From positions 9,604,030 to 9,668,029 of the forward strand of contig CAIIXF020000009.1 of assembly GCA_903813345.2 (NCBI GenBank): a stretch of 64,000 bases of DNA. Reading direction: 5' to 3'. The stretch's first letter is position 1. Each line of letters opens with the position of its first letter. Position numbers and translations under genes: made by a program. The notes under the pieces were generated by a model. That model ran no database searches. It saw only the letters and a program-made list of their open reading frames with translations, and was not told where the DNA came from. Below are positions 1 to 64,000 of the stretch, in pieces. Source of the stretch: Owenia fusiformis. Taxonomy: Eukaryota; Annelida; Polychaeta; Sabellida; Oweniidae.

Positions 1-2
1 TT

Positions 3-287
3 CCATTTTTGACATATCTAGCTGAAGCTACTACAAAACAGAGACGCGTGCTGCTGAAAACAATGACATTGGCTCAAGTTAAAGTCATCTCTGAAGTGAT
101 ACTCAACATCCTTCTTCAAAACGTGACTCTGTCCCAAGAGGAGCGAAGAAAACTCCTCCCATATAGAGAAACGTTGGAATTCATGGCAAACAGAGCTGTC
201 AGCTTGAGGGATAAAAGACGGAGGGCGAAGAGACGAATTAAAGCTGTATTGACTGTACTTAGAATGTTTCTGGCTAAAATAAAATGA
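3..287 (+). CDS. Small very basic ORF, 5' end outside window (Polinton-associated type)
   Basis: The frame is open from the left edge and stops at 285-287, so the start lies outside the window. The visible part begins with a Lys/Arg-containing helical stretch (KQRRVLLKTMTLAQVK), continues with an amphipathic ILNILLQNVTLSQEERRKLL segment, and ends in a highly basic tail (RDKRRRAKRRIK). This layout resembles the small basic ORF that often accompanies Polinton/Maverick-type DNA elements in marine invertebrates. No capsid, polymerase or integrase is visible here, so only the edge of such an element would be present. The match is by pattern recognition only; a degraded host gene is possible. Confidence 0.4.
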   Translation, partial: PFLTYLAEATTKQRRVLLKTMTLAQVKVISEVILNILLQNVTLSQEERRKLLPYRETLEFMANRAVSLRDKRRRAKRRIKAVLTVLRMFLAKIK

Positions 288-995
288 ACATATACATCAA
301 TGCCTACGTTTTTTGTGTCATTTTGTTTCTCCCCGATCATGCTGCTGCTTACTGGGGGCATACTCTAGTATACAGCTCGGATTCTGTACGGTACGCGAGT
401 TGTTTAAAGGAGCTCGGCTCCTTTAAACAACTAAGTTCATCTGTATGCCATAGACGTGGAGACTTCTCACACACATGCTTTTCGATCTCTAAATGCTGGT
501 CTGAAATAGCTTTTGAGTACCCTAATTCGACCGTAACATATTTTTGGTCCCCCTAATTTCTGACGTTTCCCAGCGCCAATGGGATTTGCCATGTTAAACG
601 GACGAACGGATTTTAATTTTCGGTCCTTCTGATTTTGGGTTAAAAACATTTTTGGACTCGTGTTTCGAGACTCGATCGCATTTCAGTCTCCTTAATCAGT
701 GACATATTCTCCAGCCCAAGTAGCTCCTAATCAGTATATAAGCGGGTGGTTAACAGTCGTATTCATCAATGGCTCTACATAGCTCAGTAGGGCGGATGTC
801 TTAGCTCCTCAGCTTCCCATCCAATTTTCATATCCCTTAATGCGGGCCTAGAATAGCACCTTAAGTTGTTTTTTTTAAAAAGTTCAACTTACCTATTTTT
901 TTCTGCTGCAGATGACGTGATTAGGCAGACCTGTCTAAAACTCAGCCATTATATAGTATATCACCTTATCTTTAAAATGTTGAAAAAATCATAAA

Positions 996-1083
996 TGGTG
1001 AAATTTGTTATCTTCAGATGGTGGAATTTGCTATCTTCAGATGGTGGAATTTGTTATCTTCAGATGGTGGAATTCGTTATCTA
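996..1083. repeat. 23-bp tandem repeat, about four copies
   Basis: The unit GGTGGAATTTGTTATCTTCA plus GAT is repeated about four times with single-base differences (TTTGTT, TTTGCT, TTCGTT). Confidence 0.8.
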
Positions 1084-1114
1084 TATATGAAGTAAACGTT
1101 ATCGATTCGAGCCT

Positions 1115-1266
1115 GCCTATTGGTCGCCAGCTCCCGTATCGCTCCCTGATTGTCCCTGAGTGCCCCTGATTGCGTCAGATTGTCCCAGAATGTCCCAGAT
1201 TGGCTCAGATTGGTCCCATTGGCCTAGATTGGTCCCATTGGTCCCATTGGTCCCATTGGTCCCACT
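1115..1266. repeat. Degenerate short tandem array (ATTGGTCCC / GATTGTCCC units)
   Basis: Units of roughly 10-19 bp built from GATTGTCCC and ATTGGTCCC follow one another. The last four ATTGGTCCC copies are perfect. There is no coding signal in any frame. Confidence 0.75.
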
Positions 1267-1450
1267 TTAGCAGGCTTCATTCCAACGGATAATACTACTA
1301 TTGCTTTAACATGCTTATTCTTTGAAATAAAAAAATTACATATGAAAAAAAACAACTTTCGATTAAGCATATACAAATGTAGCTTTGGAATTCATGTTCA
1401 AATACTAGTATGTACACATATGGAGGTTGTGAAGAATAAAAATTCCTTAC

Positions 1451-2994
1451 TTTCATATTTTCCGAAACCCTGTTCTTCCAAAATATCATCTTTGTCTGTG
1501 GTAGGATCAGGTTCTTTTGTTGTAATCTCACTATGTGTTTTTGGCGTCTCATCTGCAGTACTTGTAGAATATTCTTTTACAGTAGATGTACTAGTTGGAA
1601 CTGAAACTTTGGATACTAGTACTTCCTCTGTTTGGAATCTTGTTGAATGTGCTGCTTTTGTTATTGCAGTTAGAGTTGACGTTTCTCTCTGCGTGGCTGT
1701 TGTTGTTGTTGATGTTGGTTGAGGTGTTGTAGCCTGTGTTGTTTCCTGTCTAATTGTTGTAATTTTTCTAGATGTGCTAAGAGTTGTTGGTGGAGGAGGA
1801 ATGCATTCATATAATATTTGTTCGTAATTTCTTTTTTTCGATTGACATTTACCACCACTAAGAGTAGATGTTATGTTACATGTACCTTGGTTATCACAAA
1901 TTTCTTTAATCTCTTCGAGTCGTTCTGAACTTTCAACTTGGCAGCACCTTTTGTCATTTGGACAACGATCTACGCTTAGCCCATGTATCACTGCTCTTGT
2001 TTGGATATATTCATGATTGCAATCCAAAGTCATATTTCGGTTGTTGCGTTTTCTGGCAGATTTGAGACATCTATAGCAGACGTTAGTAGCATTTATACGA
2101 CTGGAATTAAAATCTTCTATGGCTGACGAGTTATGTCCGGTTATGTAGCATTTTTTCTCTCCGTTACAAATATCAAATCTTTCTCCCCATTCTGTTTTAG
2201 GTATCAGCTCATTGCTTTCATGACATGTTGTTGCACGAGTGACATTCTCTATGTAAATAGCTTCACCCCTCCCACAAGACAGAGCCATTTCTATGTTATG
2301 TTCTATGGATACCCATTCTATAAAACAGAAATGAATACATTATCAATAATTAATATTAGCCATTTTAGGGGGTTCAGTTCAGGTTTCCATTATCTATTGA
2401 TGACATAATTGTATAATAATGCAAAGATTTAAAAAGTTATATATTTTCACTTTGGATTATGATTTGAAATAATTGGGGTTTGTTGTCCTTTTGACTCGTG
2501 TACACTTGGTTGTTTTCTTTTTCTTTATGGGTTTTGTATCAATTTTTGGTCCTTTCCATTTGGCACTAATGTGCACATATCTAAGGAAGACAACGAGTTT
2601 CAAAATATATTATCTAAGAATAATAGCGTCATTATTATTAAGAAGGTCGAAAACTATTTTTATATATGTATGACAAAAGTTACCGTTATCTAAGGAGGAA
2701 AAAATATCTTCATCTAGGCCCAAGGAAGTTAAAAAGTTGTCAATATCCAAGGAGGGCAAAGGCTATCATTATATTATGAAGACGATAAGGTCATCATTTT
2801 CTCCCGGGCATTATCTTAGGGAACATAATGTACTCATTATACAAGGAAATATATCTAGTAAATCCTTCATAACGATGATAATTGCTCGAAAAAGCAAAAT
2901 AAAAATAAAACTTACCATTGCTATAACAAAGTGACAGCCAAGTCAGATTTATCACAACAATATACAGGTAGTTGTATCTAATGTAATTTTCCAT
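1451..2994 (-). CDS. Gene A: lectin-like membrane receptor, 3' exons not in window
   Basis: Two exons are seen: 2916..2994 (signal peptide, 26 codons, phase-1 donor GTAAG) and 1451..2317 (ectodomain, acceptor TTTTATAG, phase-1 donor GTAAGG). Residues 1-26 form a hydrophobic leader (YLYIVVINLTWLSLCYS). Residues about 37-110 and 121-198 are two SUEL/galactose-lectin-like cysteine modules; the second has MTLDC, VIHG, C.NQGTCNI and ends NYEQILYEC. A Ser/Thr-rich stalk follows to residue 315. N-glycosylation sequons are frequent. No transmembrane or cytoplasmic exon was found between here and the left edge, so the gene either continues outside the window or has lost its 3' half. It lacks the DPCxGT signature of classic SUEL domains, so the lectin call is by cysteine pattern only. 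Confidence 0.75.
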
Positions 2995-3077
2995 AATGAC
3001 CAACCAATATGTATTTTATTCAGTCCTCCGTTAATTCTTCATGTAGCACTGCTGGATGGAGAATAAGCCACCAGAAC

Positions 3078-3086
3078 AAGGAAGTG
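3078..3086 (-). promoter_or_regulatory. ETS-like site upstream of gene A
   Basis: AAGGAAGTG on the plus strand, CACTTCCTT in gene orientation, 84 bp upstream of the gene A ATG. The same word lies upstream of five other first exons of the family. The GGAA core is the ETS-family binding core; binding is inferred. Confidence 0.5.
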
Positions 3087-3307
3087 AAATGCACATTGCC
3101 GATGCATCTTATCGTGGCGTTTTCAAATAGTTTAAGGAAACAGCAGTTATCTTGCATTGTCAATGCCTCGATTATTTAGTGTTACTATCCTGTTTTATTT
3201 TGAATTAGATGTGATTCAAAATACCAGGAATAATTTACAGAAAAATATTTCGTTTTGACGGGACATATCATCTAAGCCTATAGTATTCGCGAATGCAACT
3301 AACGCTT

Positions 3308-3431
3308 GTCGGCTATCGGATTAACCTAATATTTCACGACCAACTCATTTAGGTATGAATAGGATAGTGGCAGGTACTATTCACATTTAAATGAGTTGCT
3401 CATAAAAAAGCAGGTAAATCCGGTAGCCGAC
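3308..3431. repeat. Small foldback repeat
   Basis: GTCGGCTATCGGATTA at the left is matched in inverted orientation by TAAATCCGGTAGCCGAC at the right. Inner arms (AACTCATTTAGG / TTTAAATGAGTT) also pair, which makes a MITE-like hairpin of about 125 bp. Confidence 0.6.
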
Positions 3432-3741
3432 ATTAAGCTAATTTAATATTTATCCATTATTCACCCTAGTATCATGTTTTGTGCATTGTATGTTTCAGCA
3501 AAACGAAGGAGTTGAGACATAACCAAAAATATACACCAATATATGTTGAATAGAATAAATTGATGCATTGTCTATTGATCATATATGCACTGATCCACAG
3601 CTGAATGACTCTAACTGCAGTTAGCGTCATTCAAGATGGTTGCCGAAATTCTTTCGTTCTCGACAGTCCTCCGATTTCAGCTAAGCCAAGTTGAATCTGG
3701 ATTCCAAAAGTTTCGTCATGCAAACCAGAGACATTCTATAG

Positions 3742-4532
3742 TTTTCAAATATTTATATTTAACATGTTTTTCAGTGTATTGTTTTCATATATTCATATTT
3801 AACATGTTCTACATTGTATTGTTTTCATATATCATATTTAACATGTTTTACATTCTATTGTTTCCATACATTCATATTTAAAATGTTTTACACTCTATTG
3901 TTTCCATACATTCATATTTAACATGTTTTACATTCTATTGTTTCCATATATTCATATTTAACATGTTTTACATTCTATTGTTGTCATATATTCATATTTA
4001 ACGTGTTTTACTTTGTATTGTTTTCATATATCATATTTAACATGTTTTACATTGTATTGTTCTCATATGTTTATATTTAACGTGTTTTACATCGTATTAT
4101 TTTCATGTATTCATATTTAACATGTTTAACATTGCATTGTTTTCATATATTCATATCTAACATGTTTTACATTCTATTGTTTTCATATATTCATATTTAA
4201 CGTGTTTACATTCTATTGTTTCCATATGTATTCATATTTAACATGTTTTACATTGTATTGTTTTCATGTATTCATATATTAAAATGCTGTAAAGTATATT
4301 GTTTTTAGATATTCATATTTAACATGTTTTACATTCTATTATTTTCATATATTTATATTTAACATGTTTACATTGTATTGTTTTCATGTATTCATATATT
4401 AAAAATTCTGTACAGTATATTGTTTTCATATATTCATATTTTACATGTTTTACATTGTACTGTTTTCATACATTCATATTTAACATGTTTTACATTGTAT
4501 TGTTTTCATATATTCATATTTTAAACAAGCTT
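3742..4532. repeat. 40-bp AT-rich minisatellite 3' of gene B
   Basis: About 19-20 copies of a roughly 40-bp unit, with core TTTTCATATATTCATATTTA followed by ACATGTTTTACATTGTATTG. Copies vary by point changes and small indels. The array ends about 145 bp beyond the gene B stop codon. Single degenerate copies of the same unit sit at the matching place downstream of genes C (12080-12290) and D (33470-33665), so the array was expanded in the gene B copy from a shared 3' flank. Confidence 0.85.
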
Positions 4533-4676
4533 CACAATGCAGTTTATTGTGTCATATATTTTGTATATGAAACATATTTTGCACTTTTGGAATACCGCAT
4601 ACGATATTGGATTACTGTATACCAAATCTTAGTCTCAGGATTTTGTGGGAAATACACCATGCAGTCAGATTTGAGG

Positions 4677-7600
4677 TCATGTATTGTAAATGTCATTGTC
4701 TGTCAAATAGATGTCATCATGATTACGGCTTGATTTAGTTTGATCCAGCATTTGCATATTCTTAAAATGGTTGGAAAGTCCAATTTTAGGATTCTTTGTC
4801 TTGTCCACTTTAGTGTACATTTTACTGACATCATTGCTAACTTTGAATGGTTGTTTCTTTACAGCTTCATGATCTGGTTTAACCTCCATCGAATAGACAT
4901 CATTATCTTCTATTATCTCCCTCTCTTTACCATTTGAGTTATTTTTCTTCTTCTCTTCATCTAGTACGTATACAGCTTTGCAATCAGCATCTGGAGTTAA
5001 CTCCATCGAATAAATATCATTATCAATTAACTCAATCTTTTCATCATTTGAGTCATTACCATTGTTTTCCTCAGTGTACACGCCTTTCTTACTGGTTGCA
5101 TCATCTAGCACATCATTCTTTGATGGGAAACTCCCATTTGGCTTTGAAACATAAGAATATGCACTGGCCTTGTTCGATGATCCAACCTCATCTCCATTTT
5201 CCTCAGAAGCAGTATAAGGAGTTGAATAATAAACATCTTTATCATCATGTTTTCTTATATGGGAATAGTTCTCATCAAGTGTTTCATCCCTTGGTAAATT
5301 GTTCACTTTTGGTTCTTTTGGCACCCTAAGTTGAATTTTATTGTATCCGTTTTCCTCATTCATACCATTCAGTGTGATGCTTCTTGGTGAAGCATCTGTA
5401 GCTGGTGTTGAGTAATATGGGTCTTCACCAATATCATCAATGATTGCAAATGTTTCATTTTGGTGACTTGGGGTTTGGTCTTTGGTCTTATCATCTATAG
5501 GATTAACATCCTCGGGTGTTGCGTAATATGAGTTTTCTCCAATATCATCAGTGGCAAATGTATTATTTTGTGTACTTGATGTTAGCTCTGTGGTCTGTTT
5601 AATCTCATCATCTGTTGAGGTGACATCCTCTGGAGTTTCGTAATACACATTTTGATTAGTGATGGAAATGTTATTGATCATTTCTTGTTGGATAACGTGG
5701 TCATCCATGTCACTATGAGGGAGTTCATATACATTTGCTGGCTCATCTGTAAGTGAGAAGTCATCCGTGCTTGATTCCAAGGAATGATGATTTATATAGA
5801 TATTTGATCCATGCTGCTCTTCTGTAGATTTCGAAGCTGCTTTCCCATTTTCTTTGTAGTTGATGTTTGAACTGTAGAACTCATTTTGAATCCGTCCTGG
5901 ATCATTGACATTTTGATATGTGTTTTCAAGTGATTTTATTGGTTCAACAACGGCAATATTTAGCTTCACCTTCATCCCTTTATCAGATTCATCATTCAAG
6001 TCCTTTGTAAAGGCAGCATTTGCATAATGATTATCATCATTATCTGATTTACTTTCTTCCTTATTGTACTTCTTTGTTGCTCTAAAATAGATATAGAAGA
6101 TTTAGAGACAAGATACAATATTTTTTATCATTAACTTTTACTTATACTAAGCAATCAAACGAAACACTTTATGAGCTAAATCATCAAAAACAATTAACAT
6201 GATCTTTCAATTACCCGACAGTTTGATTTGCAAATTCATGTTGTTTTTGTTGCTATAGTATTGAGGATTGATTCCAACTATTCAATGTTACATCGATGCA
6301 TGAAATATGACAGTTAGGCTAACAGACAATAATGCAAATTATGAAAATTTATTTGAATTATGATTATATCAGGAGTACAGAGAGACATCATACTCAAATA
6401 TAAGCTTGGCATCGTTTATCCTTATACAATGCTTATCTAATGTTTAAGTTGTAACTCTTCATTACTTACTTTCTTTTCTTCCTGACTAAAAACACTGCCA
6501 TAAATGCAATCATACTAAACAGAACCAGCAGTCCAACTACAGATGGCACAATAATAGCTGGAATAAAAACGTGAATAAGGCTTGTGACACAATGTGAAAA
6601 AGAAAATAAACCTTGTGAAAAAGGTTGTACAACGTATATTAATATCACGTGATTTAAAAATACAGCATAAGTATTAGCCACCATATGCTCTCTGCTTACA
6701 TTGCCAAAATGATGAGATAATAATTTTGTTTGTTTTAAGTTGCTTACTGGTTATATGTGCCTGGTGTTCAAGTATTCTCTCTCTGTAAGTTGTTAATTCA
6801 TGGGTCTCTGTTGTCAGGTCAGCAATGGTTGTATTCAAATTCCCGGTTCTTCCAATGGTGCTACCTGCAGTTGAAACAGATGTATTTCCGACGGAGGATT
6901 GGAATTTTGTAGTAGTCGGTTGTGTTGTGGCAGGTTCTGATGAAGTTTGGGTCGACTGTGTTGTTGTTGCTGTTGTTGACTTATCGTTTGGTAAAATTGT
7001 TGACGAATGTATAGTATGTTGTAGGGTTGTTGCAAAATGGGTTGTTGTCGAAGGTTTTGTTGAAGGTTTGGGGTCAGGTGCACATTCGTAAAACACCTGT
7101 TCATAATTGTTATCTACCCCAAAAAAATCACAATATTCTGTTGGTGTGGATTGAAATGAACATTTTTCCAGACCGTTAAAGGTCTCTGATATATAGTTTA
7201 GCCTTTGCTCATTTACATTACTACATTTTATATTCCCATCACATGGTTTAGCTGTTCCATGGATTACTGATGATACATTGATACAGTAGTTCTCATCACA
7301 CTCTAGAGTCATATTTTGTCCATTACATTGTCTGGTGGACAAGAGGCAGTCATAACAAATTTCTTCATAAGGAGGACAAAGAAAGCACCAGCCGCATGTT
7401 GATACTGCTTTTAAATTGCACGTATATTTTCCGTTGCAATCAACTAATTCTTGTCTCCAATCACTCATATGAATTACTTCATGACAATCAAACGGACATG
7501 GACACGTGCGAAAATGAGTGACTTTTGTTATAAAAATGGTGTCATTTGGAACACATTCCAAATTAAGATCGAAATTATGCTTCTTTTTTTCACATTCTGA

Positions 7601-8786
7601 AAAGATAAGTATTCAGTTTTTAAATCGATCATTATTTACACTAGTCTGATAACATTGTAGGTATACAAAACGTCCGTCTTTTAACTTATTCATGAGAAAA
7701 TGGATCGATTCTCATTTAGCCTTTCTGAGTTTATGATTATATTATCAAAAATGTGTTCAATACATATTCAATTATTATCTAATCAATACAATTAATAACT
7801 TTTCATGATCTTACAACATAGAACATATGGGAAATAGATCCGACCTAAAAATCACATTTAATAACCAATTTTCAAGACCCCATTTTCGATCTAAAGTTAT
7901 ATGTAGGATAGATTTTCAATCGCATTGAGAGGACTTTTTATATGTAATTAGGCGAGAATCAACATTTTATACTGGTATAGTCTATTGCTATGATGTGACG
8001 TGAAAAGACTAATATACAATTATTGACCTCTCCAGAGGTTTACTGTCAAAATTATATCCCGAGACTGTAAACCGAGACCGTAGGTCGAGGTTTACAGTCT
8101 CGGGATATAATTTTGACAGTAAACCGAATGGAGAGGTCTATAATTGTTTTGTTAGTCAGAAGAATATCTTAGATTTTTCTGACACTTGAAGTTGACTTGA
8201 AGTTGGATCCAGACCCTCGAGACGTTCATGTTGTATTTCATCTGCCACGGCAGTAAGTTCACTCAATGGAGTCAAATTAATCTCCTGGGCGAAGTCCACT
8301 AAAAGCTTTGTACAAAGTTTTAGATTTTTCTTCGTATTTTGACTGTCTTTACTCTCCAAGAGACTATTAATATCCTCATCTTCAACATTTTTGAAACGGC
8401 TAGTGCTAGCGGCGGCCATTTTATCGTCTGATAATGACGTCATTTTAGTGGAATGATGGGAATATTATTCACCGGCAATGCATTGCGCGGTGTACAGTTA
8501 AAATTATTCACCGCTCGTTGACCAATCAAAATCGAGTATTTCAACTGAGGTACTAACAATAAATAATATTTTTTATGTTTTATGTCAATATCTTCGACAC
8601 ATGAAGAAATGTGAAGGAATAAAAAGGTCAACATTAAGACACAAGTGAATGATTAATTGAAAGATATTGTATTTGCATTTTAAAACGTTTGAATTAAATC
8701 AACTCACCCGTGTTATCACATCTTGTTATCAGTATCGCAATAATCACCAAAACAATGCATCGGTTAACAAAATTTATTGCCATCAT
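4677..8786 (-). CDS. Gene B: lectin-like receptor with multi-tyrosine tail
   Basis: Complement join 4677..6081, 6470..6557, 6748..7596, 8708..8786; 2421 nt, 806 residues, frame closes exactly. Exon 1 is the signal peptide (MMAINFVNRCIVLVIIAILI). Exon 2 has two SUEL-like modules (residues about 39-110 and 125-199, the second ending NYEQVFYEC) and a Thr-rich stalk to about 309. Exon 3 gives the membrane helix (VGLLVLFSMIAFMAVFLV) and stop-transfer RKKRK. Exon 4 is a 468-residue acidic, low-complexity tail with more than 20 tyrosines: four YYxTP sites, YSHI, AYSYV, two VYSME/IYSME sites and MYTKV. After the family terminal motif KNPKI it runs on for about 34 residues and ends with two more tyrosines. 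Likely a plasma-membrane receptor or adhesion protein; ligand unknown. Closest relative in the window is gene E by the first module. Confidence 0.88.
8017..8147. repeat. Hairpin with near-perfect 35-bp arms in gene B intron 1
   Basis: TTTACTGTCAAAATTATATC at 8039 is matched in inverted orientation around 8105-8125, with a loop of about 16 bases that is itself partly palindromic (GACCGTAGGTC). Outer arms CAATTATTGACCTCTCC / GGAGAGGTCTATAATTG also pair. This is probably the terminal structure of a transposon relic that includes the adjoining ORF. Confidence 0.75.
8156..8443 (-). pseudogene. Transposon-derived ORF, N-terminal type seen in Crypton/ZMYM/QRICH1-like proteins
   Basis: A 95-residue ORF in intron 1 of gene B. 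The segment SRFKNVEDEDINSLLESKDS followed by QNTKK and a hydrophobic helix resembles the N-terminal region next to the Crypton-derived recombinase domain (DUF3504 family). The catalytic part is absent. It abuts the hairpin at 8017-8147 and is most likely the remnant of a mobile element, not an exon of gene B. Family assignment is from memory of the pattern and is uncertain. Confidence 0.45.
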
Positions 8787-8905
8787 CTTGTACCTATTTT
8801 GTTCTGTAGTCTCATTTAATATCTCTATTAGTTTTTTGAAGGTAAATACTTTGTTACTTCTAGACCTGATATATGATCAATCTAACAAAAATGTGATATC
8901 TGAAT

Positions 8906-8914
8906 AAGGAAGTG
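8906..8914 (-). promoter_or_regulatory. ETS-like site upstream of gene B
   Basis: AAGGAAGTG, 120 bp upstream of the gene B ATG. It is followed on the plus strand by a longer conserved block with GCAGCTTCAAGTAGATTTAT at 8944, which is shared with gene C, orphan exon X and (weaker) gene D. Confidence 0.55.
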
Positions 8915-8956
8915 AAATTTATTAATGTTATCATATGACTATTGCAGCTTCAAGTA

Positions 8957-9797
8957 GATTTATCTGAAATCTTTGTGTATTGACATACGGTTCAAGTAGT
9001 TCACTGTTTTTAGTCCATGTCCATTGTCATGTTAAGAAGTTAATATTTTTAATGTTAATGTTTAATGTTAAGTACTCGGATCTTCAATCTTACAATAAGT
9101 ATAGTTTTCTTGTATACAAGTAGTAGCCCTGACAGCAACAGGAACAATGTTGTGTCTTTTGACTATCCTTTCTCATATTTAGAAATCAAACTATATTATA
9201 TCTTATTTTGATAGGCTATGAAGCTAAGAAAATTACGAACGACATTATTCCATTCATTCTTCATATTTAATATCATCATTACTACTTTAGCTCATCTTCG
9301 AGCGTAACCGGGCGTGAGATGTATTTAACTATCATAGCACTGGCCGATCCAGAAGGGGGGACCACATTTCAAGTCCAGTAAAATATTTTTGGCTCCCTAA
9401 TTTTTTCAGAGCCCAACCAAAGGGGAGGGGGGTCCCAAGGCCCACCTAGATCAACCAGTGCATAGATCGTATAATTATTGAATATGTTCAAAATATACAA
9501 ACATTTATAATAAATACAGGGTGGAAAATAGAGAGTGTGATGAAAATATGTTCACATCATCTCTTTCTGCTTGAATAATTGTCAAAGTAATAATAAATAT
9601 GTAACTGTAATAATTATAATATGTAAACAGTTTATTGATTCATGTTTTAACATTCATTTAATTATTTATCATAAAAAATATATACAAAACATGCAACATG
9701 TCACAATCTAAGAGACCGAAATGGCATATAAAAACCATCGATCCCTGCAAGAAAAAGTCTTCTTAATAGACTAAAGTGTATGCAATTAAGCTACTGT
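8957..9797. other. Intergenic between gene B promoter and solo LTR
   Basis: No gene recognised. Positions about 9530-9797 are closely similar to 33130-33407 downstream of gene D (shared GATAGAGAGTGTGATGAAAA and TTATTTATCATAAAAAATAT). This marks a duplicated 3' flank of genes C and D. Confidence 0.7.
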
Positions 9798-12011
9798 TGT
9801 TACAGTAGTGAGCTACATGTATATATTCTACTATATTCACCTATAGTTTTTTTAATTTGTAATCTATGCTTGCTGTATATGTTGAGCTATTCTTCATTAG
9901 AGATCTTAGGTCAAGGTCACAATGACATTATACACTGTATCTTGTAAACAAAACTGAACTGAATGACTCATTAACCCTTGACCATCCAGAGAGTTCTAGA
10001 AATTATAACCATTCATTAGAATTTAATCATGTCACTAAAGATGTCCAATCAAGATGTAGTTCCAGAAGATTCGTTTCTGGATCATTCTTTCACATTATAA
10101 AAAGAACAGCACAGTGACTCTCATTAGCAGATAAATTAAGTCATCATAACTGGACATCTTCTCTGTAGCAGAAATTAAGTCATCATAACTGGACATCTTC
10201 TCTGTAGCAGATAATTATAAGTTATCAACTGGACATCTCAAAGGAACTAAATAAAGCAGAATTTCAAAGTTGATCAAAGGACATCTTCTTAGCGGAATAT
10301 TACAGACACCTACTGTGGGAACATTTATAACACTACAAAAACACACAACCTGAGGACTTTATATGGACATATATTCACGGTGTATAACCCAAACGCTCCT
10401 ACATGCACGACGGAGCGTTTCATTACTGAAATTAAACAAAGAAACGCTCCGGAGTAGGAAAACTGTCTGGCGGGAATGATGAGCCGTCTGACAATTTCCC
10501 CAATAATGGGAATAAGAGGTATGAGTTACATATTTCGAGTATACCATTCGATGGGTGTGATATTCATGTTGTACGTGGCTGGCTGTTGACGTTTGAAGCA
10601 ATTAGGAAGAGCTGTACGAAGCAGTATAGTTATCAAAATTCAAAAACGTATTTGTCATTCTACCGGTCAAAACCCCTTTTGTCGATACATGTGATTAGTT
10701 GAGCCAAGATTAGAGCACCAACGTATATTTTAGTCAAATTCCAATGGTTCAACGCACCATACATTATCGTAATAGTGATTTGATGACCGAAAATCCAGTC
10801 TTAAAAATGATGACATTCTCATATTCAAGAAACGCTCCGATCTGGTTAACACAGTGAATTGGAAACGCTCCGGTAGTCTAGATCAGCTAAGGAAATATAT
10901 AGCTTGCCTTTCCTTTTCAGGAAGAGAAAGAAAAGATCTATTATACCCCTTGGCATCAATAGAAGAACGATTAATTCACATATAACTTTTCGTTTTTTTC
11001 TATAGTTTTATGATTTAGCACATATGTAGGCATGACAGCATCTAATGTATAGGCTTTAATCAGCTAGTTGCACGTTTAGCACCACCAGGTTCAGATGTTT
11101 CAATTTTCCTAACAAGTACAACACGTTTTTGAGAGATAGATTCGATTCGGAACTCTTCTCTAATAATCTGAAAATGATATCAAAACAAAATGGTAAGAGC
11201 GTTTCTAAAATTGTGGTCTAAATCGACGGAGCGTTTCGAGGAAAACAAGCGATTTCTCGAGAACAAGTAATGGATTTGGACTGGGATTTTAGGAAATGAG
11301 AATATACGAGTTTGTGATCTACTACTTAAACAGAAAGATTAACGTTTTCATAGAAATACTCGTTTAATTCGTAATTTGTGGTCAAATCGTCATCTTGAGA
11401 TTCGTTCGATCTACACTACGGAGCTTTGATCTAGCAAATAACAGTTTACCACCAGAAGTTGAATAAATAAGATCTTTGCTCACGGTATTGTTCATCGAAT
11501 GGTACATAATATTTCACCATGACATATGATATGTAAGAGAAACGAGAGAAAGAATACTTACGGTCATAGTAGAATCTTCATTAGCCGCCATTTTATTTCG
11601 CTCCGGAGCGTTTCCGCGTAAATGTAACGCTCCGTCGTGCATGTAGGAGCGTTTGGGTTATACACCGTGATATTACAACACACACTATATACAGATTATC
11701 ATATACGTTCGTGGATTATCATAAACATTTGTGGATTATCATAAAACATTATAGGATACGAACATTATAGGATTACAACAAACATTGGAGAACTATTAAC
11801 GATTATTGAAACATTTCGTGATCTGGAACATTCTCAAGGATCGTCAACGACATTTATCGACATCAAGAATAAGCCGTACCATTGATTGGACATCACTTAA
11901 GTATTAAATCTCCTTTATATCATTGTTATATTATTTAGTTTTCAAAATATAAATATATTGTTATCATATTTTAATTGCTGTTTTTACTTTCTGTTATTTT
12001 CGAACGTAACA
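9798..12011. mobile_element. Solo LTR with nested TIR element, 3' of gene C
   Basis: The insertion begins TGTTACAG and ends CGTAACA, as LTRs do (TG..CA), and is flanked by the 4-bp duplication CTGT (9794-9797 and 12012-12015). The matching place downstream of gene D (CTACTGTATACATG, about 33400-33413) is uninterrupted and has a single CTGT, so this is an empty-site/filled-site pair. Without the nested element the LTR is about 0.92 kb. It contains a possible TATA box (CATTATAAAAAG, about 10090) and a tandem 39-bp repeat (CATCATAACTGGACATCTTC core) at about 10135-10240. No gag or pol is present. Confidence 0.75.
10375..11670. mobile_element. Non-autonomous TIR element nested in the solo LTR
   Basis: Terminal inverted repeats of about 45 bp start TCACGGTGTATAACCCAAAC and include GCTCCTACATGCACGACGGA. 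They are flanked by a 3-bp duplication TAT. The interior repeats the word GAAACGCTCC and its complement several times in both orientations, an unusual subterminal repeat pattern. No transposase ORF is visible. Confidence 0.75.
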
Positions 12012-12429
12012 CTGTATACATGATTAAATAATATGAATTTCATTTTTGGATCCAAAACATGAGACCGTTTATAGACAAAGTGTTCACAGTATATTGTCTC
12101 CATATATTCATGTAATAAACATGCTTTGAAATATTTTGTTTTGATTACATAGTACTCTGTTTTACAGTTTATTGTGTTTATATATTTTAGAAAATAATTT
12201 AGTAGATATCAATATTTTATATATCCAGATATAAAACATGCTTAACAGTATATTGTTTTCATATATTCATGTATCAAACACGACTTAAGACTAGCAATGT
12301 ACTGCAGTTCGACTTCAATTGTAAACATCATAGTCTGTGTAAGCTATATAGGGATTGCTGTTTGATTTTTGAGCGAGCATTTGCTTATAATTCTCTTTCT
12401 TAGAATGAGGTCTTAGAGGACGTCATTGT
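12012..12429. other. 3' flank of gene C
   Basis: Sequence downstream of the gene C stop, collinear with 33404-33915 of gene D. It contains degenerate copies of the 40-bp unit that forms the minisatellite beside gene B. No gene. Confidence 0.6.
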
Positions 12430-15400
12430 TCAAATTTTAGGATTCTTTGTTTTGTCCACTTTAGTGTACATTTCACTGACATCCTTGCTGGCTTTAAATG
12501 GTTGCTTCGTTACAGTTTCGTGATCATCTTGTTTAACCTCCATTGAATAAATATCATTATTTATCAGCTCAATCTCTTTACCATTTGAATCATTATCTTT
12601 ATTTCCTTCCTCATCTGGCAAAGCTTCATACTCAGTATCAGGTTTAACCTCAATTGAATAGACATCATTATCTATTAGCTCTATCTCCTTACCATTTGAT
12701 TCATTATCTTTATTTCCCTCAGTATACACACCCCTCTTACTGCTTGATTCATCTAGCACAGCACCCTTTGGTGGGGAACTCCTGCTTGACTTTGTAACGT
12801 AAGAGTATGCATTACTCTTGTTTAAGGATCCAACTTCGTCTCCATTTCCTTCAGAAGCATTATACGGGGTTGAATAGTAAACTTCATTATCACCATGTTG
12901 TCTTATATGAGAATAGTTCTCATCAAGTGCTCTATCTTTGGGTATCTCTTTTGTCACACTTAATTGAATTCTATTATAACCATCTTCCTCATTCTCACCA
13001 TTCAGTGTGATGCTTCTTGGTGAAACATCTGTAGCTGGTGTTGAGTAATATGGGTCTTCACCAATATCATCACTGATTGCAAATGTTTCATTTTGGTGAC
13101 TTGAGGTTATGTCTCCGGTCTTATCATCTATGGGATTGACATCCTCAGGTCTTGTGTTATATGGATTTTCACCAACATCACCAGCAGCAAATACTTTATT
13201 TTGTGGAAGTGAAGGTTGATCTGTGGTCTGTTTAGACTGGTCATCTATTGAGGTGACATCCTCGGGTGTTTCGTAATACAAATTTTGATCAGTGATGGAA
13301 ATTTTCTTGTTCATTTCTTGAATTTCTAGGTCACTGGTGTCACCATCAGGGAGTGCATAAACAGCATTTTCAGGCTCGCCTTCAAGTGAATAGTCATCTG
13401 TGCTTGATTCATGTTGATGTTTCTTGGATTCGAGGCTTGATTTATGATGGTATGATTGGCCATTTTCTTTGGAGTCAATGTCTGAACTGTAGATGTCATT
13501 TTGAATGAGGTCTGGGTCATTGAAATTGTTTCCAAGTGATTTCATCGGTTCAACAACAGCAATATTGAGTTTCACTCTCATACCTTTATCAGATGCATCA
13601 TTCAAGTTCTTTGTGAAGGCAGCATTTGCGTAAGTTTGGTCATTATCTGATTGGTTTTCTTTCTCTTTTGTGGATCTAAAACAAATAAGTCAATAAAATG
13701 AGGTGCATCTGGGATTAGAACTATTTTTATTATGTCCCCACCATAAATGTGTTGACACGATTGTCTTTATTTTTTGTTGACATCATATGAAGGATATTTG
13801 GTTTAGCATTCTTACTGTGAATACACTATGAAGAAAAACTTATCATGGTAAGGAATTAGTAGATATGTAACATTTTGTAAAAGTCTCTGTTACCCTTTTT
13901 TCCTCCTGATATGGCACAATACCATCAGCACAATCATAGCGAGTAGAACCACACCACCCAGTATAGATGGCACAACGATACCTTAATTAATAAAGCACAA
14001 GTCACATGGTTAGTTACATTCTGAATTCGAAATAATAAAGGGTCTTCGCAACCAAGACTTATCTGAAAACTGATTGTTGAGAGGAATAACATTAGCTGTT
14101 TGCAACGGGACCTTTCTAGTTGTCATTATCAACAACATGTAATATATACACACATTTTATTTTCATTAGTACTCACTTATGACTTCTGATCCACGTTGCT
14201 TCAAGGTGCTCTCATTATCTGTGGTTGGGTCAGGTTTTATCTCATCAGATGTAATTGGACTATCTTCTGTTATAGTAGTAGATCCATCATTTGGTGTTGA
14301 AACAGACGATGCCTGTCTTGCTGTTGTACGTTGATAATCTTCTGTTGTTCCTCTTCTTGTAACTATTTCTTCTGTTGGTGAATCGTCTGTTGTATGTAAC
14401 GATGTCGTACCTAGTGATGTTTGTTGCCTTCTTCTTGTTGTTGTCTGTCTAGGAATGCATTCATATAATATTTGTTCATAATTTCGTTTTGTATGGGAAA
14501 CCCATCTACATCTACCGATAGGAGTAGCTGTTATATTACAAATTGCCTGACCATCACAGATTTGTTTAAGCGCACCAAGACGTTTTACGTTTTCAATTCG
14601 GCACCTTGCCTCGCCATTAGGACATTGTTCAATTATGCCATGTATCACTGATATCATGTTGATGTGGTCACTTCCACACGCCAAAGTCATATTTGTCCCA
14701 GTACATTGCCTGATAGATTTGTAACATTTGTAGCATATTTCTTCAAAGCCAGTACAGAAAATACAAGATATGCAGAAACTTGACTTAGCAGTCAACTCAC
14801 AATGGTTGTTGCCATTACAATATATCAAATCATTCCTCCAATCTTCTTTTGGTATCGTTTCCTCACAGTAACAATCATAGTCATAGTCATATTCATATTC
14901 ATCATAGTCACATCTTATGTGAGTAACATTTTCTATATAAATTGCACGACCTGTATGGCAAAATATATCGTCATGTTTACTTCCTGCTTCTTGCCGTATA
15001 CATTCTATAACAAAAATCTTTAAAAATACATTTGTAGGTTCATATTTTACATTGCTTCCTTTTTAGTGACGTCTTCTGTGTCATCACATCATGTATTTTG
15101 CAAATGTGTGAAATGGCTCCATATAAATTAAATATGGAATGTTGAAAATGATGCAACACATAAGAAAAGTCGGGGGGCCCACTCGGGTTCAGATCTCCTA
15201 TAGATCAATCGATCCTCAAACCATTGTCACTATCAACGATTGTTTTGAAGTAAGTGAGGTGGCCCGATCCTGTTTGAACCATTGTTCCTCACTAGGGATG
15301 CCCCTACGTCTTCCTAATTCTGTCCAAAACTTCCTCATCACTACAAGAGGATCAACTGATCAGCAAGAGATAAGAGATGGGACCCTGAGTAGGCGCCACA

Positions 15401-18400
15401 CTCATCTGAGTTGAACACTCCAGATTTCTATCTATCGGGGTATCTGAAGGAACATGTCCATCAAACCAGCCCCTTAATTACATGAACATTCAGAGAGGAA
15501 GCATATATCTTAATAGTACTAGCATATAGAAATTACAAGCAAATTTATAGGTTGTTTTGGGTCACTCTGTATTTCATTAACTCAAGGATTGTGTACAATT
15601 ATGAAAAAAGTTATTTAGCATTTAAGACTAGATCGTATTACGTATAATTTGATATTGTCAATTTTAGTACCATTCTATCGCTGTAAATTGTTACATTTTT
15701 TGCATTATATTTAATACAGAAAAGACGCCATCAATCCAAAATAAGATTATCACCCAATATTTGGCTCCATTTAAGAATTCTCTCAACATACTATCACAGG
15801 TAGAAATTAAAAAGCACTCTCCTGCAAGAACGGCTATTTTCCGTAATTCACCATACGATCTAGCAAAAAATCGACAGATTTTTTCAGAACAAAGACTATA
15901 TCCTGCAAGTAAGACAATCGACCTAACTTATTCTTGATAGTATATCGGGTGGGCATAACAAAATGAGTCGTACGTTGATGCTTCGTTGCTCCATTATCCT
16001 TATTATCTAACATGTCTAAACCCTTTCAAACTTGAGACATTAAAATGGCATAATGTTGTTAATAAAAAAATTCAAGTTCATGACTTGAGTAATCTGCACA
16101 CAGGGTTAAAATGAATACATAGCCTCAAAAAAGCACATCCCGGTTATCCACACTGCATCACCTGTCTGGTGTTTTGAGCAAATAGTGTGCTTCACGCGTG
16201 TGATATGCATTGATCAAGTGTTGATTGGAAAAGTGTTGTCTGGCAACAATTTTCAATGGAAGGGTTGAAAAAGGAGAAAAATTGCGAAAGAATTCCTCGA
16301 TAAAAGTTCCCTAAACAATGTGATCAGAAAGTTAAAAGGACAGGTTTGTATAAAGGAATTTAAAGTCATGCAGTGGACAACCAAAAACTGTTTGCTCCCA
16401 AAGAAAGAACATGCAAATACGAACTTTAAAATATGATCAAACATCTTGACAGAAACATGGGCAGAAACGTTTATGGTATGTTTTCGATGGAGAATGTGAA
16501 GAAAATTGACTTCACGGACGAAAAAAACTTTCAATTTGAAATTGAGTGCAAAAGACGAATGATAACATTTATTGCAAACGAAAACGGGCCATTTTTGGTA
16601 AGATCCATTTGATGGGAAAAATACTCTCAAGGAGATTCAGGACTCAATCAGTTCATGGAAAAACGTTTTCTCCTACTGAGAAGATGGGGATCCGATCGAC
16701 CACATTTTTTCAAGTGAAACTTGGAAAGATGTAAACGGTTGAACAAGCGTTTTTTTTAATTTTGGTCCCATGAACAGAAATCTCAAGGGATTTACATGAA
16801 ATTCGGTTTACCTATTTAGAACATAATGACTTTTGAGTTGGTAACCTTTTAGAAGCAGACATGAGAGAGCTTCTGAGATATCAAGTATCAAAGTACGGCC
16901 CATTTCTATTATGCCCACCCGTACCCGACATTAAGTTAGCGGGATGTGTTTCACGTCATTTGTGTTTTTCCAGTTAAGTACATTTTTCTTTCTTTTGTGG
17001 TAATTTTTATATATTTTTATATCCTCACAACTCGTTCAACGTAAAATTCGACTTTAAAGCTCCTGTTAAAATCGTTTAGGGCCACAGTTTATGTTTAAGG
17101 ATTCTATTGTGATCTCCGGGCTATTCTGCCAAAACGTACACATAGACTTTGGTGATTCTCGTCAAGTTGTTTTAAATTGCACTGGTGATCCACTCGATTA
17201 CGCTGGTTACCGAAACGGTTCGTTTTGGTAACAAAATGTCGAAACGTCGAAGGTACGATTTTTCTCTTTTCCTTATTTGACACGTTGTAGCCAGAATTCC
17301 CACGACATTTTTTAACAAAAACGTGTATCAGTATCATATGTTTAAGTAAATGTACATATGTGCGAACAAATAGTTCAGAAGACAACAGAATCGTCGATTT
17401 AATTCTTCACTTAGTTACATAAACGGTTTTTCGAAAAACAGTTAAGATCTGCACTTTTAACCCAAACCGTATATGTAACTTAAGTGAGGAATTAAATCGA
17501 CGATTCTGTTGTCTTCTGAGCTATTTTTCGCAAACATCAACATTTTCTAAAACATATGATACTGATACACATTTGTGTGAAAAAACGTCGTGGGGATTCT
17601 GCCTACAACGCATGAAATAAGGAAAAAAAGAAAAATCGTACCTTCGACGTTCCGACATTTTGTTACCAAAACGAACCGTTTCGGTAACCAGCGTAATCGA
17701 GCGGATAACCAGTGAATTGGTAGGACATGTAGGAGTACTATATGAACGAGGCTAATTTTATTTTATTATCTTTAGCAACCTTTTGATAATAAAGAGCTAT
17801 CGATATAAGTTATTTGGTCAACTTGTACTTAAACTTGTTTTTCTAAATAAAAATATAGGGTGTTACATAACGAAGGCTATTTACAAAAATCTCCAGATGT
17901 CAGATGTAATATAACGTTCAAATGCAAACTATCTGTAACAACCCTGAGTTGTTACTTTTCATATTTTATGCCCAGATATAATTATTTCACACATCCGTTA
18001 ATGTTAATACTAGTATTTCAATTTATTGTTAGGTTTTAAAGCTCATTTGAATATTCATAACATTTGGCCAAGGCCAACTAAAGAGACCCTACAATATTTT
18101 TGGCCCAACATCTTTTTCTCGGCCCATCCTAGGGCCGTGCGTAAAATTTTGAGGGCCCTAAAACCAAAATTCGGGCCCGTTTTTTTAAATTTGGCCTTTA
18201 ATTGAAAAAATAAAGCCCATAAAGCCCATAAAGAACCATAATTTGGGCCTAAATTTTGACCCAAAAAGGTCAAGATAAGGCCAATTAAAGAGGCCCTACA
18301 ATATTTTTTTCTGGGCCCATCTTACGGGCCGCGCATAAACAATTTTAAGGCCCTAAACCAAAATTTACCTAGAATGCCTATGGCGATTAGTAGTAGATAT

Positions 18401-20476
18401 TTTGTGTATTTTTTGATTATGAAGGAAAAAAATAATATGTTGAAAATCTATAGGCTGTTTTTGAAAAATTGGCCTGAAATTGAAACAAAATAAGGCCCAA
18501 AAGGGTCATGCGGCCCCATGCCCCCCCTCCTGGAACCGCCAGAAGGCTATGTTTAATAAAACACAAAGGACGATCCTAAAAAACAGAGGGAAAGGGGCAC
18601 AAATATGTCCGCGAAAAAAATGGGCCAAATTTCGAAAAATAATGCCCAAATTATAAGTAAAAACAATGCACGGAAATGCCAATTTTTTAATCTTAATTGC
18701 CTAGTGAATGTGGGGAAGAGCAAGTTTTTCTTCAAGGAAGCAAAAAGGAAGGTCCACATTTTTTAGGAGATATCTGGGGGGGGGGGCTCGGACGAGCCCA
18801 CAGAGCCCCCTCCCCCAGGCTACGGGCCTGACGTTTATAGGGTTAGACATAAGATCTTTCGATATTATATGCAGTCATTTTATATTCTGAATATTATTAG
18901 TTAAGTTACATGCAGCTTTAGTGAGATTCAACTTGAAGATAGGTGTTTGTGATAGGATCGAAAGCTGTTTTTGTTTATTTGATAGACAATTCTGTGAGAC
19001 TTTACCATATAAATATTCAGTGTATATTTTAGTGTATGATTTTAGATTAGTTTTATAAACACAGTAACATTATGATCCAATCATCTATGTTTATTTAGTA
19101 AGACAGTTAGTTAGCAGTAGGTTAACATCTAATAACTTTAACCTACCTGTGTGTGATTTGTATCCGAGAGTGCGATTTTTGCCGGATCGTGCGGTAAAAT
19201 GATCTGATAAAACAATTCTTGCAGGAGGGTGCTTTTTAGCTCACATTATGAGCAATTGCAATCACTCACTTGTCCGTCTGTCTGTCCGTCCGTCTGTCCG
19301 TTAGTCTGTCAACAATTGGCCAGTTTTAAAAGCTCTGTCAATAGGATTCCCGTTTTAAATTATTTTTGTTCAACATCAATACAGAAAAACCCCCATATGA
19401 CTCCTGGTTCAAAAGCTCGCCTATTTTCAAAATGACCGCCATTTTTGTCTCGCGAAATTCACTTTTGGCCCATTTCCTAGCTTTACAAATAATTCCAGGT
19501 GTCCTGCATTGTAAAAAGCCAGGTCACTGTAAAGAGTAGTTGTATGCAATAAATTTGTTACAAAAAATCGGGAGAAATTGATATCCTTTTTTTTTATTTT
19601 CAGCCATTTTAGTTAACATTGATTTGTCCATCTATCTCGCGAAATCCACTTTTGGACCATTTGCCTTAAAACCTCTGTCGATAGGTTTCCCGTTTTAAGT
19701 TATTTATGTTCACCATCAAGATAGAAAACTCCCCTATGACTCCTGGTTCAAAAGCTCGTCTATTTTCAAAATGGTTGCCATTTTTGTCTTGCATAATTCA
19801 CTTTTGGCCCATTTCCTAGCTTTACAAATAATTTCAGGTGTCCCGCATTGTAAAAACCCATGTCACTGTAAAGGAGTGAAATTGTATGAAATAATTTTGT
19901 TACAAAAATCGGCAAAAAGTTACACCCGTTTTTTTTATTTTCATCCATTTTAGTTAACATTGATTTGTCCATCTGTCTCGCGAAATCGGACCATTTGCCT
20001 TAAAACCTCTGTCGGTAAGATTCCCGTTTTAAGTTATTTTTGTTCAACATCAATACAGAAACTCACATATGACTCCTGGTTCAAAAGCTCGCCTATTTTC
20101 CAAATGGTCGCCATTTTTGTCTTGCGAAATTCACTTGTGGCCAATTTCCTAGCTTTACAAATAATTGCATGTGTCCTGCATTGAAAAGCCATGTCAATGT
20201 AAAGAGTATAGTTGTATGAAATAATTTTGTTACAAAAAATCGGCAAAAATTACATCCATTTTTTTTATTTTCTCCATTTTAGCCCTCATTGACTTTTGAG
20301 CAACGTTATGTGAGCCCAGTACCCACGGTACTATTTATTGATTCCTACCTGTGACTATGAAAAAATAGAACCATCTTCAATGCTATAAATAGATCCTTAA
20401 ACTCACCTGTGGGGCAAACAGGTAGTCTGATTGCCAGAAGCACAGCTATGTATAAATAGACACATTCCGTGGTCAT
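12430..20476 (-). CDS. Gene C: lectin-like receptor with multi-tyrosine tail
   Basis: Complement join 12430..13675, 13894..13981, 14177..15004, 20407..20476; 2232 nt, 743 residues, frame closes exactly. Exon 1: signal peptide (YLYIAVLLAIRLPVCPT). Exon 2: two SUEL-like modules; the first carries a run of Asp/Glu/Tyr codons (DYDEYEYDYDYD) that may be a small triplet expansion, the second has MTLACG, VIHG and NYEQILYEC; then a Thr/Arg stalk. Exon 3: membrane helix and RRKKG. Exon 4: 415-residue tail with YYETP, two YYSTP, YSHI, AYSYV, IYSMEV and the terminal EMYTKVDKTKNPKI. Intron 1 is about 5.4 kb and full of mobile DNA (mariner relic, foldback element, 0.33-kb tandem repeats). Gene D is its close duplicate. 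The promoter is split by an insertion (20611-21842). Confidence 0.88.
15946..16921 (+). mobile_element. Degraded Tc1/mariner-like element in gene C intron 1
   Basis: Ends form inverted repeats: CGGGTGGGCATAACAAAATG at the left and CATTTCTATTATGCCCACCC at the right, next to TA dinucleotides. Between them the plus strand has a broken reading frame with IDFTDEKNFQFE (about 16500-16545), which resembles the SDEK block around the second catalytic Asp of mariner transposases. Stops and frame changes show that it is inactive. Confidence 0.6.
17180..17714. mobile_element. Foldback MITE in gene C intron 1
   Basis: Two arms of about 240 bp in inverted orientation (CACTGGTGATCCACTCGATT versus the complement of AATCGAGCGGATAACCAGTG). 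They flank a short centre and are bordered by a perfect 5-bp duplication AATTG (17175-17179 and 17715-17719). No ORF of note. Confidence 0.8.
18055..18560. repeat. Diverged duplicated GGCCC-rich stretch
   Basis: Two related blocks share CCCTACAATATTTTT and GGGCCC-type words (about 18075-18180 and 18280-18365), with a third weaker one near 18470. They lie within intron 1 of gene C and look like relics of a repetitive element. No gene is supported. Confidence 0.45.
19310..20290. repeat. Three tandem copies of a 0.31-0.35 kb repeat in gene C intron 1
   Basis: Each copy contains GACTCCTGGTTCAAAAGCTC, a CGCCATTTTTGTCT-like word, CCTAGCTTTACAAATAATT and GTTACAAAAAATCGG. Copies begin near 19310, 19655 and 19985. 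The array is preceded by a pyrimidine-rich TGTCCGTCTGTCC run at about 19270-19310 and ends near GTGAGCCCAGTACCC. Ends of the type TTTTAGCTCAC..GTGAGC suggest a mobile repeat family. Confidence 0.75.
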
Positions 20477-20559
20477 CTTGAGGTTTTATTATCTCTCTGT
20501 TTACTTGTGTTTGATCTATGTAGTGTTACGATCTTTTTTATAGAAGCATGGACCTAAAC

Positions 20560-20568
20560 AAGGAAGTA
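20560..20568 (-). promoter_or_regulatory. ETS-like site upstream of gene C
   Basis: AAGGAAGTA, 85 bp upstream of the gene C ATG. The neighbouring conserved block GCAGCTTCAAGTA (20598-20610) is cut at its end by the insertion at 20611. Confidence 0.5.
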
Positions 20569-20610
20569 AATTGATTATAATGTTATCATAAGCATATTGC
20601 AGCTTCAAGT

Positions 20611-21842
20611 ACACAGAATTATAGCATGACGGTTATGCCACCTCTGAAAACGAGGTTGGACGGCTACGTTCACTGATTTATCCAATAAAATGGCCGCGAT
20701 GGAAGAGAAAACTAAGGTTAATGCATTATTTTCTACTACTGTGTATCAATGAAAGGATGGACGATTTATGTAAGCGTCGCATTCGGTGATGCATTCAATT
20801 ATATATATTTTGAACGTAGTCTTTGCAAATTGATGCCCGGGGATAACATGAAATAAGAGAAAAACCGTCGAGTTTGAAATTCAAAACTACACAAAATTTA
20901 GTAATCTGTTTATTTTTGTTGTTAGGGCATGGTCTACATTGCCTAAAAACCTTGGGGTATATAGATGTAACCTACATACGATCATACAAAGCCAATTGAG
21001 CATTAGAAACCACCTAATATGTTCTACTCAAGCCATAATAATGTATTTTGAATTTGTGGTAGCGTAAAAAATTGATGGACGGTTACGCGAACCTGATTCA
21101 AATATGAAACCCCGATTCATTGTTATTAATTTTGTCATCTCTATCAGTACTTGATCCTTAATCTTCTTTTGCCTCTTCATTGCTTTATTTTACACTTTCA
21201 TTGGTTTCATAAATAAAGAAAGCGACAGATTTTTTCCTTGCCCTATAGAGGCTGAAACAAGAGCGTCTCTTGCGAGTCCTGAAAACAAATATAGGAAATT
21301 CAATGTTCCATTTCTTACCCATAATAACAATAACATAGAAAGAGGCTATCTCATCTAGCAACCTTGACTTGACAGATGTACAGGCACGTAACCGTCCGCT
21401 AAATATCTTATGTACAACTAACTGACGACTGCGTTTGAAACCTTATTATTTACGATATACACCACATTCCTATTCTGGATTTGTCATTTTGTGCCTTGTT
21501 TATACACAGTTTACTAAAAGTTAATATTTTGAGTGGCTCTGAGGCAGATGTACTGAGAAAACACGAGAATGGACCAAAAATTATGAACTTGGATATCTCA
21601 TTCGGTAGGTTTACAGCTTATATTATGTTTCTTGTAGACCACTTGGCAGATTTGACCCTGTCTTTATAACCATCCATATATACGCCACCGAATGGAACTA
21701 GTTTAAAAGGAAATCTTATCTGTGAATATTGCCTACAGGCGAGAAAGAGGACATGCTGCCTTTCCCATCCGCCATTTTTTGTTATCGTTACCGCAACATT
21801 TTGCAAATCGCCTTGACGTAACCGTCATGCTATAACACCATG
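20611..21842. mobile_element. TIR element inserted in the gene C promoter block
   Basis: Ends contain TTATAGCATGACGGTTA in inverted orientation, flanked by a 5-bp duplication AAGTA (20606-20610 and 21843-21847). In gene B and orphan exon X the block GCTTCAAGTAGATTTATCTG is continuous. In gene C it is interrupted exactly at AAGTA and resumes as AGATCTATCTGAAATCTTTG after the element. No transposase is visible in the 1.23 kb interior, so it is non-autonomous. Confidence 0.8.
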
Positions 21843-21847
21843 AAGTA

Positions 21848-22650
21848 GATCTATCTGAAATCTTTGTGATTTGGCAGAAATTGTTAATTAATAATAGGAT
21901 ATATACCTATCACGAGGTTGTGACATATTTCCTTAGTTAAATCTCTTTTTGACTTGTTTATCATAGTTGTTACACGTTTGTAATTGCAAAGATGCAGCAT
22001 ATTGTTTTAAAGAAAATTTTGATTGTTTCACATTCTTCTAAAATTACCTTGCGCACATATTTATGTTTAGATGTCTTGGGAATATTTACTCTCAGTTACC
22101 ATCACGTGACAAGTAAGCTGTTTCGGTGAGATGTCGAAACTTAGAGAAAGTGTCACTAAGATATGGTGTGGAGGATTAAGGGGCACACAAAACACTGCCA
22201 TTCCGATCATGGTCTAATTTAGCCTCTTTATGTTCAAGATATTTTACCCTTCCTTCATGCTGCTTTATATCATAATACAATACATTTAATGATATTTGGC
22301 TTTTCCCAAACATGTTCAGTACGTATATATGTCTTCTAGTCTCTCACTGGCAACAATCTGAGTTAAAAGTAAGAAACATGTTTTCGTGGCTTAAATGCTA
22401 ATATTAGACTAAAATGAACGTCGTAATTGTGCCATGGATCTTCAATATGTAGTATTTAAAATCATATTTGGTGTCTTTAGACTAGTTTGGCCATTTATCT
22501 TAGATTAAGATCAGTGCAAGACATGTTTGTATTCCAATTGTGCATCTTTTGATCATCATATCATTCCACTGTTCAAAGATTTACATAGGTTTCAACAATG
22601 CATTGGTGCCAACGATGCAGTTTTCCTTTGGCTTCGGCTATAGAGTGTAA
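21848..22650. other. Intergenic, remainder of gene C upstream flank
   Basis: The first part continues the conserved upstream block of the receptor genes (AGATCTATCTGAAATCTTTG). The rest shows no gene. Confidence 0.5.
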
Positions 22651-25600
22651 TAGTGGGCTGTATAGCAAGGTTGGTCGGGGTCGGGAGCTGGGGATAATTT
22701 TATTGTTTAAATATAACCATATAATTATCCTACATTAGAATCCACTCAGTCTAACATCAATTTCTGGTGCGAAAGTTGTCATTTTTGAGTTTTACCCCCC
22801 TTGAAGACAAATTCTTGGGGGTACTATGACAAATGCTTATAACTAAAGAAGTATTTATTTGATCATCTTCATTTTTGGCATGGGTAATTAAAAGGTATGT
22901 AAAAGTAAAATTTGAAAAATTCATACAAATCGGGTGATAAGTCCATTCTAAAGATAATAATTCAGGTATTTTCAAGGGTCAATTTCAACATTTTCTGGAT
23001 GTCGACATGAAGTGAAAATAACATTATGACCTAATGACATATTTATTGAATGTTTTTAGGCTTGAGAAAATAATTTGACTATATAAGCTAAAATAATAAC
23101 ATAAGAATTGTAGCATATTGATAATTCTTCATCGCCATTCAGGCACAAATAAACCCCACCCCCTCCCTATTTTCGAATATAAAGGTCTATACCTGAAACT
23201 TCCTCAAATAGCTTTTTTTTCAGAAACTATTACAGCCTACATTCCAAAATTTCTCATGGTGATTATACACATCATACTCTGCATAATAGACATATAATTG
23301 AGATTTATCCATTCTATAGCTAATAATTAAGGTATTTTCAAGGTTCAATTTCAGCATTTTCGGAATGTCGCCATGAAGTAAAAATTACATGACCCAATGA
23401 CATATTTATTAAATGTTTTTAGGCTTTAGAAAATAATTAGACTATATAAGCTAAGATAATAACATAAGAATTGTACTATATTGATAATTCTTCATCGCCA
23501 TTCAGGGATAAATACCCCCCCCCCATTTGCGAAAATAAAGGTTTTTACCTGAAACTTTCTCAAATAGCTGTATTTCAGAAACTATTACAGCCTCCATTCC
23601 AAAATTTCTCTTGTTGATTATACACATCGTACTCTGCATATTATACATATAATTGAAGTCTTAACACTTTTTTGAGGGTGTAGCTAATAATAATAGTATA
23701 TTTATTAGACATCTTAGAAATTAAAATATATGTTTTGGAAGGTTGTCACAACACTACAAGAGAGATATTTTGGATTGTCATCATTTTTGAGAATATTACA
23801 AAAACATATTTATATTATGCACTAATCACCTATTTTCATTTAACATAATTGAAATATATTATCCAGCTAGTTTTAATGATTTTAGTATATGCATTTAATC
23901 CTGAGATGCACTTAGGTTTGATATCCATGACGTAATCGTTTCTTTTTTGTTTGAAATTTAGTCTCTAAGCATTAAATCTGTATGCTTTAGGATATACATA
24001 ATCAGTACCGATGACTAAACATTCAATTGACAACATCCAGTCAATATGCTTGACAACATTCAATAATGATTAATATGTTCGACCAATATGTTTTTGAATA
24101 ACTTCACCAATACAATTTGCTTGAGTATTCACTTCAACATTTGCTTCAAGCAGTTAAACATTGTTACTTATCAATAGGTACCTATGGTATCCACTGTTTT
24201 ACAGGGTGTGATACCACCAGTGCCTTCATGAGAAAGGGAACAATAAACCCTCTGAAACAGCTGATCAAGAGAGAGGACATGCATGCAATCTTTCAAGAAC
24301 TTGGAAAATTTATAGTTCTTGACCAAAGGCATCTTCAGAAACTCGAAAGATTTGTGTGCATCATGTACGGGAAAAAGAAAAAACAGACATCAATCATGTA
24401 GGATACAAAGATTTTGCCAACAGATTTCAACGTCAAGCCTCTATCAACAACTATGATGGGATAGACATCAGTCTCCTTCCTCCATGCAGGTCATCCCTTG
24501 TTCAACATTGTAAAAGATGTAACTACCAAGGTTACATATGGAAGCAGTCTCACAAAGCCCAAATGGACATACCTTCTCCAGCAGAAAATGTATGGATCCT
24601 AGAAGATGGCGAACTTAATATACAATGGGCTGAAAATCCAAATGCCATTCTTCCACAAGAGTTGGTAGACATTTATAACGAAGAATCAATTATATGTATA
24701 ATATGCACAGTATGATGTGTATAATCAACAAGAGAAATTTTGGAATGGAGGCTGTAAAAGTTTCTGAAATATAGCTATTTGAGAAGGTTTCAGGTAAAAA
24801 CTTTTATTTTCGCAAATGGGGGGAGGGGGGTATCTATCCCTGGATGGCAATGAAGAATTATCAATATTGTACAATTCTTATGTTGTTTTCTGAGCTTATA
24901 TAGTCAAATTATTTTCTAAAGCCTAAAAACATTTAATAAATATGTCATTGGGTCATGTAATTTTTACTTCATGGCGACATTCCGAAAATGCTGAAATTGA
25001 ACCTTGAAAATACCTTAATTATTAGCTATAGAATGGATAAATCTCAATTATATGTCTATTATGCAGAGTATGATGTTTATAATCACCATGAGAAATTTTG
25101 AAATGTAGGTTGTAATAGTTTCTGAAATATAGCTATTTGAGGAAGTTTCAGGTATAAACCTTTATATTCGAAAATGGGGAGGGGGTGGGGTTTATTTGTG
25201 CCTGGATGGCGATGAAGAATTATCAATATGCTACAATTCTTATGTTATTATTTTAGCTTATATAGTCAAATTATTTTCTAAAACCTGAAAACGTTCAATA
25301 GATATGTCATTGGGTCATAATGTTATTTTTACTTCATGTCGACATTTAGAAAATGTTGAAATTGACCCTTGAAAATACCTGAATTATTATGTATAGAATG
25401 GATTAATCATCCGATTTGTATGAATTTTTCAAATTTTACTTTTACATACCTGTTAATTACCCATGCCAAAAATGAAGATGATCAAATAAATACTTCTTTA
25501 CTTATAAGCATTTGTCATGGTACCCCAAAGAATTTGTCTTCAAGGGGGGTAAAACTCAAAAATGACAACTTTCGCACCAGAAATTGATGTTAGACTGAGT

Positions 25601-25693
25601 GGATTCTAATGTAGGATGATGATATGGTTATATTTAAGCAATAAAATTATCCCCAGCTCCCGACCCCGACCAACCTTGCTATACAGCCCACTA
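22651..25693. mobile_element. 3-kb DNA transposon relic with about 1-kb terminal inverted repeats
   Basis: Left arm about 22651-23690 and right arm about 24700-25693 are inverted copies. The ends read TAGTGGGCTGTATAGCAAGG and its complement, flanked by the 3-bp duplication TAA (22648-22650 and 25694-25696). The arms include sub-blocks repeated with variation (CTTCATCGCCATTCAGG and TTTCAGAAACTATTACAGCC each occur twice per arm), so the arms grew by internal duplication. The centre holds a broken coding region on the plus strand. Confidence 0.8.
24117..24715 (+). pseudogene. Frameshifted transposon-encoded protein fragment
   Basis: Two overlapping frames, 24117..24401 and 24356..24715, read as one protein with a frame change near 24385. 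The first has HCFTGCDTTSAFMRKG; the second has SLLPPCRSSLVQHCKR and a C-terminal ILPQELVDIYN. This combination is familiar from repetitive ORFs in molluscan and cnidarian genomes, but I cannot name the superfamily. It lies at the centre of the long-TIR element and is inactive in this copy. Confidence 0.55.
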
Positions 25694-25708
25694 TAATAGT
25701 TAACTAAG

Positions 25709-25800
25709 CATTATGTAATTTATTGTTCTACTCTAGGCTAACTAATAACAACAAAATTACAGGAAAATTGATTCATAGAATGAAATGAATCAATTACCCC
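25709..25800. repeat. Split direct repeat B2 of the Ngaro element
   Basis: Copy of 26135-26226 (GCATTATGTAATTTATTGTT at the start, GAATCAATTACCCC at the end). Confidence 0.85.
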
Positions 25801-25874
25801 CACCATCCGGAGAGGTTACATTGCATCGAAAAAACAAACCATGTATGAATTATGGCACCGTGGTGGGGGGGAGG

Positions 25875-26080
25875 GAGCCAAAAATTACAAGCAATATAGC
25901 ATTTAACTAGCACATGTTGTCCGCTGCAAGGACAGTAGCAGAATAAGCAGATAACAGCCAGACACAAGAATTTTACATAACAGTTGAAGCATGCAGGAAA
26001 CATATGTTGACCTGGTGATGACCCAGGTTGTCTTGAGAAACCCCTCTCAAGTTTAAATTAATTTCACCATGAAATAATAA
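25875..26080. repeat. Split direct repeat A2 of the Ngaro element
   Basis: Copy of 29895-30100, from GAGCCAAAAATTACAAGCAA to CATGAAATAATAA. The near identity of both copies suggests recent insertion. Confidence 0.85.
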
Positions 26081-26134
26081 TTAAACTCATGTGACTTATA
26101 AAAGAATGCGCACACAACTAGAGAAAAATGTTTG

Positions 26135-26226
26135 GCATTATGTAATTTATTGTTCTACTCTAGGCTAACTAATAACAACAAAATTACAGGAAAATTGATT
26201 CATAGAATGAAATGAATCAATTACCC
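26135..26226. repeat. Split direct repeat B1 of the Ngaro element
   Basis: Copy of 25709-25800. It lies immediately downstream of the recombinase ORF in element orientation. Confidence 0.85.
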
Positions 26227-26350
26227 CAGATGGGCCAAACATTTTAAAGTAGAGTGTAGAAGTATTATATATTCGAAGTAATTATTATAACAATCAAAGT
26301 CAAAAGATCAAGATCACTTCCCACTAATGTTGGTCATAAAAGTTCCTACT

Positions 26351-27325
26351 TCAATTTAATGGTAGATTAGCTGTGAAATCTTTAATAACTTGAAGCCTGT
26401 TTTGAAGTGGCATCTCCAAATACCTTTGATAAGCAGAGGAACGCCAGTCCCCCATCAGTTGGATAATATCACTAGGTAAGTTGCATTGAAGACCCCAGGA
26501 CGCTCCACCCCTACGAAAACTATGGGTAGAAAATTCTGTGCTACAGTAACCTGCTTTCTTGAGGTAAAGCTGTAGCATTGAAGTAAATAGTGAAGGTGGG
26601 AAAGGTTTCTTCTGATGTGGAGCTGGGAGGGTGAAGAGTGGATCTGTGACATTCTTTGGGCTTGTTACAGCTAGGGTTGCTTTTAAAGCTGTAACAGGGC
26701 ACAGGGGGTGGTTTGGCAAAGCTAAGAAGGGGACTGGCAGGACCCTCTCTTTACATTGTAGTGTTTTTGACCACTTTACTTGAAGCAAGATTCCCCAGCT
26801 GTTCATTGTAATATCAGACATTGTAAGATGTTTCTCTGGGTTAAACACATTAGGAACTAAATTTGATTTCCTAAAGAGACCAAAGAAGGCTGTGAGACAT
26901 AAACTCCAAAAGATAATATGAACATAGTTAGAAAGATCTAATTGTTTCTTAATGTCCAGCAAGTGCCGTGGCGTAATGGCAGCCTTCTGCCTAGGGGGTA
27001 CTCCAAGTTTCTTTGATATGCCCATAAGCAGTGTGTCTAAGGGCCAGTTGCTTTGAAGTGGATTTGGTAAACCCATTTCTAAGTGTAATATCCTGATAAT
27101 GTTAAGATACAATTTAATTGATGATGGTCTAATGTGGTCACTAAGAAATGCCACATAACGAAGCAAATTAGACTGTGAAACAGGTGCTGGTGAATATCCC
27201 ATTAACTTGCAGAAGTCTAGATATTTAGCAAGATGTGCTGCATAAGTGCGCTTGGTGTTGTCTGTGTAGGTATATCCCCTAAGCTCTATGATTTTCCTGT
27301 CCAGGCTATTTTCCAGCTGTGCCAC
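26351..27325 (-). CDS. Ngaro tyrosine recombinase
   Basis: A 324-residue frame. The N-terminal part has a core-binding-like helical region (TYAAHLAKYLDFCKLMGYSP). The catalytic part shows the first Arg in GLFRKSNL, the HxxR box in THSFRRGGASW, the following GDW, and a C-terminal tyrosine in SAYQRYLEMP. It would integrate the circular cDNA by site-specific recombination. The track start at 27325 is GTG, and the frame overlaps the RT frame by 40 bp in another phase, so expression probably relies on frameshifting or on a downstream ATG. Confidence 0.85.
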   Translation of the reverse strand: MAQLENSLDRKIIELRGYTYTDNTKRTYAAHLAKYLDFCKLMGYSPAPVSQSNLLRYVAFLSDHIRPSSIKLYLNIIRILHLEMGLPNPLQSNWPLDTLLMGISKKLGVPPRQKAAITPRHLLDIKKQLDLSNYVHIIFWSLCLTAFFGLFRKSNLVPNVFNPEKHLTMSDITMNSWGILLQVKWSKTLQCKERVLPVPFLALPNHPLCPVTALKATLAVTSPKNVTDPLFTLPAPHQKKPFPPSLFTSMLQLYLKKAGYCSTEFSTHSFRRGGASWGLQCNLPSDIIQLMGDWRSSAYQRYLEMPLQNRLQVIKDFTANLPLN

Positions 27326-29007
27326 TCTTTGATCTGAGGAAGAAGAAAAAGCATGGACTTTAGTGTCATATGGTGATGAAGAATCATTGCAGATAACTCT
27401 GAATTAGGGAAAATTCCTGGATACAAAATAGCCTCTAATGTTAGAAAGTTTTTGGGCTCATTTAGTCTGGAAATTACATCTGGTAGAATATTGAGTTTCC
27501 CTGGGACATGAACGGCTCGAAGGTCAAAGTTATACTGAACAGATATCCAAAACATATGTCTCAATATTTCCATTATACCAGGATGTTTTGTTGTACCCCG
27601 ATTAACAATAGTCATGGCCACTGTAGAGTCAGTATGAATCAGAATGCGTTTATTCACCAGTACATGTTTCCATCTAAGGATGGCAAAATATACTGAGAGG
27701 ACTTCTTTATAATTAATATGATAGTCTTTGTATTGAGGTACGTCCATAGCAAAATTTACATACATCCAGTCTCCTTGATAAAAGAGACCAGATGCTGTAT
27801 TTGAAGCATCAACTTCAATGTCAACAACAGGCTTACTGTCCAATATAAGCGCTATGCCATTGAATGAGTCAATACAGTTCAACCACCACTTAATATCCTC
27901 TTTGAATTCTTTCCCTATTTTGTATTTATGTTTATTTCGTTTTAGCTTGCATATAGCATCAAGAACTCTCCTGGTGTAAATTCTACCGCCACGGATGACT
28001 TGTGCAGCCCAACTTAGCTTCCCAGCTAGCGATTCTAGCTGGGTACGTGTAGCTCGTTTAAGTAGCAGATATTGATTTAGCAAATTTTTAAAGTCTAGCA
28101 GTTTTTGTTGTGGTAACAGCATTTTCATTTTTTGCGAGTCTAGTTCAACGCCTAGAAATGTCAATACCTGAGACGGACCATCCACTTTACCCCAACTAAT
28201 TCCAAAGCCGAGGTCACGAAGCAGTCTAATTAATGAATTTAAATGCTCCATGCATTCCTCTTGGGTTTGTGCAATTATCAAAAAATCATCCAAGTAAACA
28301 TAGATGTCACTGCAGTTGTACTTTCTCTGCATTACGCGTTTTATACTTTGAGTGATGCGATGGAATATTTCGGGCGATTTGCGAGCCCCAAACATAAGTC
28401 TTGTATCAATGATGTAATCATATTTTTTACTATTGTTGAACTTCCATTTTAATCCAGCATATTGATAGTCTTGGGGGTGTATAGGAACGTATCGATACGC
28501 TTCACTTAAATCGACTTTGCACATCCAGTATCCAGGATGTAGGGCCTTTGTTGCATCATTAATTGTGGTATACCTATAAGATTTAATTGTAGCATAATCG
28601 TTGACAGCACTACCTTGCGGTTGACTGCAGTCATGTATTAATCGTATAGCCTCCGAATTGGGTTTTGGCACTGACCCTAATGCACTAATGATTTTTGGTT
28701 TATAATCCACTTTGATATAACGATTATTGTCAATTTCTTTTATTATTTGATTTTCCACTTTCCACTTGTTCTCAGAACAAATAGCTGAATTATAATTGTT
28801 CATTTCTGCAGAGGTTGGGAAGGCATCCTCATCAATTATTCGAAATCCATTATAAATACCATTTAAAATAAAGTCCTTGTCATTATCTTCAGATAGTTCA
28901 TTTTCCCATGTACTATAATTGAGGGGTGAGTTAATAGGTCCGTGAGAGGGGTGTTTTAGTTTCCCTGGTGTTCCTTCTGGGGGTGTTTCTTGAAACATTG
29001 CAGGCAT
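27286..29007 (-). CDS. Ngaro reverse transcriptase-RNase H
   Basis: 573 residues, ATG at 29007. The reverse transcriptase carries the catalytic YLDD box (SDIYVYLDDFLIIAQ), PKPNSEAIRLIHDCS upstream, and FLGVELDSQ after it. A C-terminal RNase H shows the acidic residues in VDIEVDASNTASG, NYKEVLSVY, LIHTDST and ILPDVISRL. No internal stop is present. It overlaps gag upstream (28956-29007) and the recombinase downstream (27286-27325), each in a different frame. Confidence 0.9.
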   Translation of the reverse strand: MPAMFQETPPEGTPGKLKHPSHGPINSPLNYSTWENELSEDNDKDFILNGIYNGFRIIDEDAFPTSAEMNNYNSAICSENKWKVENQIIKEIDNNRYIKVDYKPKIISALGSVPKPNSEAIRLIHDCSQPQGSAVNDYATIKSYRYTTINDATKALHPGYWMCKVDLSEAYRYVPIHPQDYQYAGLKWKFNNSKKYDYIIDTRLMFGARKSPEIFHRITQSIKRVMQRKYNCSDIYVYLDDFLIIAQTQEECMEHLNSLIRLLRDLGFGISWGKVDGPSQVLTFLGVELDSQKMKMLLPQQKLLDFKNLLNQYLLLKRATRTQLESLAGKLSWAAQVIRGGRIYTRRVLDAICKLKRNKHKYKIGKEFKEDIKWWLNCIDSFNGIALILDSKPVVDIEVDASNTASGLFYQGDWMYVNFAMDVPQYKDYHINYKEVLSVYFAILRWKHVLVNKRILIHTDSTVAMTIVNRGTTKHPGIMEILRHMFWISVQYNFDLRAVHVPGKLNILPDVISRLNEPKNFLTLEAILYPGIFPNSELSAMILHHHMTLKSMLFLLPQIKEWHSWKIAWTGKS

Positions 29008-29867
29008 AGATGCTCGAATCTGCAGTTTTCAAACCTGCAGATTCCTTTGTTGTAGTTACGACAAATAACATTGCCGTTAGGTGCTGTTACATTATTTTCA
29101 GCCCTCCTGTTTGTTGTTACCTTCTGTTTCAGATGGGTACTACAGATATGAGGGATATCTGTCCCCCATGCAAATCCTTTTAAAGCCTGGCGATATCTAT
29201 ATTCATCGTCATACAAAATGACACTTTGCCAGGTATAGCATTCTGCCAGTTCATAGATGTTAATTTGGTATTCCAAGTAGGCTGCTACCTCAAATGAAGT
29301 ATTGGTGGATATTAGATGAGTCAAAATTCTGTTACTCGCCTGCCCCCACTGTTCGATAGATACAGATTCTAGTCGAGGTTTCTTTGATGTGCGCATTACC
29401 AAGCTGGTCTCCCCGTCAGCGGCCATGACTTTGTCTTTGTTTGTAAGGGAACGCAAAGATGGACGCACAAAGTCTACTATCTTTAAATATTGCTCACCTT
29501 TGTTAGCGCTTGCACTGGCAGATTGAGTTGTGTTATCCTGCGTACCTATCCCAAGTTGCTGTAAAACTTCGGATAACGAACGATCACCCTCTGCCTGTCT
29601 CTGCTGGGGGGTTTCTTCAGCTGATGAGGACGTTTTTTCATCGACTGCAGCGAAGTTAGGGGTCTCGGGCCCTTGTCCAGCTTGCAGGACGGTCAAGCCT
29701 TTTTCCAACAGTCTATATTGTCCTATTGGCTTGATTTTCATTGCCTTCAGGTCATCGGGCAATGCCATACTTTTTAGTGACATCATGTTGGTAAATCCAT
29801 TGTCACCGAGTGTCTTGATAGTGTCTGGTGATAGGCACCACTTCTCCAGGAAGTCTTCAAATTCCAT
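28956..29867 (-). CDS. Ngaro Gag-like protein with SAM-like N terminus and Cys/His C terminus
   Basis: The frame is open from 30023, but the first 52 codons fall inside the A1 repeat, so I place the start at the ATG at 29867 (MEFEDFLEKWCLSPDTIKTL). Residues about 1-62 look like a SAM-type helical domain. The middle is low-complexity and Ser/Gln/Glu-rich. The C terminus has a Cys/His cluster (CRNYNKGICRFENCRFEHLC then C..CFKKHP), a likely nucleic-acid-binding zinc knuckle. Confidence 0.75.
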   Translation of the reverse strand: MEFEDFLEKWCLSPDTIKTLGDNGFTNMMSLKSMALPDDLKAMKIKPIGQYRLLEKGLTVLQAGQGPETPNFAAVDEKTSSSAEETPQQRQAEGDRSLSEVLQQLGIGTQDNTTQSASASANKGEQYLKIVDFVRPSLRSLTNKDKVMAADGETSLVMRTSKKPRLESVSIEQWGQASNRILTHLISTNTSFEVAAYLEYQINIYELAECYTWQSVILYDDEYRYRQALKGFAWGTDIPHICSTHLKQKVTTNRRAENNVTAPNGNVICRNYNKGICRFENCRFEHLCLQCFKKHPQKEHQGN

Positions 29868-29894
29868 TATTTGGTTATTTATCCAAGACAAAAA

Positions 29895-30100
29895 GAGCCA
29901 AAAATTACAAGCAATATAGCATTTAACTAGCACATGTTGTCCGCTGCAAGGACAGTAGCAGAATAAGCAGATAACAGCCAGACACAAGAATTTTACATAA
30001 CAGTTGAAGCATGCAGGAAACATATGTTGACCTGGTGATGACCCAGGTTGTCTTGAGAAACCCCTCTCAAGTTTAAATTAATTTCACCATGAAATAATAA
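29895..30100. repeat. Split direct repeat A1 of the Ngaro element
   Basis: 5' terminal repeat in element orientation, copy of 25875-26080. Confidence 0.85.
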
Positions 30101-30161
30101 TAAACACATTTGAAGTACTTACTACTAAAAACATTTGAAATTGAAATATCATTCAACTTAC

Positions 30162-30237
30162 ATGTGTGACAACTGGGTATCCATATCATTATGATTATCA
30201 CAACACTGCATCGGTAAACAAAGCTCCTTGCCATCAT
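30162..30237 (-). pseudogene. Orphan exon X: signal-peptide exon of the receptor family without a body
   Basis: ATG ATG start, hydrophobic leader (VVIIIMIWIPSCHT), and a phase-1 donor GTAAGT after 76 nt: exactly the layout of exon 1 in genes B and E. It has its own upstream ETS-like site. No ectodomain, membrane or tail exon exists between this exon and the first exon of gene C at 20476; that interval is occupied by the Ngaro element and the long-TIR element. It is either the 5' remnant of a destroyed gene or an alternative first exon that could splice in phase to the gene C ectodomain at 15004. About 1 kb and more of its upstream flank is related to the flank of gene E. Confidence 0.7.
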
Positions 30238-30358
30238 CTTACTGCAGTTGTCCATATACTTTGTTTTTTAATCTCAGTTGTTTTTCGACATTGTGGTGCG
30301 GATTGGTGCATTCCCTGTCACTAGTATCCAAATATCATGTTATCAGACGGGTTTGAAT

Positions 30359-30367
30359 AAGGAAGTG
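30359..30367 (-). promoter_or_regulatory. ETS-like site upstream of orphan exon X
   Basis: AAGGAAGTG, 122 bp upstream of the ATG, followed by GCAGCTTCAAGTTGATTTGT at 30400 as in gene B. The promoter block is intact although the gene body is missing. Confidence 0.5.
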
Positions 30368-30498
30368 AAAATGCATTAAACTGTTATCGTATGAACATTG
30401 CAGCTTCAAGTTGATTTGTCTGAAATATGTCGTGTTTATAGACAAACATTTCAAGTAGTTCTGTGTAATAAATTGATGTCACATTGCCATCGAGAAGT

Positions 30499-31063
30499 TA
30501 AAGGGGTATTCGTTGCCAGACCATCTCTCTCCTAATATGGTAGCTATAACCATATACATACTTTGCAAGTTTATCAAAAACAGAAAAATGTTTTGAAATG
30601 GTCAATATTGATCACTTAAAAATGTAGTGCTCAATTCCAGTAGGCTGCCATCTTTTAAAATTTCACTCAGGAAGTGATGTCATCGACTCTCAACTTTGCA
30701 TATAGCAATAGGTAAGGAGCTATTAGAATTACTAAACCAGCTGAATATTTTTTTCAATTTGGTCTATGATTAAAATCCTTTTGATGATTTCTTCTTTAGT
30801 TCTAAGTTGACAACTCCTGAAAATATTTTTACACAGAAGATAAGGGCTTCTTGTTTAGAAGTGATTTTGTACTTCTTTCCTATACTGTAATAGACAAGGT
30901 TATAACAGGTGAGAGTCAATGACATCACTTCCTGAAAGAAATCTGAAAAGATGGCAGCTTACTGGGAATGAGTACTACATTTTTAAATGATCAATATTGA
31001 CCATATAGAAAAATTTTCCCGTGTTTTGCTAAATATGTAAAGTATACAAGGAATGTTCCTTTA
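30499..31063. mobile_element. MITE with about 200-bp inverted ends upstream of exon X
   Basis: The left arm has ATGGTCAATATTGATCACTT and CAGGAAGTGATGTCAT; the right arm has the complements (ATGATCAATATTGACCATAT, ATGACATCACTTCCTG). The insertion point follows GAAGTTA, where the gene B and gene E flanks read continuously as GAAGTTAATATT. Confidence 0.7.
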
Positions 31064-33400
31064 AAGGCTTAGTTCTCGAGACTAACTTCAACTGTCAGAA
31101 ACCATTTTATTGCACGCCATATTTTATTTGTATGGATTGTATCAAGTTGAATGAAATACTTTACTGTTGTATTTGCATAAAAATGTAATCGGTATATTTT
31201 TGTCAGGTTTCGATTTTATGAAGTGCTTTTTAGTTGCACTATGATATTTCAACATTTACACATGTAAACGTTGTTGAAAACATTGGTCTGAACGGACTGT
31301 GTGTTGTGAACTACTTTTAACTTTAACAATTGCCATGTAAATGATGAATAAGCATCCTACCAAGATATTTATATTTGAAGTCATTTGATTTCTTAAATCA
31401 ATATTTCAGTCTGAATCATGATCACTTGTCTGTGAATCAAATCCATGTTTGATGAAGATGCAAATGTTCTTTTAACAACTGTCTGACAACAATTCATGTT
31501 AACACTTACGAAAACAAAAATATGTTAATAATGAAAATACTTGACTCAAATTGGCTTGACACTTTTCCTATGAATACTAAGTAAAAATCAGATTCGTAAC
31601 ATTTTTAGATTTAACATTTGTTTTATATCAGGAAGTTAAATCGACTAAGTCTTCATATTTAGATTGTACTTTAAATGAAATTTTACTTGAGATTTTGAAT
31701 TAATTTGAAGCTAATATAATTATGAAAAAAGGCATAAAGATAGTAGAATTATTTTGTTCAACTCCTCGTGATAATCACCGTTTATTGAGTTCATTTAGTT
31801 ATTTTCCTATCATACAATGTTTCAGAGCTAATAAGGAACTCTTCCGTTTATTGCATTGATTGTGTAGTACCAAGAAAAGGTTCCAAAAAGCAAGTCCAAT
31901 GTCCTGTTTAAGAACTATTCTTACTGATGAAAATGGATTCTAGAAATACTATCCAACATGAATCTACTTGTTGAGACTCGATCAACTTGAGTTCTTCTGA
32001 GAAAGATATTTTAGTAAGGCTGCCATTGGCTTTACATGGGGACATACACCACGGCATTGACTTAGCATCGGGATACCATTATGTATGTCACTAACAGGTA
32101 GCATGATATTCAAACAACACAACTCTTTTGGCATATCAAAAAGTTCAAATCTAACTGATATGCCAAATTGGCATAACTTCAGAATATGTGACGTTAATGT
32201 CGGTCCCGGGGTACCTGTACCCCCTTCACGAAAATAAGGATATATCAACACGCATTTCATATCTTGTCTTCAAATCTTCAGAGTTGATACTAATTGAATG
32301 ATGTATCAATGGTGAAAAAATCAAAGAGATTAGTCCATAAAAAGCATCCGTGTAAAAAAGCGTCCAGTACTTATTGATCACCCCTCGTACATGTATCATA
32401 GACTTGTAGTTTTATAATAATCTAATCTTCTTTGTGTAAATATAGTATTTATACACTTAAAGGCCCACTATACTTAATTTAGATTAGAAGAAAAAAATTA
32501 TCATGGAAACATGTTACTCACAAACAAAGTTTGACTTGCTTTAATATTGAATGTGAAGAAAAAATAACTCATTTAGAAAAAAGTGGTTTAAAAGATGGCG
32601 AAACTTCTATAAAAATAAATGCATCATGTAATACAAACAACTTCGCCATCTTTCAATGGCATAGATAAAAACTTGATATATAAAGCTTGTCAGATCGAAA
32701 ATATTTTTTGATTAATTGTTGTAAGCTTTGAAGTGGTCCGTTTGAGCTGTTCTTGGTGTCAAATGAAAGATAAGGTTCTTATTAATACATTGAACATTCC
32801 ATAAAATTCGAATGCAAGTCTTTATTTTACCCAAAACATTGAAAATACGCAAAATGGGCCTTTAAAATAAAATACAGTTCATTCTACTGTGTTACTTCAT
32901 AATTAGGGTTCAATTTATTTTATTCTGCTTTTTGACATTTATTATTATTCATGACAAGTTGACTGGTTTATTTCTCAAAATATTCTGCACTTTTTCAAAT
33001 GCACCATTTTAACATTTATTGCTGTAAGGATAGATGGTTATTCATATATCGCGTGTGTGGCCCGGTGTAAAAGAAATTATGGTCCCCTGAGGATTATGGT
33101 CCCCTTTCCTTATAGCCATTACTGGCTATAAAGATAGAGAGTGTGATGAAAATATGTTCAAACCATCTCTTTCTGCATGAATAACTGAAGTAATTATAAA
33201 TATGTAACTTGAAACAGTTTATTGATTCATGTTTTAACATTCATTTAATTATTTATCATAAAAAATATATATACAAAACATGCAACAAGTCACAATCTAA
33301 GACACCAAAATGGCATATAAAAAACCATCGGTCCCTGCTAGAAAAAGTCTTCTAATAGAAAAAATGTAAAACTAATAAAGTATATGCAATTAAGCTACTG
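31064..33400. other. Intergenic between exon X flank and gene D 3' flank
   Basis: No gene supported. Positions about 31064-31640 are related to 44990-46760 upstream of gene E (TTTGCATAAAAATG and CAGTCTGAATCA words), showing a shared ancestral flank. 33058-33115 matches, in inverted orientation, 56800-56845 (AAGAAATTATGGTCCCCTGA), so a small dispersed repeat is present in both places. Confidence 0.55.
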
Positions 33401-33403
33401 TAT

Positions 33404-33915
33404 ACATGATTAAATAATATTAATTTATTTTTTGGATCCAAATCAACTCAGACCGTTTATAGACAAAGTGTTCCCAGTATATCGTCTCCATATATTCATG
33501 TAATAAACACGCTTTGAAATATTTTGTTTTGATTACATAGTACTATGTTTTACAGTATATTGTGTTTATATATTTTAGTAAATAATTTAGTAGATCTCCA
33601 TGTTTTACATCCAGATATAAAACATGCTTAACAGTATATTGTTTTCATATATTCATGTATTGCACATTGCAATGCACTGCAGTTCGATTTTAATTCATGC
33701 ATTGTAAACATCATAGTCTGTGAAAGATATATTAGGATTGCTGTTTGATTTTTTGAGCGAGCATTTGCTTATTATTCTCTTTCTTAGAATGAGGTCTTAG
33801 AGGACGCCATTGCTCAAATTTTAGTATTTTTTGTTTTGTCCACTTTGGTGTACATTTCACTGACATCCTTGCTGGCATTAAATGGTTGCTTCGTTACAGT
33901 TTCGTGATCATCTTG
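33404..33915. other. 3' flank of gene D with untranslated former coding end
   Basis: Collinear with the gene C 3' flank from 12012. The stretch 33800-33915 still encodes, in frame after the gene D stop codon, the family C-terminal module with EMYTKVDKTKN and the ancestral final stop (see gene D). Confidence 0.75.
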
Positions 33916-36900
33916 TTAAACCTCCATTGAATAAATATCATTATTTATTAGCTCAATCTCGTTACCATTTGAATCATTATTCTCTTCTTCCTCATCTAGC
34001 ACAGCTTCATAATCAGTTTCGGGTTTAACCTCCATTGAATAGACAGCATTATCTATTAGCTCTATCTCCTTACCATTTGATTCATTATCTTTATTTCCCT
34101 CAGTATACACACCTCTCTTACTGCTTGTATCATCTAGCACGGTACCGTTTGGCGGGGAACTCCTGCTGCTTGGCTTTGTAACGTAAGAGTATGCATTACT
34201 CTTGTTTAAGGATCCAACTTCGTCTCTATTTCCTTCAGAAGCATTATACGGGGTTGAATAGTAAACGTCATTATCACCATGTTGTCTTATATGAGAATAG
34301 TTCTCATCAAGTATTCTATCTTTGGGTACCTCTTTTGTCACACTTAATTGAATTCTATCATAACCATCTTCCTCATTCTTGCCATCCAATGTGATACCTC
34401 TTGGAGGCACATCTGTAGCTGGTGTTGTGTAATATGGGTCTTCACAAATATCATCAATGATTGCAAATGTTTCATTTTGGTGACTTGAGGTTTGGTCTCT
34501 GGTGTTATCATCTATTTGATTGACATCCTCGGGTGTTGTGTAATATGGGTTTTCACCAACATCACCAGCAGCAAATACTTTATTTTGTGGAAGTGAAGGT
34601 TGATCTCTGGTATGTTTAGACTGGTCATCTATTGAGGTGACATCCTCGGCTGTTTCGTAATACACATTTTGATCAGTGATGGCAATTTTCTTGTTCATTT
34701 CTTGAATTTCTAGGTCACTGGTGTCACCATCAGGAAGTGCATGAACAGCATTTTTAGGCTCGCCTTCAAGTGAATAGTCATCTGTGCTTGATTCATGTTG
34801 ATCTTCCTTGGATTCGAGACCATTTTCTTTGGAGTCAATGTCTGAACTGTAGATGTCATTTTGAATGAGTTCTGTCATGTCTGTGTCATTGAAATTGTTT
34901 TCAAGTGATTTCATTGGTTCAACAACGGCAATATTGAGTTTCACTTTCATACCTTTATCAGATGCATCATTCAAGTTCTTTGTGAAGGCAGCATTTGCGT
35001 AAGTATGGTCATTATCTGATTGGTTTTCTTTCTCTTTTGTGGATCTAAAACAAATAAGTCAATATGATGAGGTGCATCTGGATAAATATTTCTCTTATTA
35101 TGTCCCCACAATGAACGTGTTGACATAATACGACTGTCTTTATTTTGTTGACAGCATATGAAGTAATATTTGGTTTAGCATTATTACTGTGAATACACTA
35201 TATAGAAAATGTTTTCATGTTAACATTTTGTAATAGTCTCTGTTACCCTTTTTTCCTCCTGATATGGTACACTACCAGCAGCACAATAATAGCAAGTAGA
35301 ATCAGCACTCCCAGTATAGATGGCACGACAATAGCTGAATTTATAAAACAGTCGCACGGAGGGTTACATTTTAAAATGTACTTTGTTAATAATTTGATTT
35401 CGGGAATTATTTAAAATTGATAGTCAAGAGGAATAGATTTCAAAGTTTGCAACGGGACTTCTTTAGTTGCCGTAATCAAAAACGGCAAAATCAAAAATAT
35501 ACACATATTTCACTTTTCGTACTATTTTTAATTTTAGTAAATATAATATAGTACTCACTGATAATTTCTGATCCCTGTTGCTTCAAAGTACTCTCTTTAT
35601 TTGTAGTTGTATCAGGTTTTATGGTTATTTCATCAAATGTAATTGGAGTATCTTCTGTCATAGTAGAGCCATCATTTGGTGTTGAAGCAGAGGATGTTTC
35701 AGCTGATGCTTGTCTAGCTATTGTCTCTGTCCCTGTGACGATTTTTTCCGTTGGTGATTCTGTTTTTTGAAACGGTGTCGTACCTTGTGTTGTTTGCTGT
35801 CTTCTTGATGATGTGCTGATGATTGTTGTTGGTCTTGGAACACATTCATATAAAATTTGTTCATAATTTGTCGATTTTCCATCACACCTCCCTCCGGGAG
35901 TAGCTTTTATAATACACATTGCTTGATCATCACAATCTTTTTTAAGGTTACCAAGTCGTTTTGAACTTTCTATTTGGCAGCGTACTCTGCCATTTGGACA
36001 TTGTCTTTTGGGAGTTCTGCCATGCATCACTGCTATTATATTGATGTATACCCCGCCACACTCTAAAGTCATAAGATTACCAATACATTGTCTGACAGTT
36101 TTGCAACATTTGTAGCATATCCTTCCAAAATTAGGACATTCGTCAATACAGTCATCGCAGAAATATTCATTTCTTATTTGACAGTTGTTTTTGCCATTAC
36201 AATCTTTTATTTCTCCAGCCCATTCTGTTTTTGGTATCAGCTGATTGCAGTTACAATTTGGGCCATAATAGTCATTATAATCACATGTTACAGCTGTTAC
36301 ATTTTCTATATGAATACCATTCCTTGGGCTGCAAGACAGAGATATTTCATCAACATAACCGGCTACACACCCTGTAACAAAGATATAAAGAATTACAACA
36401 TTATATTACCATCAAAAATAACTTCTAAATGATTGTCTCATTTGGTTCATGTGGATTCTTCAGGAATAATCAAGTGGTATATGTACACTTGCAAAAAGTT
36501 GCAAAAGGTTGTGCAAACGTTTTAAGAATAGTTAAACGTGAACAAGCCAAATTGAACATTTAATTATGACATTTAGTAAAATCTCAACAATTCAAAACTA
36601 TCCCAATTTCACTGCACTAAACTGACAAGAAGGTGCATACTACACCTTCAACTCGCCGCTACATTCTATTTTTCGATTTGTCCCCAGGATTATGTCATAT
36701 ACATTATAATTATCAACAAGATTCATAAATAACCATTATGTTAATGCATTTAGAAGGAAACCACATTGTGAAAAAGTATAACTTTGTTGTCATGACGTCC
36801 AATGGCCAAATATGTATTGTCTTTTTAGAATTTTAGAAAATAAAATTGGTAAAGAAATGTGTATATAACTGGTTTAAAGTAAGCTTCCCTTTTCGCTCAC

Positions 36901-37638
36901 ATGGTTTGAGCTATGGTTATTACCCACTTGTCCATCCGTCCGGACTTGAACTTGTACAACAAATTTTTTATAAGTAAGAACAATGTTCACATAATGTCAA
37001 AAAGATACAAAATGGCCATCAGTTTTCTTTTCTAAATATCAATAAAACCTATTACATTGATTTGCCGGAAAAGTGTATAGGGAATAAATGTTTTTATAGA
37101 ATGCACTTTCGCCATGTAAACCCAGTACTCATTGTACCAATTATTTAAGATTGGCTTTATTTCAATTCTTAAAATGTCTGGAAATTTTGTCATTATGCTT
37201 CGATATGACTGACAGCAAAAATATCTAAATTCACAGCCAAAAGGAATCTTTTGAAAGCCAATAATTGTAAAGATTGTTTGATTTGACCACGGACCTGAAT
37301 AGTGTCCGCGATTTGACCAGCATTGTTTCAATAATCATTTATAATACAGTGAATTGTTATCTCCAGAGGGGATCAGATAGCATGATAAAATATATGAAGT
37401 GCGGTCAAATCATTTGAACTGCGCTGGAATCTTTTTGACAACAACTACTTTCACAGCTTGAATTACTATCATTGACGACCCATCCATTGTATTACTCCAT
37501 TAACACTTTTGAATAACCCCTTGTGCATGTCCAATGTTTCAATGCTACTTGTGACATTCACAATCACTTACCTCCACTGTGGCAGACAGGTAACCAGACC
37601 ACAAATGATACAATAATACAGACTAGTTTCATAATCAT
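33916..37638 (-). CDS. Gene D: lectin-like receptor, C-terminal module cut off by a nonsense change
   Basis: Complement join 33916..35044, 35246..35333, 35559..36371, 37572..37638; 2097 nt, 698 residues, frame closes exactly. Exon 1: signal peptide (MIMKLVCIIVSFVVWLPVCH). Exon 2: two SUEL-like modules (first with CNQLIPKTEWAGEIKDCNG, second with MTLECG, VMHG, NYEQILYEC) and a Thr-rich stalk. Exon 3: membrane helix (ILGVLILLAIIVLLVVYHI) and RRKKG. Exon 4: 376-residue tail with YYTTP twice, YYSTP, YSHI, AYSYV, VYSMEV and IYSMEV. The tail stops at TAA where gene C has AAA. The 37 or so following codons remain in frame up to the ancestral stop and still spell the MYTKV module. Gene D is the close duplicate of gene C, including 3' flank. 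Confidence 0.88.
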
Positions 37639-37734
37639 CCTTCTACTATTGTATGGTTTATTTGTTCGTTTCTCTCTACTGCATGTTTCTATTCACTTCT
37701 ATTGCGCTGATAATTTAACACTAGATGTACCTTC

Positions 37735-37743
37735 AAGGAAGTG
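37735..37743 (-). promoter_or_regulatory. ETS-like site upstream of gene D
   Basis: AAGGAAGTG, 97 bp upstream of the gene D ATG, followed by GCAGTTTCAAGTGGATATAT at 37781, a diverged form of the block seen in gene B. Confidence 0.5.
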
Positions 37744-37799
37744 TAATTTATTTTAATTAAATTACCAACATGTGAATAATGCAGTTTCAAGTGGATATA

Positions 37800-39069
37800 T
37801 CAGGCTGTCGTGTGTATTGACATACTGCACAAGTAGATAAATCCACATTAGAACTTCATTTTATGATGTATATGTCCCCTTTTTGGCATGGAAATACCTT
37901 AGGGCAATAGAAACATTATCATCCAAAGACACAAAATAGATGGCGCTTAATATCGAAAATGTACACATTTTTCAAAATGGCCGCCAAAAATACACCAGAC
38001 AATATCTTTGCTTCTGTACATGCCACAATTATAAGATTGGTGTAAAAATATGCCTTAATGAGGTAGTAGGTTTAATTAGGTATCGGGTTTTGAAAATTAA
38101 AAACTTCTACTTTAAAAATTCAAAATATACGCAATTTTTCACAACGTCTGCCAGAACTGCCAGAAATATAACAAAGAAGATATTTTCGCTTCTATACATG
38201 CTAAAATGACTTGAAGTTCAGACCCCCTAAAATGCAGTTAACCCATCGACTAAAGAACAATATTATGCTAAAAAAACATAACATTAATTAATCAGAGTAT
38301 ACTTTTATGAAATATTTTATCAAATACAGAAACACTTTAAAGAGCTAAATTACAAAATATTCCCAAGTACTAGTAAACTTAAACTGAAAGTACCTTCATG
38401 ACAATATCAGAACTCTTGTACGTATCTATACATGTAAAATATTATTATATGACAAAAGCAACACCCACCTCATTTTTCTGCCCCTCGGCTTCAAGAGGCA
38501 ATCGTATCGAATATAAGAGTGAAAATCAAAAGTGCAGTGAGCATAGATTTGTCATGTATTTTAGTCATTGAACACGTGGTCTTGATTTCATTGAATACAT
38601 TTTAAAGTTATTGATTAATGTGCAAAACATGTTGAAGCTTTTGTGCACTTTGGAGACTTAAATAGTTCCATTAAATACAATAAGTTAGATGTATTCTGCT
38701 CGTGCAATACCTCTTTATGATTTAGGGTTTCTTTGACATTTCTGCTTAAATGAAATTATTTTGATTTCATAAATACTAGTATCAGAGTATTGATATGTTG
38801 TTTGGTTGATTTCATACATAGTCCGTAAATGATTTATTTTATAGAAAGCACAAAAATAGATATGATGTAATCATCATTTAGATACTGGAAACCAACGTGA
38901 AAGCTAGACTAAATGAAAATTGATATGGAATTTCATATCCTGTTTTCATTTAAAATGACTTATCAAGTTTCCCCAGATAGAAACACAATATACTTCATGA
39001 TATAAATGTGTAGGTTTTATGCCAGTAACTGTTTATCAGACATTGTCAGTGTTACATTGTCGTCGCCTT
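37800..39069. other. Intergenic between gene D promoter and gene E 3' flank
   Basis: AT-rich; no supported gene. The ORF at 37940-38209 has no recognisable feature. Confidence 0.5.
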
Positions 39070-39297
39070 GCTTAATACCTCACTCAACTTTGATTCAATT
39101 TGAGCTTAATACCTCACTCAACTTTGATTCAATTCGAGCTTAATACTTCACTCAACTTTGATTCAATTCGAGCTACTTATATTCAATTCGAGCTTAATAC
39201 CTCACTCAACTTTGATTCAATTCGAGCTTAATACCTCACTCAACTTTGATTCAATTCGAGCTTAATACCTCACTCAACTTTGATTCAATTCGAGCTT
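39070..39297. repeat. 34-bp tandem repeat 3' of gene E
   Basis: Six full copies and one partial copy of a 34-bp unit (CTTAATACCTCACTCAACTT then TGATTCAATTCGAG), nearly perfect, starting about 125 bp past the gene E stop. High identity implies recent expansion. Units are contiguous with no spacers, so it is not a CRISPR-like array. Confidence 0.9.
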
Positions 39298-39422
39298 AAA
39301 AATAATGTTTTCCGCTGATCATCACAAATGTGCTAAAAATAAACAGAGTGGGGTCTTAGAAGTAGTCAAATCTTAGGTTTCTTGGTAATCTCCATCCTAG
39401 TATACATTTCACTGACATCCTA

Positions 39423-42400
39423 CTAGCTTTGAATGGCACTTTGTTCAATCTCCTTTAAATAAATATTATTATCTACTAATCCCATCTTATTACCATCTGA
39501 ATCATTGTTCTCTTCTTTCTTAAGTAGCCCAGCTTCATAATCAGTATCGGGTTTAACCTCCACTGAATAGACATCATCTTTCAGCTCCATTACTCTACCA
39601 TTTGAATCAGCATTCTTTTCCCTCTTATCTAGCACAGTTTCATAATTAGTATCGGGTTTAACCTCCATTATATATATCTCATTATCTATTAGCTCCATCC
39701 CATTACCATTTGATTCATTTTCTTTATTTTCCTTAGTATACAGGCTCCTCTTATTGTTTGCATTGGGCTCATCTCCATTTTCCCCAGGAGCATCACAAGG
39801 AGTTGAATAATATACACCTTTATCATCATGTTTTCTTATATGGGAATAGTTCTCATCAAGTATTTCACCGTTAGATACCACTTTATCTTTATGTCTTTTT
39901 GGCACCCTAAGTTGAATTTTATTGTATCCGTTTTCCTCATGCATACCATTCAGTGTGATGCTTCTTGGTGAAACATCTGTTGCTGGTGTTGAGTAATATG
40001 GGTCTTCACAAATATCATCACTGACATCCTCATGTGTTGTATAATATGGGGTTTCTCTAATCTGACCATTGATTACAAATCTTTCATTCCGGGGACTTGG
40101 TGTTTTATCATCTATTGGATTAACAGCCTCAAGTGTTGTATCATATGGGGTTTCTCTAATCTGACCATTGATTACAAATGTTTCATTCCGGGGACTTGCT
40201 GGTGTTTTATCATCCATTGGATTAACAGCCTCAAGTGTTGTATCATATGGGGTTTCTCTAATCTGACCATTGATTACAAATGTTTCATTCCGGGGACTTG
40301 CTGGTGTTTTATCATCCATTTGATTAACAGCCTCAAGTGTTGTATCATATGGGGTTTCTCTAATCTGACCATTGATTCCAAATGTTTCATTCCGGGGACT
40401 TGGTGTTTTATCATCTATTGGATTAACAGCCTCAAGTGTTGTGTCATATGGGGTTTCTCTAATCTGACCATTGATTACAAATGTTTCATTCCGGGGACTT
40501 GGTGTTTTATCATCTATTGGATTAACAGCCTCAAGTGCTGTATCATATGGGGTTTCTCTAATCTGACCATTGATTACAAATGTTTCATTCCGGGGATTAG
40601 GTGTTTTATCATCCATTTGATTAACAGCCTCAAGTGTTGTGTCATATGGGGTTTCTCTAATCTGACCATTGATTACAAATGTTTCATTCCGGGGATTAGG
40701 TGTTTTATCATCTATTGGATTAACAGCCTCAAGTGTTGTGTCATATGGGGTTTCTCTAATCTGACCATTGATTACAAATGTTTCATTCCGGGGATTAGGT
40801 GTTTTATCATCTATTGGATTAACAGCCTCAAGTGTTGAGTAATATGGGGTTTGTCCATTCTCACAATCAGCAGCAATTATTTTATTTTGTGGAATTGGTG
40901 TTAGCTCTGTGGTTTGTTTAGACTGGTCATCTAATGAGGTGCCATTCTCAAGTGCCTCGTAATACACATTTTGATCAATGATGGAAATTTTATTATTTGT
41001 CTCTTGGATATCCCTCTCATTGAATTCACCATCAGGGAGTGCATAGACAGCATTTCCAACCCCACTTTCAAATAAATAGTCATCCGTGCTTGATTTCAAG
41101 GAATGATGATTTATATAGGTATTCGATTCCTGCTGATATTTTGTGGATTTTGGCCTTGATTTCTCATGTGGCAATTGGCCATTTGCTTTGGCGTCAATGT
41201 TTGAACTGTAGATGTCATTTTTAATGAAGTCTGGATCATTGCAATTTTGATAGGTGTTTTCAAGTGATTTCATTGGTTCAACAACAGCGATATTTAGTTT
41301 CACTTTCGTACATTTATCAGAGTCATCATTTGAGTTCTTTGTAAAAACAGCATTTGAATAATGATTATCATTATCTGATTGCCTTTCATTCCCTTCCATT
41401 GTGCATGCTCTAAAAGAAATATAAAAATATATAATTAGTATATATGACATGCGACATAATAATTTTTTCATTAACAATTAAGCATTAACTCTTTCAGCTG
41501 GTTAGGTGACTATAGTCGACTTATCGGTACACGTGGTTAGGCGACCGTAGGTCGACATTTATGGAAATCATTTTCTTTCATTTAAATAGATGGCATACCA
41601 GTACAGTTCCCGGTTAAAAATGTGCCTACCATTTCTACACTGAACTAAACTGTCAACATAACTTCCGTATCCGGTAAAATTATGAAAAATTCCAGTAAAA
41701 TTCGAACAATTTTGCCACTATTTACTTATTTTCACGATAGATTGTCTAGCTTGTTTTTTAAAAATGGCTGCCAGAGGAATAAGAATAAATGAAGATAATG
41801 CAGAGGCTATCTTTGCTGATTCTGGTTCTGAAAGTGGCTCAGATATCGATGATAATGATTCTGATCAAAATGAAAATTTACAAAATGACAAAGATCAAGC
41901 TATTCAAGGTAAGTAAATGTAAAATGGGCTTACACCAAATCATCAGATAGTACATTTCCCTAATGAGTAATGTGTTCTAGCATAATATATACATATAAAA
42001 ATGTCAGAAATGTAGGCCTAGTCACCAAAATTTTTATGAATATGCGCTTTGACTTTCAGTTGGTGGTGATCAAGTTGTACCTGACAGACCACGTCGTCAT
42101 GCAATTCCACCAGACAATGGCCAGTATGATTGGCATTTGTATGACTCCACTGATCCGTATGAAGTCAATTGGATACAGGAATTCAATATTCCACGCCGTG
42201 GTGGTGTTCTCGTCAATACAGACAATTTCACACCTTATGACTATTTCAAGATATTTTATCCTGATGAACTATTGACAAAGATAACAGATGAGACCAATAA
42301 TTATGCGTTCAGCCACTTTGATGTGCCTGGTGGACTTGATAACTTCAGCCCAAGATCTCGGCTGAGACAATGGTACGAGGTGACAGTAGATGAGCTAAGA

Positions 42401-44845
42401 GCATATACAGCGATACAATTGGCCATGGGCATTGTATCTAAGCCAAGCCTTAGGGATTATTGCCCCATGTTTTGAAATCTATCATACACATAGAAACTTT
42501 CGTGCTGCTGCAGGACAAATTATATACGGAATGTGATGATTTTATTCTGATACAAACAGTTATAATCTGATAATATCATATAGTTGGATATACTAAAGTG
42601 TACTGAATGTACTTTGTATGTACTGCTACTTGTCTCTGATATTTGTATGACTTTTAGTATCCATTTTTATGAAGTACAGTGTATTGAAAATGTTGATATT
42701 AAGTGTATTGAAAATGTAGATATAGAATAAGTTGGCTAACTTATTAGTTGGCTAACTTTTACACCACCTTTGGTATTCTAAATGTCAAACTTAAGCTGCA
42801 AAAGTTTGAGAAATGGAAAATGAATATATTTACTATAAACACTGAAAATTTGAAGTAATTCTGTCTAGTACTTTTAGAGATATTGGAAATTTAAACTTAT
42901 AACTGCTAAAACGTCGATTTTCGGCAAAAAAATAACCGGTTTAAGCTACATGGAAAATACGGAATTAACCGGGCGAAAGAGTTAAAGCACAACAAATATA
43001 AGATATTTCATTAAATATATTTACAACGACAGCTCGATGTTGTCGCTAAACAAAGACAATTGACTAATTTGGTAGGTAAGACGTTGAAACCAAATATCAG
43101 TATTTTGCTTTCAGTTTAATTTCTCAGTTTAGTGAAAAGTTTATTCCTTACTTTCTTCTCCTCCTAACTAGATACACTGCCAGTAATGCAATCGCGACAA
43201 GTAGAAGCAACATCCCAACTATAGATGGCGCAACAATAGCTGAAAAAAAATTATGTGAATTAGTGAACAAAGCAAAACAAAACCATGCAATCAAAATAAT
43301 TGTGCCACGCATTTGAGTATTATAGGACGCACATGAATTACAGGCTGAACTACAATATGAACTGTTATTCTGTTGATATTGAAATTATGAGAAGAGTGGT
43401 TTTGTTTGTTTGAAGTTGTTTTCTTCGTTTTAACTGTTGTTTATTTAATAAAGATAGTGTACAGGGTGTAAAAATGAAAAGTCAAATATTGATATATTGT
43501 TTTGTCATAATATTTACTTAGTATATGTGCCTTGTGTTCAATTTCTCTTTCTTTGTAAGATGTTGATTCATGTTTATCGGTCGTACTGGCATCAATTGTT
43601 GTATCTTCATTCTCCGCTGTGCTTACATTAGTGACACCTGGCTCGATTGACTTAGTTGTTGTTAACTGATCATTAGGTGAAGTTGTTGATGAATGTATCT
43701 GTGTTGTTGATGAATGTATCTGTGTTGTTGATGAATGTATCTGTGTTGTTGAAGATATGGGATTATAGAGGCAGTCATAACAAACTTCCTCATAACGAGA
43801 ACAAACGATTGAACACCAACCGACATTGCAGGTTGATTTTGCGTTTAACTTGCACATGGGTTTCCCATTGCAATTGATTAATTCTTGTCTCCAATCACTC
43901 TCATGGATTGTGTCTTGACAACAGGAACCCGATTTGCATTTAAAATGAGTGACGTCTGTTATAGATATGGAACTATCTGGAACACATGTCAACACAAGTT
44001 CTTCATCCTGTTTTCTTTTCTCACAGACTGAAAAGAAAATGATTCAGAATGATAAACTATCTATATTTGAATGTTAAATCGATACTACTTGCTCTTGTAT
44101 AGATCAACGTTGAATGCTATGATTTAGACTTAATCACAAACCTATCTGATTTTATATTGTGATATTCTTGACATTTGATAAATGTGACAGCATACATTTA
44201 AGACCAAAACTGAGCAAAAAATAAGTTGTTAGCCAAAAGCTCAAACAAGGCACTAGCTCAAACTAGGTACCAAAGGAGGAGGGAAAGCATCGCACCAGAT
44301 TTCAGACAGTCGTGTGTTTTAGAATTTGGCCATTTTCTCAGGATTAAAACAGGTGCATATGTTAGGCCAATGCATTATCTCCAGGAAAAGCACTCAAAGA
44401 GATGATAAAATAATTTTGACTTTGAGACAGGGAAGATGCAAACAACCCACCCACATGTTTTTCTGAAATGTTGTCCTGATTTTCAACCCCTTGAAAATTG
44501 AAAAAGCAGGGGTGGAAGTGGTTGAAAACCAGGACATTTCAGAAATAATATGTGGGTGGGTTGTTTGCATCTCACCTGTTTCAAAATTAAAATTATTTTA
44601 TCATCTCTATGAGTGCTTTTCCTGGAGATAATGCATTGGCCTAACACATGCACCTGTTTAAATCCTCTTAAAATAGCCAAAATCCAACATATGACTGTCC
44701 AAAATCTGTTACGATACTTTCCCTCCTCATTTGTAACCGTAAACGGTTTGAACTTATACTTTGACTTACCCGTCTGACAACAAGGTATCCAAATCAGAAT
44801 AAGTACCACAACAATGCATTGGCAAGCAAGTTTTATTGCCATCAT
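39423..44845 (-). CDS. Gene E: one-module lectin-like receptor with amplified tail repeats
   Basis: Complement join 39423..41409, 43152..43239, 43518..44027, 44770..44845; 2661 nt, 886 residues, frame closes exactly. Exon 1: signal peptide (CQCIVVVLILIWIPCCQT). Exon 2 is short: it keeps only the first SUEL-like module (CVPDSSISITDVTHFKC to YEEVCYDC) and then goes directly into a stalk with three SSTTQIH repeats, so the second module is lost. Exon 3: membrane helix and VRRRRK. Exon 4: 662-residue tail with eight consecutive 33-34-residue repeats (NGQIRETPYDTTLEAV core), plus YYSTP, YSHI and YSVEV sites. The frame ends in TAGTAG; the codons after these stops continue in frame with DVSEMYTRM and KKPKI to the ancestral stop. 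The ETS-like promoter block present in gene B is deleted here. Introns carry a piggyBac fragment and a foldback element. Confidence 0.87.
40038..40845 (-). repeat. Coding minisatellite: eight 99-102-bp units in the gene E tail
   Basis: Each unit encodes NGQIRETPY[DY]TTLEAVNP and DDKTP(A)SPRNETFVI variants. Units are 99 or 102 bp, so the frame is kept. The parent module exists as a single copy in genes B, C and D (YYATPEDVNPIDDKT then HQNETFAI in gene B). During amplification the YxTP form became YDTT in most copies. Confidence 0.9.
41489..42981. mobile_element. piggyBac element with internal deletion, in gene E intron 3
   Basis: Bordered by the TTAA target duplication (41485-41488 and 42982-42985) with inverted ends CTCTTTC / GAAAGAG. 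It lies on the plus strand, opposite to gene E, and contains only the N-terminal part of a transposase gene. At 1.49 kb it is shorter than an autonomous piggyBac. Confidence 0.8.
41764..42475 (+). pseudogene. Truncated piggyBac transposase, two exons
   Basis: Exons 41764..41908 and 42060..42475 join in frame (561 nt, 186 residues) across a GTAAGT..CAG intron. The first exon is acidic (DSGSESGSDIDDNDSD), as is usual at the N terminus of piggyBac proteins. The second carries TDNFTPYDYFKIFYPDELL, a TN.YA-like segment and SRLRQWYEVTVDELRAYTAI, typical of the start of the DDE_Tnp_1_7 domain. It stops right after the motif SLRDYCPMF, so all catalytic Asp residues are missing. Probably a deletion derivative; a domesticated N-terminal fragment cannot be excluded. 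Confidence 0.75.
44271..44733. mobile_element. Foldback element in gene E intron 1
   Basis: Left arm about 44271-44495 and right arm about 44510-44733 are inverted copies (GATAATGCATTGGCCTAACA in the right arm mirrors TGTTAGGCCAATGCATTATC in the left). The outer ends are CAAAGGAGGAGGGAAAG / CTTTCCCTCCTCATTTG. No ORF. It lies directly downstream of the signal exon. Confidence 0.8.
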
Positions 44846-45284
44846 CTTGTTTGTATAGTTCACTAATCTCAGCTGATTTCTCGATGGTTTTTTCAGATAA
44901 ATTTTGTTTCAATAAAACATTGTCATGTCGTGAAGTTAATATTTTAAATGTCAACGTTTAAATGTTAGCACGCAAGTCTTGAACTTCAATTCTCAATAGT
45001 ACCATTTTATTATACACAATATTCCATTGGTATGAATTATATCAGGTTCAAAAGATACTTCACTAGCAATATTTGCATAAAAATGATTTGTACTATTATA
45101 TTTCACAATTTGCCCAAATACTATGAGCAGTGACGACGTCTATCTCGATTGAGGTCCTTGCTTTAAATAAGGGTTGTTGTCACATTTTAAGTGTGCTGTG
45201 TGTCGCTTACTGTATGAATTTTACAATCTGAATGATGTTACGATATGTAACACCCTAGGCATAGTCTGTCACGTAACTATGATG

Positions 45285-45985
45285 GATGACGGATAGGCGA
45301 ATGGATCGCTAGAGTTTCCACTTCAGGTTGATACTTTTAACATCAAAACTTGCCCTGTACCTGTATCAGTGTCGAAAAACGATTTGATTCACCAAATATC
45401 TCGTGTCCCTGTTAGGGAAATTCGCATTTTTGAGTCTAAGAAATGTTATGGTGCTCTCATGAAATTGGTTGCATATTCAATTATTTACATCCCACATCCT
45501 TTTCACAGACCCAAAAATCAATGTTTTGTACAGCAATATCACATGAGTTTTTTTGTACTTGAACCCCATTTTGGGGAACTTTTCAGCAAAGTAAAAAAAA
45601 TTCAAATAAAAATTAAATTGATTGGGGCTCAAAATCGTTTTGATAATTTGAGGATGTAGAGAAGCCATTCGTCCGTCCACCCGCCCGTTCGCATGTCCGA
45701 GTAATAACTCAAATACCGTTTGACGGATCTTATTTAAACTTTATATACTCATGCCTTATGGGTGTAGTTCGCCCACTCGTCATTTTCTAAGACAAAAGTG
45801 CGAATTTCTCAATATTAACCGGACACACGTGAATGAGATATTTGGTAAATTGAATCGTCTTTGACATTGATGGTACGGGACAAGTTTCCCAGAGATACAA
45901 CGTCTAAAACTATGTTAAGCATATCGTTACAAACCTAAAGTGCAAAGGCTACCGATCTATTCGCCCACCCGTCACGCACAAAGTC
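45285..45985. repeat. Imperfect inverted-repeat element upstream of gene E
   Basis: The left arm ACGATTTGATTCACCAAATA (about 45378) pairs with TATTTGGTAAATTGAATCGT (about 45840). Outer GATAGGCGAATGGATCG pairs with CGATCTATTCGCCCAC. The arms are diverged. No transposase seen. Confidence 0.5.
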
Positions 45986-46291
45986 ACGCGTTAGACTATA
46001 TATAGGATGATGTAATAGAAGATTTAATTTTAAACTGAACTCTATTCTACTTCTGGTTCTAGACTATTATTACCACCTTGCAGGGCCTGTTCTAGGGGTT
46101 TTAGTACTAGTTGAGAAGGCATTTAAATTGCTATATTGACGTGAGCAATATTGTGTCGGGCGTTGATGACTTTAGTCGGGCAATAATGACATTTTCCGCC
46201 CGGCTATGTTTCCCGGGAAAAGTGATATCGTTCAGTGGGTAAGATTTTATATTTCAAATTTGCTATTTCAGCCCTGGGCATTAACGGTGGT

Positions 46292-46410
46292 AATAATAGT
46301 AATAACGTCATTTCTGTGGGCAAAATAGTGAAATATTGGACCTTGGGCCTGCGGCCCTTGGTCCAATATTTCACTATATTGCCCTTTGAAATGACGTTAT
46401 TGACGTTATT
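46292..46410. repeat. Compact palindromic MITE
   Basis: AATAGTGAAATATTGGACC is followed after a short GC-rich loop (TTGGGCCTGCGGCCCTT) by its complement GGTCCAATATTTCACTAT. Outer arms ATAACGTCATTTC / GAAATGACGTTAT complete a hairpin of about 110 bp. Confidence 0.8.
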
Positions 46411-48200
46411 GTACCATTACCAGGATGCCACATGCCACGGCTAATGTAGCACAATAAATATTACAATCATGCAACAAATGCCACGTGACCCCGCCAAGAT
46501 AGTGATGTGAAGTCACTTGATATCTCAAATTTAAATCACCATTTCAGTCTGAATCACGTTTTCCGTGTGTCAAATACATTTTTTAGGAATATTACAAGGT
46601 TATTTTGACATATGATTGGCAAACATTTATGCAAACACTTATTAAAAACACATAATCATGCTTTTAATGTTAATATTTGACTAAAATTTGACATTGGATT
46701 TATGGGAGATTAATTGGTAATACATTTTTTCCATTGGTTTTATACCAGGAAGTTAAATAAAGTTCACATTTACAAAGGCCGATCCAAAAGTTCTGATAAC
46801 AATGGTGTATCTTTTTCTTAAGTGGAGTGAATTGAAATTTTTACACAATTTACATAATGTATATGCCTATAGAGCAGGGAATGGAGTTATCAAAGTAACC
46901 ATATTATATTGTCTGTTGTAATTTGAGCCTCAAAGGTCATCCTAAAAATTGTTTTGTTCATCAAAATCCATTCATTGAAAATCTCATCGACGCAATATTC
47001 TTCCCAATGAAAGATTTGCTTCCTTATTCATGACACTTAGCAGAGCTCTGTAATTTCTAGAGTGCCTTTATTTTAGATACTTTTGCCTTCTATTTGTATG
47101 TTGAAATTGCAGTCCCATTCTCTCTTGATAAGGTGGCTAAAACATTTATAAACTGTCTATAATTAGCAAAACATGATAACTCTTATTTCCAGTAGACTGT
47201 AGTAATATTTCTTTATTTCAGTAGCAGCATTTTAATGGTACAAAAGCATGCATAAGTATACATAAGAAAGGAATGCGAAGTTCTATCATAACAAATAAAC
47301 ATTTTTATATTGAGAAATTATATTTATCTCAACAACACCTGATCAATAGTTTAGCTATGAGAGTTAATGTTCGTTTCCTCCTAGTGGTTTAGGGTTACTG
47401 TTTTGTGCATTCAATTTATAAAAATACCTCAATGTAATTTGAAAAAAATAAGTTAATTAAACTTTCCTTTAGGTTTTTATATGGGTGCATGTACATGTGT
47501 GATAGATTATTATATGTAAATGGTATGTGACGTTGTATATGATACCTATGGTTGATACTTGTTTATATTATGAAATAAGGATTAGAGGTTTGTTTAAATA
47601 AGAATACAAAATAAAAGCAAAGTACATTATATTTCTCTTGAATATTGTTTTTATGTACATATTGACTCTCTCTCTCTCACACTACCAATGGGCCAATCTA
47701 TATGAAAGTCATAACAATTTTAAGCAAACTTACTACCCTGTCTCGTGTAAAAGTTTGAGCACCCAACTCCTCTTATTATAAATTCTAGAGCCAATGGTAA
47801 GAAACTTTTTGATCAGCCCTCTAGCATATTACAGCAGAGTTTGTTTTCATTTGATGACTCATCATTTATTCATAATCATAATTACTGTTGTTCTGATTGC
47901 TTTTTAAAAGAACTTACTAGCTTACTAGAATTGCATCCTCCGACCACAGGCTTCAAAATCCAGAATATATTCTTTCTTTTTACACCCTGCTATAAGCAGT
48001 TAGCATTTCCCCGATTAAGAACTTGCAATCTGATTGGCTGTCGCAACACTGCGACAGAAATCATGTATAAGTCATTGCGCATAATTAGATCACGTGATTC
48101 AGTTTAATCGGGCGCTTCCAAATTGGTTATAGCAGAGGGAAGAAGGAGTTGCGGATTCTGGATACCTGCTTAGGAGGATGTAGAATTGTCCTTTGTACTT

Positions 48201-50977
48201 TTATATGTTTTCTGAATTTTGCTTTTCTTTCTTTTGTACCTTGGCATACATATCATTTATTTCATTTCGCACTCTACTTTGTTTCTCCTTATCAGTTAAA
48301 GGAAGTTGCTTTATCTTATTTACATGCGCATACATATCACTCACATCGTCTGCTACAGCAAATTGTGGGTCTTTCCTTGTACCTTGATTCCAATCTGATT
48401 TGTCTGTTCTATCTTTCTTTTTATCTACCCTCGTGTACAAATGCTGCACATCTTTCACATCATTTATCTCAATATTATTATTAGAATTGTCCCTAACATA
48501 TGGTTTATCTCTATCCAAATGCCCATATGTTTCATTGTTCTCTTTTCCAGTTTTAGGTTTACGTGTACCAAAATGAATAGTATTATAGTCATCTGTAATG
48601 GCTTCATCAGTCTTAGATTGGTCATCATCATTACCAGCTGCATAGTCATAATTGTCCATTTTAGCTGGTATAGGAGGTAAAGGAGAATGCTTATGTTGGT
48701 AGGGTGCTCCAACATCATCTCCAAGTGTAGCGTAATATATATTTTCATCCATTTTAGGTGTGTCATTGAATTGATTGTCATCTTCATGTTGGATATGGTT
48801 ATCAGGTAGCCTCTTTTCAAGTTGGTGATCATCATTCTTGGCTGTTGGATTATCCCATTGTGAAGTGATGGGTTTATGGATATGGGCATATATATCAGTA
48901 ATGTTACCTGGTGATTGTTCATGCTCAATGTCATGCGTGTCGTTCGGAATCAGGTCAGGTTCATCAACTCTTTTATTTTGTACGATAGCATTTGTGTTAT
49001 TAACCCTTTCATTGGCATTGGCATACATAAATGCCACATTTTCAGGAGATTTAGCAAGAGCCGTTCTCTGCACTCTGCTTCTAAAATTAAAATGATTTTA
49101 AACATGATCATAAAACTCAAAGGAAACAAGAAACATCACGCAATAAACAATATCCACCTTTAAAAGGAATATACAAAACAAGTCCAATATCAAATTAAAA
49201 GCATATTCAAGAAGCATAGATGTTAATTTATGGTATTGAAATGAAATATATTCCGACAGCACGAGTACAGTGTCCAAATAATATAACATCGTTTTTTGAA
49301 AAATGCATTGAGGAAAAGGCATATTGAAAAACTCAAACATTCAAAAGGCATTCAATTTAACATGAAAAACATGAGTTTACGTAAATTTGTAAGACGAGAA
49401 TGAAAAAAGCCAAGTTACCGTTTCCTCTTGATTATCCATACCAGCAGCACAACCACAAGAACAATGCCCAACAATCCTAGTATAGATGACAATATGATAG
49501 CTGAAATAACAATGTGCACAGTAATTTTTTTCAAATACTGGTAACGGAACGTGGGTTGACTTCATCGTGTGATGCGTTTGATGCGAAAATACATATTGGC
49601 CGTTTAAAATCCGAAGACAAAATATTGATCTCTAAATATGGACGACAAATTATTATAAAATGTCAAAATTATTCTGATAATGAATATTTTTCTATAATAA
49701 TAATAACAACTAGAAACATTTTTCAATATAGCTAAGATATAACGCATTATGAATTTATATGTGAATCGGAATAATTTTGTACATTCATGCTTCTTTAAAG
49801 TTTAATGAAATACTCACCTACATGAGAGACGCCCAATGCTGTGCTAGCAATTGTCGAATTAAGTGTGTTTGTTGTTATTTTATTGGTTGTGATAGAGTTT
49901 CTTGTACTGATAGTGACCGTGGACAGTGTTCCTGTTGTATCTGGTGGATCTGTCGGCTTTCTACTAGGTTTTGCTGATGAAGTTAATTGTGTTGTTGTTG
50001 CTGTTAAAGGTAGAGCTGTTATTGTTGCTAATGTTACGCGTTTTGATAACTCTGTTGAAGTCACAATTGTTGTTCGTTTGGGTATACAGTTATATAGTAT
50101 CCTCTCAAAGTTATTTTGTACATATCGTTGATTAGCATAGCAGTTTCCAGTTGGAGATGAGTATACATTACAATTACTCCTTCCATTACACATCTCTTCT
50201 AGTTCATTTAACCGTTCCCACTGGGCATATTCAATTGTTTCATTCTTCTTGCAGTACATGGACCTTTGCTTTATACAGTTATAGCGCCATCCATGTGTAA
50301 CTGACAAGACATTGATGGAATCTCTATAACAATTTAATGCTATATTTCTACCTTTGCATTGTTCATACCGCTCATTACTCATGCAACCATAAGAAATATA
50401 CTCATACTGAGTACATCCGAATTCTGCAGGACAAGGATTACATTTTTCATGTATGGATTTGATGTTACACACACGCCTTCCATTGCATCCTTTGATTTCC
50501 GGTCTCCATTCAGCTTGTTGTATTGGATAATCACAGTACCATGATATATAGTTATTAGTTGAAGGGTAACTAACTGTTTCAAAATAAATTACTTCGCCAA
50601 ATGGGCACGATGCTTTTATGTATTCACCTTCACTATGGTACTTTTCGAATAGGTGTTCTGCAAATAATATTAAATATTTCGAGTTGATGGAATATATAGT
50701 ATAGAGAACACAAATATCCATTGTCCACATCAGCAGCCTGATGTTAAATGGTATGCTATTATTACCAACTACACTCCTTGTAATTTTTTTAAATTATCAT
50801 AGTAACGCAAACGTGGAAAGGTATTTTAAATTTTTAACTTATTAGTATTGCTTTAAATAATACAAAAGTAACGAAGAATCTAATAATGTTTTACTTACGT
50901 CCAGAGGTTATACATAATTTATACACAATTAGAATAATGTAGACTTGTAGTATATTGTTCAATAATCCACCGTCCAT
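48201..50977 (-). CDS. Gene F: divergent lectin-like receptor with YxxV/I tail
   Basis: Complement join 48201..49080, 49419..49500, 49818..50657, 50899..50977; 1881 nt, 626 residues, frame closes exactly. Exon 1: signal peptide (ILQVYIILIVYKLCI). Exon 2: two SUEL-like modules (first SCPFGEVIYFETVSYPS to YEYISYGC, second IALNC, VTHG, ending NNFERILYNC) and a long Thr-rich stalk. Exon 3: membrane helix (LLGIVLVVVLLVWII) and KRKR. Exon 4: 293-residue tail with a different motif set: IYAHI, MYAHV, MYAKV, LYTRV, YGHL and one YYATL. The DVSDMYAHV site matches the terminal DVSEMYTKV module of the other genes, so here that module has been used several times, and the YYxTP class is nearly absent. Same exon phases (1, 1, 2) as the rest of the array. 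Confidence 0.88.
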
Positions 50978-51152
50978 TATTAACATTTGTTGCAGTAATA
51001 ATGTTCCTTCTATATTCGAATATATGAAGTAAAAGTAGTCAGATTCAAAAAGGGAAATTTATTATTGTATTGTGCACTTTAATTACATTACTCTCTATTC
51101 GTGTTCTTGAAGGCCTTTGTTGTGTCTTTTTCAGTGAAAATACTAACTGAAC

Positions 51153-51161
51153 AAGGAAGTA
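51153..51161 (-). promoter_or_regulatory. ETS-like site upstream of gene F
   Basis: AAGGAAGTA, 176 bp upstream of the gene F ATG, in the same orientation as in the other genes. The wider block is not conserved here. Confidence 0.4.
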
Positions 51162-53258
51162 GGGGCAAATACATAGCAATGTACAATGGATCTACATTTA
51201 CAATCTCAGCTTACTTTCTTAGAAGAATGACTCGTTTGTTTGACATCATAGTGAACTGTGATGAGGAATGTTTCTAAAAGATAAGACTTGTCAAGTGGGC
51301 ATTTGTAGTTTAGTATCATGCCCTGTGAGCATTATGGGGTTGTATAGTGTGGTTCAACCTTGCTTTGAATCTTAGGTATCACAATTTCCTTTGAAATTGT
51401 GTATTTTCCTTAATTTTTTGAAGTTTTATCTCTATTCTGTCATTTTGAAATCAAGGTAAATTAGATAATAACAACAACGCTTTTGGTACAGTAAATCTCG
51501 TCTTACAGCCATGGCTGTCATTTTCGGAAATGGTCCCCTATTAACAAGTTTTCACATATGAAATTTAACTTTTCACTTATAGCAAGAGCGCTCCACTACT
51601 TTTCCAGCTATAGGGACGTTTCCACACACAAATGCTCTAATACGAATAAATGGTGAAACATTGAAATCTTTGGAATAATTATGAAAAACGAGGATTTTAG
51701 GTACCTAACCCAATATACCACGATATATACCACGGTATCTCCATATGTGCGCCTTAAAACTGAAATTGATGTTGCATAGAAAGGCCGTTGAAATAAAAAG
51801 ATATGGTCACTTTTTCCGCCATCTATTTGAACGATTTTAAATATTTTTAAATGTTGAATCTATTTACTCTCAAGAGGATCTTCTTTTTCTGATTTACAAA
51901 GGCATGAAAAGATGATTCAACGAGGTCTAAAATTTCTTCAAAGGCAAATTTGATTGAAAATCTTGTTTTGAAGATATCAATTTTCGATGACCAAAATTAT
52001 GCTTAAAACACTGAAGAGTTTTCCCTATGGGAAAATGACATGCGATATGTTGTTTTGAACTTAATCGCATTTCAATCCCCATCCCCTTTTCAGAAGTTGT
52101 TAACATAGAGTAGAAAAAACTTTTGATTTATTTATATTGAGAAAAAGACACTCTTTTAGAAAATAAACCTAACACTTTTAAAATGTGACAACATGGGGTC
52201 CTAATCCATACTTTTTCAGAGAGTTGATTGATATTTTTTATTATCATAAGGACTTCACTTGGAAGAAAGCATATTGTTTTATTGAAACCGTTGTATTTAT
52301 GGCCAGAGAGTACTCATGGTGAAAGATACTGTCCTGTTTTCAGAATGGCCGCTCACTAGCCAAATTAGTTGTCTTTAGAAAATATGTCATGCATTTGATT
52401 AAGCATAATTGCTCCACTTAATTTCGAGTAATATTAAGAAAGTAGAATAACACTTAGACAGTGTAATGCTTATGAGTATTCACATAACAAAATCGCTCCA
52501 CTCCACCACCAATTTCGAGTAATATTAAGAAAGTAGAATAACACTTAGACAGTGTAATGCTTATGAGTATTCACATAACAAAATCGCTCCACTTCTTTTC
52601 TAGATGCAGTAAACCTCGTAAAATTATTTTCAATTTGGCGGAAATGCTTCCTGCAGTGCACATTCCAAAACTCTTTTTTTATATGCTAGTGTTAATTCAA
52701 GCAAATACGTATGTAATTCAAAATAAAACATGATTTGAGGCAAGCATGTAGATTATATAATACGAAATGGAATCCATCATAATTATAACAATAATGAAAG
52801 CTTTTAGGCCTACCCTCACGAATTTCTTTTGTATGCTTAGTGTATCACAAATTGATCTGGGGTGGGGAGAGGGCCCCACTATATGTCATATTAGGAAAAT
52901 AACACAAAAAGCAAAATTCTCTTTCATTTCACTATGAGAAATAGATGCAGATAGTGTCGCATAACTATTCAAAACTCTGACATGGGTTTAGCAATACATA
53001 AGCTAACCATTTATTAGAATATATCATGTTTTAATAAATCTGTACAAAAATAGTTCTATCACAAGAACTGAATTTGAAACACTGTCGTGGCCTAAACCAC
53101 AACTAACCCAAATATTGTTTTAATAAAAATAAATGAAAAAATGAATATTCAGTACTTTGAGAGAGTTTGTAAAGAATTTAGTTTTCACAGTAGATATAGC
53201 TGCATTGTGATCTCAATGTCTTGCGTATGATGTATCGTGGTTATGAAGATTAACTTTC
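51162..53258. other. Intergenic between gene F and the channel gene
   Basis: AT-rich; no gene recognised. Contains one direct duplication (listed). Confidence 0.55.
52420..52598. repeat. About 90-bp direct duplication
   Basis: ATTTCGAGTAATATTAAGAA to AAAATCGCTCCACT occurs twice in a row, essentially identical, separated by a few bases (CCACCACCA). A recent tandem duplication. Confidence 0.85.
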
Positions 53259-56200
53259 TCAAATACGCTCAGTCGAGAGAGGACTGACTTTAATTGGTGT
53301 AAAGTTGCGTTTTGATCTCAGTTTTTTACCGATGTTGTAAAATATAAGATCCAGTATCTCAAACACAGTCAACACACTAGCTCCTAAAAGAAGTCCCATG
53401 AAGCCACCGATATCACCTGTAACAAAGAAGATAACCAATTGAATAATATTTAACTTGATGTAGTATATACAACTTCATTTAAACATCAATATGAATAAAG
53501 ACTGGGATGTGACAAGTAAAAGGGAGATAAATCAAAGTGGGTGGATGTATTAGTTTCAAAGATAATGAGTCAAAGATAATTAGTCTAAACTCGGGAGATC
53601 CATCAAACCAAAAGCTTCAATAACGTTGATTTCCTATACAAAATAAGAAAGAACTCAATATTGTGATGACGAACTCGCTTTTAATCACATATCTTCCTCA
53701 AGTTGTTGAAAGAAAACGTATGTTGCATTATGTCTTGTTTTCTGACTGTGTTATACACAATTAGGTATTTGTATTATACGAGGGTTGTCCCAGAAGTAAT
53801 GCACTATATGCTTGAACTTTATCAATAATGAATATTTTTCCATGACATTTTCGTACATACTTAAAACAGATTCCTCGTCGAGCGCCTTCATTTGCTGAAT
53901 ATTCTGATATGCCAGCTTAGAGTAATATATATCCAGTTCAAGGAAGTTGCGCCTGAAGGAGAAGAGAGACAAATTAGATACATAAGTTCATGATTCAAAG
54001 ACTTGTTATACAGGGTGTCCAAAAATGAACAGGACTGGTCCTACAGTTTCCTTGAAATATTCACAGAATGTATTGTGACTTACTGTTTCAAAATAGGTTG
54101 ATTTGACTTCGAGAAGGCTTATTCTACAACGACATTTGTAAGTATTCAAGTTCATTTTGCATTCTTGTATATCGAATTGTTTAGTTTGTCATGTCTGTGG
54201 TAATAAGTGGCAATTTTCTGGCCCTTTAAGAGAATACGGTCAAGCATGGCTCAAACAATGTTACATCTGCTTAATGGAAAGTAAACAAAACACTTTGACC
54301 AGTCCTGTTCCTTTAATGGGCCTGTAACTGCTCAAATAGATAATGTAGACGTTTCCTTAAAAAGTAACATTGAATTTCATTTGGTAGCATTAATACCGAC
54401 CTGTTAAATACATGTAATACTTTTAAAATGAATTGACGAAGGCAGAATAACCATTGTTTCATTAGTTACATTCATCCGAACAATTTCAGTTTCAATATCA
54501 ATTTATTTCTAGTTCTAATATAGCAATTGAGACCACCACTAGAGTAAAGCATTCATTTGTATAACTAGCACTCTTACTTTACAAATTGATCGTCTAATTT
54601 CCCATGTTTCTTTGAATCTTCGATGAGGTTTTCTACATCATCCAACGCTTCTTCAATATTAATTTTCGCTGCCCTATACTCCTTTTCAAACACATCCAAC
54701 TGAGGTTTTAAGGATTCAAAGAAAGATTTAATGATAGCTGTACTTTTCTCTTTCCCTTTTGTTTTGATAAAAGCTTGTTTAATTTCTGACTTTATTGGTC
54801 TAAATCTAGTCTCGTATTCATGTTGATCTCGGTCAAAAACTACATATGGTTCATCCCATATATTCATTTCGTCATATCTAAATACATCGCTTGATGGAAA
54901 ATACTGCTGAACACCGAGCATAACCTGCAATAACCGGGCATAGTTTTCTCTCCCTATTTTGTCATAACTGCTCAATATCTCACTCGATATGGTCATGTAT
55001 TTTAAAAGGATGGTGTCTGTCAATATGTTTAATTCTCCTTGTACAGGTGCTATTAGTTCTTCTATTTCTGTTATAGTTATCATAAAATCATACGAGGGAT
55101 TATTCTCTAGAAATAATTCCACAATATCGAAAATGTCTCCAGCTTTTTCACTTATTACTGAGTGTGAACTGGATAAATCAGGATATTGATCTTTTGCCTC
55201 GATAATGAAAGAAGCATTATACATACTTTCTAGTTGTTCTTTAAGAAGAACAACGTTTGTTAAATTCGTATGTAGATTATCTAAACAAGTCTTAAGAGTT
55301 ATTTTGTTTTTTCTGAAGCCTTCAGTGTTCAAATTCCATACATAGTATGCACCTGTCAAGTCGTCCAGTAAATCCTTTAGATTTGAAAATTGATTGCAGG
55401 ACGGAAGTGAAAGCGTTTGGCGAACGACAAAATTTCCAAATTCATGAGCCTTCAGCTCGACAAATGTATTTACGGTTTTGGTCAAGTTTCTGAATTGCAC
55501 CCAGTCAGATTTATATCCAGCCGAAAGTCCGTGCATGTATTGTTCTACTTCGTTCAAAGAAGAAAACAACGATTCGGTGAATACTAAAATGTTATTTCTA
55601 AAATCAAGCAGAATGTTGTCAATATTAAAATGGGTTCTGTCGGTGTTTGTCAACATAGCATCATTTTTAAAGTATTCATTCATTGCACTCGCACCATCTT
55701 CAACTTTTTTAAATATGTTGGTTTCTGCAAAAACCCACTTGTCTAAAAACTGCTGGAACACTTTCATGCTCGTTGACAAGTCCCTGAAAACTCTTTGAAC
55801 ATTGAGGAATTTGTATTTATTTGTTTTTGTCTGGACGTTTATGGCATTGTAGTATTTATCCTTTAGTTCACCGCTGATGTCTTTATTGAGAACCTCATCA
55901 ACGCTAAGTTCTGACATAGCTCCGAAAGATAGCATTGGTTCGTAAACAAATTTCTCGCATTGTTCATTGCAGTCTTCTTGACAGTTAGTTGTCGTTATAT
56001 TTGCAGTATCTAAAACAATAGGAAATGTGTAAATACAATGTTTTAGGGATTTAAAAACAGGCGTTTGAGTTATCAAACATTTTGTTAAAAGTGCAAATAA
56101 CTGTAAATAATTTCTTTTATGTGATTAAACACATAACATAGCCATTTAAAATACACAAGTTGATAATATCAACAATAAACATGAATTACAAAAAAGTACA

Positions 56201-59200
56201 TGACAAACCTATGTTTGGAATGATGCAGTCAAAGTAGCTGTGCATGTCACAAACAGGTGGGTCATCTAAAAAACATAAACAATCGTTATATACGAAAAGG
56301 TAGGCTCAGTGATGTTCGGATTAGACAGGGTTTACTATAGTTACGAGTATCAAAACTTATATTGCAACTATACGATTTGATAATGAGGGGCCAAAGAGGA
56401 CGTGTCTACATACTTTCACTTGCGTATGGCATGAATTCTGTCCTGCAACCGCATAGATCTACAACATTTTTTGTCAAGCATTCTCGCATACAGTTGACCT
56501 GGGTGTATTTGTCAAAATATGTTAGATCCTTTGAAGCACAACTCCCCCATGGCTTGGGTATACTATACGTCTAAAACATAGTTATCATAGTATACAACGC
56601 AAACCGACATTTCCATGCAGTATATTGATTAAAATAATCTGTAGTTTTGAGGTTGTATCCCGATGTAAAAGGGTAGGAGGTCCTCTCAAATTATGGTCCT
56701 ACTCTCCATTGATGTATATGGTGACTTAAATACAACCTAACAACCCTTTCCCTTATTATCTTGTACACAATCAGGGCCAATAAGGGCCGTTTAGAAAGGG
56801 GACCATAATCGTCAGGGGACCATAATTTCTTTCACACCGGCTACATGCAATCTCTTTGCTGAACTTAAAGGACCTTATACACCTACCATTGGGACCTCCC
56901 CATGGGAAAAAAAAATTCATCTGATTTTTCAAAATGAGTATTCTGCTTCAATTATTACATTTATATGCACACTAGTATCTTGTTGACCTATATTCAGCAC
57001 TGTATTGATGTATAGGCCACTTATTAGGGTCATAATTCAATCATGAAGTGTAGAGGCATAGATTCCAAACCAGGAAGTATTTTTGTGTCTGTCAAAATCC
57101 ATTTACATCCTACGCATCCCTGCATCTTATCCAAATATGTTACTACATAATGAAATATAATAGTATAATCTTTGGTTTTACAAACTTGTATGATATTTGA
57201 TAAGTGTAAAAGTTGTTTTTGGAGCATTTTTCTATAGCCATTTTGTAGGGGAAAAAATGATGAAAAAATGTACAATCTTTTAATTTTAAGTATGACTGAA
57301 TCGATTGCAAACTTCATATTTGCACATTAGATGAGATAAACCATTTGTGTCGTATTGTGAAATTATTAAGTTTGCAATCGATTCAGGTCATAGTGTATTT
57401 TTGGTATTTCTGTGATAATCAATTGAAACCAATGGCCTCTATTGGGATCTGCTAATATCCTCATGTTAAGTCAATGGTGCACAGCCCCATGTAAGTCAAT
57501 ACAACCTTACTGAACGAAATGATCCCTATCTCAGCTTATGTGTGTCCGAGCACTTTAATATTTTCCAAAGTATTATATGACATTTTATTCTTCATGTTAC
57601 AACTATGAATGATTCATTTTGACCATAGGGATATTTGCCAATAATTGCACCTTGTCCTTTGAGATGTTGAATCAAAGTTTAAATAAAAATGTTCACAAAT
57701 AAATTGATGTAAAATGTTGTTATCCTTGTAATTTTATATTTAAACTAACAATGGTTATAATTTAATTTTACTTTGAAATCCCCCAAAATCATAAATCACA
57801 TAAGTAACAGTGTTGAAAGAATCTAGACCCTTGTTTCATGTTAAGTGATATTAAGAACGATCTTATCATATTCACTATATATACCTCACTCGCTTTGATT
57901 GCTATAAGTGAATGTAATCCTGGTGCCACGGAAAATCCTAAACCCTTCACCATTGGCTCATCATCAGGCGAATGCATCAACACCTGCAAAGGTACAAGAG
58001 GTAGCTGAACAGTTATTACATTACATTGTCTTCTTTATTTTTCCACATAATGTTGCTTAACATTTTTGTGTATGTAATATCTAAAAAAGCACATCATGAT
58101 CAAAACTAGGCTTCACGGAGTAACTCCACAAGAAGTTCTAGATGACTAGCTCAACTAGATGCACGTCTATGCTAAAAAGCTCATTATCTTGAAATTAAGT
58201 GGGACATATTTATTTGACACCCTGTATATGTATTTAATTTTGTAACACTGCAATACATGACCGTGGGCGTCCAGCGGAATGACTTTATAGTGTACAAGAT
58301 ATAAGGAGTTGTGTAATAAATTGAATTGAAAAAATTGAAATCGAATCATCAAATAAATTTCAGTGAGTTATTTTACAACATGGAAAGTTGAATCAAACAT
58401 TCTAATATTCTATTATTCAAACGTTAACGATTCTTAGATTACGTATTGCAAAACCAATACGTTTATTTCACCCATCACTTTGTATTTACTATACACGTGC
58501 CTGGATGCCAATATATTAATCCTGAGATGGTTGAACCTAGACTGATATCCAGGCTATTCATACTACAAGAAGATGTATGTAAAACATTTTCTTCATTTCC
58601 ATATGTGAGATTGATATATACATATGAGTATCTGAGAAAAAAGCTTCACCTTAATCCCAGCATCGGTCCTCGGTCCTGCCATGTACTCATATATTTCAGC
58701 ATTGAGTAACAGTTGTAAACCATAAGTAGCACCTAAAGCATAGATGATGAATGATGCCGTGTATTTAAACAATTATATTAGTTATACCGTGTCAAATATG
58801 TAAATGAATATCAGAATAATAATGTGCAAACTCACATTTTTGTGAAACTGAGAAAATAAAATATTGGAAGTTTAGACATATGTAACTTCAATAGTTTCTA
58901 TGTGTGAAATTCTTTTTATTGAAATTCTTTTTTTTTTGATTTATCATACATTTTCTGAATCAGTTTCGAGCATATTACAAATGAAGACTGGACAATTCTA
59001 ATTCAATTCCCAATTTTTCGTAACATCGAAAGATGAGCTACATGTATGTCCTTTTCGCTTTGTATTTTCAATGGACACAAATATCTCAGTTTAAAATTAT
59101 AATATGACATTTCCTAGTCACATTGTGTAATTCAAACAATTTTATTGGTTAAGATGGTGCATAAGACAAAGTTAAATTGTATTTTTGAAATTGTCATGGA

Positions 59201-62200
59201 GTTGGGACAATTCAACATCAAGAAGTAGGCTATATAGAGGAGATTAAGTTTAGGAATATCTCAAGATGAAAGACAATGATTTAGATAGGGGATATCTATG
59301 AACATCTATTTTTCAAAAATGGCACTTGGGATATGATCATTCTGATAGGGTGATGTATAATATTTTGTCCATAATCAGCTTGTAGATCATAAGTTTATTT
59401 CAAAATTAGTGGTCCTTTAAAATAACTACGAGATACATTTTTTGCCTGTTAAAACCAAGGTATATACTTTAATTGGTGGTCCGTCGTTAACAATTCCAAA
59501 TGACAACAACTTTTTAGTACCATACCAGAAATCTTTACATAGACGCATGCATGGCATTGTCAGCCCAAACGATATAAAGATAAACTTCAGTACTAAGGCT
59601 TGACATAACCTGTGCGTGAAATTTAATGTGGAAAAATGTTATCATACCCGGTCGTGTGCAGTTTCTGTTGGTGCGAAAAGTATAGCACATCCCGAAATCC
59701 GTCAATTTCATTGTGATATTATCCTTACAAGATTCGCCGTCATACACACAGCTGGAATATGTAACGATGGAAGTGAATACACGCATTGTGTTATGCAAAA
59801 CTAATCATATACCTTGCTAAATTTTAGGTTTGCGTGATAAGTAAAGTGTATGTGTTCGGACCGATGGTATAAGTAAACAAAAGTGTCGTTTATCGGAATT
59901 TTATCATTCATATGACGGTATTTTTAACGATGGTACATGTATGTACCTGAAATAAAAATTGCATTGTGTAACAATAATATAGACGCTTTAGAAATCACCT
60001 CAGTAGTCTTACTTAATGAACACTCCCTAATGAATATGGGTTTACTCCAAATTGTTACATCGACAAGTCTTCAAGTCATACCTGGAGATCATATCAGACG
60101 CTTTATGGCCCGTCTGTTGGACTATTGCACCCCAGTCGGTTATGTGTTCTCCATCAGTATTCAATCCCTCACCTGCTATACAATTAAAACATTCAATTCT
60201 GGCAATCAATCAATCTTTACTCTATGTTTAGGGTGGAAAAATATAATGTTTTTTGGCATATTTCCAATAGTTTGTAGTTTCATAAAATCGATATGTAGTA
60301 TTTTTGTGTGTATTTTGTTTACCACCAATGAAGGTGAGCAATACCTCTTGGGTGTGTCCCGTATATATACGGCCGTAATTTACGTAATTAACATGGAAGA
60401 TAGACCCAGAAGTCCCTCCTTGAAGGAGCCCTGTGTTCTTTTAAGTGCGCTTATACATAGACATATAAGTGCACACCACAGCCTTTTGTACGAGTTGCGG
60501 ACCACTCAGTCAAACACCCTGAAGCTGGAAGTACTTCACGCAAACAAGCAAATTTAGTCTTGCCTGAACCGGGGATCGAATCCGGGACCTATTGCGTAAG
60601 AGGTACCTGCGCTACCGCTGAGCTACACGGATGGATATACATGTATTAGTTATCCCTATATTTTATGCTGTGTATTTCTCTCGTCATACGGTTGCCGGAG
60701 ATCAAATGTGACTGAGACATTACCAATTGATTATTTACCCTTCATTGATAAAAATCATGTTATCATAAGTCATATGATATCCTATACACATTTTTGAGCA
60801 AAAATCCGGGAAAAAAATTTCCCCGAAAACAATATTTATCGACTGGATTCAAATATGTCATTATATATTCAAATATGAATTTTACGAGGCCCAAATCAGA
60901 AAAACGACACAATATTTGCAAACTACTTTAAATTACCTTTCATTTGATCTGAGTATTACAAAGCAATACTTCAGAAAGATCTCAAAATTAAATCAAATTC
61001 CTGTTTTCCCGATCCCCAATGTACAGTTACTGGGTGTCAGGGTTAAAAACGGTAAAACAAATAATGTATATGAAATTTCAAACAATAATATTTATTACTT
61101 TGGTTTCAAATGAAAAAATTCCAACCACTTTTAAAGCGGGAGCCATTTCGAAAATTTCAGCTGCGTAAAACTATAACGATTACTATTAAAAGTAAAACTA
61201 TTAAGATAACTATTACGATTCGAATATGAAAACTCACTATAATGTTTCGAATATTCATTATGGTCCGCCATTAGTACAACCCGCCGTTATGACTTCACAC
61301 ATTAACACGTATTACCAGGGGTATTCTTCGCGAATATACCCCGGGTGAAATGTTGACTTTGTTCACAGTTTATAGAAGGCATGAATACAGTCATGTTCAA
61401 ATTACTAATATACATCTTTCCACTAAATATAGAGAAAATCCTTAGACTAGTATTTGAGTTATCTTTCGGATGGACTATTGGACGGAAGGGTTCGCTATGT
61501 ACCTACCGCGCACTTCGTTCCATTTGATAATAAAAAGCATATTAATTTTCTATGGTTGAAAAATGTTTAAAAACTATTTTGTTCTACGTTATATGCTCTT
61601 TAATTTATACAAATGTATACAATGTACTTATCCTACCTTGATGCCAATGAGCGTCTGGGGTGAACAATGCAAAATGATCTGGATGATGAGAATAGAAAAA
61701 CATTGTTTTGCTTTCATAGTTCAGTAATTCTTCTAGACCTACAATCAGGAAAACAATCGATGTGTCATTCATACTTGAAAGCCGTGGTGTTTGTCACAGA
61801 ACCACGGCAGGAAAATCTTGAAATGTTGCCAATGCGACTCAATCAATGGTATTGCCAGGGGTCCCCAAAATTGTATCGAGACAATCAAAAAATAAATGAA
61901 TCTATTATAACTCATTGGAATATAGGTTCTCTTTATTATGTTGGTTTTTTGATGAAGGAAAAAAGAGTTATCCTCATCTCATTTGGGTACAGTTTTGGAA
62001 CTCCCTGTAAATATATAAATATAATCCTAGTGTAGCAGTTGTGATATTTATAATATATGATAAGTTCATAAGAAATAAATAAGAAACGTTGTAACAGCTC
62101 GAATAATCAATGAAATGAGCAAATTCTTACCTTGATTTTCTACACTTGAATTCAGCGCATCATTTCTTATCAATTCATCTTCTATATGAAAAAGAATAAT

Positions 62201-63649
62201 TAAAACATATGATTTATAATTGAATACTAGTACATCGTAATTTACAAGGTTCTGGTTGCTATACAACCTTGGAAGTCAAAGATGAGTGAAAATGCCAATT
62301 CCGTTTAATTTTACAATTGATTTCGCGTCGTTCCTTTGTAAATACTATTTATTATTGATTCATTGGTTGACCACGTTTCATTTATTTAAGTAAGTCCTGA
62401 AAATGGCACGTGTAAAGTGACAGTCAGAACAGGGTTATGAGTCATACCTGATAATGGATTTCTGCAATCTGCTTTGTAGAGGATCGTTTCATCAATAAAA
62501 AATCCATTCATGGTAGAAGTCAACGTAAAATCAAAGGTAAGATAGAACACACTAATCTTACTAGTACTTCCATCGTGAACATTGACAGATCGTGTCATCC
62601 ATGTAGACGACGATGATGCATTTCCTTCTGGTACTCCCATAAAAAATTGGTCCAGTAGTATTTTTGATTTGGCAGTAGACTTCCAGATTTTGACTTGTCC
62701 ATTGTACAATATATACGAAAACTTCAAATATACTGCAACGTTCGTTGTAATCTTTGGACTCTTAAACGATTCTTTCATATCAACAACTTGGATGGCATTT
62801 CCAATGAAGGATCCTGAAATATTTTATATGATATCCTATCATATCCTATTATATCATATCATACTTATTGCTTAAGTATATCATACATAGAGGATATCCT
62901 ATGATTTATGAGTGATATGATTTTTATCCACGAATGGATATGATATCTGCACGAGCGAGCGTAGCGAGAGAGTGCAGATATCAATATCCATGAGTTTTCA
63001 CTTTGTTTGAGATGAAACAATAGAGATAGTCTAGTGTAATCTTGTCATAAATGGCATGAAGAAATTAAAAAAGTACAAAACTGGTTTATATTAGCATTGT
63101 CAGTTTGAGATGAAGTATATAAAGTTGGCATGAAGAAAAAAGTACAAAACTGGTTTCTATAGTATTTTCAGTTTGACATATAATCTTCGCATATCATATG
63201 ACATGAAGAAAAATGTACCAACCTGGTTTGTCTATTGCAGTTATTTTGAAATCAACAGTGTCAATGTTCCGTTCGTCGTGGTTTTCCTTCCATGTTAGAG
63301 CCATCAGGAGTTTGTTGACAGATGACACTGTTGGCTCCATATATCCGTTGTAACAGGACGATTTCAAAACTGAATCAGTATTATTTGATCCATCATGCAG
63401 TGCAATTTGAACATATCGATCATCGCAGCTATACTCTGGTGAAGACTCATCAGAAAACACTACAACTACAACCTGAAAAATGGTACACGTATAGTTTTAA
63501 GAAAAATTCATCAGTTTGACTTCATCGTGTACTGTTGGACTTAAAAGAAGACAGTATCTCGCTTTCTCAGCATTGACTCGCATCGTTTCTCCTTTATTTG
63601 AAATGTTCATAACAAAAGGTTTACTATTTTCCCCATAAAATCTGGTGAC
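53259..63649 (-). CDS. DEG/ENaC-family sodium channel with CUB and MAM-like insert, 5' end beyond window
   Basis: Complement join 53259..53416, 53861..53952, 54578..56009, 56209..56265, 56414..56570, 57885..57983, 58650..58732, 59648..59751, 60082..60175, 61637..61738, 62131..62181, 62448..62813, 63223..63472 and tentatively 63521..63649. All phases match; the first 13 give 3045 nt (1014 residues plus stop). Order from the N side: CUB-like region (SCDDRYVQIALHDG), MAM-like jelly roll (YNGQVKIWK to GFFIDETILY), linker, then channel ectodomain: ITMKLTDFGMCYTF, NAEIYEYMAGP, GLGFSVAPGLHSLI, SIPKPWGSC with MRECLTKNVVDLCGC, the post-CRD EDCNEQCEKFVYEP, FLELDIYYSKLAYQNIQQ, and the second membrane helix DIGGFMGLLLGASVLTVFE, with GAS as the pore G-x-S filter. 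Exon 54578..56009 adds about 440 helical residues inside the thumb region. TM1 must lie past 64,000. Predicted plasma-membrane cation channel. Confidence 0.85.
56650..56850. repeat. Dispersed repeat in channel-gene intron
   Basis: GGGGACCATAAT and TCAGGGGACCATAATTTCTT near 56805-56835 match, in inverted orientation, 33065-33110. The left end has a similar CAAATTATGGTCC word, suggesting a MITE with inverted ends. Confidence 0.5.
56860..57880. other. Intron sequence with inverted core
   Basis: Long channel-gene intron. GACTGAATCGATTGCAAACTT (about 57292-57312) is matched by AAGTTTGCAATCGATTCAG (about 57368-57386), which makes a stem around a short centre. No coding signal. Confidence 0.5.
60340..60640 (-). 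mobile_element. tRNA-derived SINE in channel-gene intron
   Basis: On the minus strand 60632 to about 60560 reads like the 5' head of a tRNA gene: CCGTGTAGCTCAGCGGTAGC (A box), then CCGGATTCGATCC (B box). The anticodon arm does not fold (GGTACCTCTTACGCAAT), so it is not a working tRNA. A unique-looking body (GAAGTACTTCCAGCTTCAGG) follows down to about 60340, consistent with a SINE. The tail was not defined. Confidence 0.6.
62820..62990. repeat. ATATCCTATC simple repeat and hairpin in channel-gene intron
   Basis: 62826-62870 is a run of ATATC(CTATC) variants. At 62941-62981 GATATCTGCAC..GTGCAGATATC forms a short hairpin around a CGAGCGTAGCGAG loop. Confidence 0.6.
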
Positions 63650-64000
63650 CTTAAATAACAACTAGACCTCACAAATAAGTATAATAATATTGATTTCATG
63701 ACATAGTGTTATATACCAAATTGTTTAAAAATGGATTACCTTTAAAATGATATATAAATCAATGTATCATGTTTGAACATAGCTATTTCTATTCTGATTT
63801 GAAATTGGGTATTGGTTTTTTGGCCCACCCTGTATGTCCTTTACGATTCCAAACAAAAGAATTAAATTACCAAAAAGATACATGGTTCAACAAAAAAAGA
63901 AAACCTATTCGATTAACGCATGCAATCATCTTTTTACTCAGGCACAACAAATTCCACGAGACGAGAATTTTAGGGTAAAACTAACTTGCACTTGAAATCT
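63650..64000. other. Probable intron of the channel gene
   Basis: No exon recognised on the minus strand. The preceding exon(s) with TM1 of the channel are expected further right. Confidence 0.4.

Follow-up and report, generated by a model that had tools for sequence, protein, structure and literature searches.

Six related genes, A to F, lie in tandem on the minus strand of the Owenia fusiformis DNA analysed here. Each joins an ectodomain of SUEL fold, from which the full set of sugar-contact residues has been lost, to a long tail bearing a family-wide tyrosine pair, and the 3′ halves of four of the genes (B, C, D and E) have been homogenised. The window, that is, the whole stretch analysed, comprises 64,000 nucleotides (contig CAIIXF020000009.1, positions 9,604,030 to 9,668,029), and gene A extends beyond it into the left flank, L001. 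A Pfam family named for annelid linker proteins matches three places in this genome above its cut-off, a single marker that speaks for an annelid and not for the bivalve assumed in the first-pass annotation; a search of the assembly for COX1 gave none. We propose, with a probability of roughly 0.6, that the array encodes phosphotyrosine-docking recognition receptors, whose SUEL heads would sit on tails homogenised in B–E.

Gene structure and family members

The models of B–F were built from the window alone, and that of A was completed with two exons from L001. All follow one exon plan: a signal exon, an exon holding the SUEL modules and a Ser/Thr stalk, a transmembrane (TM) exon and one tail exon. 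GT-AG introns in phases 1, 1 and 2 and joined frames with no internal stop were found in all six genes, so the tandem receptor genes reported by the first-pass annotation are real. The models also support the Ser/Thr stalk, single membrane helix and long tyrosine-rich tail that it described; in all six genes a single membrane exon is followed by a polar tail up to the stop. The exons are listed below; unless otherwise stated, each rests on the gene models.

Gene A exon 1: 2916..2994, minus strand; signal; donor GTAAGT, phase 1
Gene A exon 2: 1451..2317, minus strand; two SUEL-fold modules and stalk
Gene A exon 3: L001 2093-1997, outside the window, minus strand; TM; left-flank completion
Gene A exon 4: L001 1474-811, outside the window, minus strand; tail; left-flank completion
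Gene B exon 1: 8708..8783, minus strand; signal
Gene B exon 2: 6748..7596, minus strand; two modules and stalk
Gene B exon 3: 6470..6557, minus strand; membrane helix
Gene B exon 4: 4677..6081, minus strand; tail, 467 aa, 27 Tyr; gene model and tyrosine count
Gene C exon 1: 20407..20476, minus strand; signal (intron 1 is 5.4 kb); frame and likeness only
Gene C exon 2: 14177..15004, minus strand; two modules and stalk
Gene C exon 3: 13894..13981, minus strand; membrane helix, where C/D identity rises; gene model and identity windows
Gene C exon 4: 12430..13675, minus strand; tail, 414 aa, 22 Tyr; gene model and tyrosine count
Orphan first exon: 30162..30234, minus strand; signal peptide; likeness
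Gene D exon 1: 37572..37632, minus strand; signal
Gene D exon 2: 35559..36371, minus strand; two modules and stalk; structure predicted
Gene D exon 3: 35247..35334, minus strand; membrane helix
Gene D exon 4: 33916..35044, minus strand; tail, 375 aa, 20 Tyr, ending about 33 codons short of the C end
Gene E exon 1: 44770..44842, minus strand; signal
Gene E exon 2: 43518..44027, minus strand; one module and stalk
Gene E exon 3: 43152..43239, minus strand; membrane helix
Gene E exon 4: 39423..41409, minus strand; tail, 661 aa, 32 Tyr, with 99-bp repeats
Gene F exon 1: 50899..50977, minus strand; signal
Gene F exon 2: 49818..50657, minus strand; two modules and stalk; structure predicted
Gene F exon 3: 49419..49500, minus strand; membrane helix
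Gene F exon 4: 48201..49080, minus strand; tail, 292 aa, 13 Tyr, divergent

Five complete genes and a partial one had been annotated; the four-exon family stands, and the supposedly partial gene A is complete, with exons 3 and 4 (97 and 664 bases, stop included) 7.9–9.2 kb left of the window edge. They are separated from exon 2 by a 9,040-bp element in intron 2, which has exact terminal inverted repeats of 69 bp and a target duplication of 6 bp. Gene E carries a single module instead of two; in its tail a 99-bp repeat occurs in 8.3 copies at 40024-40852. Across the array the tails measure 220–661 aa and hold 8–32 tyrosines. The orphan first exon of the annotation corresponds most probably to 30234-30162; its resemblance to E exon 1 is weak (50%, E 0.007), and no further family exon was found beside it. 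This exon adjoins a DIRS-type element.

A genome search with the D tail recovered, above chance, the tails of C (6e-195) and B (3e-124). L003 and L004 are two additional copies of the family. The ectodomains of L003 and B are 58% identical and their tails 29%, and the L003 model fits phases 1, 1 and 2 with a weak donor, GTACAG; L004 has 20 frame-consistent splice solutions, none with two GTRA-like donors. Tails on another type of ectodomain were looked for with those of A, D, F, L003 and L004 as genome queries; only family tails came back, apart from thirteen weak matches (E 0.003-0.009) to the last 21–53 residues of L004, which resemble repeat sequence. The stretches examined for L005–L010 yielded no tail, and these loci were left out of the family receptor count.

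Ectodomain fold and sugar-contact residues

The SUEL fold first assigned to the modules was borne out by profile comparison with the PDB and by the predicted structures of D and F. A profile of the six ectodomains matched 5h4s (E 1.1e-13) and CSL2 (1.5e-7). The model of D (pLDDT 77.3, pTM 0.73) matched 5h4s both in Foldseek (E 2.9e-6) and by VIA (Z 10.3, rmsd 4.6, 153 aligned), and that of F, weaker (pLDDT 69.7, pTM 0.50), yet agrees (5h4s, 4.7e-8). Beyond the SUEL set, VIA returned, among others, 8cde (Z 5.4, rmsd 10.5) and 5iaz (Z 5.3). The Pfam model PF02140 matched none of the six ectodomain exons at E<=1, and in a genome scan it matched nothing within the window; PF02140 did match exon L012, to which gene D also shows a weak match (E 0.0048).

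Sugar binding in SUEL lectins requires both a Glu beside the first Cys and a Lys in loop 2, according to PMC2430599. By-eye reading of the alignments places the Glu in 2 of 11 modules (the first modules of B and E) and the Lys, or the two together, in none; in the five second modules, likewise read by eye, the Tyr of YGR is always replaced by His. This replacement of rhamnose-contact residues renders the lectin label doubtful: of the earlier description as lectin-like, the fold holds and the sugar-residue set does not, and the heads of the array are probably not sugar-binding. Among six other SUEL modules of the genome, used as a control, the Lys is found in one and the Tyr in five; given that the sugar Lys is often lost elsewhere in the genome, its loss is not special to the array family.

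The same ectodomain features could be read as those of EVA-1-type developmental co-receptors, a lineage expansion whose modules would bind guidance or adhesion proteins in ordinary neuronal or epithelial roles. EVA-1 tails carry FAM176, and scans of the tails of B, C, E and F gave no match to this domain (PF14851) at E<=1; a genome-wide search also gave no match, but neither did its controls. A tandem array with divergent heads and homogenised B–E tails is, moreover, unexpected for a conserved guidance receptor. We therefore judge this reading unlikely, although it fits the combination of two SUEL modules with a single membrane helix, the substituted sugar residues, as reported for EVA-1 (PMC2430599), and the presence among the fold matches of latrophilin lectin domains in complexes with teneurin-2 and TOL-1.

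Tyrosine motifs of the tails

The tails of A–F, L003 and L004 all contain the tyrosine pair Yxx[IL]-x(11-22)-YxH[IVL], which occurs in 9–63 of 5000 shuffles of each, and in all eight the second tyrosine is followed at +2 by an invariant His. YxxP sites number 5 in B, 4 in C, 3 in D and 3 in L004 (expected 0.9–1.15), counts that were reached in 2, 20, 48 and 52 (borderline) of 1000 shuffles, respectively. The E tail also has three, without enrichment (400/1000 shuffles equal it), and the tails of A, F and L003 have none; missing from three of eight tails, YxxP was rejected as a family signature. Enrichment in Yxx[VIL] was observed in A (5 vs 1.26 expected) and F (7 vs 1.88 expected). ITIMs number 0–2 per tail, above shuffles in none of the eight, and ITAM-like spacing (6-12) was seen in L003 only (82/1000 shuffles), so that canonical ITIM/ITAM was rejected as a family-wide feature on shuffle comparison. 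Tyrosine conservation was weak, with p<0.05 in just 2 of 11 pairs by a symmetrical Fisher test. Pfam searches of the four tails named above gave no catalytic domain and none over cut-off, and those of the six ectodomain exons were equally unproductive; across these searches DUF5125, NAC, HERV-K_env_2 and Enterotoxin_HS1 matched below their cut-offs and were set aside.

Yxx-hydrophobic motifs serve as AP-2 sorting signals, and in endocytic or scavenger receptors they would have this role and not that of phosphotyrosine sites. The conserved pair has the Yxx-hydrophobic form in all eight tails, and the excess of Yxx[VIL] in A and F would also fit; however, up to 661 residues and 8–32 tyrosines, several in YY or YxxP, are more than sorting needs, and we know of no requirement of AP-2 sorting for the His that is constant at +2. 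Such a role for the motifs appears to us improbable.

Homogenised 3′ halves

Among B–E, synonymous divergence is lower in the tails than in the ectodomains in all six pairs, with a difference in pS (ectodomain minus tail) of 0.165–0.408 and 95% intervals above zero in each. Between C and D, identity is 0.53–0.86 before the TM exon (12 windows) and, after a step at that exon, 0.89–0.99 (20 aligned windows, intron 3 and the 3′ flank included), and their intron 2 lacks the high identity seen in the tail. Taken together, the lower synonymous divergence of the tails and the C/D step indicate that the 3′ halves have been homogenised, probably by gene conversion. In gene F there is no homogenisation (with B, C, D and E, pS is 0.66–0.74 in the tail vs 0.68–0.72 in the ectodomain); the homogenisation test covered B–F, and the tail of A is divergent. 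The array had been considered young and its tails variable. Youth applies to the C and D tails (dS 0.086) and not to the ectodomains, which are old (dS 0.59 to saturated), and variability applies to the tails of A and F and not to B, C, D and E, in which the tail is conserved and the ectodomain divergent.

Tail dN/dS was below 1 in every B–F pair with an estimate (9/10; 0.30–0.74), as was ectodomain dN/dS in every A–F pair with an estimate (14/15; 0.21–0.58). An ectodomain dN/dS above 1 was rejected, since the whole-ectodomain value exceeds 1 in no pair; by part, C/D values are 0.69, 0.40 and 0.52. The tail values would suit strong purifying selection alone, acting on B–E without exchange between genes, but this is very improbable, given that the exons differ in synonymous divergence in all six pairs and that between C and D the high identity of the tail is also seen in non-coding sequence (intron 3 and the 3′ flank), though not in intron 2. 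In tests of clades that were named after a first look at the identities, and with long branches present, the grouping {B,C,D,E} suggested by the tails was rejected by the ectodomain data (p_AU 6.9e-5). For the groupings suggested by the ectodomains, {B,E,L003} (p 0.18; 0.054 without L004) and {A,C,D} (p 0.064), rejection by the tail data fell short of significance.

Proposed function and known systems

As phosphotyrosine-docking recognition receptors, A–F would encode type I single-pass proteins in which two SUEL-fold modules (one in E), raised off the membrane by the Ser/Thr-rich stalk, bind a ligand, with a protein surface likelier than a simple sugar. The tail, long and acidic, would act as a docking strip, with tyrosines that Src-type kinases may phosphorylate and SH2 proteins may bind, through the family-wide pair, supplemented by additional Crk-type YxxP sites in B, C, D and perhaps L004. 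Gene conversion would keep the tail exons of B, C, D and E alike while the ectodomain exons diverge, and we propose that different recognition heads thus feed one output. Alike tails with drifted heads in four genes are what might be expected of a recognition system. The least certain part is a putative use in immune or self/non-self recognition, which we suggest tentatively. By analogy, and more doubtfully still, the array could represent a lophotrochozoan germline recognition system with one homogenised phosphotyrosine output, a new tandem motif and diverging SUEL heads (B–E), in which segmental conversion would operate as it does in the paired immune receptors of vertebrates, except that head and tail would have exchanged roles and the fold is not Ig.

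The known multigene families of self/non-self or pathogen receptors mostly rely on Ig, C-type lectin, LRR or scavenger domains. If our reading is correct, such a SUEL family, with its docking tails and its concerted evolution exon by exon, would bring one more fold to recognition, provide a clean natural test of recognition and output evolving separately within one gene, and supply a new tyrosine pair for which an SH2 partner could be sought directly with peptides. The tyrosine pair in all tails and the homogenised 3′ halves among B–E are new here.

Among the literature matches listed, there is no named family with SUEL modules and such tails, in agreement with the first-pass annotation. The closest known system is EVA-1/EVA1C, a single-pass Slit co-receptor with two extracellular RBL/SUEL modules and substituted sugar-binding residues (PMC2430599); Fam176C is an old gene name of EVA1C (PMC3767613). 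Five of the six array genes share its layout of two SUEL modules and one membrane helix, E having one module. Unlike EVA-1, the array has Ser/Thr stalks, tails of 220–661 aa with 8–32 tyrosines, a tandem arrangement and concerted B–E tails. Latrophilins (ADGRL) have a SUEL fold that is receptor-attached and, from the titles of the fold matches, protein-binding, as proposed for the array; they are seven-pass with one lectin domain (PMC2430599), whereas the array is single-pass with two modules in 5/6 genes. The best profile and fold matches to the array are the tandem SUEL modules of the rhamnose-binding lectins SUL-I (5h4s), CSL2 and CSL3. Lectins of this type are secreted sugar binders, unlike the membrane-bound array proteins, in which the Glu, Tyr and Lys contacts occur together in no module. 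Repeated Crk-SH2-type YxxP sites are described (PMC5043372, PMC2689226) for p130Cas/BCAR1 and choanoflagellate YxxP transmembrane proteins. The array differs from these in having 3–5 YxxP sites in five of eight tails, and different ectodomains. Siglec-11/16 have tyrosine-based signalling and an Ig-like fold, in contrast to the SUEL fold of the array. Segmental gene conversion has been reported for these paired receptor genes (PMC5701461); there, conversion makes ectodomain regions extremely similar and the outputs are inhibitory or activating, whereas in B–E of the array the likeness lies in the tails and the difference in the ectodomains.

Gene models and organisation of the array

The window spans 9604030-9668029 of contig C9. 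The array comprises six receptor genes, A to F, arranged head-to-tail on the minus strand, with exons for the signal, the SUEL modules and Ser/Thr stalk, the membrane helix (TM) and the tail. The shared exon layout with intron phases 1, 1, 2 proposed in the first-pass annotation was confirmed in all six genes once the exons were joined, and the introns are GT-AG.

Features of the array (window coordinates)
50977-48201, minus strand, gene F, 626 aa
44842-39423, minus strand, gene E, 885 aa
37632-33916, minus strand, gene D, 696 aa
30234-30162, orphan signal exon adjoining a DIRS-type element
20476-12430, minus strand, gene C, 743 aa
8783-4677, minus strand, gene B, 805 aa
2994-1451, continuing past the window edge, minus strand, gene A, 568 aa

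Gene A had been taken as partial, but its TM and tail exons were located in the left flank (L001, 2093-1997 and 1474-811) and complete a full gene. The first exon of gene C is the part of the models assigned with least certainty. No further family exon was found by tblastn beside the orphan signal exon.

Intron 2 of gene A houses a 9,040-bp element (window 1-1299 plus L001 2259-9999) bounded by terminal inverted repeats that match exactly over 69 bp, with an AGCAAT target duplication on each side. Its ORFs, labelled by eye, resemble integrase, packaging ATPase, protease and capsid genes, and the element looks like a Polinton/Maverick type. The DIRS-type element (25889-30077) carries a reverse transcriptase (PF00078, E 9.4e-17) and a weak tyrosine recombinase match below the cut-off; an identical ORF start at 30023 and 26003 possibly reflects split direct repeats. 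A DDE_Tnp_1_7 transposase fragment, which we take to be of PiggyBac type, lies on the plus strand within intron 3 of gene E (42053-42475, E 4.4e-12). On the minus strand, 54574-56124 holds a 516-aa open frame that Pfam does not match at E<=0.01 and whose Cys-rich part we take to resemble a DEG/ENaC channel exon, as a candidate likeness only.

Fold and sugar contacts of the ectodomain

A Pfam search of the ectodomain exons gave nothing at E<=1 except one meaningless match (E 0.68). A profile built from the six ectodomains matched sea-urchin SUL-I (5h4s) at E 1.1e-13, the rhamnose-binding lectin CSL2 at 1.5e-7 and, at 0.01 or weaker, the lectin domains of latrophilins. AlphaFold2 models were made from the window's own six sequences (gene D, pLDDT 77.3 and pTM 0.73; gene F, 69.7 and 0.50), and 5h4s was the top Foldseek match for both D (2.9e-6) and F (4.7e-8). 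VIA structure comparison of model D with 5h4s gave Z 10.3, rmsd 4.6 and 153 aligned residues; with latrophilin and the lectin CSL3 the Z values were 6.7-7.8, middling if taken alone. Since profile, Foldseek and structure comparison agree, the predicted structures show the SUEL fold, and the SUEL-type modules claimed from sequence reading are upheld. Plasmodium P113 and RIPR were also among the fold matches (Foldseek 1.5e-6 and 1.1e-5 for model F), which suggests that SUEL-like modules may be present in these parasite surface proteins.

Rhamnose binding by latrophilin-1 is reported to require Glu42, one residue after the first Cys, and Lys120, with most or all binding gone in E42D and K120R (PMC2430599). 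Inspected by eye in sequences and alignments, the 11 window modules retain the Glu in two (the first modules of B and E) and the Lys in none, and the Tyr contact has become His in all five second modules. Among six control modules found with PF02140, the Pfam SUEL model, elsewhere in the genome, Lys is kept in 1/6 and Tyr in 5/6; Lys loss is thus common in this genome. Judged from these residues, the array modules have lost the sugar contacts. Protein-protein interaction has been postulated for many receptor-borne SUEL modules (PMC2430599). The ectodomain exon ends in a stalk of 81-114 residues, 37-43% of them Ser or Thr.

Relatives in the genome

Relatives were sought in the genome (498 Mb, 525 contigs) with the ectodomains of D, F and L003, a further family copy, and the genome counts are lower bounds.

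Ectodomain search matches
C9, 9.07 Mb, L003
C9, 25.8 Mb, L004
C9, 5.0 Mb
C9, 5.29-5.32 Mb, L007 and L008
C8, L005
C3, 16.35 Mb
C10, 31.15 Mb
C11 and C12, weaker matches

In both L003 and L004 an ectodomain is followed in order by a membrane helix and a related tail, the splice sites of L004 being provisional. L007 and L008 make up another small group of distant ectodomains, with two modules, on the array's own chromosome; the adjoining stretches examined showed no tyrosine-rich tail. PF02140 matched 18 places in the genome and none inside the window. It also matched, below the cut-off in both genome and protein scans, the SUEL exon of a weak relative (L012) that by eye looks like a CUB-containing protein, and this exon connects the family with ordinary SUEL proteins. 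Searches with five of the family tails (A, D, F, L003 and L004), at single-protein sensitivity, found no tail outside the family. No receptor family of this kind is described among the matches listed in openly licensed literature, which is weak evidence of absence. Pfam Eryth_link_C, named for annelid erythrocruorin linkers, matched three places on C6 above the cut-off (best E 5.0e-7; one contains a stop); this single marker favours an annelid over the bivalve source first supposed.

Tyrosine motifs of the tail

The tail is a single acidic-rich exon of 220-661 aa, with 3.6-5.8% Tyr within the array. All eight tails compared (A-F, L003 and L004) carry the tyrosine pair Yxx[IL]-x(11-22)-YxH[IVL]. 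A broader search pattern of the pair arose in 9-63 of 5000 shuffles per tail, frequencies that describe rarity and are no blind test, because the pattern was composed after the alignment was viewed. Its occurrence in tails as divergent as those of F and D (25% identity) is the stronger point. YxxP exceeds chance in B, C and D, is borderline in L004, does not exceed chance in E and is absent from A, F and L003; pYxxP is given as the Crk SH2 consensus, kept since choanoflagellates (PMC5043372; PMC2689226). ITIMs are at no more than chance level in the tails compared. Tyr is the best-kept residue (A to B-E, 25/29 cells; B to C-E, 55/67), with a symmetrical test significant in only 2 of 11 non-independent pairs.

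The gene E tail contains an in-frame 99-bp repeat of 8.3 copies (40024-40852) in which ETPYDT[TA]L occurs seven times, so that tyrosine sites were gained through repeat expansion. The gene D tail stops about 33 codons short of the gene C tail end (33817-33918), with homologous sequence running on beyond the stop, and therefore misses the last YTKV site.

Separate histories of ectodomain and tail

Ectodomain and tail exons of B-E differ in history. Between C and D the synonymous distance is 0.59 in the ectodomain and 0.086 in the tail, the ectodomains being 57% and the tails 88% alike. Compared in 100-base windows, C and D show identities of 0.53-0.86 across the 12 windows that lead up to the TM exon. 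From that exon onward the 20 aligned windows give 0.89-0.99, and this high identity takes in intron 3, the tail and ~450 bases of 3' flank, the limit of the extract compared. Synonymous difference is greater in the ectodomain than in the tail in 6/6 pairs among B-E, every bootstrap interval lying above zero. Between gene F and B, C, D and E, the pS of the tail (0.66-0.74) is close to that of the ectodomain (0.68-0.72); homogenisation does not include it, and the claim is limited to B-E. L003, 0.54 Mb from the array on the opposite strand, shares 58% identity with B in the modules and 29% in the tail, whereas C and D, about as close to each other in the ectodomain (57%), are 88% alike in the tail.

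In the ectodomain tree B, E and L003 form a group (97/97), and the grouping {B,C,D,E} is rejected at p_AU 6.9e-5, or 2.2e-5 when L004 is left out. It is {B,C,D,E} that the tail tree favours (71/93, or 91/95 with L004 removed), with neither {B,E,L003} (0.18; 0.054 without L004) nor {A,C,D} (0.064) significantly rejected; the tested clades were chosen after the identities were known, and the trees contain long branches. The 3' halves of B-E have been homogenised, and the synonymous step is best explained if the 3' half underwent interlocus conversion or unequal exchange. Had the 5' halves been replaced instead, the outcome would look the same, and either direction fits.

Proposed function and comparison with known systems

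From established knowledge, Src-type kinases would phosphorylate the tail tyrosines, and the phosphorylated tail would dock SH2 proteins. The tyrosine pair may be read by one tandem-SH2 protein accepting a longer gap, or by two separate SH2 partners. On less ground than for phosphorylation and docking, we infer that the receptors may recognise cells or microbes.

ITAMs have a gap of 6-12 between their tyrosine motifs. The tyrosine pair is similar, but its gap is too long (16-22 residues) in seven of the eight tails, whereas the L003 pair, with a gap of 11, fits the ITAM spacing. In Siglec-11/16 the converted part is reported to be the ectodomain (PMC5701461); in B-E it is the 3' half that is homogenised, the reverse pattern.
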